A stretch of 64,000 bases of DNA. Origin: Curtobacterium sp. MCPF17_052 (GTDB lineage: Bacteria > Actinomycetota > Actinomycetes > Actinomycetales > Microbacteriaceae). The stretch spans positions 186,001 through 250,000 of the forward strand of contig NZ_QKSD01000004.1 in NCBI RefSeq assembly GCF_003234085.1, given 5' to 3'. This document shows positions 1-64,000 of the stretch, piece by piece; the stretch's first letter is position 1; every line of letters starts with the position of its first letter. A program made the translations under genes and the position numbers. The notes below the pieces were generated by a model. That model saw only the letters and a program-made list of their open reading frames with translations. It did no database searches and was not told where the DNA came from.

Positions 1-595
1 CGTCGATCTGCCGCTTCTCCATCTTGAAGTCCGGGATCCCGTAGCGGAGCAGACCACCGATGCGGTCGTCGCGCTCGTACACGGCGACCGTGTGGCCGGC
101 CCGGGTCAGCTGCTGCGCGGCAGCGAGCCCCGCGGGGCCGGAGCCGACGACGGCGACGGTCTTGCCCGTCAGGCGCTCCGGCGGGTGCGGGGTGACCCAC
201 CCGTTCTGGAACGCGTCGTCGATGATCGCGACCTCGACCTGCTTGATGGTCACCGGCGGCTGGTTGATGCCCAGCACGCAGGACGCCTCACACGGGGCCG
301 GGCAGAGGCGACCGGTGAACTCCGGGAAGTTGTTCGTCGCGTGCAGACGCTCGATCGCCTGACGGCCCTCGCCGCGCCAGGTGAGGTCGTTCCACTCGGG
401 GATGAGGTTGCCGAGCGGGCAGCCCTGGTGGCAGAACGGCACGCCGCAGTCCATGCAGCGGCCGGCCTGACGCTTCAGCGCACCCGACTCCTGCTGCTCG
501 TAGACCTCTTTCCAGTCCATCAGCCGGACGGGGACGGGGCGGCGGGGCGGCAGTTCACGTTCCTGGACCTTCAGGAACCCCTTGGGGTCAGCCAC
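1..595 (-). CDS. gltD: Glutamate synthase small subunit GltD (3' end cut by window edge)
   Basis: This is the small (beta) subunit of NADPH-dependent glutamate synthase, which passes electrons from NADPH through FAD and Fe-S clusters to GltB. Only the first ~198 residues lie in the window. Two cysteine groups are visible, CMDCGVPFC plus a following Cys (about residues 47-59) and CPAPCEASC (98-106), as expected for the two 4Fe-4S clusters of this family. The FAD dinucleotide motif GSGPAG falls near residue 151. The start is GTG, preceded by AGGAGG with a 6-base spacer. It lies 77 bases after gltB on the same strand, so the pair should be co-transcribed. Identification is secure; only the C-terminus is missing. 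Confidence 0.97.
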
Positions 596-615
596 GGGTC
601 ACCTCCTGGGTGAGG

Positions 616-645
616 GTGCGGGTCGAGCGGGTGCGGGTCGAGCGG
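616..645. repeat. Two perfect 15-bp tandem copies in the gltB-gltD gap
   Basis: The unit gtgcgggtcgagcgg occurs twice head to tail between the gltB stop and the gltD ribosome-binding site. No function is evident; it may simply be a slippage duplication in the spacer. Confidence 0.85.
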
Positions 646-672
646 ACGGCGGGGTCGCCGGTGCGGATGTCG

Positions 673-3600
673 TCAACCACCGGTGACCTCCAGGATGCGG
701 TTCCAGACGACGGTGCCGTCCGGGTCGAGGCCCTCGTCGACGGCCTGTCGACGCGTCTCGAGCACGGCCGCGTAGTCACGCGGCAGCACCTTGACGAACT
801 CGGACAGGTCGCCGGAGTCGAGCAGCCCCGCAGCGATCGTCGAACCGGTCTCGTCGGCATGCCGTCGGAGCAGGTCGGTGACGATCTCGACGTCGGCGCT
901 GTCGAGCGGCTCCAGCCGGAGCTCCCCCGAGGCCAGCGCGTCGGTGTTGACGAGTTCGCGACGGAGGCCGCGGACGTAGGCCGTGCCTCCGGACATGCCG
1001 GCACCGAGGTTCCGGCCGGTCTCGCCGAGGATGAGCGCGAGCCCGCCGGTCATGTACTCGAGCGCGTGGTCGCCCACACCCTCGACCACCGCGGTCGCAC
1101 CCGAGTTGCGGACCAGGAAGCGCTCCCCCACGATGCCGCGGATGAACATGCTGCCCTGGGTCGCGCCGTAGCCGATGACGTTGCCGGCGATGACGTTCTC
1201 CGCCGGGTCGAACCCGACGTCCTCGGCCGGACGGACGACGATCTCGCCACCGGACAGCCCCTTGCCGACGTAGTCGTTGCTGTCGCCGACCAGGCGGAGC
1301 GTGATGCCGGCCGGCATGAACGCGCCGAGCGACTGTCCGGCCGACCCGCGCAGGGTGATGTCGATCGAGCCGGTCGGCAGCCCGTTCTCGCCGTGGCGCA
1401 GCGTGACCTCGTGGCCCAGCATCGTGCCGACCGCGCGCTCCGTGTTGCGGATCGGCAGGTCGAGCGACAGCGTGCCACCGTGCTCGAGCACGTCGGACGC
1501 CTCGGCGATGAGCCGGACGTCGAAGTGCTGCTCGAGTTCGTGGTCCTGCGCGCGGCGACGGCTGCGCGGCTCGTCGGGGGCGAACTCCGGTCCCTTGAGC
1601 ACGGGCCCGAGGTCGAGACCCGACGCCTTCCAGTGCTCGACCGCACGGTCCACGTCGAGGGCGTCGGCGTGACCGATCGCCTCGTCGAGGCTCCGGAAAC
1701 CGAGCTCGGCGAGGAGTTCACGGACCTCCTGTGCGACGAACTCGAAGAAGTTCACGACGAACTCCGGCTTGCCGGAGAAGCGCTTGCGGAGCTCCGGGTT
1801 CTGCGTGGCGACGCCCACCGGGCAGGTGTCGAGGTGGCAGACGCGCATCAGGATGCACCCCTCGACCACCAGCGGAGCGGTCGCGAAGCCGTACTCCTCG
1901 GCGCCGAGCAGCGCGGCCACGACGACGTCGCGACCGGTCTTCATCTGCCCGTCGACCTGCACCGTGACGCGGTCGCGCATGCCGTTGAGCATGAGCGTCT
2001 GCTGCGTCTCGGCGAGGCCGATCTCCCACGGGGTGCCGGCGTGCTTCAGCGAGTTCAGCGGGCTGGCACCGGTGCCGCCGTCGTGGCCCGAGACGAGCAC
2101 GACGTCGGCCAGGGCCTTCGTCACGCCGGCCGCGACCGCACCGATGCCGGACTGGCTGACGAGCTTGACGTGCACGCGCGCCGAGGGGTTGGCCCGCTTC
2201 ACGTCGAAGATCAGCTGCTTGAGGTCCTCGATCGAGTAGATGTCGTGGTGCGGCGGCGGCGAGATGAGGCCGACACCGGCGGTCGCGTGCCGGGTCCGGG
2301 CCACCCACGGGTAGACCTTCTGCGGGGGCAGCTGGCCGCCCTCGCCCGGCTTGGCACCCTGCGCCATCTTCAGCTGGATGTCGGTGGCGTGCGTGAGGTA
2401 CATGCTCGTCACGCCGAACCGGCCGGAGGCGACCTGCTTGATCGCGCTGCGGCGCTCCGGGTCGAGCAGGCGCTCGACGTCCTCGCCGCCCTCACCGGTG
2501 TTCGACCGTGCGCCGAGACGGTTCATCGCGATCGCGAGCGTCTCGTGCGCCTCCTGCGAGATGGACCCGTAGGACATCGCGCCGGTGTTGAACCGCTTGA
2601 CGATCTCGGCGATCGGCTCGACCTCGTCGAGGGGCACCGGGGTCCGGTCCCCGGCGTTGAAGCCGAACAGGCCGCGCAGCGTCATCAGCTGTTCGGACTG
2701 GTCGTCGACCGCCTTCGAGTACTCGCGGAACACGTCGTACCGGCGGGCACGGGTCGCGTGCTGCAGGCGGAAGACGGTGTCCGGGTTGAACAGGTGCGGC
2801 GGTCCTTCGCGGCGCCACTGGTACTCGCCGCCGGTCTGCAGGCGCTCGTGGGAGAGCACCGCGCCGTCCTGCGGGTACGCCTGCGCGTGCCGCTCGGCGT
2901 TCTCCGCCGCGATCACGTCGACGTCGACACCGCCGAGGATCGACGAGGTCCCGGTGAAGTACCGGTCGACGAACTCCTGGCTGAGGCCGACCGCCTCGAA
3001 CGCCTGGGCACCGGCGTAGCTGGACACCGTCGAGATGCCCATCTTCGACATGATCTTCAGGACGCCCTTGCCGAGCGCCTTGATGACGTTCTTGACGGCC
3101 TGCTCCGGCGTGAGCCCGGTGATCATGCCCGACCGCACGAGGTTCTCGCAGGTCTCCATGGCGAGGTACGGGTTGATCGCCGAGGCGCCGTACCCGATCA
3201 GGGTCGCCACGTGGTGCACCTCGCGCACGTCGCCGGCCTCGACGATCAGGCCGACCTTCATGCGCTGCTCGGTGCGGATCAGGTGGTGGTGCACCGCAGC
3301 CAGCAGCAGGAGGCTCGGGATCGGCGCACTCTCGGCGTTGCCGTCGCGGTCCGAGAGCACGATGAACTGCTTGCCCGACTCGATGGCCGCGTCGACCTCG
3401 TCACAGACGGCCTGGAGGCGCTGCTCCATCGCCGTCTCGCCGGCGTCGACCCGGTAGAGACCACGGATCGTCACGGTGAGGTGCCGACCCGAGGCCGTCT
3501 CGAAGTGCTGGATCTTCGCCAACTCGTCGTTGTCGATCACCGGGAAGTCGAGCACGATCTGCTTCGCGTGCTCCGGCCCGGCGCTCAGCAGGTTGCGCTC

Positions 3601-5307
3601 CGGACCGAGCCCGAGGCCCATCGACGTGATGACCTGCTCACGGATCGAGTCGAGCGGCGGGTTCGTGACCTGCGCGAACTGCTGCGTGAAGTAGTCGAAG
3701 AGCAGGCGCGGACGCTGCGACAGCACCGCGATCGGCGTGTCGGAGCCCATCGCGCCGAGCGGCTCGGCACCGGTCTGCGCCATCGGACGCAGCAGGATGC
3801 GGACCTCTTCCTCGGTGTAGCCGAAGGCACGCTGACGACGGGTCACCGACGCCGGGGTGTGCACGATGTGCTCGCGGTCCGGCAGGTCGTTGAGGTTGAT
3901 GCGCCCGGACTCGAGCCACTCGGTCCAGGGGCCGGACGTCGCCAGGTCGTGCTTGACCTCGTCGTCCTCGATGATCCGGCCGTTCTCGGTGTCGACCAGG
4001 AACATCCGGCCCGGACGCAGACGGCCCTTCCGGACGACCTTCGAGGCGGGCACGTCGATGACGCCCGTCTCGCTGCCCATCACGATGAGGCCGTCGTCGG
4101 TGACCAGGAACCGTCCGGGACGCAGCCCGTTGCGGTCGAGCGTGGCGCCGACGAGCGTGCCGTCGGTGAAGGTGATCGCCGCCGGGCCGTCCCACGGCTC
4201 CATGAGCATCGAGTGGTACTCGTAGAACGCCCGGAGCTCGGGGTCCATGTCGGTCTGGTTCTCCCAGGCCTCCGGCACCATCATCGACATCGCGTGCGGC
4301 AGGGACCGGCCGGTCAGCGTGAGGAGTTCGAGGACCTCGTCGAACGAGGCCGAGTCACTCGCCCCCGGGCTGACGATCGGCAGCAGCGGTCCCATGTCGC
4401 CGAGCAGTTCGCTCTCGAGCTGCGACTGGCGGGCGCGCATCCAGTTGCGGTTGCCGCGCACGGTGTTGATCTCGCCGTTGTGCGCGAGCGAACGGAACGG
4501 CTGGGCGAGCGGCCATGACGGGAAGGTGTTCGTGGAGTACCGCGAGTGCACGATGGCGAGACGGGACGCGAAGCGCTCGTCGCTGAGGTCGGGGTAGAAC
4601 GGCTCGAGCTGGAGCGTCGTGACCATGCCCTTGTAGACCATGGTGCGGCTCGACAGCGACATGAAGTAGAGCTCGCTGCCCTGCTCCGCACGCTTGCGCA
4701 GGCGGAACGCCTGGCGGTCGAGTTCGATGCCGGAGCGCAGTGCGCCCTGCTCGTCGTGGTGAGTGGACGCGACGAAGACCTGCTCGAAGGCGGGCATGGC
4801 AGCGCGGGCGAGGGTGCCGAGCACCTCGGGCCGGACCGGCACCTCGCGCCAGCCGAGGACGCGGAGCCCCTCGGCGGTGGCGAGCTGCTCGACCTTGGCC
4901 TTCACGTCCGCACGGGCGTCGGCGTCGAGCGGCAGGTAGGCCGTACCGACGGCGTACTGACCGGCGTCCGGCAGGTCGAAGTCGACGACGTCCCGGAGGA
5001 AGGCGTCGGGGACCTGGCAGAGGATGCCCGCGCCGTCACCGGTGCCGGCGTCCGACCCCACGGCACCGCGGTGCTCGAGGTTGCGGAGCGCACCGAGGGC
5101 GGCGTCGACGATGTCGTGTCCGGCCGTCCCGCGGAGCGTCGCGACCATGGCCAGGCCACAGGCGTCCTTCTCGTTCGCCGGGTCGTACATGCCGGCGGCG
5201 TCGGGGATGGCGGAGAACCGTCGGTGCGGCGAGCGGAGCCCGGCCCGTGTCGACGCGCCGGTCGCGCCGTTCGGGACTGCAGAGGGCTGGGGTGGCAGGA
5301 GCGCCAT
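673..5307 (-). CDS. gltB: Glutamate synthase large subunit GltB
   Basis: The large (alpha) subunit makes two glutamates from glutamine and 2-oxoglutarate; ammonia from the N-terminal class II amidotransferase domain is channelled to the FMN site. The protein is 1544 residues, a normal length. The amidotransferase nucleophile is the Cys of DACGLAMVA at about residue 50, so a ~49-residue propeptide would be removed. The FMN-binding central domain is followed by [17 protein letters not shown], the cysteines of the 3Fe-4S cluster, and by the C-terminal beta-helix domain. The chosen ATG has GAGGAC upstream; an internal ATG at residue 40 ([12 protein letters not shown]) would also leave the catalytic Cys intact. 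It is followed by gltD. Confidence 0.98.
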
Positions 5308-5495
5308 GGGGAACCGTCCTCACGAGGAAGTGGAACAGGGACAGCGATGGCCCGGTGGTGCGTTCCGCCCGAGCGGGCGGGACTGGTGCCCGTGCTCGCC
5401 GTCAGGCTGTGCCCTGACGGCGTGCGAGGAGTGGAGTCCGCTTGTGGCGGACGGCAAGCGCGGTGTGGTGCTGCGTTCGGGAGAGGCTGGGGACC
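5308..5495 (-). other. Structured 188-bp gap upstream of gltB
   Basis: No gene is seen here. The region between lgt and gltB contains several short inverted repeats: gccgtcagg with cctgacggc (a perfect 9-bp stem around 5409-5432), gtccgc with gcggac just upstream, and a G/C-rich repeat near 5361-5382. Any of these could end lgt transcription or lie in the gltB leader. No clear TA-N3-T promoter hexamer was found, so the gltB transcription start is unresolved. Confidence 0.5.
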
Positions 5496-6485
5496 TCAGT
5501 GTCGGTCGGCGACGACGGCGACCGGCTCCGGATCGGCGACACCGGTCGTGGTGTCGTGCTCCGAGTAGGTGTCGTCCGAGTCTACATCGGACTTCGAGCG
5601 CGGCTCGCGACCCGGCAGGTACGGGCTCGGTTCCTTGCCGACGTGTCGTCGGGACTGGATCGCGAAGATGATGATGCCGAGCAGGATCGCGGCGAAGGAC
5701 ATCCAGACGTTGGTGCGGATGCCGGCGAAGGTCTCGCTCGTGTCGACGCGGATGGACTCGAGCACCGACCGGCCGACGCCGTACCAGATCAGGTAGAGCG
5801 CCATGACGCGACCCCACTGCAGGCGGAGACGGCGGTCGATGAGCAGGATCAGCACGGCGCCCACGACGTTCCAGATGATCTCGTAGAGGAACGTGGGGTG
5901 GAACAGCACGCCCTCCGGCAGCCCCTTCGGGTAGGCCGGGTTCGTCGCTTCGATCTGCAGACCCCACGGGAGGTTCGTCGGCATGCCGAAGAGCTCGTGG
6001 TTGAAGTAGTTGCCGAGACGACCCGCAGCCTGGGCGAGCAGCACACCGGGGGCGGCGGCGTCGATGAAGGCCGAGAAGCGGAGGCCCGCCATGCGGCAGC
6101 CGATCCAGGCGCCGACCGACCCGAGGATCAGCGCGCCGAAGATGGCGAGACCGCCCTCCCAGATGTAGAAGATCGAGAACGGGTCGATGCCGGGCCCGAA
6201 GTAGTCGCTGACGTGGGTGAAGACGTGGAACAGGCGACCGCCGATGATGCCGGCCGGCACCGCCCAGATCGCGATGTCGATGATGATCCACCGCTCGGCA
6301 CCACGGGCGTTGAGTCGGCTGTTCGTGAGCAGCACGCAGATGACGATCCCGACGAGGATGCAGATCGCGTACGCGTGGATCCGGAAGTCGAGCGGCAGGG
6401 TGAAGCCGGCCACACGCTGCAGCCAGGCGGTCAGGTCGAAGTACTGCCAGGCCGTGCTCGGGCTCGGGATGCTCAGGAGGGGCAT
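5496..6485 (-). CDS. lgt: Prolipoprotein diacylglyceryl transferase Lgt
   Basis: Lgt moves a diacylglyceryl group from phosphatidylglycerol to the lipobox cysteine of prolipoproteins in the cytoplasmic membrane. The 329-residue protein has about seven hydrophobic segments and the Lgt signature around GRLGNYFNHELFG. A charged C-terminal tail of about 40 residues follows the last membrane segment. The gene lies 94 bases downstream of trpA, an arrangement I recall from other Actinobacteria. A TACAGT hexamer about 82 bases upstream could give it its own promoter. Confidence 0.97.
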   Translation of the reverse strand: MPLLSIPSPSTAWQYFDLTAWLQRVAGFTLPLDFRIHAYAICILVGIVICVLLTNSRLNARGAERWIIIDIAIWAVPAGIIGGRLFHVFTHVSDYFGPGIDPFSIFYIWEGGLAIFGALILGSVGAWIGCRMAGLRFSAFIDAAAPGVLLAQAAGRLGNYFNHELFGMPTNLPWGLQIEATNPAYPKGLPEGVLFHPTFLYEIIWNVVGAVLILLIDRRLRLQWGRVMALYLIWYGVGRSVLESIRVDTSETFAGIRTNVWMSFAAILLGIIIFAIQSRRHVGKEPSPYLPGREPRSKSDVDSDDTYSEHDTTTGVADPEPVAVVADRH

Positions 6486-6566
6486 GTGCGACTGTCGCCT
6501 TTCACGTGTGGAGCTGGGCAGTCGATGGGGCTGGCCCCTTGCCCTGCGGGCTGGTCGGCCCGGATC

Positions 6567-6572
6567 ACTGTA
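6567..6572 (-). promoter_or_regulatory. Candidate -10 (TACAGT) upstream of lgt
   Basis: A TACAGT hexamer lies in the trpA-lgt gap on the coding strand of lgt. It fits the actinobacterial TA-N3-T -10 pattern and would give a leader of about 75 bases. No clear -35 was seen. Confidence 0.4.
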
Positions 6573-6579
6573 GCGCGGG

Positions 6580-7374
6580 TCAGCGCCGCGCTGCGCCGGA
6601 CGACAGGTCGGCGGCGCGGTCGGCGACCCCGGTCACGCCGAGGTCGGCGAGGGCACGGACGAACGCTGACCCGATGATGGCGCCGTCCGCGTACTCGAGC
6701 ACCTCGGCGACCTGGTCGGCGGTGGAGATGCCGAGACCGACGCAGGTGCGCTGGACACCGGCGTCCCGCAGGCGGGAGACCACCGTGCGGGCGGCGGTGT
6801 CGACGCCCAGCCGGGCACCGGTGACACCCATGGTCGAGACGGCGTAGACGAACCCACGGCTGCGGTCCACGGCCTGGCGCATCCGGACGTCCGTCGAGGA
6901 CGGTGCCGCGAGGAACACCCGGTCGAGACCGGTGCGCTCGGACGCGTCGATCCACTGCTGGCCCTCGTCCGGGATCAGGTCCGGCGTGATCAGGCCGGCG
7001 GCACCCGCTGCGACCAGGTCGTCGGCGAAGCGGTCGACGCCGTAGCGCAGGACCGGGTTCCAGTAGGTCATCACCAGGACCGGCACGTCGACCCGCTCGG
7101 TGATCGCGTTGACGGCGTCGAACACCTGCGCGACCTTGAAGCCGTTGGCCAGGCTCTCCTCCGCAGCGCGCTGAATCACGGGACCGTCCATCACCGGGTC
7201 GGAGTACGGCAGGCCGAGCTCGATGACGTCCACGCCGTTCTCGGCGAGGGCGACGGCCGCGTCCACGCTGGTCTGCAGGTCGGGGTAGCCGGCCGGCAGG
7301 TAGCCGACGACTGCCCCGGCGCGCTCGACGTTGGCGCGGTCGATGGTGTCGGCAACGGTCTTGTTCGTGCTCAC
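6580..7374 (-). CDS. trpA: Tryptophan synthase alpha subunit
   Basis: TrpA cleaves indole-3-glycerol phosphate to indole and glyceraldehyde 3-phosphate, handing indole to TrpB through the tunnel of the alpha2beta2 complex. The 264-residue TIM barrel contains [17 protein letters not shown], which carries the catalytic Glu and Asp of the family. The start is GTG inside a GTGA overlap with the trpB stop, so the two subunits are translationally coupled. It is the last trp gene of this cluster. Confidence 0.98.
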
Positions 7375-8585
7375 GACTGCTCCGCCGTCTCGTCGAGGAT
7401 GCCGAAGTAGCGGCTGGCCGAGGCCACGTCCTTGTCACCGCGTCCGGAGAGGTTCACGAGGATGAGACCCTCGGGCCCGAGCTCCTTGCCGAGCTTGATC
7501 GCCCCGGCGAGGGCGTGCGAGGACTCGATCGCGGGGATGATGCCCTCGGTCCGACTCATCAGCCGGAAGGCCTCCATCGCCTCGGTGTCGGTGATCGGCT
7601 CGTACTGCGCGCGGCCGATCGACGCCAGGTACGCGTGCTCCGGACCGACGCTCGGGTAGTCGAGCCCGGCCGAGATGCTGTGGCTCTCGATGGTCTGGCC
7701 GTCCTCGTCCTGCATCAGGTACGACTTCGCGCCCTGCAGCACGCCCTCCCGCCCCAGGGTGATGCTGGCGGCGTGGCGCCCGGTCTCGACACCGTCGCCA
7801 CCCGCTTCGAACCCGTGCAGCCGGACCGACTCGTCGTCGAGGAACGCCTCGAAGATGCCCATCGCGTTCGACCCGCCGCCGACGCACGCGGCGACGGCGT
7901 CGGGCAGGCGACCGACGCGGTCCAGGACCTGCTGCCGAGCCTCTTCACCGATCACCTTGTGGAACTGGCGCACCATCTCCGGGAAGGGGTGCGGGCCGGC
8001 GACGGTGCCGAGGAGGTAGTGCGTGGAGTCGACGTTGGCGACCCAGTCGCGGAGGGCGTCGTTGATGGCGTCCTTCAGCGTGCGCGATCCGGTCTCCACC
8101 GGGATGACCTCGGCGCCGAGCAGGCGCATCCGGGCGACGTTGAGGGCCTGTCGTTCGGTGTCGACGGCGCCCATGTACACGACGCAGTCCATCCCGAACA
8201 GGGCCGCTGCCGTCGCGGTGGCGACACCGTGCTGGCCGGCACCGGTCTCCGCGATCAGCCGTGTCTTGCCGAGCCGACGGGCGACGAGCGCCTGACCGAG
8301 CACGTTGTTGATCTTGTGCGAGCCGGTGTGGTTGAGGTCCTCGCGCTTGAGGATGATCCGGGCACCACCGGCGTGCTTGGCGAACCGCGGCACCTCGGTG
8401 ATGATCGACGGGCGTCCGGTGTAGTCGCGCTGGAGGGTGTCGAGTTCCTCGCGGAAGGACGGGTCCGCCCAGGCCGAACGGAACGCGGTCTCGAGTTCGT
8501 CGAGCGCCAGCACGAGCGACTCGGGGACGAACCGCCCGCCGAAGTCGCCGAAGTAGGGGCCTTGCAGGTCACGGAGTGAGGTCAC
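7371..8585 (-). CDS. trpB: Tryptophan synthase beta subunit
   Basis: TrpB is the PLP enzyme that condenses indole with serine to give tryptophan. The PLP lysine is in the motif TGSHKINN, and the phosphate-binding glycine loop GGGSNAMG is present. The GTG at 8585 is chosen because AGGAG lies 7 bases upstream and the protein then begins just before [14 protein letters not shown], where the family normally starts. An upstream in-frame extension of 41 Arg/Ser-rich residues is judged non-coding. The product is 404 residues. Its stop overlaps the trpA start by four bases. Confidence 0.98.
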
Positions 8586-8625
8586 GGTGGTGCTCCTGGG
8601 TGTCCGGCGTGCACCGGACGGGTTG

Positions 8626-9441
8626 TCAGCCGTCGATGAACGACGCGAGCGTGGCGGCGGGGTCGGCGCCGGTGACCAGCGCCTCCCCGACGAGGACGAC
8701 GTCGGCACCGGCGGACCGGTAGTGGGCCACGTCGGCGGGGGTCTTCACTGCGGACTCGGCGACGCGGACCACCCCGTCCGGGATCCGGTCGGCCAAGGAC
8801 CCGAAGAGGTCGCGGTCGAGCGAGAAGTCGGTCAGGTCGCGGGCGTTCACACCCAGGATCCGTGCGCCGGCGTCGAGGCCGCGCGAGACCTCGTCCGCGG
8901 AGTGCGCCTCGACCAGGACGCGCATGCCGAGCTCTTCGGCGAGGCCGTGGAGCTGCACGAGCGTGGGCTGGTCGAGGGCCGCGACGATGAGCAGGACGAT
9001 GTCCGCTCCGGCCGCACGCGCTTCGACGACCTGGTACGGGTCGGCGATGAAGTCCTTGCGGAGCACGGGGATGCCGACGCGGGCCTTGACCGCTTCGAGG
9101 TCGGCGAGCGTGCCGAGGAACTTCCGGCCCTCCGTCAGCACGCTGATCGCAGAGGCTCCGCCGTGCTCGTACTCGGCGGCGAGGGCAGCCGGGTCCGCGA
9201 TCGGGGCCATCGACCCACGCGACGGACTCGCACGCTTGACCTCGGCGAGGACCTTCACCCGGTCACCCGGGGCCAGGAACTGCAGCGCGTCGAGCGGCGA
9301 GGCGACCCGGTCGAGGTCACGCTCGACGTCCGCGTACGGACGGTCGAGACGTCGGACGGCGGCGTCATCGAGGGCACCGGCGACCAGGCTCTGCAGCAGG
9401 TTGGTGCCGGGCGTGGGCATGCCGTTGACGGGCGCCGACAC
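8626..9441 (-). CDS. trpC: Indole-3-glycerol phosphate synthase
   Basis: TrpC closes the indole ring of 1-(2-carboxyphenylamino)-deoxyribulose phosphate with loss of CO2. The protein is monofunctional (271 residues), without a fused TrpF. The family motif [13 protein letters not shown] near residue 65 contains the catalytic Lys, and VLRKDFI and VGINARDL-like (LGVNARDL) motifs follow. The start may be the GTG at 9441 or the ATG seven codons later; neither has a good ribosome-binding site, and the gene begins four bases after its upstream neighbour, so coupling is likely. Confidence 0.97.
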
Positions 9442-9445
9442 GGGC

Positions 9446-9685
9446 TCAGCCGCCGTGGTGCTTGGTGACGTACTTCGGACCGTTGACGCCGTAGCCCGCC
9501 TTGCCCATCGCGAAGCCGACGATGAGACCGATCACGACGACGGCAGCGGACGCCCACACGCCCCAGGCGATGTCGAACCAGAAGCAGAGCGTCCCGGCCG
9601 CGAAGCCGATCAGCATGATGACGACGGCCGTCCAGGCCGCCGGCGAGTGGCCTTCGCCGAGTTCTGCGGGCTCAGTGTTGCTCAC
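9446..9685 (-). CDS. HGxxPAAW-type small membrane protein of the trp cluster
   Basis: A 79-residue protein with the motif GHSPAAW followed by two hydrophobic segments and a basic tail ending KYVTKHHGG. It matches the small actinobacterial family described by its HGxxPAAW motif, which I recall being linked to trp genes; its function is unknown. GTG at 9685 is chosen over an upstream start because GAGGAG precedes it. The start overlaps the 3' end of the upstream membrane-protein gene by 14 bases. Confidence 0.9.
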   Translation of the reverse strand: MSNTEPAELGEGHSPAAWTAVVIMLIGFAAGTLCFWFDIAWGVWASAAVVVIGLIVGFAMGKAGYGVNGPKYVTKHHGG

Positions 9686-10415
9686 GGTGCTCCTCGTGGT
9701 CGCTGGCGCCACCGGTCGGGCGGCGCTCCGTCGATCCTACCGTGTCCGGGGTGTCGGACTGCCCGGCGGCGGCGTCCCCCACGGTCGGGTCGACGCCCGC
9801 GCTGAGGTCGTCCCAGTCGACGACCGCGTCGCGGACGACGGGTCGGCGCGGAGCGCCGTCGGCGGACGCGGGACCGCCGCTGGCCCCGGCCGCGGAGGCC
9901 GCTCCGGGCGTGGCGGCATCGCCGTACCTCCGGCTCGGGCCGGGCCAGGACCGCTGCAGGAAGAGCACCGCGACGCCGAGCAGCGACGCGAGGACCCCGC
10001 CGATGATCCCGATGACCGGCCAGACACCGACGTCGACGCCGGTGACGACCTGCCGGACGGCGCCGATGTCGCTGACGCCGGCGACCGATCCGATGGCGCT
10101 CCGCGCGGCAGCGACCGGATCGGACAGTGCCGTGACGCCGGTGACGACGACGGCCACCCCGAGCAGGACCTGCACCACGGCGAGCACGACGCGGACGACA
10201 CGGCCGGCGATCGTCATCGCGAGGAACAGGGCGAGGCTGGCGATCGCGACTGCGGTGTACTGCGGCACGACGGTGGCTCCGTCAGCGTCCACCGTCTTCA
10301 CGACGGCCGCCGTGTGGTCGAGGTGCACGGTGAACCAGGTCTGCGTCCACGACAGCATCACGAGTCCGGCGACCAGGAGTCCGAGGACGACGACGAGCGG
10401 TCGGGAGCGCTTCAC
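9672..10415 (-). CDS. Trp-region membrane protein (Trp_oprn_chp family)
   Basis: A 247-residue protein with about four transmembrane segments in the first ~160 residues and a charged, low-complexity C-terminal tail. Position between trpE and trpC and overall architecture match the conserved trp-operon-associated membrane family (TIGR02234). Its biochemical role is not known; transport or regulation tied to tryptophan is only inference from context. GTG is chosen because it sits in a GTGA overlap with the trpE stop. Confidence 0.9.
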   Translation of the reverse strand: MKRSRPLVVVLGLLVAGLVMLSWTQTWFTVHLDHTAAVVKTVDADGATVVPQYTAVAIASLALFLAMTIAGRVVRVVLAVVQVLLGVAVVVTGVTALSDPVAAARSAIGSVAGVSDIGAVRQVVTGVDVGVWPVIGIIGGVLASLLGVAVLFLQRSWPGPSRRYGDAATPGAASAAGASGGPASADGAPRRPVVRDAVVDWDDLSAGVDPTVGDAAAGQSDTPDTVGSTERRPTGGASDHEEHREQH

Positions 10416-11944
10416 GGGGCGACCCCGGTCATCCGGTTGGCGGTCGCGACGGCACGCAGCGGCGCGGCGGCCTTGTTGACCGATTCGAGGTGTTCGCTCA
10501 TCGGGTCCGAGTCGGCGACGAGCCCGGCACCGGCCTGCACCCGTGCGACGCCGTCCTGGATGAGGGCGGTGCGGATCGCGATGGCGACGTCGGCGTCCCC
10601 GGCGAAGTCGAAGTACCCGACGACCCCCGCGTACGCCCCGCGCTTCGCGGGTTCGAGCTCGTCGATGATCTGCAGCGCGCGCGGCTTCGGCGCACCCGAG
10701 AGCGTGCCGGCCGGGAAGGTCGCCCGGAACACGTCGATGGCCGACATCCCCGGGCGGATCGCCCCCTCGACGCTGGAGACCAGGTGCATGATGTGGCTGA
10801 ACCGCTCGACCGTCATGAACTCGGTCACGGCGACGGTCCCCGGCTCGCACACCTTCTGCAGGTCGTTGCGGGCGAGGTCCACCAGCATCAGGTGCTCGGC
10901 GCGCTCCTTCGGGTCCTGCAGCAGCTCGTCGCCGAGGCGCACGTCCTCTTCCGTCGTGGCACCGCGCGGCCGTGAGCCGGCGATCGGGTGCGTCATCGCG
11001 CGACCGTCCTGCACCTTCACCAGGGCCTCGGGTGACGCTCCCACGATCCAGAACGGCCGGCCGTCGGTGCCTGCGAGCGACAGGAAGTACATGTACGGGC
11101 TGGGGTTCAACGTGCGGAGGACCCGGTAGACGTCGAGGGGGTCTGCCGTGACCTCGTGGTCGAACCGCTGCGAGATGACGACCTGGAAGACGTCGCCGTC
11201 GCGGATGAACTGTTTCGACCGCTCGATGGCGGCCGCGTACTCCTCCGGGGTGGACCGGGAGCGTGCGGTCGGTTCGGCGATGTCGAACGCCTCGGCGACG
11301 GTCGCGATGCTCGGCTGCACGAGGTCGGCCTGCATCCGGTCGAGCCGGGCCTGCGCGTCCGACCACAGGGTGTCGGCATCGTCCGTGCCGTCGTTGAGCG
11401 CCGTCGCGACCAGGAGCACCAGTCCGCTGCGGTGGTCGAGGGCGGCGAGTTCGGCGACGAAGGACAGCGCCTGTCCGGGCACGTCGAAGTCGGCGGGCGG
11501 CGCGTCGGGCAGGTGTTCGAGCTGACGGACCGCTTCCCACCCGATGAAACCGACGGTGCCGCCGACGAGGGGCGGCATGCCCGGCACGCGGGGCGTCGCC
11601 CAGCGCTCGTGCAGCCGCGCGAGGACCTCCAGCGGCTGCCCGTCGAGCGAGCCGACGGCCCGGTCGGCCGACATCCCGGTGTCGATCCAGGCGGCGTGGT
11701 CGCCCTCTTGCGTGAGGACGCCGAAGCTGCGGACACCGACGAACGACCAGCGCGACCAGAGGCCGCCCTGTCCGGCGGACTCCAGGAGGAACGACCCGGC
11801 GCGACCGTCGGCGAGCTTCCGGTAGACCCCGACCGGCGTCTCGCTGTCGGCGAAGAGCGCGCGGACGACGGGCACGACCCGGTGGCCGTCGCGGACGAGT
11901 CCGTCGAAGTCGTCGCGGAGCGTGGTGCGGGGCGAGTCGCTCAT
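10412..11944 (-). CDS. trpE: Anthranilate synthase component I
   Basis: TrpE converts chorismate to anthranilate using ammonia from the TrpG subunit. The 510-residue protein has the LLES element (SFLLESAG) of the tryptophan feedback site near the N-terminus and the chorismate-binding motifs PIAGSRPRG and [12 protein letters not shown] at 11944 is chosen because it overlaps the hisI stop as ATGA and puts MSDSPRTT at the N-terminus. trpG and trpD are not in the window and must be elsewhere. Control by feedback inhibition is expected from the LLES motif. Confidence 0.97.
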
Positions 11945-12342
11945 CGCGCCGTCCCGTTCGCAGCCCCGGTTTCGGGCGCCGAGGCGGTCACCGGCTCGAG
12001 CGGGTCGACGTCGAAGCACCGGTGGGCACCCGTGTGGCACGCGGCTCCGACCTGCTGCACCGTGACGAGGAGCGTGTCGTCGTCGCAGTCCAGGGCGGCG
12101 GCACGGACGTACTGGGCGTGGCCCGACGTGTCCCCCTTGCGCCAGTACTCGCTCCGGGACCGCGACCAGAAGGTCACCCGGCCCTCGGTCAGGGTGCGGC
12201 GGAGGGCTTCACGGTCCATGTAGCCGAGCATGAGGACGTCCTTCGACGATTCCTCCTGCACGATGGCGGGGAGCAGTCCGTCCGTACCGAAGCGCGCGCG
12301 GTCGAGGACCGCTTCGGTGCTGGTGCTGGTGCTGTCGGTCAT
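11941..12342 (-). CDS. hisI: Phosphoribosyl-AMP cyclohydrolase
   Basis: HisI hydrolyses phosphoribosyl-AMP in the third step of histidine synthesis. The monofunctional 133-residue protein has the family core [12 protein letters not shown] and the Zn ligand cysteines in ALDCDDD and GAACHTG. The N-terminus begins with a short Ser/Thr repeat. A TAGGCT hexamer ends nine bases before the ATG, so the transcript probably starts within a few bases of the start codon. The stop overlaps the trpE start, so histidine and tryptophan genes share a transcript here. Confidence 0.97.
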
Positions 12343-12351
12343 GAGGGCACC

Positions 12352-12357
12352 AGCCTA
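12352..12357 (-). promoter_or_regulatory. Candidate -10 (TAGGCT) of hisI-trpE operon
   Basis: TAGGCT lies nine bases upstream of the hisI ATG with no Shine-Dalgarno between. A start 6-7 bases downstream would leave a leader of about 2-3 bases. This would be the promoter of hisI-trpE and probably the following trp genes. Confidence 0.55.
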
Positions 12358-12429
12358 CGGCCCTGTCCGGCGCGCTGGCTGCGGACGGACGTGCCGGACG
12401 GGAGGCCCGACCCGGCCGCCGGGACCGCG

Positions 12430-13233
12430 TCAGCGGACGACGTGGCCGGTCTGGCGGAGCGCGTCCTTGACGTCGCCGACGGTCATCTCGCCGCGGTGGA
12501 ACACGCTCGCCGCGAGCACCGCGTCCGCACCGGCGTCGACGGCGGGGGCGAAGTGCTCGACGCGCCCCGCGCCTCCCGAGGCGATGACCGGCACCGTGGA
12601 GACCGGACGGACCGCGGCGACGAGCTCGAGGTCGAAGCCGTTCTTCGTGCCGTCGGCGTCGATGGAGTTGACGAGGAGCTCCCCTGCGCCGCGTTCGACG
12701 GCCTCGCGCGCCCAGGCGATCGCGTCGATGTCGGTCTCGGTGCGACCGCCGTGCGTGGTGACCACGAAACCCGACGGCATCCGGGCGGAACGCTTGACGT
12801 CGAGCGACAGGACGACCGCCTGGGCACCGAAACGATCGGCGATCTCGGACACGAGCTCCGGGCGGGCGATCGCGGCGCTGTTGACGCCGATCTTGTCCGC
12901 GCCGCACTGCTGCAGGCGGGAGACGTCGTCGACGGTGCGGACCCCACCGCCGACGGTGAGCGGGATGAAGACCTGCTCGGCGGTGCGGGTGACGGTGTCC
13001 CACATCGTGGCGCGGTTCTCGACCGTCGCACCGACGTCGAGGAACGTCAGCTCGTCGGCGCCCTGCTCGTAGTACCGCGCGGCGAGCTCGACGGGGTCCC
13101 CGGCGTCCTGCAGGTCGAGGAAGTTGACGCCCTTGACGACCCGACCACCGGAGACGTCGAGGCACGGGATGACACGGACCGAGACCCCGCCGAGTGCGGC
13201 GGCCGGTGCGGTCGCGTCGGGTGCGCCGGTCAC
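12430..13233 (-). CDS. hisF: Imidazole glycerol phosphate synthase cyclase subunit
   Basis: HisF forms imidazole glycerol phosphate and AICAR from PRFAR with ammonia from HisH. The 267-residue TIM barrel has both catalytic aspartates in recognisable motifs, VIPCLDV near residue 25 and [11 protein letters not shown]. The two phosphate-binding glycine motifs TVGGGVR and ASGGAG are present. The GTG start overlaps the hisG stop (GTGA). hisH, hisA and hisB are not in the window. Confidence 0.98.
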
Positions 13234-14069
13234 AGGCGTGCGGCGTGGATCGGGCTGACGAGGATCGCCCGGGCGCCGAGGTCGTACAGCGCGTCCATGA
13301 TGAGGTTGGCGTCGTCGCGCGGGATCATCACGCGGACGGCGGACCAGGCGCGGTCGTGCAACGGCGAGACCGTCGGCGACTCGATGCCCGAGGCGATCGC
13401 GGTCGCCTGCTCGAGCAGGTCGGACGGGATGTCGTAGTCGAGCATGACGTAGCCGCGGGCCACCAGGACGCCCTGCAGCCGGCGTCGGAGCACGTCGATT
13501 CCGGAGATGGTCTCGTCGGTGGTGATGAGCACCGCGGTGGACTCGAGGATGACCGGGCCGAAGATCTCGAGTCCGGCGGCGCGCAGTGTGCTGCCGGTCG
13601 AGACGACGTCCGCCACGGCGTCGGCGACCCCGAGCCGGACGGCGCTCTCGACAGCGCCGTCGAGCTTCACGAGGGTCGCGGTGACGCCGTGCTGGGCGAG
13701 GAACTCGCCGACGAGGCCGGGGTAGCTCGTGGCGACGCGGACACCCTCGAGGTCCTGCAGCACGCTGTACCGGCCCGGGGCGCCGGCGAAGCGGAAGGTG
13801 GAGTCCGCGAACCCGAGCGCGTCGACCTCGTGCGCGGTCGACCCCGAGTCGAGCAGCAGGTCGCGGCCGGTGATCCCGACGTCGAGTGCGCCCGAGCCGA
13901 CGTAGGTGGCGATGTCGCGCGGACGGAGGAAGAAGAACTCCACCCCGTTGCGCTCGTCGATGAGGTGCAGCGCCTTCGGGTCACGGCGGCCGGCGTACCC
14001 GGCCTCCCGCAGCATCTCGGAGGCGGTCTCGGACAGTGAGCCCTTGTTGGGCACGGCGATGCGGAGCAT
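13230..14069 (-). CDS. hisG: ATP phosphoribosyltransferase (long form)
   Basis: HisG joins ATP and PRPP in the first step of histidine synthesis. At 279 residues it is the long form with a C-terminal regulatory ACT-like domain, so histidine feedback inhibition is expected from the family. It begins [11 protein letters not shown], the usual N-terminus, and has the motif ITGRDLL. AGGAAG precedes the ATG by 8 bases. The start lies 63 bases after hisE. Confidence 0.97.
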
Positions 14070-14132
14070 CAGGTCTGCTTCCTGGAGGAGGGGGTCGGTG
14101 ACGGTTCTGCGGTGCGCGGGGTGACGCGCTCC

Positions 14133-14396
14133 CTACAGATGTCGCCAGACGTCCGCCGGGGTCAGGCCCTTCGCGATCATGAGGACCTGCAGGTGGTACA
14201 CGAGCTGCGAGATCTCTTCCGAGGTGCGCTCGTCGCCCTCGTACTCGGCCGCCATCCAGACCTCGGCGGCTTCCTCCACGATCTTCTTGCCGATCTGGTG
14301 CACGCCGGCATCCAGTTCGGCGACGGTACCGGAGCCGTCCGGGCGCGTGCGCGCCTTCTCGGTCAGCTCCGCGAACAGGTCGTCGAACGTCTTCAC
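14133..14396 (-). CDS. hisE: Phosphoribosyl-ATP pyrophosphatase
   Basis: HisE removes pyrophosphate from phosphoribosyl-ATP in the second histidine step. The 87-residue protein is monofunctional and has the MazG-like motif [13 protein letters not shown] with the metal-binding acidic residues. It starts with GTG; there is no Shine-Dalgarno, but TAGCCT lies six bases upstream, suggesting a leaderless mRNA whose -10 overlaps the rpe stop codon. hisG follows. Confidence 0.97.
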
Positions 14397-14402
14397 GTTC
14401 CC

Positions 14403-14408
14403 AGGCTA
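14403..14408 (-). promoter_or_regulatory. Candidate -10 (TAGCCT) for leaderless hisE
   Basis: TAGCCT is exactly six bases upstream of the hisE GTG. Its first three bases are the TAG stop codon of rpe. No ribosome-binding site is present between. Confidence 0.55.
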
Positions 14409-15071
14409 CCGGTCTGCGAGCGCACGCTGTGCCGCCGACCGGAGATCGGTGATGCGGACTGCCGGCTCGCCGCCGTAGACCGCGGAGCCGGCGACGAGGG
14501 TGTCCGCGCCGCTCCGGACCGCCTCCGGCACGGTGTCGACCGCGATGCCACCGTCGACCTCGAGCCACACGTCGAGCCCCGACGCGTCGACCGCGGCGCG
14601 TGCGTCGGCGAGCTTCGGCATCACCGAGGTCATGAACGCCTGGCCACCGAACCCGGGCTCGACGGTCATCAGCAGGATCATGTCGTAGGCGTCGAGGTGG
14701 TGCAACACCCGGGTGATCGGGGTGCCGGGCTTCACGGCGACCGCGGCGCGGGCCCCGTTCGACCTGATGGCGGCAGCGGTGGCGACGGGGTCGGTCGCAG
14801 CCTCGAAGTGGAATGTGACGCTGGACGCGCCGGTCTCGGCGTACTTCGGCGCCTCGGTGTCGGCGTCGGTGATCATGAGGTGCACGTCGAGGGGCACGGG
14901 CGAGACCTGCTGCAGGCGCTGGACGATCGGCAGACCGAGGGTCAGGTTCGGGACGAAGTGGTTGTCCATCACGTCGACGTGCACCATGTCGGCGGTCTCG
15001 ATGCGCTGCAGCTCGCGCTCGAGGTTCGCGAAGTCGGCGGACAGGATGCTCGGCGAGATGCGGATCGTCAC
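14406..15071 (-). CDS. rpe: Ribulose-phosphate 3-epimerase
   Basis: Rpe interconverts ribulose 5-phosphate and xylulose 5-phosphate in the pentose phosphate pathway. The 221-residue TIM barrel shows MVHVDVMDNHFVPN, DVHLMI and VEPGFGGQAF, the metal-binding and phosphate-binding motifs of the family. The GTG start is preceded by TAGGCT at six bases and lacks a Shine-Dalgarno, so it looks leaderless. rsmB lies 50 bases upstream. Confidence 0.98.
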   Translation of the reverse strand: MTIRISPSILSADFANLERELQRIETADMVHVDVMDNHFVPNLTLGLPIVQRLQQVSPVPLDVHLMITDADTEAPKYAETGASSVTFHFEAATDPVATAAAIRSNGARAAVAVKPGTPITRVLHHLDAYDMILLMTVEPGFGGQAFMTSVMPKLADARAAVDASGLDVWLEVDGGIAVDTVPEAVRSGADTLVAGSAVYGGEPAVRITDLRSAAQRALADR

Positions 15072-15077
15072 CCGTCG

Positions 15078-15083
15078 AGCCTA
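15078..15083 (-). promoter_or_regulatory. Candidate -10 (TAGGCT) for leaderless rpe
   Basis: TAGGCT with a six-base spacer to the rpe GTG. No clear -35 was recognised in the G/C-rich upstream sequence. Confidence 0.6.
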
Positions 15084-15121
15084 CCGGCCCGGACCCGGCC
15101 GGCCCTCGAGCCGACAGCCCG

Positions 15122-16723
15122 TCAGGCGGTTCGGCGGAACAGTGCGATGAACATCGCGTCGGTCCCGATCCGGTGCGGCCAGAGCTGCACGGTCCGGCCG
15201 TCCGCGACCTGCGGGTCACGCGCGGCGACCGAGCGGACCACCGATGCGGTGTCGAGCTGCTCGAGCAGGTCCCCGTGCCGACGCATCAGGGCGTCGACCT
15301 GGCCGCGGGTCTCGGCCAGGTGCGGCGAGCACGTCACGTACGCCAGGGTGCCGCCCGGTGCGAGCACGCGGACCGCGGCCTCGAGCAGTTCCTCCTGCAG
15401 GACGGCCAGTTCGGCGACGTCCTCCGGCTGCTTGCGCCAGCGGGCCTCCGGACGGCGACGCAGCGCGCCGAGGCCGGTGCACGGGGCGTCGAGCAGGACG
15501 CGGTCGTACGTGACACCGGAGCCGTCGTGCCCGTAGCGGCGACCGTCACCCTCGACCACGGTGACGGTGTCACGGAAGTCGCGGAGGGCATCCCGAACGA
15601 GTCCCACCCGGGCCGGGACGAGTTCGTTGGCGACGAGGGTCGCGCCGGCCTGTGCGGCCTCGGCGGCCAGGAGCGCGGCCTTGCCTCCGGGGCCCGCGCA
15701 GAGGTCGAGCCAGCGTTCGCCGGCCCGCACCTCGGACGATCGGGACAGCGCGAGGGCCGCGAGTTGCGAGCCCTCGTCCTGGACGCGGAGCCGGCCGGCG
15801 GCGACGCCGGGGACGCGCGCCGGGTCACCGGTGACGCCGCGGATCCCGACGGGCGAGACCGGCAGGTCGGGAGCGGCCGGGGCGGGCTCGGGCGCCGCGT
15901 CGGCCTGGTCGGCCTCGGCCACCTCGGCGGCGTCGGCGTCGGCGCCCGGACCGACGGGAGGCACATCCCCCGTCTCGTCGTCGTCCGCCGCCACGCGGGC
16001 GGTCGCCTGCTCGACGTCCTCCGCCGACGCGACACCGGGCAACGCCGCGAGCTGGACCCGCGGTGCCTCGTTGTCGGCGGCGAGGAGCGCGACGAGTTCG
16101 TCACGAGACCGTTCCGCTGCCAGGGCGTCCCGGAGTGCCGACACGACCCACACCGGGTGCGACCAGCGCGTCGCGAGGAGTGCGTCCCCGCCGAGGCCCG
16201 CCGTCACCAGGGCGTCCCACTCCTCCGGGGTCTTGCCGGCGACCTTCCGCATCACGGCGTTGACGAAGCCGGTGGCGCGGGCGACGCCGACCTCGCGGGC
16301 GAGCTCGACCGTCGCGGAGACCGCCGCGTGGGTCGGGGTCCGCATGCCGAGCAGCTGGTGCACGCCGAGGCGCATGACGTCGAGCACGTCGGCTTCGATG
16401 AGGTCCGCCCGACGTCCGGACGCCACCGCGACCACCACGTCGTAGCGGCCGATCATGCGGATCGTGCCGTAGGTGAGTTCGGTGGCGAAACCGGCGTCCC
16501 GAGCGCTGAGCCCGGCTCGTCGGATGCGCGTCGGCAGGAGGAGGTTCGCGTACGCGTCGTCGACCTGGACGGCACGGAGGACGTCGAAGGCGACCCGACG
16601 GGCGCTCACCTGCCGGGGCTCGCGGGGTCGGCCGCCGGGGCGCCCGCCGGTCCGCCCGACACCGCTGCCCCCGCTGCGGCCGCCACGCTGCGATCCGCGT
16701 GACCGTGCCTGTTCCGCGCTCAT
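15122..16723 (-). CDS. rsmB: 16S rRNA m5C967 methyltransferase RsmB
   Basis: RsmB (Fmu/Sun) methylates a cytosine of 16S rRNA with S-adenosylmethionine. The 533-residue protein has an Arg/Gly-rich N-terminal stretch (first ~35 residues), a NusB-like RNA-binding domain, and a C-terminal Rossmann domain with LDLCAGPGGKAALLA and the two cysteines typical of m5C enzymes in DAPCTG and VTCSPH. A ~60-residue Asp/Ala/Pro-rich insert lies between the domains. The ATG at 16723 forms an ATGA overlap with the fmt stop, which fixes the start. Confidence 0.97.
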   Translation of the reverse strand: MSAEQARSRGSQRGGRSGGSGVGRTGGRPGGRPREPRQVSARRVAFDVLRAVQVDDAYANLLLPTRIRRAGLSARDAGFATELTYGTIRMIGRYDVVVAVASGRRADLIEADVLDVMRLGVHQLLGMRTPTHAAVSATVELAREVGVARATGFVNAVMRKVAGKTPEEWDALVTAGLGGDALLATRWSHPVWVVSALRDALAAERSRDELVALLAADNEAPRVQLAALPGVASAEDVEQATARVAADDDETGDVPPVGPGADADAAEVAEADQADAAPEPAPAAPDLPVSPVGIRGVTGDPARVPGVAAGRLRVQDEGSQLAALALSRSSEVRAGERWLDLCAGPGGKAALLAAEAAQAGATLVANELVPARVGLVRDALRDFRDTVTVVEGDGRRYGHDGSGVTYDRVLLDAPCTGLGALRRRPEARWRKQPEDVAELAVLQEELLEAAVRVLAPGGTLAYVTCSPHLAETRGQVDALMRRHGDLLEQLDTASVVRSVAARDPQVADGRTVQLWPHRIGTDAMFIALFRRTA

Positions 16724-17673
16724 GCGAGCACCTTCCCGTCGAGCGGTCCGAGCCCTCGGGCCCAGGCCGCAGCGTCCATCGCCTTCTTGCCGGCCGGCTG
16801 CACCTCGGTCAGCACGAGCGGTTCGTCCGCCGTCCCGACCAGCAGGGCACCGTCCACGAGCCGGAGCGCACCCGGCGCGAGGTGCGGGGCGGCGTCCTCC
16901 GGGCCTCCCGGCCGGCCGTCGGGTGCACCGTACCGGCGGGCCCGCAGCAGCTTCACCCGGGTCTCGCCGAGGTGTGCGAACGCACCGGGCTCCGGGGTGA
17001 CGCCGCGGAGCCTGGCGTGCACCGCGGCGGCCGGGCCGGCGAAGTCGGTCCGGCCGTCGTCGAGCGTGAGCTTCGGGGCCGACGACGGAGCGCCGACCTG
17101 CTCGGTGGCGACGGCGGTGCCGGCGGCGATGGCGTCGACGACCCGCACGACGACGTCGGCACCGGTCACCGCCATCGCGCCGAGGACCTCGCCGGAGGTT
17201 GCCTCCGGGTCGATCGTGAACGGCTCGGCCGCGAAGACCGGGCCCGCGTCCAGGGCCTCGACCAGCTGGAACACCGTCGCGGCCGTGGTCGTCGCACCGG
17301 CCATCACGGCACGCTGCACGGGTGCGGCACCCCGGTACGCCGGCAGGTCGGAGAAGTGCAGGTTGACCCAGCCGAGCCGCGGGGCGTCGAGGGCCGGGCG
17401 GCGGAGCAGCGCCCCGTACGCGACGATCACACCGAGGTCGACGTCGAGCGCCGCGATCCGGGCCGTCACCTCGTCGTCCACGCGGGAGGCCTCGATCACC
17501 GGCAGTCCGAGCTCCGCCGCGGCCTGCGCGACCGGCGTGGGCGTCAGCACGCGCTTCCGGCCCTGCGGGGTCGGCGGGCGGGTCAGCACCGCCGCGATCT
17601 CGTGGTCGGACGCCGCCAGAGCACGGAGGGTGGGGACCGCGGCAGCGGGACTGCCGGCGACGACGAGACGCAT
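16720..17673 (-). CDS. fmt: Methionyl-tRNA formyltransferase
   Basis: Fmt formylates initiator Met-tRNA. The 317-residue protein starts MRLVVAGSPAAAVPTL, has the formyl-THF site GWVNLHFSDLPAYRGAAP (the usual SLLP element reads SDLP) and the catalytic Asp in LDAGPVF. The C-terminal anticodon-side domain follows from about residue 210. The ATG at 17673 is chosen from family length; only a weak GGAG lies upstream. It overlaps rsmB and faces away from the plus-strand gene at 17790. Confidence 0.97.
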   Translation of the reverse strand: MRLVVAGSPAAAVPTLRALAASDHEIAAVLTRPPTPQGRKRVLTPTPVAQAAAELGLPVIEASRVDDEVTARIAALDVDLGVIVAYGALLRRPALDAPRLGWVNLHFSDLPAYRGAAPVQRAVMAGATTTAATVFQLVEALDAGPVFAAEPFTIDPEATSGEVLGAMAVTGADVVVRVVDAIAAGTAVATEQVGAPSSAPKLTLDDGRTDFAGPAAAVHARLRGVTPEPGAFAHLGETRVKLLRARRYGAPDGRPGGPEDAAPHLAPGALRLVDGALLVGTADEPLVLTEVQPAGKKAMDAAAWARGLGPLDGKVLA

Positions 17674-17756
17674 CGGACCAGTCTCCCACGAGCCGCGGCC
17701 GCGTCCGGGCGGCCGCCCTCCGCGCGGGCCTGGGGACGCGCTGAGGCACGCCTGCC

Positions 17757-17762
17757 TACGGT
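17757..17762 (+). promoter_or_regulatory. Candidate -10 (TACGGT) for the 17790 gene
   Basis: TACGGT on the plus strand 27 bases before the ATG would give a ~20-base leader containing the AAGGAG ribosome-binding site. Confidence 0.45.
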
Positions 17763-17789
17763 CGCTGGCATCTCGACCGAAGGAGCACC

Positions 17790-18119
17790 ATGACCACCGA
17801 CGCACTGCCGCTGCCGGACTTCGACCACCTGCCGCTCGGCAACCTCGCCGAGCACGTCCGCCCCCTCGACCGCGACCAGCTGCAGACCCTGCTCGAGCAT
17901 GAGCGGGCCCACGGGAACCGGCTGCCGGTCGTGGAGGTGCTGACCTCCCGGATCGCCGCACTCGAGGCCGGGGCCGAACCGACCGGCTCGGTGCCCGAGC
18001 ACCTCCCCGAGGTCCAGCAGGGCACCGGCGGCTCCCCGGCCGTCACCCCGGCCACGTCGGGTCCGGTCATCAACCCGCCGTCACACGGGGACCCGACCAA
18101 CCCGGCCCAGCCACGCTGA
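17790..18119 (+). CDS. Conserved hypothetical protein (109 aa)
   Basis: A soluble 109-residue protein. The first ~70 residues (LPLPDFDHLPLGNLAEHVRP onward) look like a small helical domain with EHERAHGNRLPVVEVLTSRI, followed by a Pro/Thr/Gly-rich tail. I recall similar actinobacterial proteins of unknown function with LPDYDHLPL-like starts. AAGGAG precedes the ATG by 5 bases. It is divergent from fmt and not in an obvious operon. No function can be assigned. Confidence 0.85.
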   Translation: MTTDALPLPDFDHLPLGNLAEHVRPLDRDQLQTLLEHERAHGNRLPVVEVLTSRIAALEAGAEPTGSVPEHLPEVQQGTGGSPAVTPATSGPVINPPSHGDPTNPAQPR

Positions 18120-18194
18120 TCCGTGGACCCGGCTCGCCGGCCTCGTGCCGGACGAGCGGTGCCCTCGCCTCCGGACAGCGCGGAGACGGACGGG

Positions 18195-18200
18195 TACCTT
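18195..18200 (+). promoter_or_regulatory. Candidate -10 (TACCTT) for the DUF4383 gene
   Basis: TACCTT lies 28 bases before the ATG at 18229 and would give a ~20-base leader that includes AAAGGA. Confidence 0.45.
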
Positions 18201-18228
18201 CACAGGCGATTCCCTGAAAGGAACGAAC

Positions 18229-18705
18229 ATGTCAGACCGACTCTCCACCCCCGCCCCCACCAGCTTCGCCGAGACGCCAGTCCAGAAGGGCGCGCTCGTC
18301 GTCGGCATCGTCTTCCTGCTCGTCGGCCTCGCGGGCTTCATCCCCGGGCTCACCACCGGTGACCTCGGTGGCGCCGGCAACGACTCGATGGGCATGCTGC
18401 TCGGCATCTTCCAGGTGTCGGTCCTGCACAACATCGTCCACCTGCTCTTCGGCATCGTCGGCGTCCTCGCGGCCCGACGCGCCAGTGGTTCACGGCTCTA
18501 CCTGGTCATCGGCGGCGTCGTCTACTTCGTGCTGTGGATCTACGGCCTGTTCACCGCGAACAGCGACAGCGCCGCGAACTTCGTGCCGCTGAACTCGGCG
18601 GACAACTGGCTGCACCTGGTCCTCGCGATCGGCATGGTCGCCCTCGGTGTCGTGCTCTCGCGCGGCCGCCGTGCACCGGTCGGCGCGGAGCGGACCGCGC
18701 GCTGA
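18229..18705 (+). CDS. DUF4383 family membrane protein
   Basis: A 158-residue protein with four hydrophobic segments, beginning after a ~25-residue soluble N-terminus. The HNIVHLLFGIVGV stretch in the second segment and the DNWLHLVLAIGM stretch in the fourth are the paired His-containing helices typical of the DUF4383 family. The function of the family is unknown. The ATG at 18229 is preferred to an in-frame start 28 codons upstream because AAAGGA precedes it. Confidence 0.88.
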   Translation: MSDRLSTPAPTSFAETPVQKGALVVGIVFLLVGLAGFIPGLTTGDLGGAGNDSMGMLLGIFQVSVLHNIVHLLFGIVGVLAARRASGSRLYLVIGGVVYFVLWIYGLFTANSDSAANFVPLNSADNWLHLVLAIGMVALGVVLSRGRRAPVGAERTAR

Positions 18706-18713
18706 CCCGGATC

Positions 18714-18765
18714 GGTGACCTCGGCCGGTGACGCCGGCGAGTGACGCCGGCCGGTGACCTCGGTC
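18714..18765. repeat. Four 13-bp tandem repeats after the DUF4383 gene
   Basis: Four head-to-tail 13-bp copies of ggtgacctcggcc and close variants (18714-18726, 18727-18739, 18740-18752, 18753-18765), each with one to four changes. The array is intergenic and ends just before a strong terminator hairpin. Confidence 0.85.
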
Positions 18766-18771
18766 GATGCG

Positions 18772-18815
18772 ATGACGGGAGGCCTGTGGCGGGATCGCCA
18801 CGGGCCTCCCGTCAT
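18772..18815. terminator. Bidirectional terminator hairpin, GGAGGCC family
   Basis: A 20-bp stem (one G-U position) around a GGAT loop between the convergent DUF4383 gene and priA. Its core gggaggcctgtggcg pairs with cgccacgggcctccc. The same core occurs after proS and after ispG. Confidence 0.85.
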
Positions 18816-18843
18816 GTCGGGGCTCGGCTCTGCAGCGACCGGG

Positions 18844-20931
18844 TCAGACCTCGGAGAACGGCTCGGCGTCGTCCATCCGGACGCGGAGAGCCGGAGCCGC
18901 GCGGCGCTTCGCCCCGCCCTTGACCACCCGGCGCGTCGACGACCGGCGGATCACCTCGGCCTTGAGGGTCGCCGCCACCTCTGTCCCGTGGCCGTAGGGG
19001 AAGCGCACGATCGCGCGGACCGTCCCCGGCGTCGGGTCGTCGACGGGGACCGGCCCGAGGACCGGGCCCACCGGCGCGTCGCCGAGCGCCTCGATCGCGC
19101 CGGTCACCGCCTCGTCCGTCCCGGTCAGGGTGGCGACGCGCACCGCCGGCGGGAAGAACAGTTCACGACGGTCGGTGAGTTCGTCGTGGGCGGGCACGTC
19201 GAGCCGCCAGAGTGCCATCGCGTTCGCGAGCTTGCCGCCGATGCCGACGAGGTACACCGGCGCTCCCGGAGCACCCTTCGCCGCGGCGTTCGCCCAGATC
19301 CGGAGGACGTCCTCCTGGACCCGCAGTCCCTCGCGCGCCAGCATCCGTTCGCCGTCCAGGAGCAGCACGCAGGCGTAACCGCCGGCGACGTCCGGTTCGG
19401 CGCCGCGGGTCGCGACGACGACCGCGGGACGGGCCGGTACCTCGTCGATCGGGCGCGACCCGTCGGCCACCACGATCCGGGTGTCCGGGAAGGCGCGGCC
19501 GAGTTCGTCGGCGGTGCGCTGGGCACCCTGGCCGACGGGCTTGAGCTTCCCGTTGCCACAGGTCGGGCAGCGGTACCCGGCCGCCAGCGCGCCACAGAAG
19601 CGACACTGCGGGGTGGACCCGGCGTGCGGACTGCCGAGCGGACCACCGCACACCCGGCAGTGGGCGCGCTCCCCGCACTCCGTGCAGACCAGGCCGGTCC
19701 CGAAGCCGGGGTTCGACACCTGCACGAGCACAGGCCCGTCGTGACTGGCCTCGCGGGCGGCCCGCCAGGCACTGCTCGGGATGCGGGCCTGTGCGGCGTA
19801 CCCGTCGGCGTTGGTCTGGTGGGCGGTCGGGACGACCTTCGGCACACGGGCGCGGTGCGGACCGACCTCCTGCAGCCATCCGAGCTCGACGAGCCGCTGC
19901 ACGTCGGTGCTCCGCGCGTGCGACACCATCAGGAGCGCGGCCCCGGACTGGGCGGTCCGGACCAGCGCGACGTCACGGGTGTGCACGTACGGTGCACGCT
20001 GCTCGGCGAAGGACGGGTCGCCGTCGTCCCAGAGCGCGATGAGGCCGAGGTCCGACGCCGGTGCGTACACGGCGGCACGACTCCCGATCGCGACGACCGG
20101 GTGCGTCCGGGCCGTGAGGAGTGCCCGGGCGCGCTGCCCGTTCGTCTGCTTCGCGTCGAACCGCACCACCCGCTCGGCGGGCACGAGGACGAGCAGGGCG
20201 CGCTCGAGGTCCGTGACGTCGCGGAAGTCGGGCACCGCGATGACGGCCGACCGCTCCCCCGCCAGGGTGTGTGCGGCGGCCTGCGCCAGGGTCGCGGCCC
20301 AGCCGGGCACCCAAGTGGGTTCCGGTTCCGGTGCGGGTGCGGGTGCGGGTGTGTCGGTGCTGTCGCTCGCGTCGGCGCCGTCCACGACCACCGGTGTCGG
20401 TGTCGGTGCCGGTGCCGGGGCGCTGAGCAGGACCGGGTGCGGGATGGCGCTGACGGCAGCACGGCCGCCGGCGTCGATCACGGACTCGATGACCGCGTCG
20501 CCGTAGCCCTCGACCACCGCTGCCGTCACACGAGGTGGCACGTGGTCGCGGTCACGCTCGAGCCATGCCTTCTCCGGCCGGACCTGCCGCGTCGGCACCG
20601 CGAGGCGAAGCACGTCGCTCGCGACCCCGGCCGCACGGTCGGCCACGGCACGGGCGAGCTGCCAGACCTCCGGCGCGAGCACCGGTACCGGGCTGACGAG
20701 CTCCTCGACGGCACTCAGCTCGCCCGGGAAGTCGTTCTCCGGCGACAGGGCGTCGTCGGTCACGACCTCCACCACGTAGGCGTCGGTGATCCGGGCGCCG
20801 GAGCGCAACGGCACCCGGACCCGGACCCCCGGCACGCAGTCGTCCTCGATCTCGGCCGGGACCCGGTAGTCGAACAGACGGTCGAGCTGCGGGAGCGGTG
20901 AGTCGAGGACGACACGCGCGACGGTGGCCAC
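18844..20931 (-). CDS. priA: PriA homologue, probably without helicase activity
   Basis: Primosomal protein N' homologue (695 residues), expected to act in replication restart. The N-terminal DNA-binding domain (from VARVVLDSPLPQLDRLFDY) and the Zn-binding cysteines (CTECGERAHCRVCGG, CRFCG, CPTCG) are clear. The Walker A motif GSGKT is missing and the DEEH box reads DDGD, so ATP-driven unwinding is unlikely; this is known for actinobacterial PriA. Pro/Ala and Pro/Glu repeats coded by hexanucleotide tracts interrupt the middle. GTG at 20931 is chosen (GAGG 5 bases upstream); a GTG 57 bases further upstream would overlap metK by 50 bases. Confidence 0.93.
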   Translation of the reverse strand: MATVARVVLDSPLPQLDRLFDYRVPAEIEDDCVPGVRVRVPLRSGARITDAYVVEVVTDDALSPENDFPGELSAVEELVSPVPVLAPEVWQLARAVADRAAGVASDVLRLAVPTRQVRPEKAWLERDRDHVPPRVTAAVVEGYGDAVIESVIDAGGRAAVSAIPHPVLLSAPAPAPTPTPVVVDGADASDSTDTPAPAPAPEPEPTWVPGWAATLAQAAAHTLAGERSAVIAVPDFRDVTDLERALLVLVPAERVVRFDAKQTNGQRARALLTARTHPVVAIGSRAAVYAPASDLGLIALWDDGDPSFAEQRAPYVHTRDVALVRTAQSGAALLMVSHARSTDVQRLVELGWLQEVGPHRARVPKVVPTAHQTNADGYAAQARIPSSAWRAAREASHDGPVLVQVSNPGFGTGLVCTECGERAHCRVCGGPLGSPHAGSTPQCRFCGALAAGYRCPTCGNGKLKPVGQGAQRTADELGRAFPDTRIVVADGSRPIDEVPARPAVVVATRGAEPDVAGGYACVLLLDGERMLAREGLRVQEDVLRIWANAAAKGAPGAPVYLVGIGGKLANAMALWRLDVPAHDELTDRRELFFPPAVRVATLTGTDEAVTGAIEALGDAPVGPVLGPVPVDDPTPGTVRAIVRFPYGHGTEVAATLKAEVIRRSSTRRVVKGGAKRRAAPALRVRMDDAEPFSEV

Positions 20932-20938
20932 GAAGGCC

Positions 20939-22147
20939 TCAGACGGTGACGGAGACGAGTCCTGCCGCGGTGCGGAGCTCCTCGACACGGTCGAGCTGCT
21001 CCCAGGTGAAGCCCGGCAGTTCGCGACCGAAGTGCCCGTAGGTCGCGGTCTGCGCGTACTTCGGGGTCAGCAGGTCGAGGTCGCGGATGATCGCGGCCGG
21101 TCGGAGGTCGAACACCTTCGTGATCGCGGCTTCGATCGTCGCGTCGTCGACGTGGCCGGTGCCGAAGGACTCGACGTACAGGCCGACGGGCTTGGCCCGA
21201 CCGATCGCGTAGGCGACCTGGACCTCGAGGCGGTCGGCGAGACCCGCCGCGACGGCGTTCTTCGCGACCCAGCGCAGGGCGTAGGCGGCCGAGCGGTCGA
21301 CCTTGGACGGGTCCTTGCCGCTGAACGCGCCGCCACCGTGCCGGGAGGCCCCGCCGTAGGTGTCGACGATGACCTTGCGCCCGGTGAGTCCGGCGTCACC
21401 CTGCGGGCCGCCGATCTCGAAGCGTCCGGTCGGGTTCACGATCACATCGACGTGCGAGGAGTCGAGCTCCACCAGGTCGAGCACCGGGCGGATGACGTGC
21501 TCGGTGATGTCCGCGGTCAGCTGCTCGAGCGAGACGCTCGGCGCGTGCTGGGTCGACAGCACCACGGTCTCGACGGTCTTCGGCGTGACGCCGTCGTACC
21601 CGACCGTGACCTGGGTCTTGCCGTCCGGGCGCAGGTACGTCAGCTCGCCGGACTTGCGGACCGCGGCGAGCTTCTCGGCCAGGCGGTGCGCGAGCCAGAT
21701 CGCGACGGGCATGTACTCCGGCGTCTCGTTCGTCGCGAAGCCGAACATGATGCCCTGGTCACCGGCGCCCTGTCGGTCGAGCGGGTCCGTGCCGGCACCC
21801 GAGCGGGTGTCGAGGGACTCGTCGACACCCTGGGCGATGTCCGGGGACTGCGCGCCGATAGAGATCTCGACGCCGCAGGTGCGACCGTCGAAGCTCACGT
21901 CGGACGAGTTGTACCCGATGCCGGTGATGACGTCGCGGACGAGCTGCGGGATCTCGACGTAGCCCGAGGTCGTGACCTCTCCTGCGACGTGCACGAGCCC
22001 GGTCGTCACCATCGTCTCGACGGCGACCCGTGCGTTCGGGTCGACCGTGAGCAGGGCGTCCAGGATCGCGTCCGAGATCTGGTCGCAGATCTTGTCGGGG
22101 TGGCCTTCGGTCACCGATTCCGACGTGAACAGGCGGAGCGCACTCAC
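20939..22147 (-). CDS. metK: S-adenosylmethionine synthase
   Basis: MetK makes S-adenosylmethionine from ATP and methionine. The 402-residue protein starts [18 protein letters not shown], with the ATP-binding motif, and has [12 protein letters not shown] and [16 protein letters not shown], all family signatures. The start is GTG, five bases after the rpoZ stop. Its product would feed RsmB and other methyltransferases. In many Actinobacteria coaBC lies between rpoZ and metK; it is not here. Confidence 0.98.
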
Positions 22148-22152
22148 CGGGA

Positions 22153-22416
22153 TCAGGCGGAGGGCTGCTGCTGCTTGGTGACGGTCAGCTTGTCCTCGTT
22201 GATCTCGTGGAGCGCGACCGAGAGCGGCTTGTCGTCGATCGTCGAGTCGACGAGCGGGCCGACGTTGTCGAAGAGCGAGCCTTCGTGCAGGTCGGCGTAG
22301 TAGTCGTTGATCTGGCGAGCGCGCTTCGAAGCGAAGATCACGAGCGCGTACTTCGACTCGACCTTGCTGAGCAGGTCGTCGATGGGCGGGTCGATGATGC
22401 CCTGGGGGTTGGCCAT
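22153..22416 (-). CDS. rpoZ: RNA polymerase omega subunit
   Basis: The omega subunit (87 residues) helps assemble and stabilise RNA polymerase around beta'. It begins [18 protein letters not shown] and contains [16 protein letters not shown], the conserved core. GAGGAG precedes the ATG. It follows gmk by 29 bases and may also use a -10 hexamer located in the end of gmk. Confidence 0.97.
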
Positions 22417-22445
22417 GGGGTTGCTCCTCGTCGTCGGTGCACCGG

Positions 22446-23411
22446 TCAGGGCGCAGAGAACAAGTCTACGACCTCGCGTGCCGCCGTGCTGACATCGGAG
22501 TTCACGATCCGCACGTCGAACTCGTCCTGGGCCGCGAGCTCCACCTTCGCGGTCTCGAGTCGGCGGGTCTGCTCCTCGGGCGTCTCGGTGCCGCGGCCGA
22601 TGAGCCGACGGACGAGTTCGTCCCACGTCGGGGGCAGCAGGAACACCAGGACGGCCTCGGGCATCGCGTCCCGCACCTGGCGGGCGCCCTGCAGGTCGAT
22701 CTCGAGCATGACCTTCTCGCCGGCGTCGAGCGCGCGGTCGATCGGCGGACGCGGGGTGCCGTACCGGTAGGAGTTGTGCACGGTCGCGTACTCGAGCAGC
22801 TCGCGGTCGCGGATCATCCGGTCGAACTCGGCGTCGTCCACGAAGTAGTAGTGCACGCCGTCGACCTCGCCCGGACGGGGCTTCCGGGTCGTGGCGGAGA
22901 CGCTGAGGTTCACCTCGGGGTACTGCTCACGGATGTACGCGCTGACCGTGCCCTTGCCGACCGCGGTGGGTCCGGCGAGCACGACGAGCTTCGACGCCGC
23001 GCGCTTGCGTCCGCGCTGGGCGAGCCAGTCCGCCAGTTCGGTCCGCTGCCGGCTGCCGAGTCCCCCGAGGCGCTTCGACGGAGCGATCCGCAGCGCACTC
23101 ATCACGGCCTCCGCCCGGGCCGGTCCGACACCGGGCAGGCTCGTGAGCAGGTCACGGACGCGGAGCGAGCGTTCGGCCGCGGTGGTCGCGACGACGGACT
23201 CGTCGTCGGACCAGGCGGAGCGGGCGACCTCGAGCGGCGACCGATCGCCGGTGGCGATGGACGACTTGACCGCGGCGCGGGCGCGTCGTGCGGCGACCGC
23301 GGCCTTCGCGGCCGCGACCCGGTCGACCTCCGGCGGGTTGCGGTGCGCCGGCAGGGCCGAGCGGCCGGGAGCGGTGTCGTCGGACCGGACGTCCGACTGC
23401 TCGTCGCTCAC
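22446..23411 (-). CDS. gmk: Fusion of actinobacterial integration host factor with guanylate kinase
   Basis: A 321-residue protein. Residues ~140-321 are guanylate kinase (GMP to GDP): P-loop GPTAVGKGT at 147-155, [14 protein letters not shown], and [10 protein letters not shown]. Residues ~29-130 match mycobacterial-type integration host factor (mIHF), with the helix-two-turn-helix [13 protein letters not shown] at 92-104 and [12 protein letters not shown] after it. In Mycobacterium these are two adjacent genes; here one frame covers both, with no stop or internal ribosome-binding site seen at the junction (about residues 130-141). The first ~28 residues are acidic and disordered. The GTG start overlaps the pyrF stop (GTGA). 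Confidence 0.94.
22463..22468 (-). promoter_or_regulatory. Candidate -10 (TAGACT) for rpoZ within the 3' end of gmk
   Basis: TAGACT lies in the last codons of gmk, 46 bases before the rpoZ ATG, and could allow rpoZ-metK to be expressed independently of the pyrimidine operon. Confidence 0.4.
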
Positions 23412-24288
23412 GCCGCCGTCCCCAGCGCGCGTGCGATCCGGTCGGCTCGGTCGGCCACGAGTGCGGCGACACCGTCCGGCCCGTCGCCGAGCAGCCCGCG
23501 GGACTCGCTCACGAGGACCTGCTCCGCCCGGCTGCCGTACAGCGCGCGGAGGTCCTCGATCCGGGCCCCCTGCGCGCCGAAGCCGGGCGCGAGGACCGGG
23601 GCGGTGCCGATCTCGTCGGCCGTGATGCCGAAGTCGTCGAGGTCGAGGGTCGCGCCGAGGACCAGCCCGACGTCCCCCAGGGGCTGGTCGGCGCTCGTCC
23701 GGTTGTCGTCTGCCACGTCCACGACGATACCGGCCGCCACGGTCCGGCCGGCACGCGGGCCCTCGGCGAGCACCGCTGTCTGCAGCACACGCGCCTCCGG
23801 GTTGCTCGTCGCGGCGAGGACGAACACGCCCGCTCCGTTCTCGCGGGCGACGGCGACGGTCCCGGACAGCGAGCCGTACCCGAGGTAGGGCGACACGGTC
23901 ATCGCGTCCGCCGCGAACGGGCCGTCACGGTCCAGCCACGCCAGGGCGTAGTCGTTGCCGGTCGAACCGATGTCACCGCGTTTGACGTCCGCGACGACCA
24001 GGAGGCCCGCATCACGCGCGCGACGGATCGTCGCCTCGAGCGCTCGGTACCCGGGCACCCCCGCCGCCTCGAAGAACGCGACCTGCGGCTTCACGACCGC
24101 CGCTCGCCCCGCGGCGGCGTCGACCAGGGTCGCGCCGAAGGCGGTGAGTCCGGCCTCGTCGCGGCCGAGCCCCCACGCCGCAAGGGTGGCGGCGTGGGGG
24201 TCGATCCCGACGCAGAGTGCGGACCGCGACCCGATGGCGGCCGCGAGCCGGACGCCGAACGGGGTCGGGCCTCCGTGCAGACCTGGGG

Positions 24289-24292
<4 letters not shown>
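23408..24292 (-). CDS. pyrF: Orotidine 5'-phosphate decarboxylase (type 2)
   Basis: PyrF decarboxylates OMP to UMP, the last step of the pathway. At 294 residues it is the longer subfamily 2 form used by Actinobacteria. The catalytic Lys/Asp motif appears as [14 protein letters not shown], and ALCVGIDPH and VKPQVAFFE are present. GTG start in a GTGA overlap with carB; the stop overlaps the gmk start. Confidence 0.97.
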
Positions 24293-27566
<3,274 letters not shown>

Positions 27567-27567
<1 letters not shown>

Positions 27568-28766
27568 CAGTTGCCCTCCTTCGTGATGTCGGCGGCAGGC
27601 GTGGTGGCGTCGGTGGTGGCCGCGTCGAGCGGCGCTCCCTGCCGTCGGGCGAGCACCATGTCCCGGAAGCGGTCGAAGAGGTACATGCTGTCGTGCGGTC
27701 CGGCGGCGGCCTCGGGGTGGTACTGCACGCTGAACGCGGGGATGTCGAGCGCCCGGAGGCCCTCCACGACGTTGTCGTTGAGCGAGTAGTGCGAGACCTC
27801 CACGCGGCCGAAGCCGACCGGGGACTCGAGGACCTGACCGACGGGCGCGTCGACCGCGAAGCCGTGGTTCTGGCTCGTGATCTCGACCTTGCCGGTCGTG
27901 GTGTCGAGCACCGGCTGGTTGATGCCGCGGTGCCCGAACGGCAGCTTGTACGTGCCGAAGCCCAGCGCGCGGCCGAGCAGCTGGTTGCCGAAGCAGATCC
28001 CGAAGAACGGCCGGCCGTCACGGAGGCTCTCCTGCAGCAGGGACACCTGCGCGTCGGACGCCGACGGGTCGCCGGGGCCGTTCGAGTAGAAGAGCGCGTC
28101 GGGGTCGAGCTCGCGGAGCCGCTCGACCGTGACGTCCTGCGGCAGCACGTGCACCTCGAAGCCGCGCTCGGACAGGTAGCGGGTCGTCGACGACTTCACG
28201 CCGAGGTCGAGGACGGCCAGCGTGCCGATCCGCTCGCCGACCGGCTCGACGACGTACTCCTCGGCCGTGGAGACCTCGGCGGAGAGGTTCTTCCCCGCCA
28301 TGCCGGCCTGCTCGGTGACGATCCGGAGCTGCTCGTCGGCGTCGAGCGTGGCGTCCGCCCCGCTGAACACGCCGCCCTTCATGGCGCCCGCATCGCGGAT
28401 GCGACGGGTGAGGGCGCGGGTGTCGATCCCGGAGATCCCGACGATGCCGTCGCGCACCAGGTGGTCGTCGAGCGACGCGTCCGCGCGGTGGTTCGACACC
28501 ACGCGGCTCGGGTCGCGCACGACGTACCCGGCGACCCAGATGCGCCGGGACTCGGGGTCCTCGTCGTTGACCCCGGTGTTGCCGATGTGCGGCGCGGTCT
28601 GCACCACGATCTGCCCGGCGTAGGAGGGGTCGGTGAGCGTCTCCTGGTAGCCGGTCATGCCGGTCGCGAAGACCACCTCGCCGAGCGTGCGCCCACGGGC
28701 GCCGTAGGCCCAGCCGTCGTACCGGGTGCCGTCTTCGAGGACCAGTACGGCCCGTTCGCGTGTCAT
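27567..28766 (-). CDS. carA: Carbamoyl-phosphate synthase small (glutamine amidotransferase) subunit
   Basis: CarA hydrolyses glutamine and channels ammonia to CarB. The 399-residue protein has the class I amidotransferase triad: Cys in [12 protein letters not shown], and His and Glu in SVQYHPEAA. The N-terminal small-subunit domain starts [21 protein letters not shown] at 28766 is chosen because it overlaps the stop of the upstream membrane protein as ATGA. The last ~25 residues are a Thr/Ala/Asp-rich tail. Confidence 0.98.
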
Positions 28767-29308
28767 GAGTTCGTCCCTTCGCCCGCGGTGTGCGGGGAGT
28801 CGTTCGTCGTCGCCAGTCCCTGCAGGGCGGTGAGCGCTTCCGCGTCGCCCTCCGGGAACCGGAAGTAGGTGTCGAGGTCCGTCGCTGCTGCGGCGCCGGT
28901 CGCCGTCCATCGCAGTCGGACCAGTCCCCCGGGCTCGACCACTCGGTCGATCGCCCACGTGGCCCGGTCGGCGCCGCGCACGGCGCTCCGGGCGATCCAC
29001 CGGTCGTCCACGCCGGCGTGGTGCAGCACGACACCGGTCGCGTGCACGGTCACGCCGCCGCGACCGCGGAAACCGAGTCCGCCGGCGGTGATCCGTTCGA
29101 GCGGTTGGTCGGCTCGGGTCGTCGCGACGGTGAACCCGTCCCACGACCCGGCCGCCGGACCACGGTCGGCCGGTACCGGGACGGGAGGCACGGCCTCCGC
29201 CTGCCGTCGACTGCGGGTCCGCCAGGTGCGCGCCATCGCGACGAACAGCGCGGCCACCGCGAGCAGGATGACCCCGCCGAGCAGCCAGCGCGCCGTGTCA
29301 CCGCTCAT
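28763..29308 (-). CDS. Membrane-anchored PH-like protein of the pyrimidine operon
   Basis: A 181-residue protein with one N-terminal transmembrane segment (about residues 8-26) and a soluble beta-rich domain that resembles bacterial PH-like domains. Position between pyrC and carA matches the Rv1382-type gene of mycobacterial pyrimidine operons. The function is unknown; a membrane tether or a link between pyrimidine synthesis and the envelope is speculation. Both ends are ATGA overlaps, so it is translated with its neighbours. Confidence 0.85.
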
Positions 29309-30660
29309 GCCGTCGCCACCCGTGCCGCTGCAGCCCGGCCCGCGACGGTGTCGGCGTCGACGAGCTGCCCGTCGAGCACCGTCGGCTCGCCGTGGTGGAA
29401 GGTCGCGACGACCCGGCCGGGCAGCCGCATCCCGAGGTACGGCGAGTTCTGCGACTGCCCGTGCAGGTCTGCCACGGAGAACTCGCGGCCCGCCGCGGGG
29501 TCGTAGAGCGTGATCTCGGCTGGCGCACCTGCGGCGATCGCGTGGCCGTGACCCGCGACCTGGCCGATCCGGGCCGGCGCGCTCGACAGCACCCGGGCGA
29601 CGTCGGCCCAGTCCAGTCGGCCGTCCTCGACCACGGCGGCGTGCACCACGCTCAGCGCGGACTCGAGCCCGACCATGCCGTTCGCGGCGGCGGGCCACTC
29701 GCAGTGCTTGGCCTCGGCTGGGTGCGGGGCGTGGTCGGTCGCGACGATGTCGATCGTGCCGTCGGCCAGGGCGGCGCGGAGTGCCTCGACGTCCTCGCGC
29801 CGACGGAGCGGCGGGTTCACCTTGTAGCGGGCGTCGTAGCCCGGGGCGCCGTCGTGCCCGGCGATCAGGTCCTCGGTGAGCAGCAGGTGGTGCGGTGTGA
29901 CCTCGGCCGTGACGTCGATGCCGCGGGACTTGGCCCAGCGGATCACCTCGACGCTGCCGGCCGTCGAGACGTGGCAGACGTGCAGCCGTGCTCCGACGTG
30001 GTCGGCGAGCAGGACGTCCCGCGCGATGATCGACTCCTCCGCCACGGCCGGCCAGCCCGCCAGACCGAGTTCGGACGACAGTCGGCCCTCGTTCATCTGC
30101 GCGCCGACCGTCAGACGGGGCTCCTGCGCGTGCTGTGCGAGCACGCCGCCGAAGCCCTTGATGTACTCGAGCGCCCGGCGCATCAGCAGCGGGTCCGCGA
30201 CGCACGAGCCGTCGTCCGAGAACACCCGGACCTTCGCGCGTGAGGTCGCCATGGCGCCGATCTCGGACAGGTGCGTGCCCTGCAGCCCCTGCGAGACGGC
30301 ACCGATCGGACGGACCGTGACGTACCCGGCGTCGTCCCCGAGCGCCTGCACCTGCTCGACGACCCCGGCGGTGTCGGCGACCGGCGAGGAGTTCGCCATC
30401 GCGTTCACAGCCGTGAAACCGCCGGCGGCCGCGGCCCGCGAGCCGGAGAGGACGGTCTCGGACTCCTCGTGCCCGGGCTCCCGGAGGTGGGTGTGCAGGT
30501 CGACCAGGCCCGGCAGGGCGAGCAGCCCGTCGGCGTCGACCACCGTCGCACCAGCCGCGTCGAGACCGGACCCGACCGCGGTGACGAGCCGTCCCTCCAG
30601 GCGGATGTCGGCACGCGAGCCGTCGATCAGCTGCGCGCCACGGATGAGGTGTGCGGTCAT
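29305..30660 (-). CDS. pyrC: Dihydroorotase
   Basis: PyrC cyclises carbamoyl aspartate to dihydroorotate in the third step of the pathway. The 451-residue protein is a type I amidohydrolase: the metal-binding [10 protein letters not shown] near residue 55, [10 protein letters not shown], and the late Asp in [11 protein letters not shown] are all present. The Lys that bridges the zinc ions in many dihydroorotases was not placed with certainty. The ATG overlaps the pyrB stop (ATGA). Confidence 0.97.
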
Positions 30661-31616
30661 GCGACGGTCTCCTTCTGGTGGTCACCGGTGAGGGCGAGGT
30701 AGAGCACGGCCATCCGGACCGAGACGCCGTTCGCGACCTGTTCCACCACGGTCGAGCGAGCGTCGTCCGCGGCGACCCCGGCGATCTCGAGGCCCCGGTT
30801 CATCGGTCCGGGGTGCATCACGAGCGTCCGCTCGGGCAGCCGGGCGAACCGCGCGGCGGTCAGCCCGAAGTGCCGCGTGTACTCACGCGGGTTCGGGAAG
30901 AAGGCGTCGTCCATCCGCTCCTGCTGGATCCGGAGGGTCATCACGACGTCCGGGTCCTCGGCCAGTGCGGCGTCGAGGTCGTGGTGCACCGCGGCCCCGA
31001 ACGGACGGTCGACCGCGGGCAGCAGCGTCGGCGGGGCGGCGAAGGTGACGTGCGCGCCGAGGGTCCGGAGCAGCCAGGCGTTGCTCCGCGCGACCCGGCT
31101 GTGCAGGACGTCGCCCACGATGAGCACGCGGACGCCGTCGAGTCCCTGCCCGCGGCTCGCCGTGCCGTGCAGCCGACGGCGCATCGTGAACGCGTCGAGG
31201 AGCGCCTGCGTGGGGTGCTCGTGCGTGCCGTCACCCGCGTTGACGACGGGCACGTCGATCCAGTCCGCCTCGGCGAGCACGCGCGGCGCGCCGGACGCTC
31301 CGTGGCGGATGACGATGCCGTCGATGCCCATCGCGTCGAGGGTCTGCACGGTGTCCTTGAGCGACTCGCCCTTCGACACGCTCGACCCCTTGGCGGCGAA
31401 GTTGATGACGTCCGCGGACAACCGCTTGGCGGCGGCCTCGAACGAGATGCGGGTGCGGGTCGAGTCCTCGAAGAACAGGTTCACGACCGTCCGACCGCGG
31501 AGCGCCGGGAGCTTCCGGACCTCGCGCGTGTTGACCTCGGCCATCTCCTCGGCGACGTCGAGGATCCCGATCGCCTCGTCGCGTGACAGGTCGGCGGTGG
31601 AGAGCAGGTGCCTCAC
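30657..31616 (-). CDS. pyrB: Aspartate carbamoyltransferase catalytic subunit
   Basis: PyrB joins carbamoyl phosphate and aspartate, the committed step. The 319-residue protein has the carbamoyl-phosphate loop FFEDSTRTR, the second-subunit loop [10 protein letters not shown], and [14 protein letters not shown]. No regulatory pyrI gene follows, so control is expected through PyrR. GTG start in a GTGA overlap with pyrR. Confidence 0.98.
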
Positions 31617-32197
31617 GACGCACCACCCTGTTCGGGACCGCCCTGTTCGATGACGACGTCGTCGACACCGTCCGTCTCGGTCAGGTGCAGCGTGACCCGT
31701 TCGTCGCCCGCCGTCGGCAGGTTCTTGCCGACGTGGTCGGCGCGGATCGGCAGTTCGCGGTGGCCGCGGTCGACGAGCACCGCGAGACGCACGGCGCGGG
31801 GCCGCCCGATGCCCTGCAGCGCGTCGAGTGCTGCCCGGACCGTCCGACCGGAGTACAGCACGTCGTCGACCAGGACGACGACCTTGCCGTCGACGCCGCC
31901 GGCCGGGATCACCGTCGGGTGTGGCGCACGGCCGATGCCCCGGCGCAGGTCGTCCCGGTACATCGTGACGTCGAGTGCGCCGACCCGCTCACTGCCGATC
32001 CCCGCGGCGGCGGACTCCCACCCGGGCTCGATGTCGGCGAGGATGCGACCGAGGCGCTCGGCGAGGACGGCCCCACGCGTCGGGATGCCGAGCAGCACGA
32101 GTTCCGAGCCGCCGTGGTTGGCCTCGAGGATCTCGTGCGCGATGCGTGTCAGAGCACGCGTGATGTCGGGTTGCTGCAGGACCGTTCTGGTACCCAC
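31613..32197 (-). CDS. pyrR: Pyrimidine regulatory protein PyrR / uracil phosphoribosyltransferase
   Basis: PyrR is an RNA-binding regulator that senses UMP/UTP against PRPP and may also make UMP from uracil. The 194-residue protein has the PRPP loop [17 protein letters not shown], the family signature [15 protein letters not shown], and the basic patch MYRDDLRRG. The GTG start has a strong AAGGAGG five bases upstream. Two candidate PyrR-binding loops lie immediately before that ribosome-binding site, so PyrR probably represses its own translation and, by coupling, that of the rest of the operon. Confidence 0.97.
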
Positions 32198-32210
32198 GCC
32201 GACCTCCTTC

Positions 32211-32247
32211 CCCGCCTCTCTGGACGGCTCCCGTCTCTCTGGACGGC
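32211..32247 (-). promoter_or_regulatory. Tandem PyrR-binding RNA loops in the pyrR leader
   Basis: Two 18-base copies with a 19-base period: GCCGTCCAGAGAGACGGG (32247-32230) and GCCGTCCAGAGAGGCGGG (32228-32211). Each can fold as CCGU pairing with ACGG or GCGG around the loop CCAGAGAG. The loop matches the UCCAGAGAGG core that I recall as the PyrR recognition element in Bacillus and mycobacterial pyr leaders. The second copy ends one base before AAGGAGG, so protein binding there should block ribosome entry. Confidence 0.8.
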
Positions 32248-32269
32248 TTCAAGGATGCTGACGGCTTCG

Positions 32270-32275
32270 AGCCTA
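32270..32275 (-). promoter_or_regulatory. Candidate -10 (TAGGCT) of the pyr operon
   Basis: TAGGCT overlaps the nusB stop codon (its first three bases are the TAG). Transcription from about 32263 would give a ~65-base leader holding both PyrR loops and the ribosome-binding site. Confidence 0.55.
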
Positions 32276-32725
32276 GCGGGACTCCTGGTCCTCCGCGACA
32301 GTCCGACCGGACGGTCCGCGGCCGCCCGCGACGGCGCCAAGGACACCGTTCACGAAGCCGGCCGAGTCGTCCGTGGAGAGCGACTGCGCGAGCTCGACGG
32401 CTTCGGCGATCGCGACCGCGTCGGGGACCTCCGGGTTGAACCGGAGCTCCCAGACCCCCATGCGCAGGATGCAGCGGTCGAGCACGGGCATACGCGCGAT
32501 CGACCAGCCCTGCGCGTGGTCGGCGATCACGCCGTCGATCTCGTACCGGGCCTCGTCGATGCCGGTGACGATCTGCCGCGCGTAGTCCCAGCTGGAGGCA
32601 CGCTCCGGCTGGTCGAGGTGGCGGACCGTCTCGGTCGCCAGGACGTCCGCGATCGGCAGCTCGCGCACCTCGGCCACGTAGAGCATGTCGAGGGCGCGCT
32701 TCCGCGCCTTGGAACGAGCACTCAT
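32273..32725 (-). CDS. nusB: Transcription antitermination factor NusB
   Basis: NusB binds BoxA RNA with S10 (NusE) during rRNA antitermination. The 150-residue all-helical protein starts MSARSKARKRALDMLYVAE, the typical basic N-terminus, and has ILRMGVWELRF and AIAEAVELAQ with FVNGVLGAV near the end. It follows efp by 11 bases on the same strand; no strong Shine-Dalgarno is visible. The last ~15 residues are a variable polar tail. Confidence 0.96.
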   Translation of the reverse strand: MSARSKARKRALDMLYVAEVRELPIADVLATETVRHLDQPERASSWDYARQIVTGIDEARYEIDGVIADHAQGWSIARMPVLDRCILRMGVWELRFNPEVPDAVAIAEAVELAQSLSTDDSAGFVNGVLGAVAGGRGPSGRTVAEDQESR

Positions 32726-32736
32726 CCGGTCAGCGC

Positions 32737-33297
32737 CTAGTCGTTGACGCGGCCGAGGTAGTTGCCGTCACGCGTGTCGACCTTGACCTTCGTGCCGCTC
32801 TCGAGGAACAGCGGGACCTGGATCTGGTAGCCCGTGACGATCGTCGCCGGCTTGGTGCCGCCGGAGGAGCGGTCACCCTGCAGGCCCGGCTCGGTCTCGA
32901 TCGTGGTGACGATCGAGGTCGGGAGCTCGACGTAGAGCGGGTTGCCCTCGTTCATCGCGATGGTGACCTGCGCGGACTCGAGCAGGAAGTTGCGCGCGTC
33001 ACCGACGACGGCCGCCGGGACGTTGACCTGGTCGTAGGTGTCCTGGTCCATGAAGACGTACGAGTCGCCGTCCTCGTAGAGGTACTGGAAGTCGCGACGG
33101 TCCACCACCGCGGTCTCGATCTTCGCGCCCGCGTTGAAGGTGCGGTCGACGACCTTGCCGGAGACGACCTGCTTGAGCTTGGTGCGCACGAAGGCGCCGC
33201 CCTTGCCCGGCTTCACGTGCTGGAACTCGACGACCGACCAGAGCTGCCCGTCGATGATGAGAACGGCGCCGTTCTTGATGTCAGTGGTACTCGCCAT
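32737..33297 (-). CDS. efp: Translation elongation factor P
   Basis: EF-P rescues ribosomes stalled on consecutive prolines. The 186-residue three-domain protein has the tip lysine at residue 32 in [13 protein letters not shown] recall many actinobacterial EF-P using an unmodified lysine in a PGKGP loop; here the loop is PGKGG. No EpmA/B or other modification genes are in the window. It precedes nusB, a common pairing. Confidence 0.98.
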
Positions 33298-33327
33298 TGG
33301 TCTTCCGTTCGATGGTGTTGTGAAGGA

Positions 33328-33351
33328 GTCCGGGCTCGTGGAGCCCCGGAC
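33328..33351 (-). terminator. Hairpin between the UbiB-like gene and efp
   Basis: gtccgggct pairs with agccccggac (one bulged G) around a short loop. It lies after the stop of the UbiB-like gene, where it could end that transcript, but it overlaps the likely efp transcription start, so an efp leader role is possible. Confidence 0.5.
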
Positions 33352-33352
33352 G

Positions 33353-33358
33353 AGTGTA
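33353..33358 (-). promoter_or_regulatory. Candidate -10 (TACACT) of efp
   Basis: TACACT 55 bases upstream of the efp ATG would give a leader of about 48 bases. No clear -35 was seen. Confidence 0.4.
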
Positions 33359-33367
33359 GCGGACGGG

Positions 33368-35113
33368 CTACTGCCGTCGGCGCGCGAGCCAGGCGTCGAT
33401 CGCTGCCCAGGCGAGCAGGACGACGCAGGTGCCGCCGAGCAGGGCGCCGGCCACGAGCGTGCTGATCACCGCGGTCGGTCGCGCGGGCGTCGCCAGGTAC
33501 ACCACGGCCAGGAGGCCCGACCCGGCTCCCAGGAGCACGAGCAGCACCCGACGGATCATGCCCGACACCGTCTGCCGGTCCCGTCGATCGCTGAGCAGGC
33601 GGATGTTCACCGACAGACGGCCGGCCTCGACCGCCTCGGTGATCTTGTCGATGCGTCGTGGGAGCCGACGTGCCGAGGTGACGAGGCCGAACAGTTCGCG
33701 CACCAGCACGTTCCGGATCGCGGCCGGACGGAGCTGGTCGCGGATCTGCTCCGCAGCCAGGCCGCGCGACTCCTCGAGCAGGTCGAACGACGGGGTCAGC
33801 GTGCGGAGCGTGCCCTCGAAGATCGCCAGGGCTCGGGCCGCCGCCACGAAGTCCGCCGGCGCACGGAGGCGGTACCGCCCGAACACCGCGACGGCGTCGT
33901 CGACCGTCTCGACCCCGATCCGTGCGCCCGGACCGAGCTCCTCCGCGACGAAACGGGCCATGTCCCGACGGAAGTCGGACTCGTCCTCGGCGTTGCGGAC
34001 CGGGGCCATCCGGAGCACCGCGTCGGCGATGCGCGAGGTGTCGTCCTGCAGGTAGGCGGCGAGGAGTTCCTGGACCGTGTCCCGGAGACCCGGGTCGAGC
34101 CTCCCGACCGAGCCGAAGTCGATGAGGGCGGGCCGACCGTCGGGCAGCACCAGGACGTTCCCCGGGTGCAGGTCCGCGTGGTAGACCCCGTCGAAGACGA
34201 CCTGGCGCAGGAACGACCGCAGGATCGCCCGCATCGGCTCGTCGAGGTCACGGTCCGAGCGCTCGGCCCGGATGGCGCTGAGCGTGTCCCCCTCGAGGAA
34301 CTCCATCACGAGCACGCGACGGCTGGACAGGTCGCGGTACGGCTCCGGGAACCGGACCTCGTCGGGTCGGGCGCTGCGGGCCTGGGCGGCGCGGAGGGAC
34401 TCGAGGTTGCGGAGTTCGGCCGAGAAGTCCACCTGGCGGATCAGGTCCGCACCGTACTGCTCGGCGACCTGCACCACCCCGAGCTGTCTTGCCTGGGCGG
34501 AGGTCCGGGTGAGGAACCGCACGACGCGGAGCGCGATGTCGACGTCTCGCCGGACGGCTGCGTCGATGCCGGGGCGCTGGACCTTGACGGCCACCGCGGT
34601 GCCGTCGGTGAGCCGGGCGCGGTGCACCTGCGCGATCGAGGCCGCGGCGACCGGTTCCGGGTCGAACGACGCGAACACCTCGGACACCGGCGCCCCGAGC
34701 TCGGCCTCGAGCAACGTCGCCACCTCGACCGGGTCCGCGGGACGGACGCCCCGCTGCAGGTGCGCGAGACCCTCGGTCCACTCCTCGGGCAGCAGGTCGT
34801 CGCGCGTGGACAGGAGCTGGCCCATCTTCACGAAACCGCCGCCCGCTTCCTCCAGTGCCCGGCGCAGGTGGTCAGCCTGGTCACGGCGCAGGTCGGCGGT
34901 GGCCGGGTCCCGGGAGAAGTCCAACCGACGGAACGGCAGCAGCGCGTGCCGTCGGGCGATCCCGAGCACCTCGGCGAAACGGCGGCCGCGGCTGCGGAGA
35001 CCCGAGGGCTCCTGGCGCTGCTGGGTGGAGAAGTCGCTGAGGCGGGGCGGGTTCGGCACGCCGTCAGTCTGCTCCGCGGGCCTGGGCCGGACCGGGGTAC
35101 AGCCCTCAGGCAC
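33368..35113 (-). CDS. UbiB/AarF (ABC1) family kinase-like protein
   Basis: A 581-residue atypical kinase of the ABC1/UbiB family, linked in other organisms to isoprenoid quinone metabolism; its substrate here is unknown. Family motifs are clear: [16 protein letters not shown] (KxGQ), [12 protein letters not shown] (the Ala-rich loop), [17 protein letters not shown] and LIDFGSVG. Two transmembrane segments near the C-terminus would anchor it. The start is uncertain: GTG at 35113 overlaps aroB by 8 bases with AGGAGG very close, while GTG at 35059 (VPNPPRLSD) is also possible. Confidence 0.9.
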
Positions 35114-36203
35114 CCACCTCCTGGTAGGCGGTGAAGAGCAGGTGGTCCTCGGGACCCTCGAGCGTCACCGGCTTGCCGACGGCATCGAGGATGATGAACC
35201 GGAGCATGCCGGCGCGGGCCTTCTTGTCGCGGCGCATCGTCGCCAGGAGGCTCTGCCACCGGCCGAGCGGGTAGGTCGTCGGGAGCGACAGCGAATCCAG
35301 GATCGAGCGGTGCCGGTCGACCGTGGCGTCGTCCAGGTGCCCGGTGAGGCGCGCCAGCTCGGCGGCGAACACCATGCCGACCGCCACCGCTGCACCGTGT
35401 CGCCACTGGTACCGCTCGGCGTGCTCGATGGCGTGGCCGAGGGTGTGCCCGTAGTTGAGCACCTCGCGGCGGCCCTGCTCGGTGAAGTCCTCGGACACGA
35501 CCTGGGCCTTCAGCTCGATCGCGAGTTCGACCACGCGGCGGAACTCCGGCGTCGTCGGGTCGGTCACGCGGTCGACGTCTGCCTCGATCACGTCGAGGAT
35601 CTCCGGCACGGCGATGAACCCGGCCTTCACGATCTCGGCGAAGCCCGCCAGGATCTCGTTTCGTGGCAGGGTGCGGAGGAGGTCCAGGTCACCGACCACG
35701 GCGCGCGGGGCGGCGAACGCCCCGACCAGGTTCTTGCCCTCGTTCGTGTTGATGCCGGTCTTGCCACCGACGCTCGCGTCGACCAGCCCGAGGACCGTCG
35801 TCGGCATCGACAGGTACGGCACACCGCGCAGCCAGGTGGCGGCGACGAAGCCGGCGAGGTCGGTGACGGCACCGCCGCCGAGGCCGATCACGGCGTCGGT
35901 GCGGGTGAAGTCCGACTGCCCCATGACCTGCCAGCAGAACGAGGCGACCTCGATCCGCTTCGCGGCCTCGGCGTCGGGCACCTCGGCGATGAGGGCCTCG
36001 AGCCCCGCGCCGACGAGCAGCTGACGGAGGTCCTCGGCGCGGGCACCCAGGGTCGGGGCGTGCACGATGAGGACCTTCGCCACTCGCGGACCGAGCAGGG
36101 CGGGGACCGACGCGAGCAGGCCGTTGCCGACCGCGACGACGTAGCCGTCCTGGCCGCCGACGCGGATCTCGGTGGTGCCCTCGGGCAGGGTCGACTCGGT
36201 CAC
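35106..36203 (-). CDS. aroB: 3-Dehydroquinate synthase
   Basis: AroB converts DAHP to 3-dehydroquinate, the second shikimate step, using NAD+ and a divalent metal. The 365-residue protein has GLGGGAVTDLAGFVAA, DASVGGKTGIN, and the metal ligand segment LNYGHTLGHAIEH. The GTG start overlaps the aroK stop (GTGA). With aroK and aroC it supplies chorismate to TrpE in the same window. Confidence 0.98.
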   Translation of the reverse strand: MTESTLPEGTTEIRVGGQDGYVVAVGNGLLASVPALLGPRVAKVLIVHAPTLGARAEDLRQLLVGAGLEALIAEVPDAEAAKRIEVASFCWQVMGQSDFTRTDAVIGLGGGAVTDLAGFVAATWLRGVPYLSMPTTVLGLVDASVGGKTGINTNEGKNLVGAFAAPRAVVGDLDLLRTLPRNEILAGFAEIVKAGFIAVPEILDVIEADVDRVTDPTTPEFRRVVELAIELKAQVVSEDFTEQGRREVLNYGHTLGHAIEHAERYQWRHGAAVAVGMVFAAELARLTGHLDDATVDRHRSILDSLSLPTTYPLGRWQSLLATMRRDKKARAGMLRFIILDAVGKPVTLEGPEDHLLFTAYQEVGA

Positions 36204-36796
36204 GGTGCTCCTTCGTCGGAGGTGGGGGGAGGTGGGGTGCGGGTGCCGGCGGGTGCGCTGTCGCGGACCCAGGTGACGACGTCGTCGGCGACCCGGGACA
36301 TGGGTCGGCGTGAGGTGTCGAACACCACGTGGGCGAGCGCGGCGTACGTCGCCGCCCGCTCGTCCAGGATCGCCTGCCAGGCGTCGATGCCACCCGAGGC
36401 GATGAGCGGGCGGTCACTGCCGGCGATCCGTGCGGCGACCGCCTCGGCCGTGACGGTGAGGAGCACGACGTGCGCGCCCGCCATCGCGGCGCGGGTCTCC
36501 GGGTGCATGACCGCTCCCCCGCCGACCGAGACGACGCCGCCGATCTGCACGGCGCGACGGACCGCCGCGGCCTCGAGTTCCCGGAAGGCCGGCTCGCCGC
36601 GTTCGGCGAAGAGCTTCGGGATCGGACCGTGTTCGCGCGCGATCACCCGGTCGGTGTCGGTGAACGGCACGCCCAGGGCCTTCGCGACCCGACGCCCGAC
36701 GCTCGACTTGCCGGCACCCATCGGCCCGATGACGACGAGGGGCGGGACCGCGGCCCCGGCCTGGACTGCCCCGGGCGGGACGTCGGCCCCGGTCAC
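36200..36796 (-). CDS. aroK: Shikimate kinase
   Basis: AroK phosphorylates shikimate at the 3-OH. The 198-residue P-loop kinase has Walker [13 protein letters not shown], the shikimate-binding SVGGGAV, and GSDRPL in the LID region. The N-terminal ~20 residues and Pro/Thr-rich C-terminal ~20 residues are extensions. It is held by GTGA overlaps at both ends (aroC upstream, aroB downstream). Confidence 0.97.
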
Positions 36797-38013
36797 CAGG
36801 CGGCGGTCTGCGCGGACGACTCGGTGCGACGCGTCCGGAGTGTGTCCGGGATCGCGGCGAGGTAGCCCTCGAGGTTGCGCTTGGTCTCGGCGACGCTGTC
36901 GCCACCGAACTTCTCGAGCACGGCGTCGGCGAGCACGAGTGCCACCATCGCCTCTGCCACGACCCCGGATGCCGGCACCGCGCAGACGTCCGAGCGCTGG
37001 TGGTGTGCGGCCGCGTCCTCGCCGGTGGCGACGTCGATGGTCTGCAGGGCGTGCGGCACGGTGGCGATCGGCTTCATCGCGGCACGGACGCGGAGCACGG
37101 TGCCCGTGGACATGCCGCCCTCGGTCCCGCCGGCGCGGTCGGTCCTCCGGACGATCTCGCCGTCCTCACGCTGGAGTTCGTCGTGGGCGGCGGAGCCACG
37201 TCGGGCCGCGGTCGCGAAGCCGTCCCCGACCTCGACGCCCTTGATCGCCTGGATCCCCATGATCGCCGCCGCCAGTCGGGCGTCGAGACGACGGTCCCAC
37301 TGCACGTGCGAGCCGAGCCCCGGTGGGACGCCGTAGAACAGGACCTCGACGACACCGCCCAGGGTGTCGCCGTCCTTCTTGGCCGCCTCGACCTCGGTCA
37401 CCATGCGCTCGGAGGTCGCGGGGTCGAAGCAGCGCAGCTGGTCGTCGTCGAGGCGGTCGACGTCCTCGGGCACGGGCAGTGCGGCGTCGTCCGGCACCCG
37501 GACGGTCCCGACCTGCAGGGTGTGCGCCACCGAGGTCATGCCGAGTTCGGCGAGGAAGGACTTCGCGACGGCGCCGAGGGCGACCCGCGCGGCGGTCTCC
37601 CGGGCGGACGCGCGCTCGAGGATCGGCCGGGCCTCGTCGAAGCCGTACTTCTGCATGCCGACGAGGTCGGCGTGCCCGGGCCGCGGGCGGGTCAACGGCG
37701 CACCTCGGCCACGCGACGCGTCGGTCTGCTCGACGGGCTCGGGGTTCATCACCTCGACCCACTTCGGCCATTCGGTGTTGCCGATGCGGATCGCGATGGG
37801 GCTGCCCATCGAGAGGCCGTGTCGGACGCCGCCGGACAGGTGGAGCTCGTCCTGTTCGAACTTCATGCGCGAGCCACGCCCGTAGCCGAGCTTGCGGCGC
37901 GCGAGGTCGGCGCGGATGGACTCGTACGACACCGGGACGCCGGCCGGGAGGCCTTCCATCATGGCGATCAGTTCGGGTCCGTGGGACTCACCAGCGGTCA
38001 ACCAACGAAGCAT
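36793..38013 (-). CDS. aroC: Chorismate synthase
   Basis: AroC removes phosphate from EPSP to form chorismate with reduced FMN. The 406-residue protein begins [15 protein letters not shown], has GYGRGSRM and the FMN-site segment [21 protein letters not shown] lies 8 bases before the ATG. It is the first gene of the aroC-aroK-aroB unit; a terminator-like hairpin lies just upstream. Confidence 0.98.
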
Positions 38014-38030
38014 GACGACATCCTCCCACA

Positions 38031-38082
38031 GCGACGGGCGGCGGCCGGTGTACCGCGAGGTGCACCGACCGCCGCCCGTCGC
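38031..38082 (-). terminator. Hairpin between mltG and aroC
   Basis: A perfect 14-bp stem, gcgacgggcggcgg with ccgccgcccgtcgc, around a loop that can itself pair partly. It lies after the mltG stop and 17 bases before the aroC ATG. It looks like an mltG terminator but leaves no room for a separate aroC promoter between it and aroC. Confidence 0.65.
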
Positions 38083-38109
38083 GCGAGGTCCTGCTGGTGG
38101 TCCGACCGA

Positions 38110-39849
38110 CTACTGGTAGGCGGGGTGGGCGCGCAGCCAGGCCTGGAACCGCTGCACCGCCTGCTCGTGCTGCGCGAGCGTGTCCGAGAACACGGTCTCA
38201 CCGCTCTCGAGGTCGACCGTCACGAAGTAGTGCCAGTTGCCGGTCGCCATCTTGGTCACCGCGTTGATGGCGAGGTCGCCCGGGTTGGAGATCGGTGCAG
38301 GCGGCAGCCCCTCGTGCTGGTAGGTGTTGTACGGGTTGGACCCGTCCGCACGTTCGGCGTCCGTCGTCGTCACACGGTGCGTGTTGCCCGTGCCGTACGC
38401 CACCGTCGCGTCGGACTGCAGGAGCATGCCGTCGTCGAGTCGGTTCTGGAAGACCCGCGCGACCTTCGGGTAGTCGGCTGCGAGGCCGGCTTCCTTCTGC
38501 ACGAGCGACGCGAACACGACGACGCGCTCCTGGTCGGCGGCGGCGACACCGGCGGTCTCCAGGTGCTGCTTCATGGTGTCGACCATGGTCTGGAAGTACT
38601 GCTTCGCCGTCCACTTCGGGTTGATCGGGTAGGTGGCCGGGAACAGCCAGCCCTCGAGCGTGGTCACACCGGACGGCAGGCCGTACGCGGAGACGTCCTT
38701 GGCCGCAGCCTCGACGTCAGCCTTGCTCAGCCCGGCCTTCGAGACCATGCCGGCCTCGATGTCCTGCAGCGCCGTGCCCTCGGGGATCACGATCGACGGG
38801 TCCTCGACCCGGTTGGCCTTGTCCTGCAGCGCCGTCAGCGCGGCCTTCGAGCTCATCTTCTTCTTCAGCGAGTACGAGCCGGGCTGGAACTGCACGTTCG
38901 GCGACGAGAGCAGGAGCTGGTAGAAGACCTTCGAGGTCTTCACCACACCACTCCGCTGCAGCGTCGCGGCGACGTCCTCGCCGATGTCACCGTCCTTGAT
39001 CGTGATCGTCACCTTCGAGGTGCCGTCGCCGGTGTAGTCGTCGCTCTCCTGCGACCCCGAGATCGCGCTGGCGATGGCCTGGATCTTCGGCGCCGCGAAG
39101 TTGTAGGCGACCGCACCGCCGGCGACCACGATCGCCACGATGACGATCCCGGCGATGAGGGGCCCCTTGCGTCGCGGCGGACGCTCGTCGCGCGGCGGCC
39201 GGGAGGCTCCCCCACGTCCGCCACGTCGCCCGCCACCGTCGCCACCCTCGCCACTCCCGCCGCCGGTGTCACCGGCACCACTCGTGCTCGCCGGGGCGTC
39301 GCCGTCCACGGGGTCGTCGCTGTCCGGGCCGTCGCCGACCCGCTCGGTGCCGTCCGGGAGAGGCGATCCGCCGCCGACGCCCTGCCAGGTGCCGCGTCGT
39401 CGGGGCTGCTGCCCGTGGTCGTCGTCGAGGTCGTCGGCCGGGCCGCCGTCGGCCGGGCCGCCGTCGGCCGGGCCGCCGTCGGCCGGTGCCGCGGTGCCGG
39501 GGACCGGACCGCTGTGCAGCGAGCCGCCGAGGAGGGCGTGCACGTCGGGGTGGACGTCGTCACCTGCGGGAGCGGCGCCGACGCCGGGACGGGGGGCGGG
39601 CCTCCCGGCAGCGTCGGGACGCTGGTCCCCGTCGTCGTCGGGTCGGGCCGCGGTCGGATCGACGGCGTCGTCGGCCGATGCCGCTGCTGCTGCTCGTGCA
39701 CGCGCAGCACGGGCTTCCCGACGCGACAGCGGCGGGTCGTCCGTGGGCGTCTCGGTGGGTCCCTCGCCTCGGCGGGTCCCCGTGCGGTCACGGCGTTCGG
39801 CGTCGCTGCCGGTCGCGATGATCGCGTTCCAGTCCAGATCGTCTGCCAA
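38110..39849 (-). CDS. mltG: Endolytic murein transglycosylase MltG
   Basis: MltG cuts nascent glycan strands and is thought to set their length. The 579-residue protein has a long charged, disordered cytoplasmic N-terminus (~1-225), one transmembrane segment (~230-250), a LysM-like region and the YceG catalytic domain with the Glu in ASLVQKEAG and VARVFQNRL. The N-terminal region contains a DGGPA repeat coded by a 15-bp tandem repeat. The start is taken as TTG at 39849 (GAGG close upstream, MADDLDWN-); upstream sequence up to the ruvX stop gives no better start. Confidence 0.93.
   Translation of the reverse strand: MADDLDWNAIIATGSDAERRDRTGTRRGEGPTETPTDDPPLSRREARAARARAAAAASADDAVDPTAARPDDDGDQRPDAAGRPAPRPGVGAAPAGDDVHPDVHALLGGSLHSGPVPGTAAPADGGPADGGPADGGPADDLDDDHGQQPRRRGTWQGVGGGSPLPDGTERVGDGPDSDDPVDGDAPASTSGAGDTGGGSGEGGDGGGRRGGRGGASRPPRDERPPRRKGPLIAGIVIVAIVVAGGAVAYNFAAPKIQAIASAISGSQESDDYTGDGTSKVTITIKDGDIGEDVAATLQRSGVVKTSKVFYQLLLSSPNVQFQPGSYSLKKKMSSKAALTALQDKANRVEDPSIVIPEGTALQDIEAGMVSKAGLSKADVEAAAKDVSAYGLPSGVTTLEGWLFPATYPINPKWTAKQYFQTMVDTMKQHLETAGVAAADQERVVVFASLVQKEAGLAADYPKVARVFQNRLDDGMLLQSDATVAYGTGNTHRVTTTDAERADGSNPYNTYQHEGLPPAPISNPGDLAINAVTKMATGNWHYFVTVDLESGETVFSDTLAQHEQAVQRFQAWLRAHPAYQ
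39436..39480. repeat. Three perfect 15-bp tandem repeats inside mltG
   Basis: The unit ggccgggccgccgtc occurs three times in a row plus a partial copy, coding for DGGPA repeats in the disordered N-terminal part of MltG (about residues 123-138). Copy number could change without shifting the frame. Confidence 0.9.
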
Positions 39850-39920
39850 CGGTCCTCGGTCTCTCGGTCGGGAACCCCGCGCGGCTCCGGTCCGCTGGGG
39901 CGGGTCCGGGAGGGCAGCTG

Positions 39921-40372
39921 TCAGGGGAGTTCGGCCCCGGGTGGGGCGCCGGCTGCGCGCTCGTGGTCGAGCGCATGTTGCAGAATGATAACAGCGGCCG
40001 CTTGGTCGATCACGGCCCGCGACTTCTTCGTGTTCTTCCCCGCCTGGTGGAGCCCGCGCTGCGCCGTGACCGTCGAGAGTCGCTCGTCGACGAGCCGGAC
40101 CGGCCGGTGCGCCGCGATCCGGGCGGCGAAGTCCCGGGCGTCGGTCGTGGAGGGGGTGTCCCCACCCGACATCGAGAGCGGGAGTCCGACGACGATCTCG
40201 AGGACGTCGTACTCCTCCGCGATCGCCAGGATCCGCCGGAGGTCGGCCGAGTCGTCCCGACGGACCGTCTCGACCGGGGTGGCGAGGAGCCCGTCGCGGT
40301 CGCACACCGCCACCCCGATCCGGGCGCGGCCGACGTCGATGCCGAGCCGGCGCCCGGAGCGGACCGCCACCG

Positions 40373-40376
<4 letters not shown>
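39921..40376 (-). CDS. ruvX: Putative pre-16S rRNA nuclease RuvX (YqgF)
   Basis: A 151-residue RNase H-fold protein (YqgF) implicated in 16S rRNA 5'-end maturation; the Holliday-junction role is doubtful. It has RLGIDVGRARIGVAV with the catalytic Asp, VVGLPLSMSGG, and VDERLSTVTA. The GTG start overlaps the alaS stop (GTGA). Order alaS-ruvX-mltG-aroC is standard in Actinobacteria. Confidence 0.95.
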
Positions 40377-43030
<2,654 letters not shown>

Positions 43031-43127
43031 GGTGCTTCCTGTAGGGCGTGTGGCGGGGACGGGAGGCTCGGAGCGAGTCAGGTGGGACGGTGCGGCAGGT
43101 GGACCCAGCGTCCGGAACGGGGCTGCG

Positions 43128-43319
43128 TCAGTCCGTGCGGGCGGTCGGGCGCAGCTCGGCTCCGCGTGAGCGGTACCCCTCGGCCACCGCGCCCGTGAAG
43201 GCCTTCGCGCGGGCGTCGACCTGGGCGAGGAGGTGTGCGGCGGACGGCGTCCGGCTGACGCGCTGCGCGGCGACGAAACCGATCACCACGCCGACGGCGA
43301 CGAAGAACAGCTGCTTCAC
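43128..43319 (-). CDS. Small membrane protein between rpsD and alaS
   Basis: A 63-residue protein with one N-terminal hydrophobic segment (about residues 4-18) and a basic, soluble C-terminal half (AAHLLAQVDARAKAFTGAVAEGYRSR). GGGAGG sits 4 bases before the GTG, strong support for translation. Small proteins at this position are common in Actinobacteria; function unknown. Confidence 0.8.
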   Translation of the reverse strand: MKQLFFVAVGVVIGFVAAQRVSRTPSAAHLLAQVDARAKAFTGAVAEGYRSRGAELRPTARTD

Positions 43320-43378
43320 GATGCCTCCCTCTCGGGCACGCCGGGGCGTGCGTCCGACAAGCGTAGCGCGGGCACGAA

Positions 43379-43418
43379 GAACGGCGGGCCGCCCTCCGAG
43401 GAGGACGACCCGCCGTTC
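43379..43418 (-). terminator. Terminator after rpsD
   Basis: A ~19-bp inverted repeat, gaacggcggg with cccgccgttc continuing inward with two G-U pairs on the RNA, 16 bases past the rpsD stop. Confidence 0.75.
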
Positions 43419-43433
43419 ACACAGGCGCTGGGA

Positions 43434-44063
43434 TCAGCGGGCTGCGTAGTACTCGACGACGAGCTGCACTTCGCAGGTCACGGGGACCTCGGCGCGCTTC
43501 GGGCGACGGACCAGGCGGGCCTGGAGCTTGTCGATCTCGACCTCGAGGTAGCCCGGGACCTTCGGGAGGACTTCCTGGTGGCCACCGGCAGCGGCGACCT
43601 GGAAGGGCTCGAGCGACTCGGAGCGCTGCTTGACGTGGATCAGCTGGCCCTCCTTGACGCGGAAGGAGGGGCGGTCGACGAGCTTGCCGTCGACCAGGAT
43701 GTGGCGGTGCACGATCAGCTGGCGGGCCTGCGAGGTCGTGCGGGCGAAGCCGGCGCGGAGCACGAGGGCGTCCAGACGCGTCTCGAGGGTCTCGACGAGG
43801 TTCTCACCGGTCAGACCGGCCGCCTTGCGGGACTCTTCGAAGACGATGCGGAGCTGCTTCTCGCGGATGCCGTACTGGGCGCGCAGACGCTGCTTCTCAC
43901 GGAGGCGCACCGCGTAGTCGCTGTCCTGACGACGGCGGGTACGACCGTGCTCACCGGGGCCGTAGGGGCGCTTCTCGAGGTAACGGGCCGCCTTCGGCGT
44001 CAGCGGGATGCCGAGCGCGCGAGACAGGCGGGTCTTGCTGCGGGTGCGTGACTTGGTAGACAC
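43434..44063 (-). CDS. rpsD: 30S ribosomal protein S4
   Basis: S4 (209 residues) nucleates 30S assembly at the 5' domain of 16S rRNA. It has the RNA-binding S4 domain around RLDALVLRAGFARTTSQA and RQLIVHRHILVDG. The N-terminus lacks the four zinc-binding cysteines, so it is the C-minus form. GTG at 44063 is fixed by AAAGGA 6 bases upstream and by the S4 N-terminus. It is not in an rpoA operon here but stands alone before alaS, as in several Microbacteriaceae I recall. Confidence 0.98.
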   Translation of the reverse strand: MSTKSRTRSKTRLSRALGIPLTPKAARYLEKRPYGPGEHGRTRRRQDSDYAVRLREKQRLRAQYGIREKQLRIVFEESRKAAGLTGENLVETLETRLDALVLRAGFARTTSQARQLIVHRHILVDGKLVDRPSFRVKEGQLIHVKQRSESLEPFQVAAAGGHQEVLPKVPGYLEVEIDKLQARLVRRPKRAEVPVTCEVQLVVEYYAAR

Positions 44064-44278
44064 AGGGTCCTTTTCTCTGTACTGAACTGAAGGTGTCACG
44101 GGTCTCGGAGCGCGCACGCGCCGACGGACCCCGTGACGGGATCCAGAGGGATGAGCCTGTGGGATCGGGCGGCTACAGCCCGAACCTCTGCCCCCGTGCC
44201 GGTCAGGTCCGTTCAGGACGTGTCCGACACTGTGTCCTCGACGCAGCCGCACGCGAGGACCAGGACGTAGGCCCGTCA
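44064..44278 (-). other. Long structured leader of rpsD
   Basis: About 210 bases without a gene between the candidate rpsD -10 and its GTG. The part next to the ribosome-binding site holds an inverted repeat, gtcacggg (44095-44102) with cccgtgac (44130-44137), with a second short G/C hairpin inside it. A further hairpin, cgggcgg with ccgcccg-like pairing, lies near 44166-44183. S4 represses its own synthesis in other bacteria by binding leader RNA; that role here is inference. Confidence 0.5.
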
Positions 44279-44284
44279 ACGATA
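44279..44284 (-). promoter_or_regulatory. Candidate -10 (TATCGT) of rpsD
   Basis: TATCGT is the best -10-like hexamer upstream of rpsD and would give a leader of about 210 bases. Confidence 0.4.
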
Positions 44285-44338
44285 GCAGCATCCGGTCCCG
44301 ATGTGGCCCTCACGGCACCCGCGCGTCGCACCCGGGGG

Positions 44339-45721
44339 TCAGTCGCCGCGGATGATCCCGCGGAGCCGGTCGAGCCGCGGGCCGATCTCGCGCTCGAAGC
44401 CGTTGCCGGTCGGTGTGTAGTACTCGGTGCCGTCCAGGGCGTCGGGCAGGTACTGCTGCGTCGCGACCCCGTGCTCGGCGTCGTGCGAGTAGACGTACCC
44501 CTTGCCGTGTCCGAGCCGCTTCGCTCCGGCGTAGTGCGCGTCGCGGAGGTGGTTCGGCACGACACCCATCCGGCCGGCCTTGACGTCGGCGACGGCCTGG
44601 TTGACCCCGTTGTACGCCGCGTTCGACTTCGGCGCGGTCGCCAGGTAGACGACGGCCTCGGCGAGCGGGATCCGGCCTTCGGGCATGCCGATCAACTGCA
44701 CGGCCTGTGCGGCTGCGACGGCGATCGGCAACGCCTGCGGATCCGCCATGCCGATGTCCTCGGACGCCGAGATGATGATCCGTCGGGCGATGAACCGCGG
44801 GTCCTCGCCGGCCTCGATCATCCGCGCCAGGTAGTGCAGCGCCGCGTCGACGTCACTCCCCCGCACCGACTTGATGAAGGCGCTGATCACGTCGTAGTGC
44901 TCGTCGCCCTGCCGGTCGTACCGGAGGAGTGCTCGGTCCACCGCCGCGGCGACCGTGTCGGCGTCGACGACCGGGGCGGTGCCGGCCGCACGCTCGTCGT
45001 CGTCCTGGGCCGCCACCGCGGACGCCGCCGCTGCCTCGAGCGCGGTGAGGGCCCGGCGGGCGTCACCGGAGGCCAGACGGACGATCGCGGCCCGCGCTTC
45101 GTCACCGAGGACCACCGCACCACGCAGGCCCCTGGCGTCCTCGACCGCGCGGTCGACCAGCATGCCGAGGTCGGCGTCGGTCAGCGGCTTGAGCGTGAGG
45201 AGCAGCGAGCGCGAGAGCAGCGGCGAGATGACCGAGAAGGACGGGTTCTCGGTCGTCGCGGCGATGAGGATCACCCAGCCGTTCTCGACCCCGGGCAGCA
45301 GGGCGTCCTGCTGCGCCTTGCTGAACCGGTGGATCTCGTCGAGGAACAGGACCGTCGTCGCCCCGTAGAGGTCCCGGTGCGTCAGGGCCTTCTCCATGAC
45401 CTCCCGGACGTCCTTGACACCGGCGGTCACCGCGGACAGCTCGACGAACTCACGGCCGGACTGCCGGGCGATCGCCTGCGCCAGGGTCGTCTTGCCGGTG
45501 CCGGGCGGGCCCCACAGGATCACCGAGACGCCGCCGGGGCTCTCCCGCGAGCCGGTCGCCAGCTGCACGAGCGGCGATCCGCGTCCGAGGAGGTGCTGCT
45601 GACCGGCCACCTCGTCGAGACTGGTCGGGCGCATGCGGACGGCCAGCGGTACCGAACCCTGGGCCAACCCGGTCCGGCCACCCGTCGTGGGCGCGTTCAT
45701 CCCCGACCGGTCAGTTGCCAT
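44339..45721 (-). CDS. rarA: Replication-associated recombination protein RarA
   Basis: RarA (MgsA) is an AAA+ ATPase that acts at stalled replication forks. The 460-residue protein has Walker [12 protein letters not shown], Walker [10 protein letters not shown], sensor ATTENPSF, and the C-terminal tetramerisation domain with [22 protein letters not shown] at 45721 (MATDRSGM) is chosen because TACGAT lies exactly six bases upstream, fitting a leaderless mRNA; ATG at 45700 is the alternative. It is divergent from the cyclophilin gene. Confidence 0.96.
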
Positions 45722-45727
45722 GCGTCG

Positions 45728-45733
45728 ATCGTA
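45728..45733 (-). promoter_or_regulatory. Candidate -10 (TACGAT) for leaderless rarA
   Basis: TACGAT with a six-base spacer to the rarA ATG and no Shine-Dalgarno. Confidence 0.55.
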
Positions 45734-45770
45734 AGCGCCAGCACCGACGGGCCGGTGACGGGCGAACCGG

Positions 45771-45776
45771 TACGCT
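45771..45776 (+). promoter_or_regulatory. Candidate -10 (TACGCT) of the cyclophilin gene
   Basis: TACGCT on the plus strand, 35 bases before the GTG at 45812, divergent from the rarA promoter about 40 bases away. Confidence 0.5.
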
Positions 45777-45811
45777 CGTCGGACACCGCGACGAGAGGTC
45801 AGAAGAGCACC

Positions 45812-46621
45812 GTGGCACCGAAGAACCAGAGCCGTGAAGCCCGCGAGCGACTCCGTCTCTACCAGGCCAGACAGGGCCTCCACGAGCGTCAGCGTCGACG
45901 TCGTGTCCGTGACAACGTCATCGGGGCCGGTGCCCTCGTCCTCGTCGCCGCCCTCGCCACCGGGTCACAGCTGGTGCACGCGTCGACGCGGGATGACGAC
46001 CGCGCCTCCACTCCGGCCAGCGCGACCTCCACGGCCACCCCGACGGCGTCGGCCAGCGCGACCGCCGGCAACACCGGCGACGTGCCGAGCAAGCGCATCG
46101 CACAGGGCACGACGTGGACCGGCACGCTCACGCTGAACAAGGACATCCGCCTGGGCATCGAACTGGACGGGGCGAAGGCCCCGCAGGCCGCGAGCGTCGA
46201 GATCGACCTCATCCGCAAGCAGTTCTACGAGGGCACGAAGTGCCACCGCCTGGCCGACAGCACCGGCTTCCACTTCCTGCAGTGCGGATCGGCGAACGGC
46301 GACGGCACGGGCGACGCCGGGTTCCAGTACGGACCGCTCGAGAACGTGCCGAGCGACGGCACCTACGCGAAGGGCACGATCGCCATCGCTCGCGGCGCGA
46401 CCCCCGCGTCCCAGACGACGCAGTTCTTCATCGTGACGGACGACACCACGCTCGACCCGTCGACGGGCGGCTACACGGTGGTCGGCAAGGTGACCAGCGG
46501 GCTGTCGGACCTCGTGTCGAAGGTGACGTCGAAGGGCATCGCCGACGCGGGTTCCGACGGGTCCGGTGAGCCGAAGGTGGCCACCGAGATCACCGGCGCG
46601 ACCATCGCGGAGCAGAAGTAG
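45812..46621 (+). CDS. Membrane-anchored cyclophilin-type peptidyl-prolyl isomerase
   Basis: A 269-residue protein: a basic cytoplasmic N-terminus ([20 protein letters not shown]), one transmembrane segment (about 35-52), a Ser/Thr/Ala-rich linker (60-90) and a cyclophilin domain from ~100. The domain has [26 protein letters not shown] and [12 protein letters not shown], equivalent to the usual GSQFFI motif. It should face outward and isomerise proline bonds in exported proteins. GTG start with a weak GAAGAG upstream; no better start fits. Confidence 0.92.
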
Positions 46622-46667
46622 TCCACAGCGAAAGCGCACACGCCCGTCGTACGGCGCGGCGGTGCAA

Positions 46668-46673
46668 TAGGCT
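46668..46673 (+). promoter_or_regulatory. Candidate -10 (TAGGCT) of the DUF349 gene
   Basis: TAGGCT in the 113-base gap after the cyclophilin gene would give a leader of about 55 bases before the GTG at 46735. Confidence 0.45.
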
Positions 46674-46734
46674 GACGACCTGACCGTGCCGACGGTGACG
46701 TCGGTGATGCACGACCACGATCGAGGCGAGACCT

Positions 46735-47967
46735 GTGGCATCTGACGAAGCAACGACCTGGGGCCGGGTTGACGAGAACGGGACGGTCTACGTCCGGTAC
46801 GAGGACTCGGAGCGGGTCGTGGGTGAGTACCCCGACGCCTCCGCGGAAGAGGCGCTGGCCTACTTCGCCCGCAAGTACGCGGACCTCGAAGGCCAGGTGA
46901 AGATCGCGGAACAGCGCGTCAAGGGCGGCGCGTCCGCCAACGACGTCGCCCGCACCGTCGAGCACCTGCGCAGCCTGGTGGCCGAAGCCCGCGTCGTCGG
47001 CGACATCAAGTCGCTCGAGGACCGCATCGGCGCCCTGACCGACCAGGTGGGCTCGCTCACCAAGGAGCAGGCCGCCCAGGCGCAGGCCGCCCTGACCGAG
47101 GCGCTGGCCCACCGCACCGCCCTGGTGGAAGAGGCCGAGGCACTCGCCGCGGTGGACCCCGCCCGTGCGCAGTGGAAGCAGGTGACCGCGCAGCTCGACG
47201 ACGTGTTCGCCCGGTGGCAGCAGCACCAACACGACGGGCCCCGGATCCCGAAGAACGACGCGAACGACCTCTGGAAGCGGTTCCGCACCGCCCGCTCCAC
47301 GGTCGACCAGCACCGTCGAGCCTTCTACTCGGAGCTCGACTCGCAGCACCGTGACGCCCGGGCGCGCAAGCAGGAGCTGGTCCAGCAGGCCGAGGCGCTT
47401 GCTCCCCGCGGTTCCGACGCCATCCCGGCCTACCGGGAGCTGCTCGACGAGTGGAAGAACGCCGGCCGCGCCGGCAAACGCCACGACGACACGCTCTGGG
47501 CACGCTTCAAGGCAGCCGGCGACGTCCTCTTCGAACAGCGCCATGCCGAGAACACGGCCGAGAACGAGGAGTACTCGGCCAACCTCGAGGCGAAGCTGGC
47601 ACTCCTGACCGAGGCCGAGCCGATCCTGCAGATCACGGACCGGGTCGCCGCGCGCAAGGCCCTCACCGACGTGCAGCGCCGCTGGGACGAGATCGGACGG
47701 GTCCCCCGCGCCGACGTCCGTCGCGTCGAGGACCGCATCCGTGCGGTCGAGGACCACGTGCGCAGCCTCGAGGACACCCACTGGAAGCAGTCCGACCCGG
47801 AGCGCAAGGCCCGTCAGACGGGTCTGGCCAGCCAGCTCGAGGACGCGATCGCCAAACTGCAGTCGGAGCTCGCCGACGCGCAGGCGACCGGCGACGCCCG
47901 CAAGATCAAGGACGCGCAGGAAGCGCTCGACGCCCGCAAGATCTGGCTCGACGCGCTCGGCGGCTGA
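46735..47967 (+). CDS. DUF349 repeat protein
   Basis: A 410-residue, highly charged, mostly helical protein with three DUF349-type repeats (WKQVTAQLDDVFARWQQ, YRELLDEWKNAGRAGKRHDD, RKALTDVQRRWDEIGRVPR). Its C-terminal third is a probable coiled coil. DUF349 proteins are widespread in Actinobacteria; their role is unclear. The GTG start has GAGG 8 bases upstream. A perfect hairpin follows the stop. Confidence 0.9.
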   Translation: MASDEATTWGRVDENGTVYVRYEDSERVVGEYPDASAEEALAYFARKYADLEGQVKIAEQRVKGGASANDVARTVEHLRSLVAEARVVGDIKSLEDRIGALTDQVGSLTKEQAAQAQAALTEALAHRTALVEEAEALAAVDPARAQWKQVTAQLDDVFARWQQHQHDGPRIPKNDANDLWKRFRTARSTVDQHRRAFYSELDSQHRDARARKQELVQQAEALAPRGSDAIPAYRELLDEWKNAGRAGKRHDDTLWARFKAAGDVLFEQRHAENTAENEEYSANLEAKLALLTEAEPILQITDRVAARKALTDVQRRWDEIGRVPRADVRRVEDRIRAVEDHVRSLEDTHWKQSDPERKARQTGLASQLEDAIAKLQSELADAQATGDARKIKDAQEALDARKIWLDALGG

Positions 47968-47983
47968 GCACGAGCTGCACCGA

Positions 47984-48020
47984 CGAACGCCCCGCGACCA
48001 GATCGGTCGCGGGGCGTTCG
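47984..48020. terminator. Bidirectional terminator between the DUF349 gene and ribF
   Basis: A perfect 16-bp stem, cgaacgccccgcgacc with ggtcgcggggcgttcg, around AGATC, between convergent genes. Confidence 0.88.
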
Positions 48021-48092
48021 CGTTGCGCTCGTGTGGATCGGACCGAGCAGACCAGGCGCTGACGATCAGGCGCGGACGACACGCGCGGACGA

Positions 48093-49055
48093 TCAGGCGG
48101 AGACGGGCATCCCGAGGAGCAGTCGGATGTCCAGGTCGTCCTGTCGCATCTGGGCGGCGAGTTCGTCCATGCCGCGGAAGGCGACCATGCCCCGGACGTA
48201 GGCGACGAACAGCACCGAGATCGTCTCGTCGTACAGGTCGAGGTCGACGTCGAGCAGGTGGGCTTCGATCTGCTTCGCCGGGACTCCCTCGAACGTCGGG
48301 TTGTTGCCGACCGAGACCGCGGCCGGGTACGTCACACCGTCGTGCAGCACCCGGGCGGCGTAGACGCCGTCAGCGGGCACGAAGCCCTCGCAGGCCGGCG
48401 CGAGGTTCGCCGTCGGGTACCCCATCGCGCGGCCGCGCTGGTTGCCGTGCACGACGACGCTCCGGACGGCGTGCTCACGACCGAGCAGACGAGCGGCCTC
48501 GGCGACCCGACCGACGGACAGGAGTTCGCGGATCCAGGTCGACGACACGCGTCGCTCCCCCACCGACCGGACGTCGTCGGCCAGGTCCACGTCGTCGATG
48601 AGCTCGACCTGGAAGCCGTGCCGTTCGCCGAGCTGTCGGAGCAGGGTGACGTCCCCGGCACCGCGGGCACCGAACCGGAAGTCGCTGCCGACGAAGACGA
48701 GCTTCGCGTGCAGGGTGTCGACGAGGATCTCGGACACGAACGCCTCGGCCGGCTTCGCCTGGAGCGCCGAGTCGAACCGGAGCAGCAGCGTCGTGTCGAC
48801 ACCGACCGCGTCGAGGAGTTCGCGCCGCTGGGCCGTGCTGGTCAGTGCCGGCGGCACACGCAGCGGGTCGATGACGTTGAGGGGGTGCTGGTCGAACGTG
48901 ACCACCGTCGAGACGAGACCGCGGGCCCGTGCGGCGTCCTCGAGATGGGCGATGACGGCGCGGTGGCCGACGTGGACACCGTCGAACTTGCCGATGGTGA
49001 CCGCGCTCGGACCGAAGTCGTCGGGGACGTCGGCGACGTCGTCGTAGAAGTGCAT
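48093..49055 (-). CDS. ribF: Bifunctional riboflavin kinase / FAD synthetase
   Basis: RibF makes FMN and then FAD. The 320-residue protein has the N-terminal nucleotidyltransferase (AVTIGKFDGVHVGHRAV, VSSTWIRELL) and the C-terminal flavokinase domain (HGNQRGRAMGYPTANL, NNPTFEG, EAHLLD). ATG at 49055 is chosen because GGAGGAC lies just upstream and the protein then starts MHFYDDVADVP; an upstream in-frame start adds 23 unlikely residues. FAD and FMN are needed by GltD, GltB and AroC encoded nearby. Confidence 0.97.
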   Translation of the reverse strand: MHFYDDVADVPDDFGPSAVTIGKFDGVHVGHRAVIAHLEDAARARGLVSTVVTFDQHPLNVIDPLRVPPALTSTAQRRELLDAVGVDTTLLLRFDSALQAKPAEAFVSEILVDTLHAKLVFVGSDFRFGARGAGDVTLLRQLGERHGFQVELIDDVDLADDVRSVGERRVSSTWIRELLSVGRVAEAARLLGREHAVRSVVVHGNQRGRAMGYPTANLAPACEGFVPADGVYAARVLHDGVTYPAAVSVGNNPTFEGVPAKQIEAHLLDVDLDLYDETISVLFVAYVRGMVAFRGMDELAAQMRQDDLDIRLLLGMPVSA

Positions 49056-49072
49056 GCGCAGGTCCTCCGTCC

Positions 49073-49537
49073 TCACTCTGCAGACGCCACGGACGCGGCG
49101 GCCCGGTGGTGCTTGCGGAGCCACCAGAGTCCGGCGATCGGCAGCACGAGCGGGGCGAATGCGTAGCCGAGGCCGTAGTACGACCAGATCGTGTCGTCCG
49201 GGAACAGCTGCCGATCGAGCAGTGAGAGCGTCCCGATCACGAGCACACCGGTCATCTCGAAGACGATCGTCACGCAGGCGACCCGGTACCAGGCGCGGCC
49301 CGGCACGATGAGGGCGACCATGGCGACGATGTACACGACGGCGGCGATGGCGCTGAGCGTGTACGAGAACGGCGCGAACGAGAACTTCTCCGCGATCTGC
49401 ACGATGCTCCGGCCGGTCGCGGCCAGGGCGAGGATGCCGTAGACGGCGATCAGGACCCGTCCGACACCGCTCGCCAGGGTCGACGTGCGACGGCCCCGGG
49501 CCGGGCGGTCGGTTCCTGCGGAGGACTTGATCACCAT
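49073..49537 (-). CDS. Hypothetical membrane protein (154 aa)
   Basis: A 154-residue protein with four hydrophobic segments between a basic N-terminus and a short charged C-terminus (WWLRKHHRAAASVASAE). No family was recognised with confidence. ATG at 49537 is chosen because TAGGAT lies seven bases upstream, matching the leaderless pattern of this region. It ends 17 bases before ribF, so the two may be co-transcribed. Confidence 0.8.
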   Translation of the reverse strand: MVIKSSAGTDRPARGRRTSTLASGVGRVLIAVYGILALAATGRSIVQIAEKFSFAPFSYTLSAIAAVVYIVAMVALIVPGRAWYRVACVTIVFEMTGVLVIGTLSLLDRQLFPDDTIWSYYGLGYAFAPLVLPIAGLWWLRKHHRAAASVASAE

Positions 49538-49544
49538 TGCACCG

Positions 49545-49550
49545 ATCCTA
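49545..49550 (-). promoter_or_regulatory. Candidate -10 (TAGGAT) for a near-leaderless start at 49537
   Basis: TAGGAT with a seven-base spacer to the ATG; no Shine-Dalgarno between. Confidence 0.5.
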
Positions 49551-49629
49551 CCGACCGTCGCAGCGTCCCGAGCACGGGGAGCGGGCCGCGGACGACGTCG
49601 CCGGGGACGTCCGGACAGGAGGGCCGGCG

Positions 49630-49995
49630 TCAGTTCAGCGCGAACCAGATCTGGTACATCCGGTACACCATCACCGCTGCGGTGAAGGCCCCGGCGCCGA
49701 GCACGACGGTGCTCCAGCGCGTCCGGTCGACGAGCGCCCAGACGATCGTCGCCGGCGGGACCAGGACCACCGACACCGCGTAGACCCAGAACTCGAGCAC
49801 GTTGCCCTGCGGCGGGTTCCCGACCGCCGGGGCGACGAGCGAGACCACCAGCTGCGCGAGGAGCAGGAGTTCGACGAGCGCGAGCCCGCCGACGGTGTAG
49901 TCGTTCGGCTTCCGTCCGATCAGGCCGAGCACGACCGCGGCCAGCCCGATGACGCACGCGATGCCGAACTGCACCCACATGAACCACTCGATCAC
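49630..49995 (-). CDS. Hypothetical membrane protein (121 aa) coupled to truB
   Basis: A 121-residue protein with four hydrophobic segments, starting VIEWFMWVQFGIACVIG. The GTG start overlaps the truB stop (GTGA), so it is translated with truB. No function is recognised. It ends 92 bases before the next membrane gene. Confidence 0.8.
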   Translation of the reverse strand: MIEWFMWVQFGIACVIGLAAVVLGLIGRKPNDYTVGGLALVELLLLAQLVVSLVAPAVGNPPQGNVLEFWVYAVSVVLVPPATIVWALVDRTRWSTVVLGAGAFTAAVMVYRMYQIWFALN

Positions 49996-50933
49996 GTGTT
50001 CGCTCCTGTCGCGGTCGGGAAGTTCGTGATGACCCGGAGCTGTCCACGCCGGACGGCGACGAGGCCGACGAGCCGGTCGGCACCCGTGGCGATCGCCGCG
50101 ACCGGGCCGTCGGTGTCGGGGTGGTCCGCAGTGATCCGCTTGCCGTCCCCGAGGTCCTTCGCCTGGGCGCCGTCGAGCTGCACGACCGGGAACAGGCGAC
50201 GGGCGACGTCGGTCGGTCGGGCGAGGGCGGCGCGGACGTCGACGGCGTCGTCTTCGAGGTCGACGGCGTCCTCGACCGCGAACGGGCCGACGACGGTCCG
50301 ACGGAGTGCGGTGAGGTGGGCGCCGGTGCCGAGGGCGGCGCCGACGTCGCGGGCGAGCGCACGGATGTACGTACCGGACGAGCACGAGACGACGACGTCG
50401 AGGTCGATCACGGCGACGTCGGCCCCGTCCACCGAGACGACCCGGTCGGCTCGGCCCCGCACGTCGAACCGGTCGACGGTCACACGTCGGGCCTTGAGCG
50501 TGACCGCCTCCCCCTTGCGGGCCAGGTCGTAGGCACGTCGACCGTCGACCTTGATCGCGCTGACCGTCGACGGCACCTGGTCGATCGGACCGCGGAGCGC
50601 CGCCACGGCAGCTTCGATCGCGTCGTCACTCACCGTGCCCGCGGGGGCACCGTGGGCCGTGATCGGGTCACCGTCGGCGTCGTCCGAATCGGTGCCGACA
50701 CCGAGCCGGATGGTGGCCGTGTAGGTCTTGCCGAGGCCGACGAGATGCGTCAGGAGGCGTGTCGACGGACCGACGCCGAGGATCAGGAGCCCGGTCGCCA
50801 TCGGGTCCAGGGTCCCGGCATGTCCGATCTTCTTGAGGTCCAGGCGTCGTCGGGCGATCGAGACCACGCGGTGGCTCGAGATGCCCTGCGGCTTGTCGAC
50901 GAGGAGGATGCCGTCGGGCGGGGTCACGAGCAC
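49992..50933 (-). CDS. truB: tRNA pseudouridine-55 synthase
   Basis: TruB makes pseudouridine 55 in the T-loop of tRNAs. The 313-residue protein has GILLVDKPQGISSH, GHAGTLDPMATGLLILGVG with the catalytic Asp, and SCSSGTYIRALARDVG. The GTG at 50933 has TAGTCT exactly six bases upstream and no Shine-Dalgarno, so it looks leaderless. A GTG two codons later is possible. Confidence 0.97.
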   Translation of the reverse strand: MLVTPPDGILLVDKPQGISSHRVVSIARRRLDLKKIGHAGTLDPMATGLLILGVGPSTRLLTHLVGLGKTYTATIRLGVGTDSDDADGDPITAHGAPAGTVSDDAIEAAVAALRGPIDQVPSTVSAIKVDGRRAYDLARKGEAVTLKARRVTVDRFDVRGRADRVVSVDGADVAVIDLDVVVSCSSGTYIRALARDVGAALGTGAHLTALRRTVVGPFAVEDAVDLEDDAVDVRAALARPTDVARRLFPVVQLDGAQAKDLGDGKRITADHPDTDGPVAAIATGADRLVGLVAVRRGQLRVITNFPTATGANT

Positions 50934-50939
50934 CGGACG

Positions 50940-50945
50940 AGACTA
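50940..50945 (-). promoter_or_regulatory. Candidate -10 (TAGTCT) for leaderless truB
   Basis: TAGTCT with a six-base spacer to the truB GTG. Confidence 0.55.
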
Positions 50946-50971
50946 GCAGCGGCATCGCGGCACGGCGCCAG

Positions 50972-51418
50972 TCAGCAGGCGTCGTTCCACTCGCGTCGGG
51001 GGTGCTCCGGGTCCGTGACGTCGAGCACCGCGGAGGCGGCGATCTTCACGTCGGCCCGCCGCTCGAGCCGGCCGGTCTCCTGCTCGACCCACAGGGACCA
51101 CCGCCACAGGGTGCGGGTGCTCGGCGCGAGGAGCCCGTGGCCGTGCACGACGAGCACGCCCTCACCGGCCCCGGTCGTGCGGAACGGGGTCACCAGGTCG
51201 TTCCGCAGCGTGTCCACGTCGGTGGACGGGGCAGCCGCAGCCATGGCCTGGACGCCGTGCTGCTCGAAGCCCGCGACGAGCGCCGCCGCGACGTGTTCGA
51301 GGTCGGTCCCGTCCTGCCCGTCGACGGCGATGACCGTCCGGTTCGTCCCGACCTGCGCGACCACCTCGCTCGCGATCGCGGCCATGGTGTCGATCTCCTG
51401 CGGTGCCCAGCGTGCCAT
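50972..51418 (-). CDS. Uridine-kinase-like protein lacking the P-loop
   Basis: A 148-residue protein whose layout resembles small actinobacterial uridine/nucleoside kinase-like proteins: VIAVDGQDGT where the P-loop would be, VLVVHGHGLLAPSTRTLWRWSLWVE where the Walker B and following segment fit, and SAVLDVTDPEHPRRE at the end. The Walker A GKT/S is missing (GQDGTDLEH), so it is unlikely to bind ATP in the usual way. The ATG at 51418 has TACGGT six bases upstream. The homology is from pattern recall and should be treated as tentative. Confidence 0.7.
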   Translation of the reverse strand: MARWAPQEIDTMAAIASEVVAQVGTNRTVIAVDGQDGTDLEHVAAALVAGFEQHGVQAMAAAAPSTDVDTLRNDLVTPFRTTGAGEGVLVVHGHGLLAPSTRTLWRWSLWVEQETGRLERRADVKIAASAVLDVTDPEHPRREWNDAC

Positions 51419-51424
51419 GCCACC

Positions 51425-51430
51425 ACCGTA
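51425..51430 (-). promoter_or_regulatory. Candidate -10 (TACGGT) for the leaderless 51418 gene
   Basis: TACGGT with a six-base spacer to the ATG. It shares two bases with the plus-strand -10 of mutY. Confidence 0.55.
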
Positions 51431-51434
51431 GGCT
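51429..51434 (+). promoter_or_regulatory. Candidate -10 (TAGGCT) for leaderless mutY
   Basis: TAGGCT with a six-base spacer to the GTG at 51441. It overlaps the oppositely directed -10 at 51425-51430 by two bases. Confidence 0.55.
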
Positions 51435-51440
51435 GTCGTG

Positions 51441-52370
51441 GTGAACGTGGGCAGAGCCTCCAGTCCGTCCGTGGACGACGCGACGATCCACAGGGCTGCG
51501 GCGATCTCGTCCCCCTTGCTGGCCTGGTACCGCCGGGAGGCTCGTGACCTGCCCTGGCGTCGTGTCGGCTTCCCGGCCTGGGGCACCCTGGTCAGCGAGA
51601 TCATGCTCCAGCAGACGCAGGTCGCGCGGGTCGTCCCCCGACTGGAGGCGTGGCTCACCCGGTGGCCGACCCCCGCGGACCTCGCGGCGTCGCCCCCGGC
51701 GGACGCGGTGCGTGCCTGGGACCGGCTCGGCTACCCGAGAAGGGCCCTCGCCCTGCACGCGGCCGCGACGGTCATCGCCGAACGGCACGGCAACGTCGTC
51801 CCCCGTGACGTCGACGACCTCCTGGCCCTCCCCGGGATCGGGGACTACACCGCCCGGGCCGTCGCGGTCTTCGCGTACGGCGACCGGCACCCCGTCGTCG
51901 ACGTCAACGTCCGGCGTGTCCTGGCACGTGCCGTCCTCGGCCAGGGCGAGCCCGGGCCGGCGAAGGCCAAGCAGGACCTGCCGCTGATGGAGGCGACCCT
52001 GCCGGCCGACCGCGACGACGCCGCGGCGACGAACGCGGCGGTGATGGAGCTCGGAGCACTCGTGTGCGTCGCGCGGTCCCCCGCCTGCGACGCCTGCCCG
52101 ATCGCGGACCGCTGCGCCTGGCGAGCGGCCGGGTACCCGGAGCACGACGGACCGCGCGCGCCGAAGCAGTCCCGGTTCGCCGGGAGCGACCGACAGGTCC
52201 GCGGGATGATCATGGCCGAACTGCGGGCGAGCGACGTCCCCGTCACGCCGACGGAGATCGCGATGGTGTGGCCGGATGCCGGTCAGCGGGACCGGGCGCT
52301 CGCGTCCTTGCTGCGTGACGGACTCGCCGAGGGCGACGACCTCGAGGGCTACCGACTGCCGCGCGGCTGA
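51441..52370 (+). CDS. mutY: A/G-specific adenine glycosylase MutY
   Basis: MutY removes adenine paired with 8-oxoguanine. The 309-residue protein has the catalytic Glu in SEIMLQQTQV, the HhH motif LPGIGDYTARAVAVFAYG, the catalytic Asp in VVDVNVRRV, and the 4Fe-4S cysteines with C-6-C-2-C-5-C spacing (CVARSPACDACPIADRC). The C-terminal ~80 residues look like a small winged-helix domain rather than the NUDIX-like 8-oxoG domain of E. coli MutY. The GTG at 51441 is chosen over the one at 51438 for the leaderless spacing. Confidence 0.95.
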   Translation: MNVGRASSPSVDDATIHRAAAISSPLLAWYRREARDLPWRRVGFPAWGTLVSEIMLQQTQVARVVPRLEAWLTRWPTPADLAASPPADAVRAWDRLGYPRRALALHAAATVIAERHGNVVPRDVDDLLALPGIGDYTARAVAVFAYGDRHPVVDVNVRRVLARAVLGQGEPGPAKAKQDLPLMEATLPADRDDAAATNAAVMELGALVCVARSPACDACPIADRCAWRAAGYPEHDGPRAPKQSRFAGSDRQVRGMIMAELRASDVPVTPTEIAMVWPDAGQRDRALASLLRDGLAEGDDLEGYRLPRG

Positions 52371-52403
52371 CCCCCTGGCGCCTCCGGCCTCGCACACGTG
52401 CGA

Positions 52404-52485
52404 GCACCTGCCACACCAGAGCGCCCGCCGCGCGCCAGTGCGCCTGCCACGCCAGAGCGCCTGCCACACGAGAACGCCCGCCACC
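52404..52485. repeat. Imperfect 17-bp tandem repeats after mutY
   Basis: Four copies of a gcgcctgccacrccaga-like unit (52404-52420, 52421-52439, 52440-52456, 52457-52473; the second is 19 bp) and a partial fifth. The last copies form the left arm of the adjacent terminator. Confidence 0.75.
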
Positions 52486-52509
52486 GGGGTGGTGGCGGGC
52501 GCTCTCGTG
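52467..52509. terminator. Bidirectional terminator between mutY and rbfA
   Basis: A 19-bp stem with one mismatch, starting cacgaga and ending tctcgtg, around a GGGGT loop, between convergent genes. Confidence 0.88.
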
Positions 52510-52521
52510 GTCGATCGGGTG

Positions 52522-53004
52522 TCAGACGCGAGCGTCGGGCCCGGACGGCGCTGTGCCGTCCACGTCCTCGTCCCCGTCCTCGTCGTCGTCGTCGTGCTTG
52601 TACGGGTCGGCATCGCCGGCGTAGGTCGCACCGACCGCCGCCTGCTGGACCTGCAGGTCACGCATCTGGGCCTGCGCGAGCAGATCCTCGAGGTGCGCCG
52701 ACGTGTCCGGCAGGGCGTCGGCGATGAACTCCAGCGACGGGGTGAGCCGCGCCGTGATGTTCTTGCCGACCTCGGTCCGGAGCATGCCGGTCGCGGCCTT
52801 CAGCGCCGCGGCGGAGTCCGCCCGCTCCTCGTCGGAGCCGTACACGGTGTAGAAGATCGACGCGTGCTGCAGGTCCCCCGTGACTCGAACGTCGGTGATC
52901 GTGACGAAGCCGAGCCGCGGGTCACGCAAGCCCTTGTCGAGTCGGCGGGCGACGACTTCCTTGATGCGGTCCGCCATCTTGCGGGCACGCTGCGGGTCAG
53001 CCAT
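52522..53004 (-). CDS. rbfA: Ribosome-binding factor A
   Basis: RbfA acts in late 30S maturation and cold adaptation. The 160-residue protein begins RARKMADRIKEVVARRL and contains the KH-like core with DPRLGFVTITDVRVTGDLQHA and LRTEVGK. The C-terminal ~35 residues are very acidic (DDDDEDGDEDVDG). AAGGAGG precedes the ATG. It follows infB with a strong hairpin between. Confidence 0.96.
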   Translation of the reverse strand: MADPQRARKMADRIKEVVARRLDKGLRDPRLGFVTITDVRVTGDLQHASIFYTVYGSDEERADSAAALKAATGMLRTEVGKNITARLTPSLEFIADALPDTSAHLEDLLAQAQMRDLQVQQAAVGATYAGDADPYKHDDDDEDGDEDVDGTAPSGPDARV

Positions 53005-53030
53005 GGGTTCCTCCTTGCGGAACGGGGTGA

Positions 53031-53064
53031 GGCCCCGCCTCTCCCGTTCGGGAGAGGCGGGGCC
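53031..53064 (-). terminator. Perfect hairpin between infB and rbfA
   Basis: A perfect 15-bp stem, ggccccgcctctccc with gggagaggcggggcc, around GTTC, 26 bases before the rbfA start. It lies after infB and may end or attenuate that transcript. Confidence 0.75.
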
Positions 53065-53081
53065 CAGGGTACTCAGTGCGA

Positions 53082-55946
53082 TCAGTCGCGCGGCTTCTCG
53101 ACCAGTTCAGTGGTCTCGATCTCATCGCCGGGCTGGATGTCGTTGAACTTACCCAGACCGATACCGGCCTCGTAGTCCGTGCGGACCTCGGTGACGTCGT
53201 CCTTGAAGCGACGGAGCGACTCGATCGCCAGTCCGTCGGCCACGACCACACCGTCACGGATGACGCGCGCCTTGGCGTTGCGCGTGATCGTGCCGGAGCG
53301 GACGATGACACCCGCGATGTTGCCGAACTTGGAGGAACGGAACACCTCGCGGATCTCCGCCACACCCGACTGGACCTCTTCGTACTCGGGCTTGAGCATG
53401 CCCTTGAGCGAGTTCTCGATGTCCTCGAGTGCGTTGTAGATGACCGAGTAGAAGCGGACGTCGATGCCTTCACGGGCAGCACGCTCGCGGGCCTTGACGT
53501 CCGGACGGACGTTGAAGCCGACGACGATCGCGTTGTCGATCGTGGCGAGGTCGATGTCCGACTCCGTGATCGCACCCACACCGCGGTGCAGGATGCGCAG
53601 CTGGACACTGTCGTCCACCTCGATGTCGAGGAGCGACTGCTCGAGTGCCTCGACGGCACCGGAGACGTCACCCTTGATGATGAGGTTGAGCGAGTCGACC
53701 TTGCCCTCTTCGAGCGCGCGGGTGAAGTCCTCGAGCGAGATGCGCTTGCGGGCCTTGGCCAGCTGGGCGTTGCGCTGCGCGGCTTCACGCTTCTCGGCGA
53801 TCTGACGGGCAGTGCGGTCGTCCTCGGTGACGAGGAACGTGTCACCGGCGCGGGGCACCGACGACAGACCCTGCACCTGGACCGGACGGGCAGGCGTCGC
53901 GGCCTCGACCAGGTTGCCGTTCTCGTCGGCCATCGCACGGACACGGCCGTACGCCGTGCCGGCGACGATCGCGTCACCGACGTGCAGCGTGCCGGACTGG
54001 ATGAGGACGGTGGCGACTGCACCACGGCCCTTGTCGAGCCGTGCTTCGATCGCGACGCCTCGGGCGTCCTTGTCGGGGTTCGCACGCAGGTCGAGACCGG
54101 CGTCCGCGGTCAGCAGCACCGCGTCCAGGAGGTCCTGGATGCCGATGTTCTGACGGGCGGACACGTCGACGAACATGACGTCGCCGCCGTACTCCTCGGC
54201 CACAAGGTTGTACTCGGTGAGCTGCTGACGGACCTTGGCCGGGTTCGCCCCGTCCTTGTCGATCTTGTTCACCGCGACCACGATCGGCACACCGGCCGAC
54301 TGGGCGTGGTTCAGCGCCTCGATCGTCTGCGGCATGATGCCGTCGTCCGCCGCGACCACCAGGATCGCGATGTCCGTCACCTGTGCACCACGAGCACGCA
54401 TGGCCGTGAAGGCCTCGTGACCCGGGGTGTCGATGAAGGTGATCGGGCGTTCGATGCCCTCGTGCTCGGTGACGATCTGGTACGCGCCGATGTGCTGCGT
54501 GATGCCGCCGGCTTCACCCTCGACGACCTTGGAGTTCCGGATCGCGTCGAGCAGTCGGGTCTTACCGTGGTCGACGTGACCCATGACGGTGACGACCGGG
54601 GGACGCTGCTGCAGGACGGAGTCGTCCTCGTCGGCGTACTCGGCGTCGATGTCGATGTCGAAGCCCTCGAGGAGCTCCTTGTCCTCGTCCTCGGGCGAGA
54701 CGACCTGGATCTTGTAGCCCAGCTCCTCGCCGAGGACCTCGAAGGTCGCCTCGTCGAGGGACTCGGTCGCGGTCGCCATCTCACCGAGGTGGAACAGCAC
54801 CGTCACCAGGTTGCCGGGGCTCGCGTCGATCTTGTCCGCGAAGTCCGAGATGCTCGCACCGCGACGGAGTCGCACGACCGTGTTGCCGTCACCACGCGGG
54901 ACCTGCACGCCGCCGAGCGACGGTGCCTGCCGCATCTCGTACTCGGCGCGCTTCGTCCGCTTCGACTTGCGGGCACGGCTCTTGCCGCCACCACGACCGA
55001 ACGCACCAGCGGTACCCCCACCGGGGCCACGGCCACGGCCGCCACCACCTGCGGGGCGCGGGCCGGTGAACGCGGGACGGGCGAAGCCGCCACCTGCGCC
55101 GGCACCGGCACCACCGGGACGGTTGAAGCCGCCGCCGGGGCCACCACGGCCGCCGCCACCCTGGCCCGGGCGCTGCCCGAAGCCGTTCGGACGGTTGTTC
55201 TGGCCGGGACCACCGGGGCGCGGAGCACCCGGACGGGGCGCACCGGGACGCGGCGGCTGAGGACGCGGGATGCCGTTGCCGGCACCGGCGGCCGGGCGCT
55301 GGCCCATGCCCTGGTTGGAGGCGAACGGGTTGTTGCCGGGGCGCGGCGGACGTGCGCCCATGCCCTGGCTCGACGCGTAGGGGTTGTTGCCGGGACGGGC
55401 TCCGGGCTTCGGCCCACCGGGCTTCGGGGCGGAACCGGAACCGGACGGCTTGGTGCCGCCGGGCTTCACGGCGTCGCTGGGACCGGAGTCCTGCTGGTCG
55501 CCGTCGGTCTGCTGCGCAGCTGCCTGCTGCTCAGCGGCCTTCTGCTCGGCCGCGGCCTTGCGTGCTGCCTCGGCCTCGGCCTGCCGCTGCGCGACGGACT
55601 TCGGGGCGGCGGGAGTCGGCGCACCGTCGACCGGCTGGGCCGCGGGTGCTTCCTCGACGACGGGCTCGGGCGCCGGGGTGGGGCGCTTCGGGCCGGGCTT
55701 GGGGCCACCGGGCTTCGGCGCACCGGAACGCGGTGCCGCGGGAGCCTTGGCGGCGGGGGTCGCCGGAGCGGACGACGCGGACGCGCCCTCTGCCTGCAGC
55801 GCTGCACGGAGCTTCCGTGCGACGGGGGGTTCGATGCTCGAGCTCGGGCCCTTGACGAATTCGCCGAGTTCCTTGAGCTTCTCCATTGCGGTCTTGCTGT
55901 CGACGCCGAGCTCGCTTGCGATCTCGTGTACGCGTGGTTTCGCCAC
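53082..55946 (-). CDS. infB: Translation initiation factor IF-2
   Basis: IF-2 delivers fMet-tRNA to the 30S subunit and promotes subunit joining. The 954-residue protein has an IF2_N domain at the N-terminus ([19 protein letters not shown]), a Pro/Gly/Arg-rich linker of ~270 residues, the GTPase domain from about residue 450 ([29 protein letters not shown]) and C-terminal domains. The GTG start has AAGGAG upstream. It follows ylxR in the usual nusA-ylxR-infB-rbfA order. Confidence 0.99.
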
Positions 55947-55968
55947 TGTTCTCCTTCACGGGTCCCAC

Positions 55969-56001
55969 CCCGTCAAGGGGCAGGACTCAATGGTTGACGG
56001 G
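55969..56001 (-). other. Inverted repeat in the ylxR-infB gap
   Basis: cccgtcaa (55969-55976) and ttgacggg (55994-56001) form a perfect 8-bp stem with a 17-base loop in the infB leader, about 20 bases before its ribosome-binding site. A role in infB control is possible but unproven. Confidence 0.45.
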
Positions 56002-56020
56002 TCTCATTTCGAGCCGCTCA

Positions 56021-56347
56021 TCAGTTGTCCATAAGCCGTTCAGCCTGTTCTGTCATGTCCTGGCGCTCGGGAGCTGTGCTGTTCGGGCCATCGGGCCCCA
56101 GCCCAGCGAGGTACTCGCGCACCGCGGACGTGTCGGGATCACGCTCCAGCCGGAGCGCACGGCGGAATGCCCTGCGCTTGACGGCCAGTTCGTACGCTTC
56201 GACGGTCGGTGTGAGCCATGCACCCCGGCCCGGCATGACTGCCTTCGGATCCGCTACCACGGAACCATCGCTGCGAGCGACGACACGGAGGAGGGAGGAT
56301 CGGGTTGCGCGACGACGACTGCCGATGCACGTTCTGACGGCGTCCAC
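56021..56347 (-). CDS. YlxR family RNA-binding protein (DUF448)
   Basis: A 108-residue YlxR-type protein. It has the N-terminal VRTCIGSRRRA (family RxCxxC-like motif with the second Cys replaced by Ser) and PGRGAWL. YlxR proteins are small nucleoid- or RNA-associated factors encoded between nusA and infB. GTG at 56347 is chosen because AAGGAG lies four bases upstream; an in-frame ATG 18 codons further upstream is less likely. Confidence 0.92.
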   Translation of the reverse strand: MDAVRTCIGSRRRATRSSLLRVVARSDGSVVADPKAVMPGRGAWLTPTVEAYELAVKRRAFRRALRLERDPDTSAVREYLAGLGPDGPNSTAPERQDMTEQAERLMDN

Positions 56348-56434
56348 TCTACTCCTTGACTCCGACGACCGCGATCCGGCGCGCCCGAGGCCTCTCGCCA
56401 CGAGCGAACCGGACCGCGCCGATGGGGGTGCTGC

Positions 56435-57430
56435 TCAGTCGTCACCGTCGAGGATCGAGTCCGGCTGGATGTCGATCCGGGCACCGGTCAGCTTCGCGGC
56501 GAGACGGGCGTTCTGCCCCTCCTTGCCGATCGCGAGCGACAGCTGGTAGTCCGGCACGAGTGCGCGGACGGCCTTCGTCGAGGCGTCGAGCACGAACGCG
56601 CTCGTGACCTTCGCGGGCGACAGGGCGCTGGCGACGAAGGTGGAGAGGTCCGAGGACCAGTCCACGATGTCGATCTTCTCGGCACCGAGCTCGTTCGTCA
56701 CCGCACGCACGCGGGCGCCGAGTTCGCCGATGCAGGCGCCCTTTGCGTTCACGCCGGGCTCGTTCGCCTTGACCGCCATCTTCGTGCGGTGCCCGGCTTC
56801 GCGCGCCAGCGAGGTGATCTCGACGACACCGGAGGCGATCTCCGGGACCTCGAGGGCGAACAGCTTCCGGACCAGGCCCGGGTGCGTCCGCGACACGGTG
56901 ATCTGCGGCCCCTTGTGGCCACGACCCACGCTCGTCACGTAGACGCGCAGGCGGGTGCCGTGCGCGTAGGTCTCCCCCGGTACCTGCTCTTCGGGCGGCA
57001 GGATCGCCTCGACGGTGCCGAGGTCGACCATCACCATCTTCGGGTTCGGTCCCTGCTGCACGATGCCGGCGACGATGTCGCCTTCCTTGCCGCGGAACTC
57101 GCCGAGGATCTTGTCGTCGCCGATGTCGCGCAGACGCTGGTTGATGACCTGCTTGGCGGCGAACGCCGCGATCCGGCCGAAGTCGCTCGGCTGATCGACG
57201 GACTCGCCGATGACGTTGTCGTCCTCGTCGCGTTCGGGCACGAACACGGACACTTCGCCGGACTTGCGGTCCAGCTCGACCCGGGCCTGGGCGTCGACGG
57301 GTTCGTCGTTCTCAGCGCCGTGCTTCTGGTAAGCGGTCAGGATGGCAGATTCGATGATCTGGACGAGCTCGTCGAACGGGATCTCCCGCTCACGCTCCAT
57401 GAGTCGCAGGACTGCGAGGTCGATCTTCAC
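56435..57430 (-). CDS. nusA: Transcription termination/antitermination protein NusA
   Basis: NusA binds RNA polymerase and controls pausing, termination and antitermination. The 331-residue protein has the N-terminal polymerase-binding domain (KIDLAVLRLMEREREIPFDE), an S1 domain (EGDIVAGIVQ) and KH domains (GACIGELGARVRAVTNEL, LAIGKEGQNARLAAKLTG). The length is normal for Actinobacteria, without the C-terminal repeats of E. coli. GTG start with GGAGG 7 bases upstream. rimP, usually just upstream, is not present. Confidence 0.98.
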   Translation of the reverse strand: MKIDLAVLRLMEREREIPFDELVQIIESAILTAYQKHGAENDEPVDAQARVELDRKSGEVSVFVPERDEDDNVIGESVDQPSDFGRIAAFAAKQVINQRLRDIGDDKILGEFRGKEGDIVAGIVQQGPNPKMVMVDLGTVEAILPPEEQVPGETYAHGTRLRVYVTSVGRGHKGPQITVSRTHPGLVRKLFALEVPEIASGVVEITSLAREAGHRTKMAVKANEPGVNAKGACIGELGARVRAVTNELGAEKIDIVDWSSDLSTFVASALSPAKVTSAFVLDASTKAVRALVPDYQLSLAIGKEGQNARLAAKLTGARIDIQPDSILDGDD

Positions 57431-57513
57431 CGAGGTGCCTCCGTATTCAGATGAGTCACTCCCGCGGATGGAACCGCGCGGAAGCCGTCGTCGATCGTAC
57501 CGCAGGAATGGCG

Positions 57514-57543
57514 GAGGCCCGTGGCGGATCCGCCACGGGCCTC
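57514..57543 (-). terminator. Terminator after proS, GGAGGCC family
   Basis: A perfect 30-bp palindrome beginning gaggcccgtggcgg, 18 bases past the proS stop. It shares its core with the hairpins at 18772-18815 and 59394-59435. Confidence 0.85.
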
Positions 57544-57561
57544 GCTTCGGACGCCGGTGTG

Positions 57562-59313
57562 TCAGATCGCCCGGACCGCCTCGAGCAGTTCCGCGACCGG
57601 CAGGTCACGACGCTCACCGGTCGCCCGGTTCCAGAGCTCGACGACGCCGTCGGCAGCGCCGCGCCCCGCGACGACGACGACCGGCATGCCGAGCAGTTCC
57701 GCGTCCCGGAGCTTGACGCCCGGCGACACCTTCGGCCGGTCGTCGTAGACCACGTCGAAGCGCTCGCCCTCGAGCTGCGCGACGATCGACTCCGCCAGGT
57801 CGTACGCCGTGGCGTCCCGCCCGGTGGCCACCACGTGCACGTCGAACGGGGCGACGTGCTTCGGCCAGGCCAGGCCCTTCTCGTCGTTGTGCGCCTCGGC
57901 CAGGATCGCCAAGATGCGGGTCACGCCGATGCCGTACGAGCCCATCGTCACGGTCGCCAGCTTGCCGTTCTCGTCCTGCACCTTCAGCCCGAGCGCCTCG
58001 GCGTACTTCCGGCCGAGCTGGAACACGTGACCGATCTCCATGCCCCGAGCGGTCTCGAGCGGACCGGAGCCGTCGGGCGCGGGGTCACCGGCACGGACGT
58101 CGGACACCTCGGCGACGCCGTCGGCGACGAAGTCCCGCCCGGCCACCAGGCCGGAGACGTGGACGCCGCGCTCGTTGGCTCCGGTGACCCAGGAGGTGCC
58201 GTCCACCACGCGCGGGTCCACGAAGTAGCGCAGGCCGGTCGCACTGTCCGCTCCGAGGACCTGCGGGCCGATGTAGCCCTTGACCAGGCCACGGTGCTTG
58301 CGGAAGTCGTCGTCGCCGGCGGCTTCGACCTCGGCCGGGGCGAAGGCGACCTCGGCGCGCTTGAGGTCGACGTCACGGTCGCCGGGCAGGCCGACCACCA
58401 CGATCTCTCGCGTGCCGTCGAGGTGCGTCAGTGCCAGGACGACGTTCTTCAGCGTGTCCGCCGCGGTCCACGGGGCGCCGTCGCGCGGGGCGACCGCGTT
58501 GGCGTGCGCCACGAGCGACTCGATCGTCGGCGTGTCCGACGCCGGCAGCAGCACGGGCTCCGGCAGGCCGTCGACCGGCTTCGCGTCGGGCACCGGGGTG
58601 ACGTACGCCTCGACGTTGGCCGCGTAGCCGCCGGCACTCCGCACGAAGGTGTCCTCGCCGACCGCGATCGGGTGCAGGAACTCCTCGGACTTCGAGCCGC
58701 CCATGGCGCCGGCGTCGGCCTTGACGATGACGTACTCGAGGCCCAGGCGCGCGAAGATCCGCTCGTAGGCGTCGCGCATCACCTGGTAGCTGCGCTCGAG
58801 ACCAGCGTCGGAGACGTCGAACGAGTAGGCGTCCTTCATCGTGAACTCACGGCCGCGCAGCAGCCCGGCGCGCGGACGGGCTTCGTCGCGGTACTTGTCC
58901 TGGATCTGGAAGAGCGTGACGGGGAGGTCCTTGTAGGACGAGTACAGGTCCTTCACGAGGAGCGCGAACATCTCTTCGTGGGTGGGCGCGAGTAGGTAGT
59001 CGGAGCCCTTGCGGTCCTGCAGGCGGAACATGCCGTCGCCGTACTCGGTCCAGCGGTTCGTGGCCTCGTAGGGCTCGCGCGGCAGGAGCGCGGGCAGCAG
59101 GACCTCCTGCGCACCGGCCGCGACCATCTCGTCGCGGATGATGCCCTCGATCTTCGCGCGGACGCGGAGTCCGAGCGGCAGCCAGGCGAAGATGCCCGGC
59201 GACTGGCGGCGGACGTAGCCGGCGCGGACGAGCAGCTTGTGACTCGTCACCTCCGCGTCGGAGGGGTCGTCGCGGAGCGTGCGGAGGAAGAGGTGAGAGA
59301 GCCGTGTGACCAC
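57562..59313 (-). CDS. proS: Prolyl-tRNA synthetase (bacterial type)
   Basis: ProS charges tRNA-Pro. The 583-residue protein is the bacterial form with an editing insert between motifs 2 and 3: class II motif 2 as [20 protein letters not shown], the Ybak-like insert (about residues 225-385), and motif 3 [17 protein letters not shown], followed by the anticodon-binding domain. The GTG at 59313 has TAGGCT six bases upstream and no Shine-Dalgarno, a leaderless pattern. Confidence 0.98.
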
Positions 59314-59319
59314 GCCGTC

Positions 59320-59325
59320 AGCCTA
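59320..59325 (-). promoter_or_regulatory. Candidate -10 (TAGGCT) for leaderless proS
   Basis: TAGGCT with a six-base spacer to the proS GTG. Confidence 0.6.
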
Positions 59326-59393
59326 GCGGCGCGCGGTCACGACGCGACCCGCCTGTGGACGGCGGGGCCGCGGCGCCGGACCTGTGGCGGAAC

Positions 59394-59435
59394 GGACGGG
59401 AGGCCCGTGGCGGTGTCGCCACGGGCCTCCCGTCC
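59394..59435 (-). terminator. Terminator after ispG, GGAGGCC family
   Basis: A perfect 19-bp stem starting ggacgggaggcccgtggcg around GTGT, 33 bases past the ispG stop. It shares its core with two other hairpins in the window. Confidence 0.87.
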
Positions 59436-59468
59436 AGCAGTCGGCTGCGAACAGCGACCGCGCGGCTG

Positions 59469-60620
59469 CTAGGGAGTGACGACCAGCGGCTTGCCGGTGC
59501 CGGCGGCGGGACCCATCTCGTCGGCGAGACGGTTCGCCTCCTCGATGAGGGTCTGGACGATCTCGGCCTCGGGCACCGTCTTGATGACCTGGCCCTTCAC
59601 GAAGATCTGGCCCTTGCCGTTGCCCGAGGCGACGCCGAGGTCGGCCTCACGAGCCTCGCCCGGACCGTTCACGACGCAGCCCATGACGGCGACACGCAGC
59701 GGCACGGTCATGCCCTCGAGACCCGAGGTGACGTCGTTCGCCAGCTGGTAGACGTCGACCTGCGCGCGGCCACAGCTCGGGCAGGAGACGATCTCGAGCT
59801 TGCGCTCGCGGAGGTTCAGCGACTGCAGGATCTGCAGGCCGACCTTCACCTCCTGTGCGGGCGGAGCCGAGAGGGACACACGGATGGTGTCGCCGATGCC
59901 CTCGCCGAGCAGGATGCCGAACGCGGTCGCGCTCTTGATCGTGCCCTGGAACTCCGGGCCCGCCTCGGTCACGCCGAGGTGCAGCGGCCAGTCGCCGCGC
60001 TCGGCGAGTTGGCGGTACGCCTTGACCATGATGACGGGGTCGTTGTGCTTGACCGAGATCTTGAAGTCGTGGAAGTCGTGCTCCTCGAACAAGGAGGCTT
60101 CCCACACGGCCGACTCGACGAGCGCCTCGGGCGTGGCCTTGCCGTACTTCTGCATCAGGCTGGGCTCCAGCGAACCGGCGTTCACGCCGATGCGCAGGGA
60201 CACGCCCGCAGCCTTCGCGGCGGCGGCGATGGCACCGACCTGGTCGTCGAACTTCCGGATGTTGCCCGGGTTCACGCGCACCGCGGCGCAGCCGGCGTCG
60301 ATGGCCTGGAAGACGTACTTCGGCTGGAAGTGGATGTCCGCGATCACCGGGATCTGGGACTTCTTGGCGATGATCGGCAGCGCGTCGGCGTCGTCCTGGC
60401 TCGGCACGGCGACACGGACGATGTCGCAGCCCGACGCGGTGAGCTCGGCGATCTGCTGCAGGGTCGCGTTGATGTTCGTGGTCGGCGTCGTGGTCATCGA
60501 CTGCACCGACACGGGGGCGTCGCCACCGACCAGGACCTTGCCGACCCGGATCTGCCGGGACTTGCGACGAGGGGCCAGGGTGTCGGGGGCCTTCGGCATT
60601 CCGAGGTTCACTGCGGGCAC
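59469..60620 (-). CDS. ispG: 4-Hydroxy-3-methylbut-2-enyl diphosphate synthase
   Basis: IspG (GcpE) makes HMBPP in the MEP isoprenoid pathway with a 4Fe-4S cluster. The 383-residue protein has [27 protein letters not shown], and cluster cysteines in SCPSCGRAQ and CVVNGPGEA. The GTG at 60620 ([14 protein letters not shown]) is chosen because TAGAGT lies seven bases upstream. In many Actinobacteria it directly follows rip1 (site-2 protease) and dxr; here two genes intervene. Confidence 0.97.
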
Positions 60621-60627
60621 GTCCCGA

Positions 60628-60633
60628 ACTCTA
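60628..60633 (-). promoter_or_regulatory. Candidate -10 (TAGAGT) for leaderless ispG
   Basis: TAGAGT with a seven-base spacer to the ispG GTG. Confidence 0.5.
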
Positions 60634-60713
60634 CGCGCTCGTCCGGACAGCACGGTCCGCCGGGACTCAGGCTGGGTCGGCGGCAGCGGCCGTGTGTGCT
60701 GCCCGGGTCCGCG

Positions 60714-61352
60714 TCAGAGCGTGTCGACGACGGTGACGAGCGGGGCGTACAGCCGCATCGCGTCGAGTGCCCGGGCGTGGTCGACGTCGCTCGCGCCGGC
60801 ACACGCGTCGGCCACCACGGTGACCCGGACGCCCGCATCCGCGGCCGCCAGGGCGGTCGAGAGGACGCAGCAGTCCGTGGAGACCCCGGTGAGCACCAGG
60901 TGGCGTCGCTCCGGCCCGGCTCCGGTGTCGGTGTCGGTCTCGGTGTCGGTGACGGTGTCGGTCTCGGTGACGGCCTGGAGGCTCGTCCCCCACTTCCCGA
61001 AGGTCGGCTCGGTGACGACGGGGACGGACGACGTCGTGACCCCGCTCGGCGTCCCCGTCGCCGCGAGTGCGGCGAACGGCTCGGTGAGTGCGTACAGCTC
61101 GTCGTCGTCCGGGACGAGCGCGAACGGCCAGTCGCGGTAGTACGGCACCCAGGCACCCGTCGGCTCCGCGGGCGCGACGAACCGGGTGACGACGGTGCGA
61201 CCCGCGAAGCGCGGCAGGAGCCGCTCGATCGCGGCCGAGGCCTCGGCGAACCGCGGTGCCGCCCACGGGCTGTCGCCGGTGAACACCCGCTGCATGTCGA
61301 TGACGACGAGCCAGGCGTTCGCCGTGTCCACCGCCACGTCCGCTGCCGTCAC
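60714..61352 (-). CDS. Isochorismatase-family cysteine hydrolase
   Basis: A 212-residue cysteine hydrolase of the isochorismatase/nicotinamidase family. The catalytic Asp lies in VVIDMQRVF, a candidate Lys in TFGKWGTS, and the Cys in GVSTDCCVLSTALAA. A Thr/Asp/Glu repeat of 16 residues (VTETDT-like), coded by eight GGTNNC hexamers, interrupts the region between the Lys and Cys segments. The GTG start overlaps the NCS1 permease stop (GTGA), so they are co-translated; the substrate is probably what the permease imports (an amide or purine/pyrimidine breakdown product). The exact substrate is unknown. Confidence 0.88.
   Translation of the reverse strand: MTAADVAVDTANAWLVVIDMQRVFTGDSPWAAPRFAEASAAIERLLPRFAGRTVVTRFVAPAEPTGAWVPYYRDWPFALVPDDDELYALTEPFAALAATGTPSGVTTSSVPVVTEPTFGKWGTSLQAVTETDTVTDTETDTDTGAGPERRHLVLTGVSTDCCVLSTALAAADAGVRVTVVADACAGASDVDHARALDAMRLYAPLVTVVDTL
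60924..60971. repeat. Eight GGTNNC hexanucleotide repeats in the cysteine hydrolase gene
   Basis: Eight consecutive six-base units (ggtgtc, ggtctc or ggtgac) coding for alternating Thr with Val/Asp/Glu. Changes in copy number would keep the frame. Confidence 0.9.
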
Positions 61353-62869
61353 GGGCGGAGCTCGGCATCCGGCACGCGCGACACCGGCTCGGTGACCGGC
61401 AGCGCCTCCTGCCGACGGACGGCGCGGCCGCCGGACAGCAGCGTGCCGAGGAACCCGACGACGAGCGCCACGAGGACCCCGAGGTTGGCGTACGCCCAGG
61501 GCCCGGTCACCCCGCCGAGACCGAACGGTCCCAGCAGGAAGCCCTGCCAGTGCACGAGTTCCGCCCCCGGCGTCGAGTTGGTCACGAGCCCCCACCCGAG
61601 CACCGAACCGATGACCACCAGCGCGATGGCGGACCACCGGACGCTGCCGTAGCGACCCCGCGGGGTGTCGAGCTCGCCCTCGGCGTAGGCGCGTCGACGG
61701 AGCAGGACGTCCGCGACGAACACCCCGCACCATGCGGCGATCGGGACGCCGAGGGTGATGAGGAACGCCTGGAACGGACCGATGAAGTCCGTCGCGAAGA
61801 ACACCACGAAGACCGCCCCGGCGACCATGAGCACGCCGTCGACACCGGCGGCCACCGGTCGCGGGATCCTGACCCCCGCGCTGAGGAGCGCGAGCCCCGA
61901 GGAGTAGATGTCGAGGACTGCTCCGCCCACGAGCCCGAGGATCGCGACCACCGCGAACGGCACGAGGAACCAGGTCGGCATCACCGTCACCAGGGCACCG
62001 ATCGGGTCCGCCGAGATCGCTGCGTGCAGTTCCTCCGAGGACCCGGCGAGCATCACCCCGATGACGACGAGGACTGCGGGCGCCAGGGCACCGCCGAAGG
62101 TCGTCCACCCGACGACCCCGCCGGTGGAGGACGATCGCGGCAGGTAGCGCGAGTAGTCCGCAGCCGCGTTCACCCAGCCGAGACCGAAGCCCGTCATGAC
62201 GAGGACCAGGGCACCGATGACGTTCTGCGCGCTCCCCGCCGGCAGGGCGGCCAGCGTGCCGAAGTCGATCGAGGGCAGCGCGAGCACCACGTAGACGATC
62301 GTCAGCACGCCGGTGACGACGGTGATCCAGGTCTGCATCCGCATGATCACGTCGAAGCCCGCGATGCCGGCCCCGACCACGAGCGCCGCGACGACGACCA
62401 GGGCGACGAGCTTCGTCAACACGCCGTCGTCCCAGCCGAGCGCCTGGAACACCGTCGAGGTCGCGAGCACGGCGAGGGCGGCCAGCGCGGTCTCCCACCC
62501 GACGGTGAGGACCCAGCTGAGGAAGGACGGCAACCGGTTGCCGTGCACGCCGAACGCGGCACGACTGAGGACCATCGTCGGGGCGGAGCCCCGCTTGCCG
62601 GCGATCGCGACCACGCCGCACAGCAGGAACGAGAAGACGACACCGATCACCGAGACCACGGTCGCCTGCGCCAGCGAGATCCCGAAGTCCAGGACGAACG
62701 AGCCGTAGGCCAGGCCGAGCACGGAGATGTTGGCGGCGAACCACGGCCAGAACAGCCCGCGCGGACGGCCCTTCCGCTCCGACTCGGTGATCACGTCGAT
62801 GCCCTGCCGCTCGACGGTGCGGGTCGGGTCGGCGATCGGCCGCTTCGGGGCCGTCGGCTCTGCACTCAT
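61349..62869 (-). CDS. NCS1-family purine/cytosine-type permease
   Basis: A 506-residue membrane transporter of the nucleobase:cation symporter-1 family (CodB/Fur-like). About 12 transmembrane segments begin near residue 38 (GLFWPWFAANISVLGLAYG); family features include GTxxxxAxP-like GKRGSAPTMVLSRAAFG and the NAAADYSRYLPR motif. It would import a nucleobase, hydantoin or related ring compound by cation symport; the substrate cannot be named from sequence alone. The ATG has TACGCT six bases upstream and no Shine-Dalgarno. Confidence 0.93.
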   Translation of the reverse strand: MSAEPTAPKRPIADPTRTVERQGIDVITESERKGRPRGLFWPWFAANISVLGLAYGSFVLDFGISLAQATVVSVIGVVFSFLLCGVVAIAGKRGSAPTMVLSRAAFGVHGNRLPSFLSWVLTVGWETALAALAVLATSTVFQALGWDDGVLTKLVALVVVAALVVGAGIAGFDVIMRMQTWITVVTGVLTIVYVVLALPSIDFGTLAALPAGSAQNVIGALVLVMTGFGLGWVNAAADYSRYLPRSSSTGGVVGWTTFGGALAPAVLVVIGVMLAGSSEELHAAISADPIGALVTVMPTWFLVPFAVVAILGLVGGAVLDIYSSGLALLSAGVRIPRPVAAGVDGVLMVAGAVFVVFFATDFIGPFQAFLITLGVPIAAWCGVFVADVLLRRRAYAEGELDTPRGRYGSVRWSAIALVVIGSVLGWGLVTNSTPGAELVHWQGFLLGPFGLGGVTGPWAYANLGVLVALVVGFLGTLLSGGRAVRRQEALPVTEPVSRVPDAELRP

Positions 62870-62875
62870 GGGGTG

Positions 62876-62881
62876 AGCGTA
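62876..62881 (-). promoter_or_regulatory. Candidate -10 (TACGCT) for the leaderless NCS1 permease gene
   Basis: TACGCT with a six-base spacer to the ATG at 62869. Confidence 0.55.
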
Positions 62882-62948
62882 GTGGGCGCCGACGGCCTCG
62901 TCGTTCCCCCGCTCCCCGGAGCGGTCACGCTGCGCGAGGAGGTCGCCG

Positions 62949-64000
62949 CTACCCGAAGAGGTCGACCGGTCGGACGATGTCGGCGTAGATGAGGAGCGCG
63001 CTCATGCCGGCCAGCAGCACGACGACGACCATCGTCAGCGGCATCGTCTTCGCCAGGTCGATCGGACCGGGGTCGGCCTTGCCGAACAGGCGGAAGGTCC
63101 GCCGTTTCACGGCCTCCCAGAGCGCACCCGCGATGTGGCCGCCGTCGAGCGGCAGGAGCGGCACCATGTTGAGCACGAACAGGCCGATGTTCAACGACGC
63201 CAGCAGGCCGAGGATCGTGTAGACCTTGTCGACCACGGGGACGCCGCTCATCGACGAGACCGTCCCGATCGCCCGACCGACACCGACGACCGACACCGGG
63301 CTGTCCTGCGACCGGGCCTGCGATCCGAAGGCCGCGTTCCACACCGCGACCAGACGCTGCGGCAGGTCGATGATGAGGTGTGCCGATGCGCCGATCTGTG
63401 CGCCCGTCGCGGGCAGGACCGCCGCCGGGGACTGGCGCACCAGGGTCTGCCCGATGCTCACTCCCACCACGCCGACACGCTGGGTCTTCGTCGTGCCGTC
63501 GCTGTTCTCCGCGACCGTCCCGTCTGCGTCGTAGACGTCCCGGGTGGCCAGGACCGGCGTGACCCGCAGCGTGCGTTCGGTGCCGTCGCGTTCGACGACG
63601 ACCGGGACGGCCTTGCCGGCGGACCGCTGGAAGGTGTCCGAGACCTGGGTGATCGTGGGGTTCCGCACGCCACCGACGGACAGGACGACGTCGCCGGAGC
63701 GGAGGCCGGCCTGCTTCGCGGGCGACACGGCGTCACCGTCCGTGCACGTCGTGCGCGCACTGGTCGGCAGGACGCAGTCGACACTCGACGTGAACGTCGT
63801 GGTGGGGGCACCGAAGCCGACGAGCAGGACCCCGAACAGCACGATGCCGATCACCAGGTTCATCGCCGGTCCGGCGACCATCACGATGATCCGCTTCCAC
63901 GGCGTCAACCGGTAGAACGCGCGGGAGTCGTCACCGCCGGACTCGGCGATCTGCTCGGCGCTGGCCGCCCGGGCGTCCTGCACGAAGGCCGAGTACATGC
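62949..64000 (-). CDS. Site-2 membrane protease (M50, RseP/Rip1 type), 5' end cut by window edge
   Basis: A membrane metalloprotease that would cut anti-sigma factors or similar substrates within the membrane. The visible ~350 residues contain a PDZ domain (GLRSGDVVLSVGGV), several transmembrane segments and the LLPLDGGHIAGAL motif with the third zinc ligand Asp. The HExxH zinc motif lies in the missing N-terminal part. In many Actinobacteria this gene sits between dxr and ispG. Confidence 0.93.
   Translation of the reverse strand, partial: MYSAFVQDARAASAEQIAESGGDDSRAFYRLTPWKRIIVMVAGPAMNLVIGIVLFGVLLVGFGAPTTTFTSSVDCVLPTSARTTCTDGDAVSPAKQAGLRSGDVVLSVGGVRNPTITQVSDTFQRSAGKAVPVVVERDGTERTLRVTPVLATRDVYDADGTVAENSDGTTKTQRVGVVGVSIGQTLVRQSPAAVLPATGAQIGASAHLIIDLPQRLVAVWNAAFGSQARSQDSPVSVVGVGRAIGTVSSMSGVPVVDKVYTILGLLASLNIGLFVLNMVPLLPLDGGHIAGALWEAVKRRTFRLFGKADPGPIDLAKTMPLTMVVVVLLAGMSALLIYADIVRPVDLFG

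Follow-up and report, generated by a model that had tools for sequence, protein, structure and literature searches.

Why do ten genes of the window, the 64,000-nucleotide stretch of Curtobacterium sp. MCPF17_052 DNA analysed here, carry a -10-like hexamer, TANNNT, six or seven bases before their start codons? On the reverse strand the hexamer stands at a spacing of six before hisE (TAGCCT, 14403..14408; start GTG 14396, gene 14396-14133), rpe (TAGGCT, 15078..15083; GTG 15071, gene 15071-14406), rarA (TACGAT, 45728..45733; ATG 45721, gene 45721-44339), truB (TAGTCT, 50940..50945; GTG 50933, gene 50933-49992), a gene with an ATG start at 51418 (TACGGT, 51425..51430; gene 51418-50972), proS (TAGGCT, 59320..59325; GTG 59313, gene 59313-57562) and an NCS1-type permease gene (TACGCT, 62876..62881; ATG 62869, gene 62869-61349). 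The spacing is seven for a gene with an ATG start at 49537 (TAGGAT, 49545..49550; gene 49537-49073) and for ispG (TAGAGT, 60628..60633; GTG 60620, gene 60620-59469), both also on the reverse strand. On the forward strand, TAGGCT (51429..51434) lies six bases before mutY (GTG 51441, gene 51441-52370). These hexamers, start codons and spacings (six in eight genes, seven in two), listed in a first-pass annotation, all proved exact on re-checking. When the hexamer was sought at the plausible ATG and GTG starts of the 55 window genes called by a motif-blind gene-finding script, exactly the same ten genes were returned. Eight of the ten gene names are backed by Pfam or NCBIfam matches. The 49537 and 51418 genes match no Pfam or NCBIfam family at E 0.001; relaxing NCBIfam to E 0.5 gave only matches far below the cut-off for the 51418 gene and none for the 49537 gene.

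We consider it very likely, judging from the sequence, that each hexamer is the -10 element of a sigma-70-type promoter and that the mRNAs are leaderless. The hexamer would occupy -12 to -7 and be recognised by the housekeeping sigma-70-type factor; once RNA polymerase had melted it, transcription would begin six to seven bases further on, at the A or G of the ATG or GTG, leaving the mRNA with no 5' leader. The ribosome would then have to find the start codon at the very 5' end, with no Shine-Dalgarno sequence to guide it. From what can be observed directly, namely the position, statistics and conservation of the hexamer, the absence of Shine-Dalgarno sequences above chance and the gene context, we infer transcription initiation at the start codon, followed by leaderless translation.

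Could the pattern simply arise by chance, from AT-containing words and a convenient choice of start codons? The starts in the first-pass annotation were indeed picked by hand, and the TA before hisE belongs to the rpe stop codon. We therefore turn to counts at starts called without the motif, 663 of them in an 864-kb sample of the same genome, made up of hand-chosen rather than random stretches and searched with a home-made codon-usage script that has not been benchmarked. From composition alone (71.3% G+C) the hexamer is expected at a spacing of six or seven at about 0.006 per start; it was found at 102 of the 663. The offset count that the first-pass annotation had proposed peaks sharply, with 65 starts at spacing 6, 37 at spacing 7, seven at spacing 8 and no more than five at each of the remaining spacings from 0 to 30. 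The shuffled control that it had also proposed, run on the first part of the sample (464 kb, 362 starts), gave a mean of 1.21 and a maximum of six in 1000 dinucleotide shuffles, against 49 observed at spacings 6 and 7. In those 362 starts, the remaining 59 ways of placing T, A and T in six positions gave no more than six occurrences at any spacing from 0 to 30, and internal in-frame start triplets carried the hexamer at spacing 6-7 in only two of 5235 cases. As for hisE, the TAG of its hexamer is the rpe stop codon in this genome, but the two coincide in only six of 21 genomes, and TAGCCT stays before hisE in the 15 where rpe ends elsewhere. The hexamer is thus no mere by-product of that stop codon. 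The pattern is not due to chance, and a start-picking artefact, contradicted by both the offset and the conservation tests, has a probability so small that we reject it.

The same sample places the window in its genomic setting. The first-pass annotation had regarded the fixed spacing as a feature of a single region, and this is wrong, since the pattern occurs all through the 864 kb. The window is not special: such genes are no commoner in it than elsewhere in the sample (10/55 compared with 134/620; Fisher p = 0.61). For 42 of the 144 hexamer genes, choosing the start by the motif gives a different codon from choosing it by score alone (upstream of it in 22, downstream in 20), so the higher of our two estimates, 21%, uses the motif to choose starts whereas the lower, 15% (102/663), does not. 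Roughly 15-21% of the sampled Curtobacterium genes look leaderless and probably lack a 5' leader, and most of them either diverge from their upstream neighbour or lie well away from it. Of the hexamer genes, 137 have a called upstream neighbour; 118 of these are either divergent from it (77) or co-directional at a distance of at least 50 bases (41). The remaining 19 follow a co-directional gene by less than 50 bases, five of them with a hexamer that overlaps the neighbour's stop codon.

Conservation was examined in other members of the genus. TANNNT lies six or seven bases from an in-frame start codon (no more than 60 bases from the aligned start) in all 196 congener orthologues, rows that are not mutually independent, and at any other spacing from 0 to 39 in at most 21 of them. 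The aligned start has it in 163 and a shifted start in 33; the spacing of the window is kept in 157, with a switch between six and seven in 39. The hexamer is kept in 20 of 20 congeners for hisE, the 51418 gene and mutY, in 20 of 20 for rpe (four variants), rarA (three variants) and truB (seven different hexamers), and in 18 of 18 each for proS and ispG, with every rpe and truB variant conforming to TANNNT. For the permease it is likewise present in 20 of 20, at the aligned start in nine and at a shifted start in 11. For the 49537 gene, TANNNT is found in all 20 congeners (TAGAAT in 13, TAGGAT in four, TAGACT in three), yet at the aligned start in only two, and in 15 it precedes a start 14 codons further in, implying that hexamer and start codon move together. 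Beyond the genus conservation weakens. TANNNT is kept at one of the two order-level proS loci scored; at the ten order-level ispG loci T1 is present in none, and GATACT, GATAAT, CATACT or CATAAT occupies spacing 6-7 in eight. Within the genus the hexamer also bears on start-codon calls, for the starts that it indicates for rarA, the 51418 gene, mutY and ispG are not those of the codon-usage call, and it is the motif-based ones that congeners keep.

A different possibility is that the hexamer serves translation, as an unusual ribosome-binding site or as an enhancer, in mRNAs with ordinary leaders. Its near-fixed distance to the start codon would fit such a role, as would the AGGA within the TAGGAT of the 49537 gene, but that AGGA is lost in 16 of 20 orthologues, which have TAGAAT or TAGACT, while the TA...T stays. 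The first-pass annotation had stressed that the middle bases vary; this holds between genes, and between orthologues in four genes, but in the other six every congener examined has the complete hexamer unchanged. The positions that are kept, T1, A2 and T6, are those that we take to be the main sigma contacts. A translation signal should, moreover, work equally well in genes that overlap a co-directional upstream gene, yet none of 114 such genes has the hexamer. With variable middle bases, loss of the AGGA and absence from overlapping genes all against it, we reject a disguised ribosome-binding site as very improbable. Shine-Dalgarno counts point the same way. A five-base core occurs before three of the 102 hexamer genes (1.4 expected) compared with 139 of the 561 others (35.3 expected, so about four times chance); for a four-base core the figures are 16 of 102 (17.9 expected) and 295 of 561 (153.4 expected). 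The hexamer genes have 51 ATG, 50 GTG and one TTG as start codons; the avoidance of TTG that leaderless genes should display does not emerge from the counts (1/102 compared with 11/561, p = 0.70), TTG starts being too few to discriminate.

Sequence around the hexamer also fits a promoter. With orthologues anchored on the hexamer, which makes T1, A2 and T6 agree automatically, the window's bases at the extended -10 positions -15 and -14 recur in 0.99 and 0.95 of orthologues (0.99 and 0.94 without the divergent pair discussed below), compared with 0.12-0.62 at positions 30 to 7 before T1, again without that pair. No -35 signal was found (over the 30 positions preceding the hexamer, relative entropy never exceeded 0.12 bits), in line with published descriptions of actinobacterial promoters (PMC3898074, PMC8407463). 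A C occupies position -1 in 69 of the 102 hexamer genes; in the transcription start sites (TSSs) reported for M. tuberculosis, which are mostly purines, C is likewise commonest at -1 (PMC3898074). Might the -10 element be real but the TSS lie a few bases off the start codon, giving very short leaders or transcripts that lack the first bases? The switch between spacings 6 and 7 in 39 of the 196 orthologues, and the slight excess at spacing 8 (7/663) over the spacings beyond it, would allow this, but initiation on the start-codon purine agrees with the modal spacing of six and with the C at -1, and we regard an offset TSS as unlikely. The original proposal of a -10 element rather than a ribosome-binding site is thus supported, by offset, shuffles and the complete set of congener orthologues, and further by near-chance Shine-Dalgarno counts, the conserved extended -10, the C at -1 and the AGGA loss.

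How do these genes compare with known systems? Leaderless genes with a TANNNT -10 element are a long-described, genome-wide habit of this bacterial group. Zheng et al. (2011) report a TANNNT motif ahead of bacterial starts, its first T about 12 bp away, and interpret it as a -10 box marking leaderless genes; they use dinucleotide shuffles, give a figure of more than 20% leaderless genes for Actinobacteria, and observe that in high-GC groups there is little information in the three middle positions (PMC3160421). The first-pass annotation had offered the fixed spacing and its use in calling starts as new, but the motif at this distance and its use to call leaderless genes were already in print in that account, and the ten genes are further cases, not different in kind from its TA-led genes. 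The main text of that paper does not contain the words Leifsonia, Clavibacter or Microbacteri-, and, judged by titles and the beginnings of abstracts, none of the listed papers that mention Curtobacterium or Microbacteriaceae together with leaderless genes deals with leaderless mRNAs. According to the StartLink paper, GeneMarkS-2 uses multiple upstream-pattern models within one genome (PMC9581028). A parallel is M. tuberculosis, where the account of Cortes et al. (2013) describes a TANNNT -10 with no conserved -35 motif, a preference at two extended -10 positions (SRN), purine TSSs and C at -1; there, 22% of 2,524 genes expressed in exponential phase are leaderless, as are seven of the 14 tRNA synthetase genes with a primary TSS, with which proS may be compared (PMC3898074). 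The difference is that TSSs were mapped in M. tuberculosis, whereas the Curtobacterium genes are known from sequence alone.

The 51418 gene and mutY present a special arrangement. They diverge from a spacer of only 22 bases (51419..51440) that consists of two opposed -10 hexamers, with one TA (51429-51430) common to both, and a six-base discriminator on each side. The opposed elements overlap, so a single site could accept RNA polymerase in either direction, and the predicted TSSs would be 23 bp apart. In both respects the pair resembles the bidirectional promoters with symmetrical -10 elements described in PMC10268837, where opposed -10 elements overlap and TSS distances fall within 7-25 bp. 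It differs from the usual form given there, in which the distance is 18 bp and -11A pairs with -7T: here the distance is 23 (24-25 with seven-base spacing), the common element is the TA at -12/-11, and both genes are predicted to be leaderless. A leaderless version of the 18-bp pattern occurs at one site in 21 genus genomes, compared with ten for the reversed control. The lysG/lysE pair of M. tuberculosis is likewise a divergent actinobacterial pair; its -10/-35 motifs overlap, an inverted repeat lies between them, and one side has a leaderless transcript, but its spacer is 108 bp and leaderless lysE mRNA comes from a second, distinct promoter, not from the one that overlaps the lysG promoter; a 22-bp spacer with both sides leaderless does not figure in the parts of PMC5648196 that deal with lysG/lysE.

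The shared-TA geometry is enriched in the genus, with 55 sites compared with five in the control; phylum-wide, in 49 further genomes, the signal is weak (95 compared with 68). Such a promoter would admit polymerase in a single orientation at any moment, and the two genes would exclude each other. It is conceivable, with the balance tipping slightly against, that some divergent pairs in Microbacteriaceae, such as mutY and the 51418 gene, share a two-way promoter of about 22 bp in which opposed -10 elements have a TA in common, both mRNAs are leaderless, transcription is mutually exclusive, and further upstream contacts lie in the first codons of the other gene. Shared-TA promoters offer a compact natural test of leaderless two-way promoters, of which an archaeal, TATA-based case is described for P. 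furiosus (PMC6640164).

In all ten genes, the TANNNT hexamer (T1, A2 and T6 constant) stands where the first-pass annotation placed it, six bases before the start codon in eight genes and seven bases before it in ispG and the 49537 gene, which like the 51418 gene is named after its start position. The window has a G+C content of 71.3% and 55 genes, as called by a codon-usage gene finder that ignores upstream sequence, and a scan for the hexamer at its plausible ATG and GTG starts returns precisely these ten genes and no others. HisE, Rpe, TruB, ProS and IspG pass the NCBIfam cut-off of their own family; RarA, MutY and the NCS1 permease carry the Pfam domains MgsA_C, HhH-GPD and Transp_cyt_pur, respectively, with NCBIfam matches below cut-off, and no Pfam or NCBIfam family matches the 49537 or the 51418 gene at E 0.001. 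The nearest named matches of MutY, in a comparison from which very near genomes were possibly omitted, are from Curtobacterium pusillum (86% identity) and Curtobacterium sp. VKM Ac-1393 (85%), which makes Curtobacterium (family Microbacteriaceae) the probable genus.

The first-pass annotation expected the hexamer to be enriched at this offset over shuffled sequence, and a sample of the genome (3.54 Mb in 31 contigs, 76.6% complete) bears this out. Forty stretches of 20 kb, hand-picked over eight contigs and including four on the window's contig, give together with the window 864 kb holding 675 genes, of which 663 have 60 bases of upstream sequence. The starts of these 663 were called blind to the motif, and TANNNT precedes them 65 times at a spacing of 6 and 37 times at 7, then 7 times at 8, twice at 9 and at most 5 times at every other spacing from 0 to 30. 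The shuffle test covered the part sampled first, 464 kb with 362 starts, where 49 occurrences at spacings 6 and 7 compare with a mean of 1.21 and a maximum of 6 in 1000 dinucleotide shuffles. When T, A and T are placed in all 60 arrangements within six positions, only TA...T peaks, with 32 at spacing 6, and the runner-up reaches no more than 6 across spacings 0 to 30 (the 464 kb sampled first). Internal in-frame start triplets have the hexamer at spacing 6-7 in 2 of 5235 cases. If the motif is allowed to decide between near-equal starts, 144 of the 675 genes (21%) have a hexamer, a choice that shifts 42 of the 144 starts, 22 upstream and 20 downstream. The pattern does not belong to a single region, as had been supposed: the window shows no enrichment, with 10 of 55 genes versus 134 of 620 elsewhere in the sample (p = 0.61). 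The gene with an ATG at 12342 has TAGGCT at 12352-12357 on the minus strand, a spacing of 9; since spacings 8 and 9 (9 of 663) slightly exceed the larger ones, this gene may carry a short leader of 2-3 bases.

What is the hexamer? The relative entropy is at most 0.12 bits at each of the 30 positions before it (102 sites), and there is thus no -35 signal in that stretch. A C directly precedes the start codon at 69 of the 102 sites. Start codons are divided 51/50/1 between ATG, GTG and TTG at hexamer genes, versus 263/287/11 in the other 561; with so few TTG overall, the two groups do not differ significantly in its use (p = 0.70). A five-base Shine-Dalgarno (SD) core is present at 3 of 102 hexamer genes (1.4 expected when the hexamer is kept constant) and at 139 of the 561 others (35.3 expected). 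The hexamer is absent from all 114 genes that overlap an upstream gene of the same direction; behind a co-directional gene it is found in 5/40 at gaps of 0-14 bases, 14/49 at 15-49, 31/131 at 50-149 and 10/98 at 150 or more. Among divergent genes the figures are 14/18 at 15-49, 47/110 at 50-149 and 16/72 at 150 or more, gap classes somewhat biased, like the co-directional ones, by their use of motif-based starts. These features are consistent with a -10 element of sigma-70 type that sets +1 on the start codon, from which we infer the transcription start site (TSS) and the mode of translation. Offset, conservation, SD frequency and context all suggest that the mechanism in the first-pass annotation, a -10 element giving leaderless mRNAs, was probably interpreted correctly, its TSS at the start codon being a prediction from sequence.

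We conclude that the pattern is genuine and well conserved within the genus; for this bacterial group it is ordinary, and in principle it is not new. Zheng et al. 2011 (PMC3160421) already describe this signal with its position, its abundance and a shuffle test. For M. tuberculosis, Cortes et al. 2013 (PMC3898074) describe mapped TSSs with TANNNT, which SRN precedes in about half of the cases, and without a conserved -35, and leaderless transcripts for 22% of 2,524 expressed genes and for 7 of the 14 tRNA synthetase genes having a primary TSS. GeneMarkS-2, according to the StartLink paper (PMC9581028), applies multiple upstream models in one genome. Given these precedents, the fixed spacing and its use for calling starts, once put forward as the new part, are not new.

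Conservation was followed in 196 orthologues, from 20 congeners for eight genes and from 18 for proS and ispG. All 196 have TANNNT at 6 or 7 from an in-frame start codon that lies no more than 60 bases away from the aligned one; the identical search at other spacings from 0 to 39 finds at most 21. The spacing is that of the window in 157 and switches between 6 and 7 in 39. The hexamer lies at the aligned start in 163, and to the 33 shifted cases the 49537 gene contributes 18 and the permease 11; both have variable N-termini, so that hexamer and start codon shift jointly. In 15 of 20 congeners (loci L132-L151) the 49537 gene (49537-49073) has a start with hexamer 14 codons further in, and the N-terminus of its protein thus varies within the genus. 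The full hexamer is invariant across congeners in six genes, and its middle bases differ in rpe, rarA, truB and the 49537 gene. On a hexamer-anchored alignment, in which T1, A2 and T6 match by construction, the middle bases match the window in 0.88-0.93 of orthologues, positions -15 and -14 (3 and 2 bases before T1) in 0.99 and 0.95, and the neighbouring positions 6 to 4 and 1 before T1 in 0.69-0.82; with the overlapping elements of the 51418/mutY pair excluded, -15 and -14 stand at 0.99 and 0.94, and positions 30 to 7 before T1 at 0.12-0.62. Near-identical among orthologues, -15 and -14 yet show merely a G/C preference between genes, comparable with the SRN described for M. tuberculosis (PMC3898074). 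A run that also took in this genome itself and two proS loci from outside the genus gives 20/21 for proS, 19/19 for ispG and 21/21 for every other gene, the sole miss being L125, a proS locus from another family of the order.

The TAG of the hisE hexamer, TAGCCT (14403-14408), doubles as the rpe stop codon in this genome. That the hexamer is an accident of this stop is ruled out: in 15 of 21 genomes (loci L152-L172) rpe already stops at a TGA located 59-116 bases ahead of the hisE start and TAGCCT is still found 7 bases before that start, the rpe frame reaching the hexamer and stopping on its TAG in six genomes, this one included. Its persistence where rpe stops elsewhere argues that the hisE hexamer is maintained for its own sake, independently of the rpe stop. 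Hexamer and upstream stop codon coincide in 5 of 144 cases in the sample.

Beyond the genus, TANNNT is seen by eye at 6 in proS of Agromyces (L026) and Salinibacterium (L023) and in ispG of Salinibacterium, and at 8 in proS of Microbacterium (L025). Among ten ispG loci from other families of the order (L120-L129), none has T1 at spacing 6-7; six have GATACT or GATAAT at 6 before an in-frame ATG or GTG, two have CATACT or CATAAT at 6 or 7, and two have nothing resembling the hexamer. Since these variants retain -11A and -7T with -12T substituted, a strict TANNNT search may miss, and so undercount, leaderless genes.

The divergent 51418 gene and mutY are separated by a 22-base spacer (51419-51440), and one TA is common to both hexamers. 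Hexamers occur on both sides in 14 of 100 divergent pairs in the sample; four of these 14 have start codons less than 38 bases apart (start-to-start distances 23, 23, 24 and 25), and all four share the TA. The distance-23 pattern has 55 sites versus 5 for its reverse in the 21 genus genomes, the mutY site accounting for 17 of the 55 by reading of the match listing; the figures are 85 versus 25 in 38 genomes from other genera of the family and, weakly, 95 versus 68 in 49 others drawn over the phylum. Further distance-23 sites in the own genome (G000; C denotes contigs) lie at G000:C6:94307-94334, C12:82062-82089, C3:135663-135690 and C27:3503-3530. Shared-TA pairs there comprise dapB with an acetyltransferase, a histidine phosphatase with an acetyltransferase, two genes without family, and a heme oxygenase with a siderophore-interacting protein (L245, G000:C12:82062-82089). 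The core of this last pair, GTGAGGTTAGCCTCAC, is nearly palindromic and may resemble an iron-repressor (DtxR/IdeR) box. Some of the cores, this one included, are palindromic or nearly so and may instead serve as operators of a regulator; the mutY core is neither. The shared-TA divergent geometry is a side result worth keeping. It is partly similar to lysG/lysE of M. tuberculosis, for which PMC5648196 describes divergent promoters that overlap, together with a distinct promoter giving a leaderless transcript.
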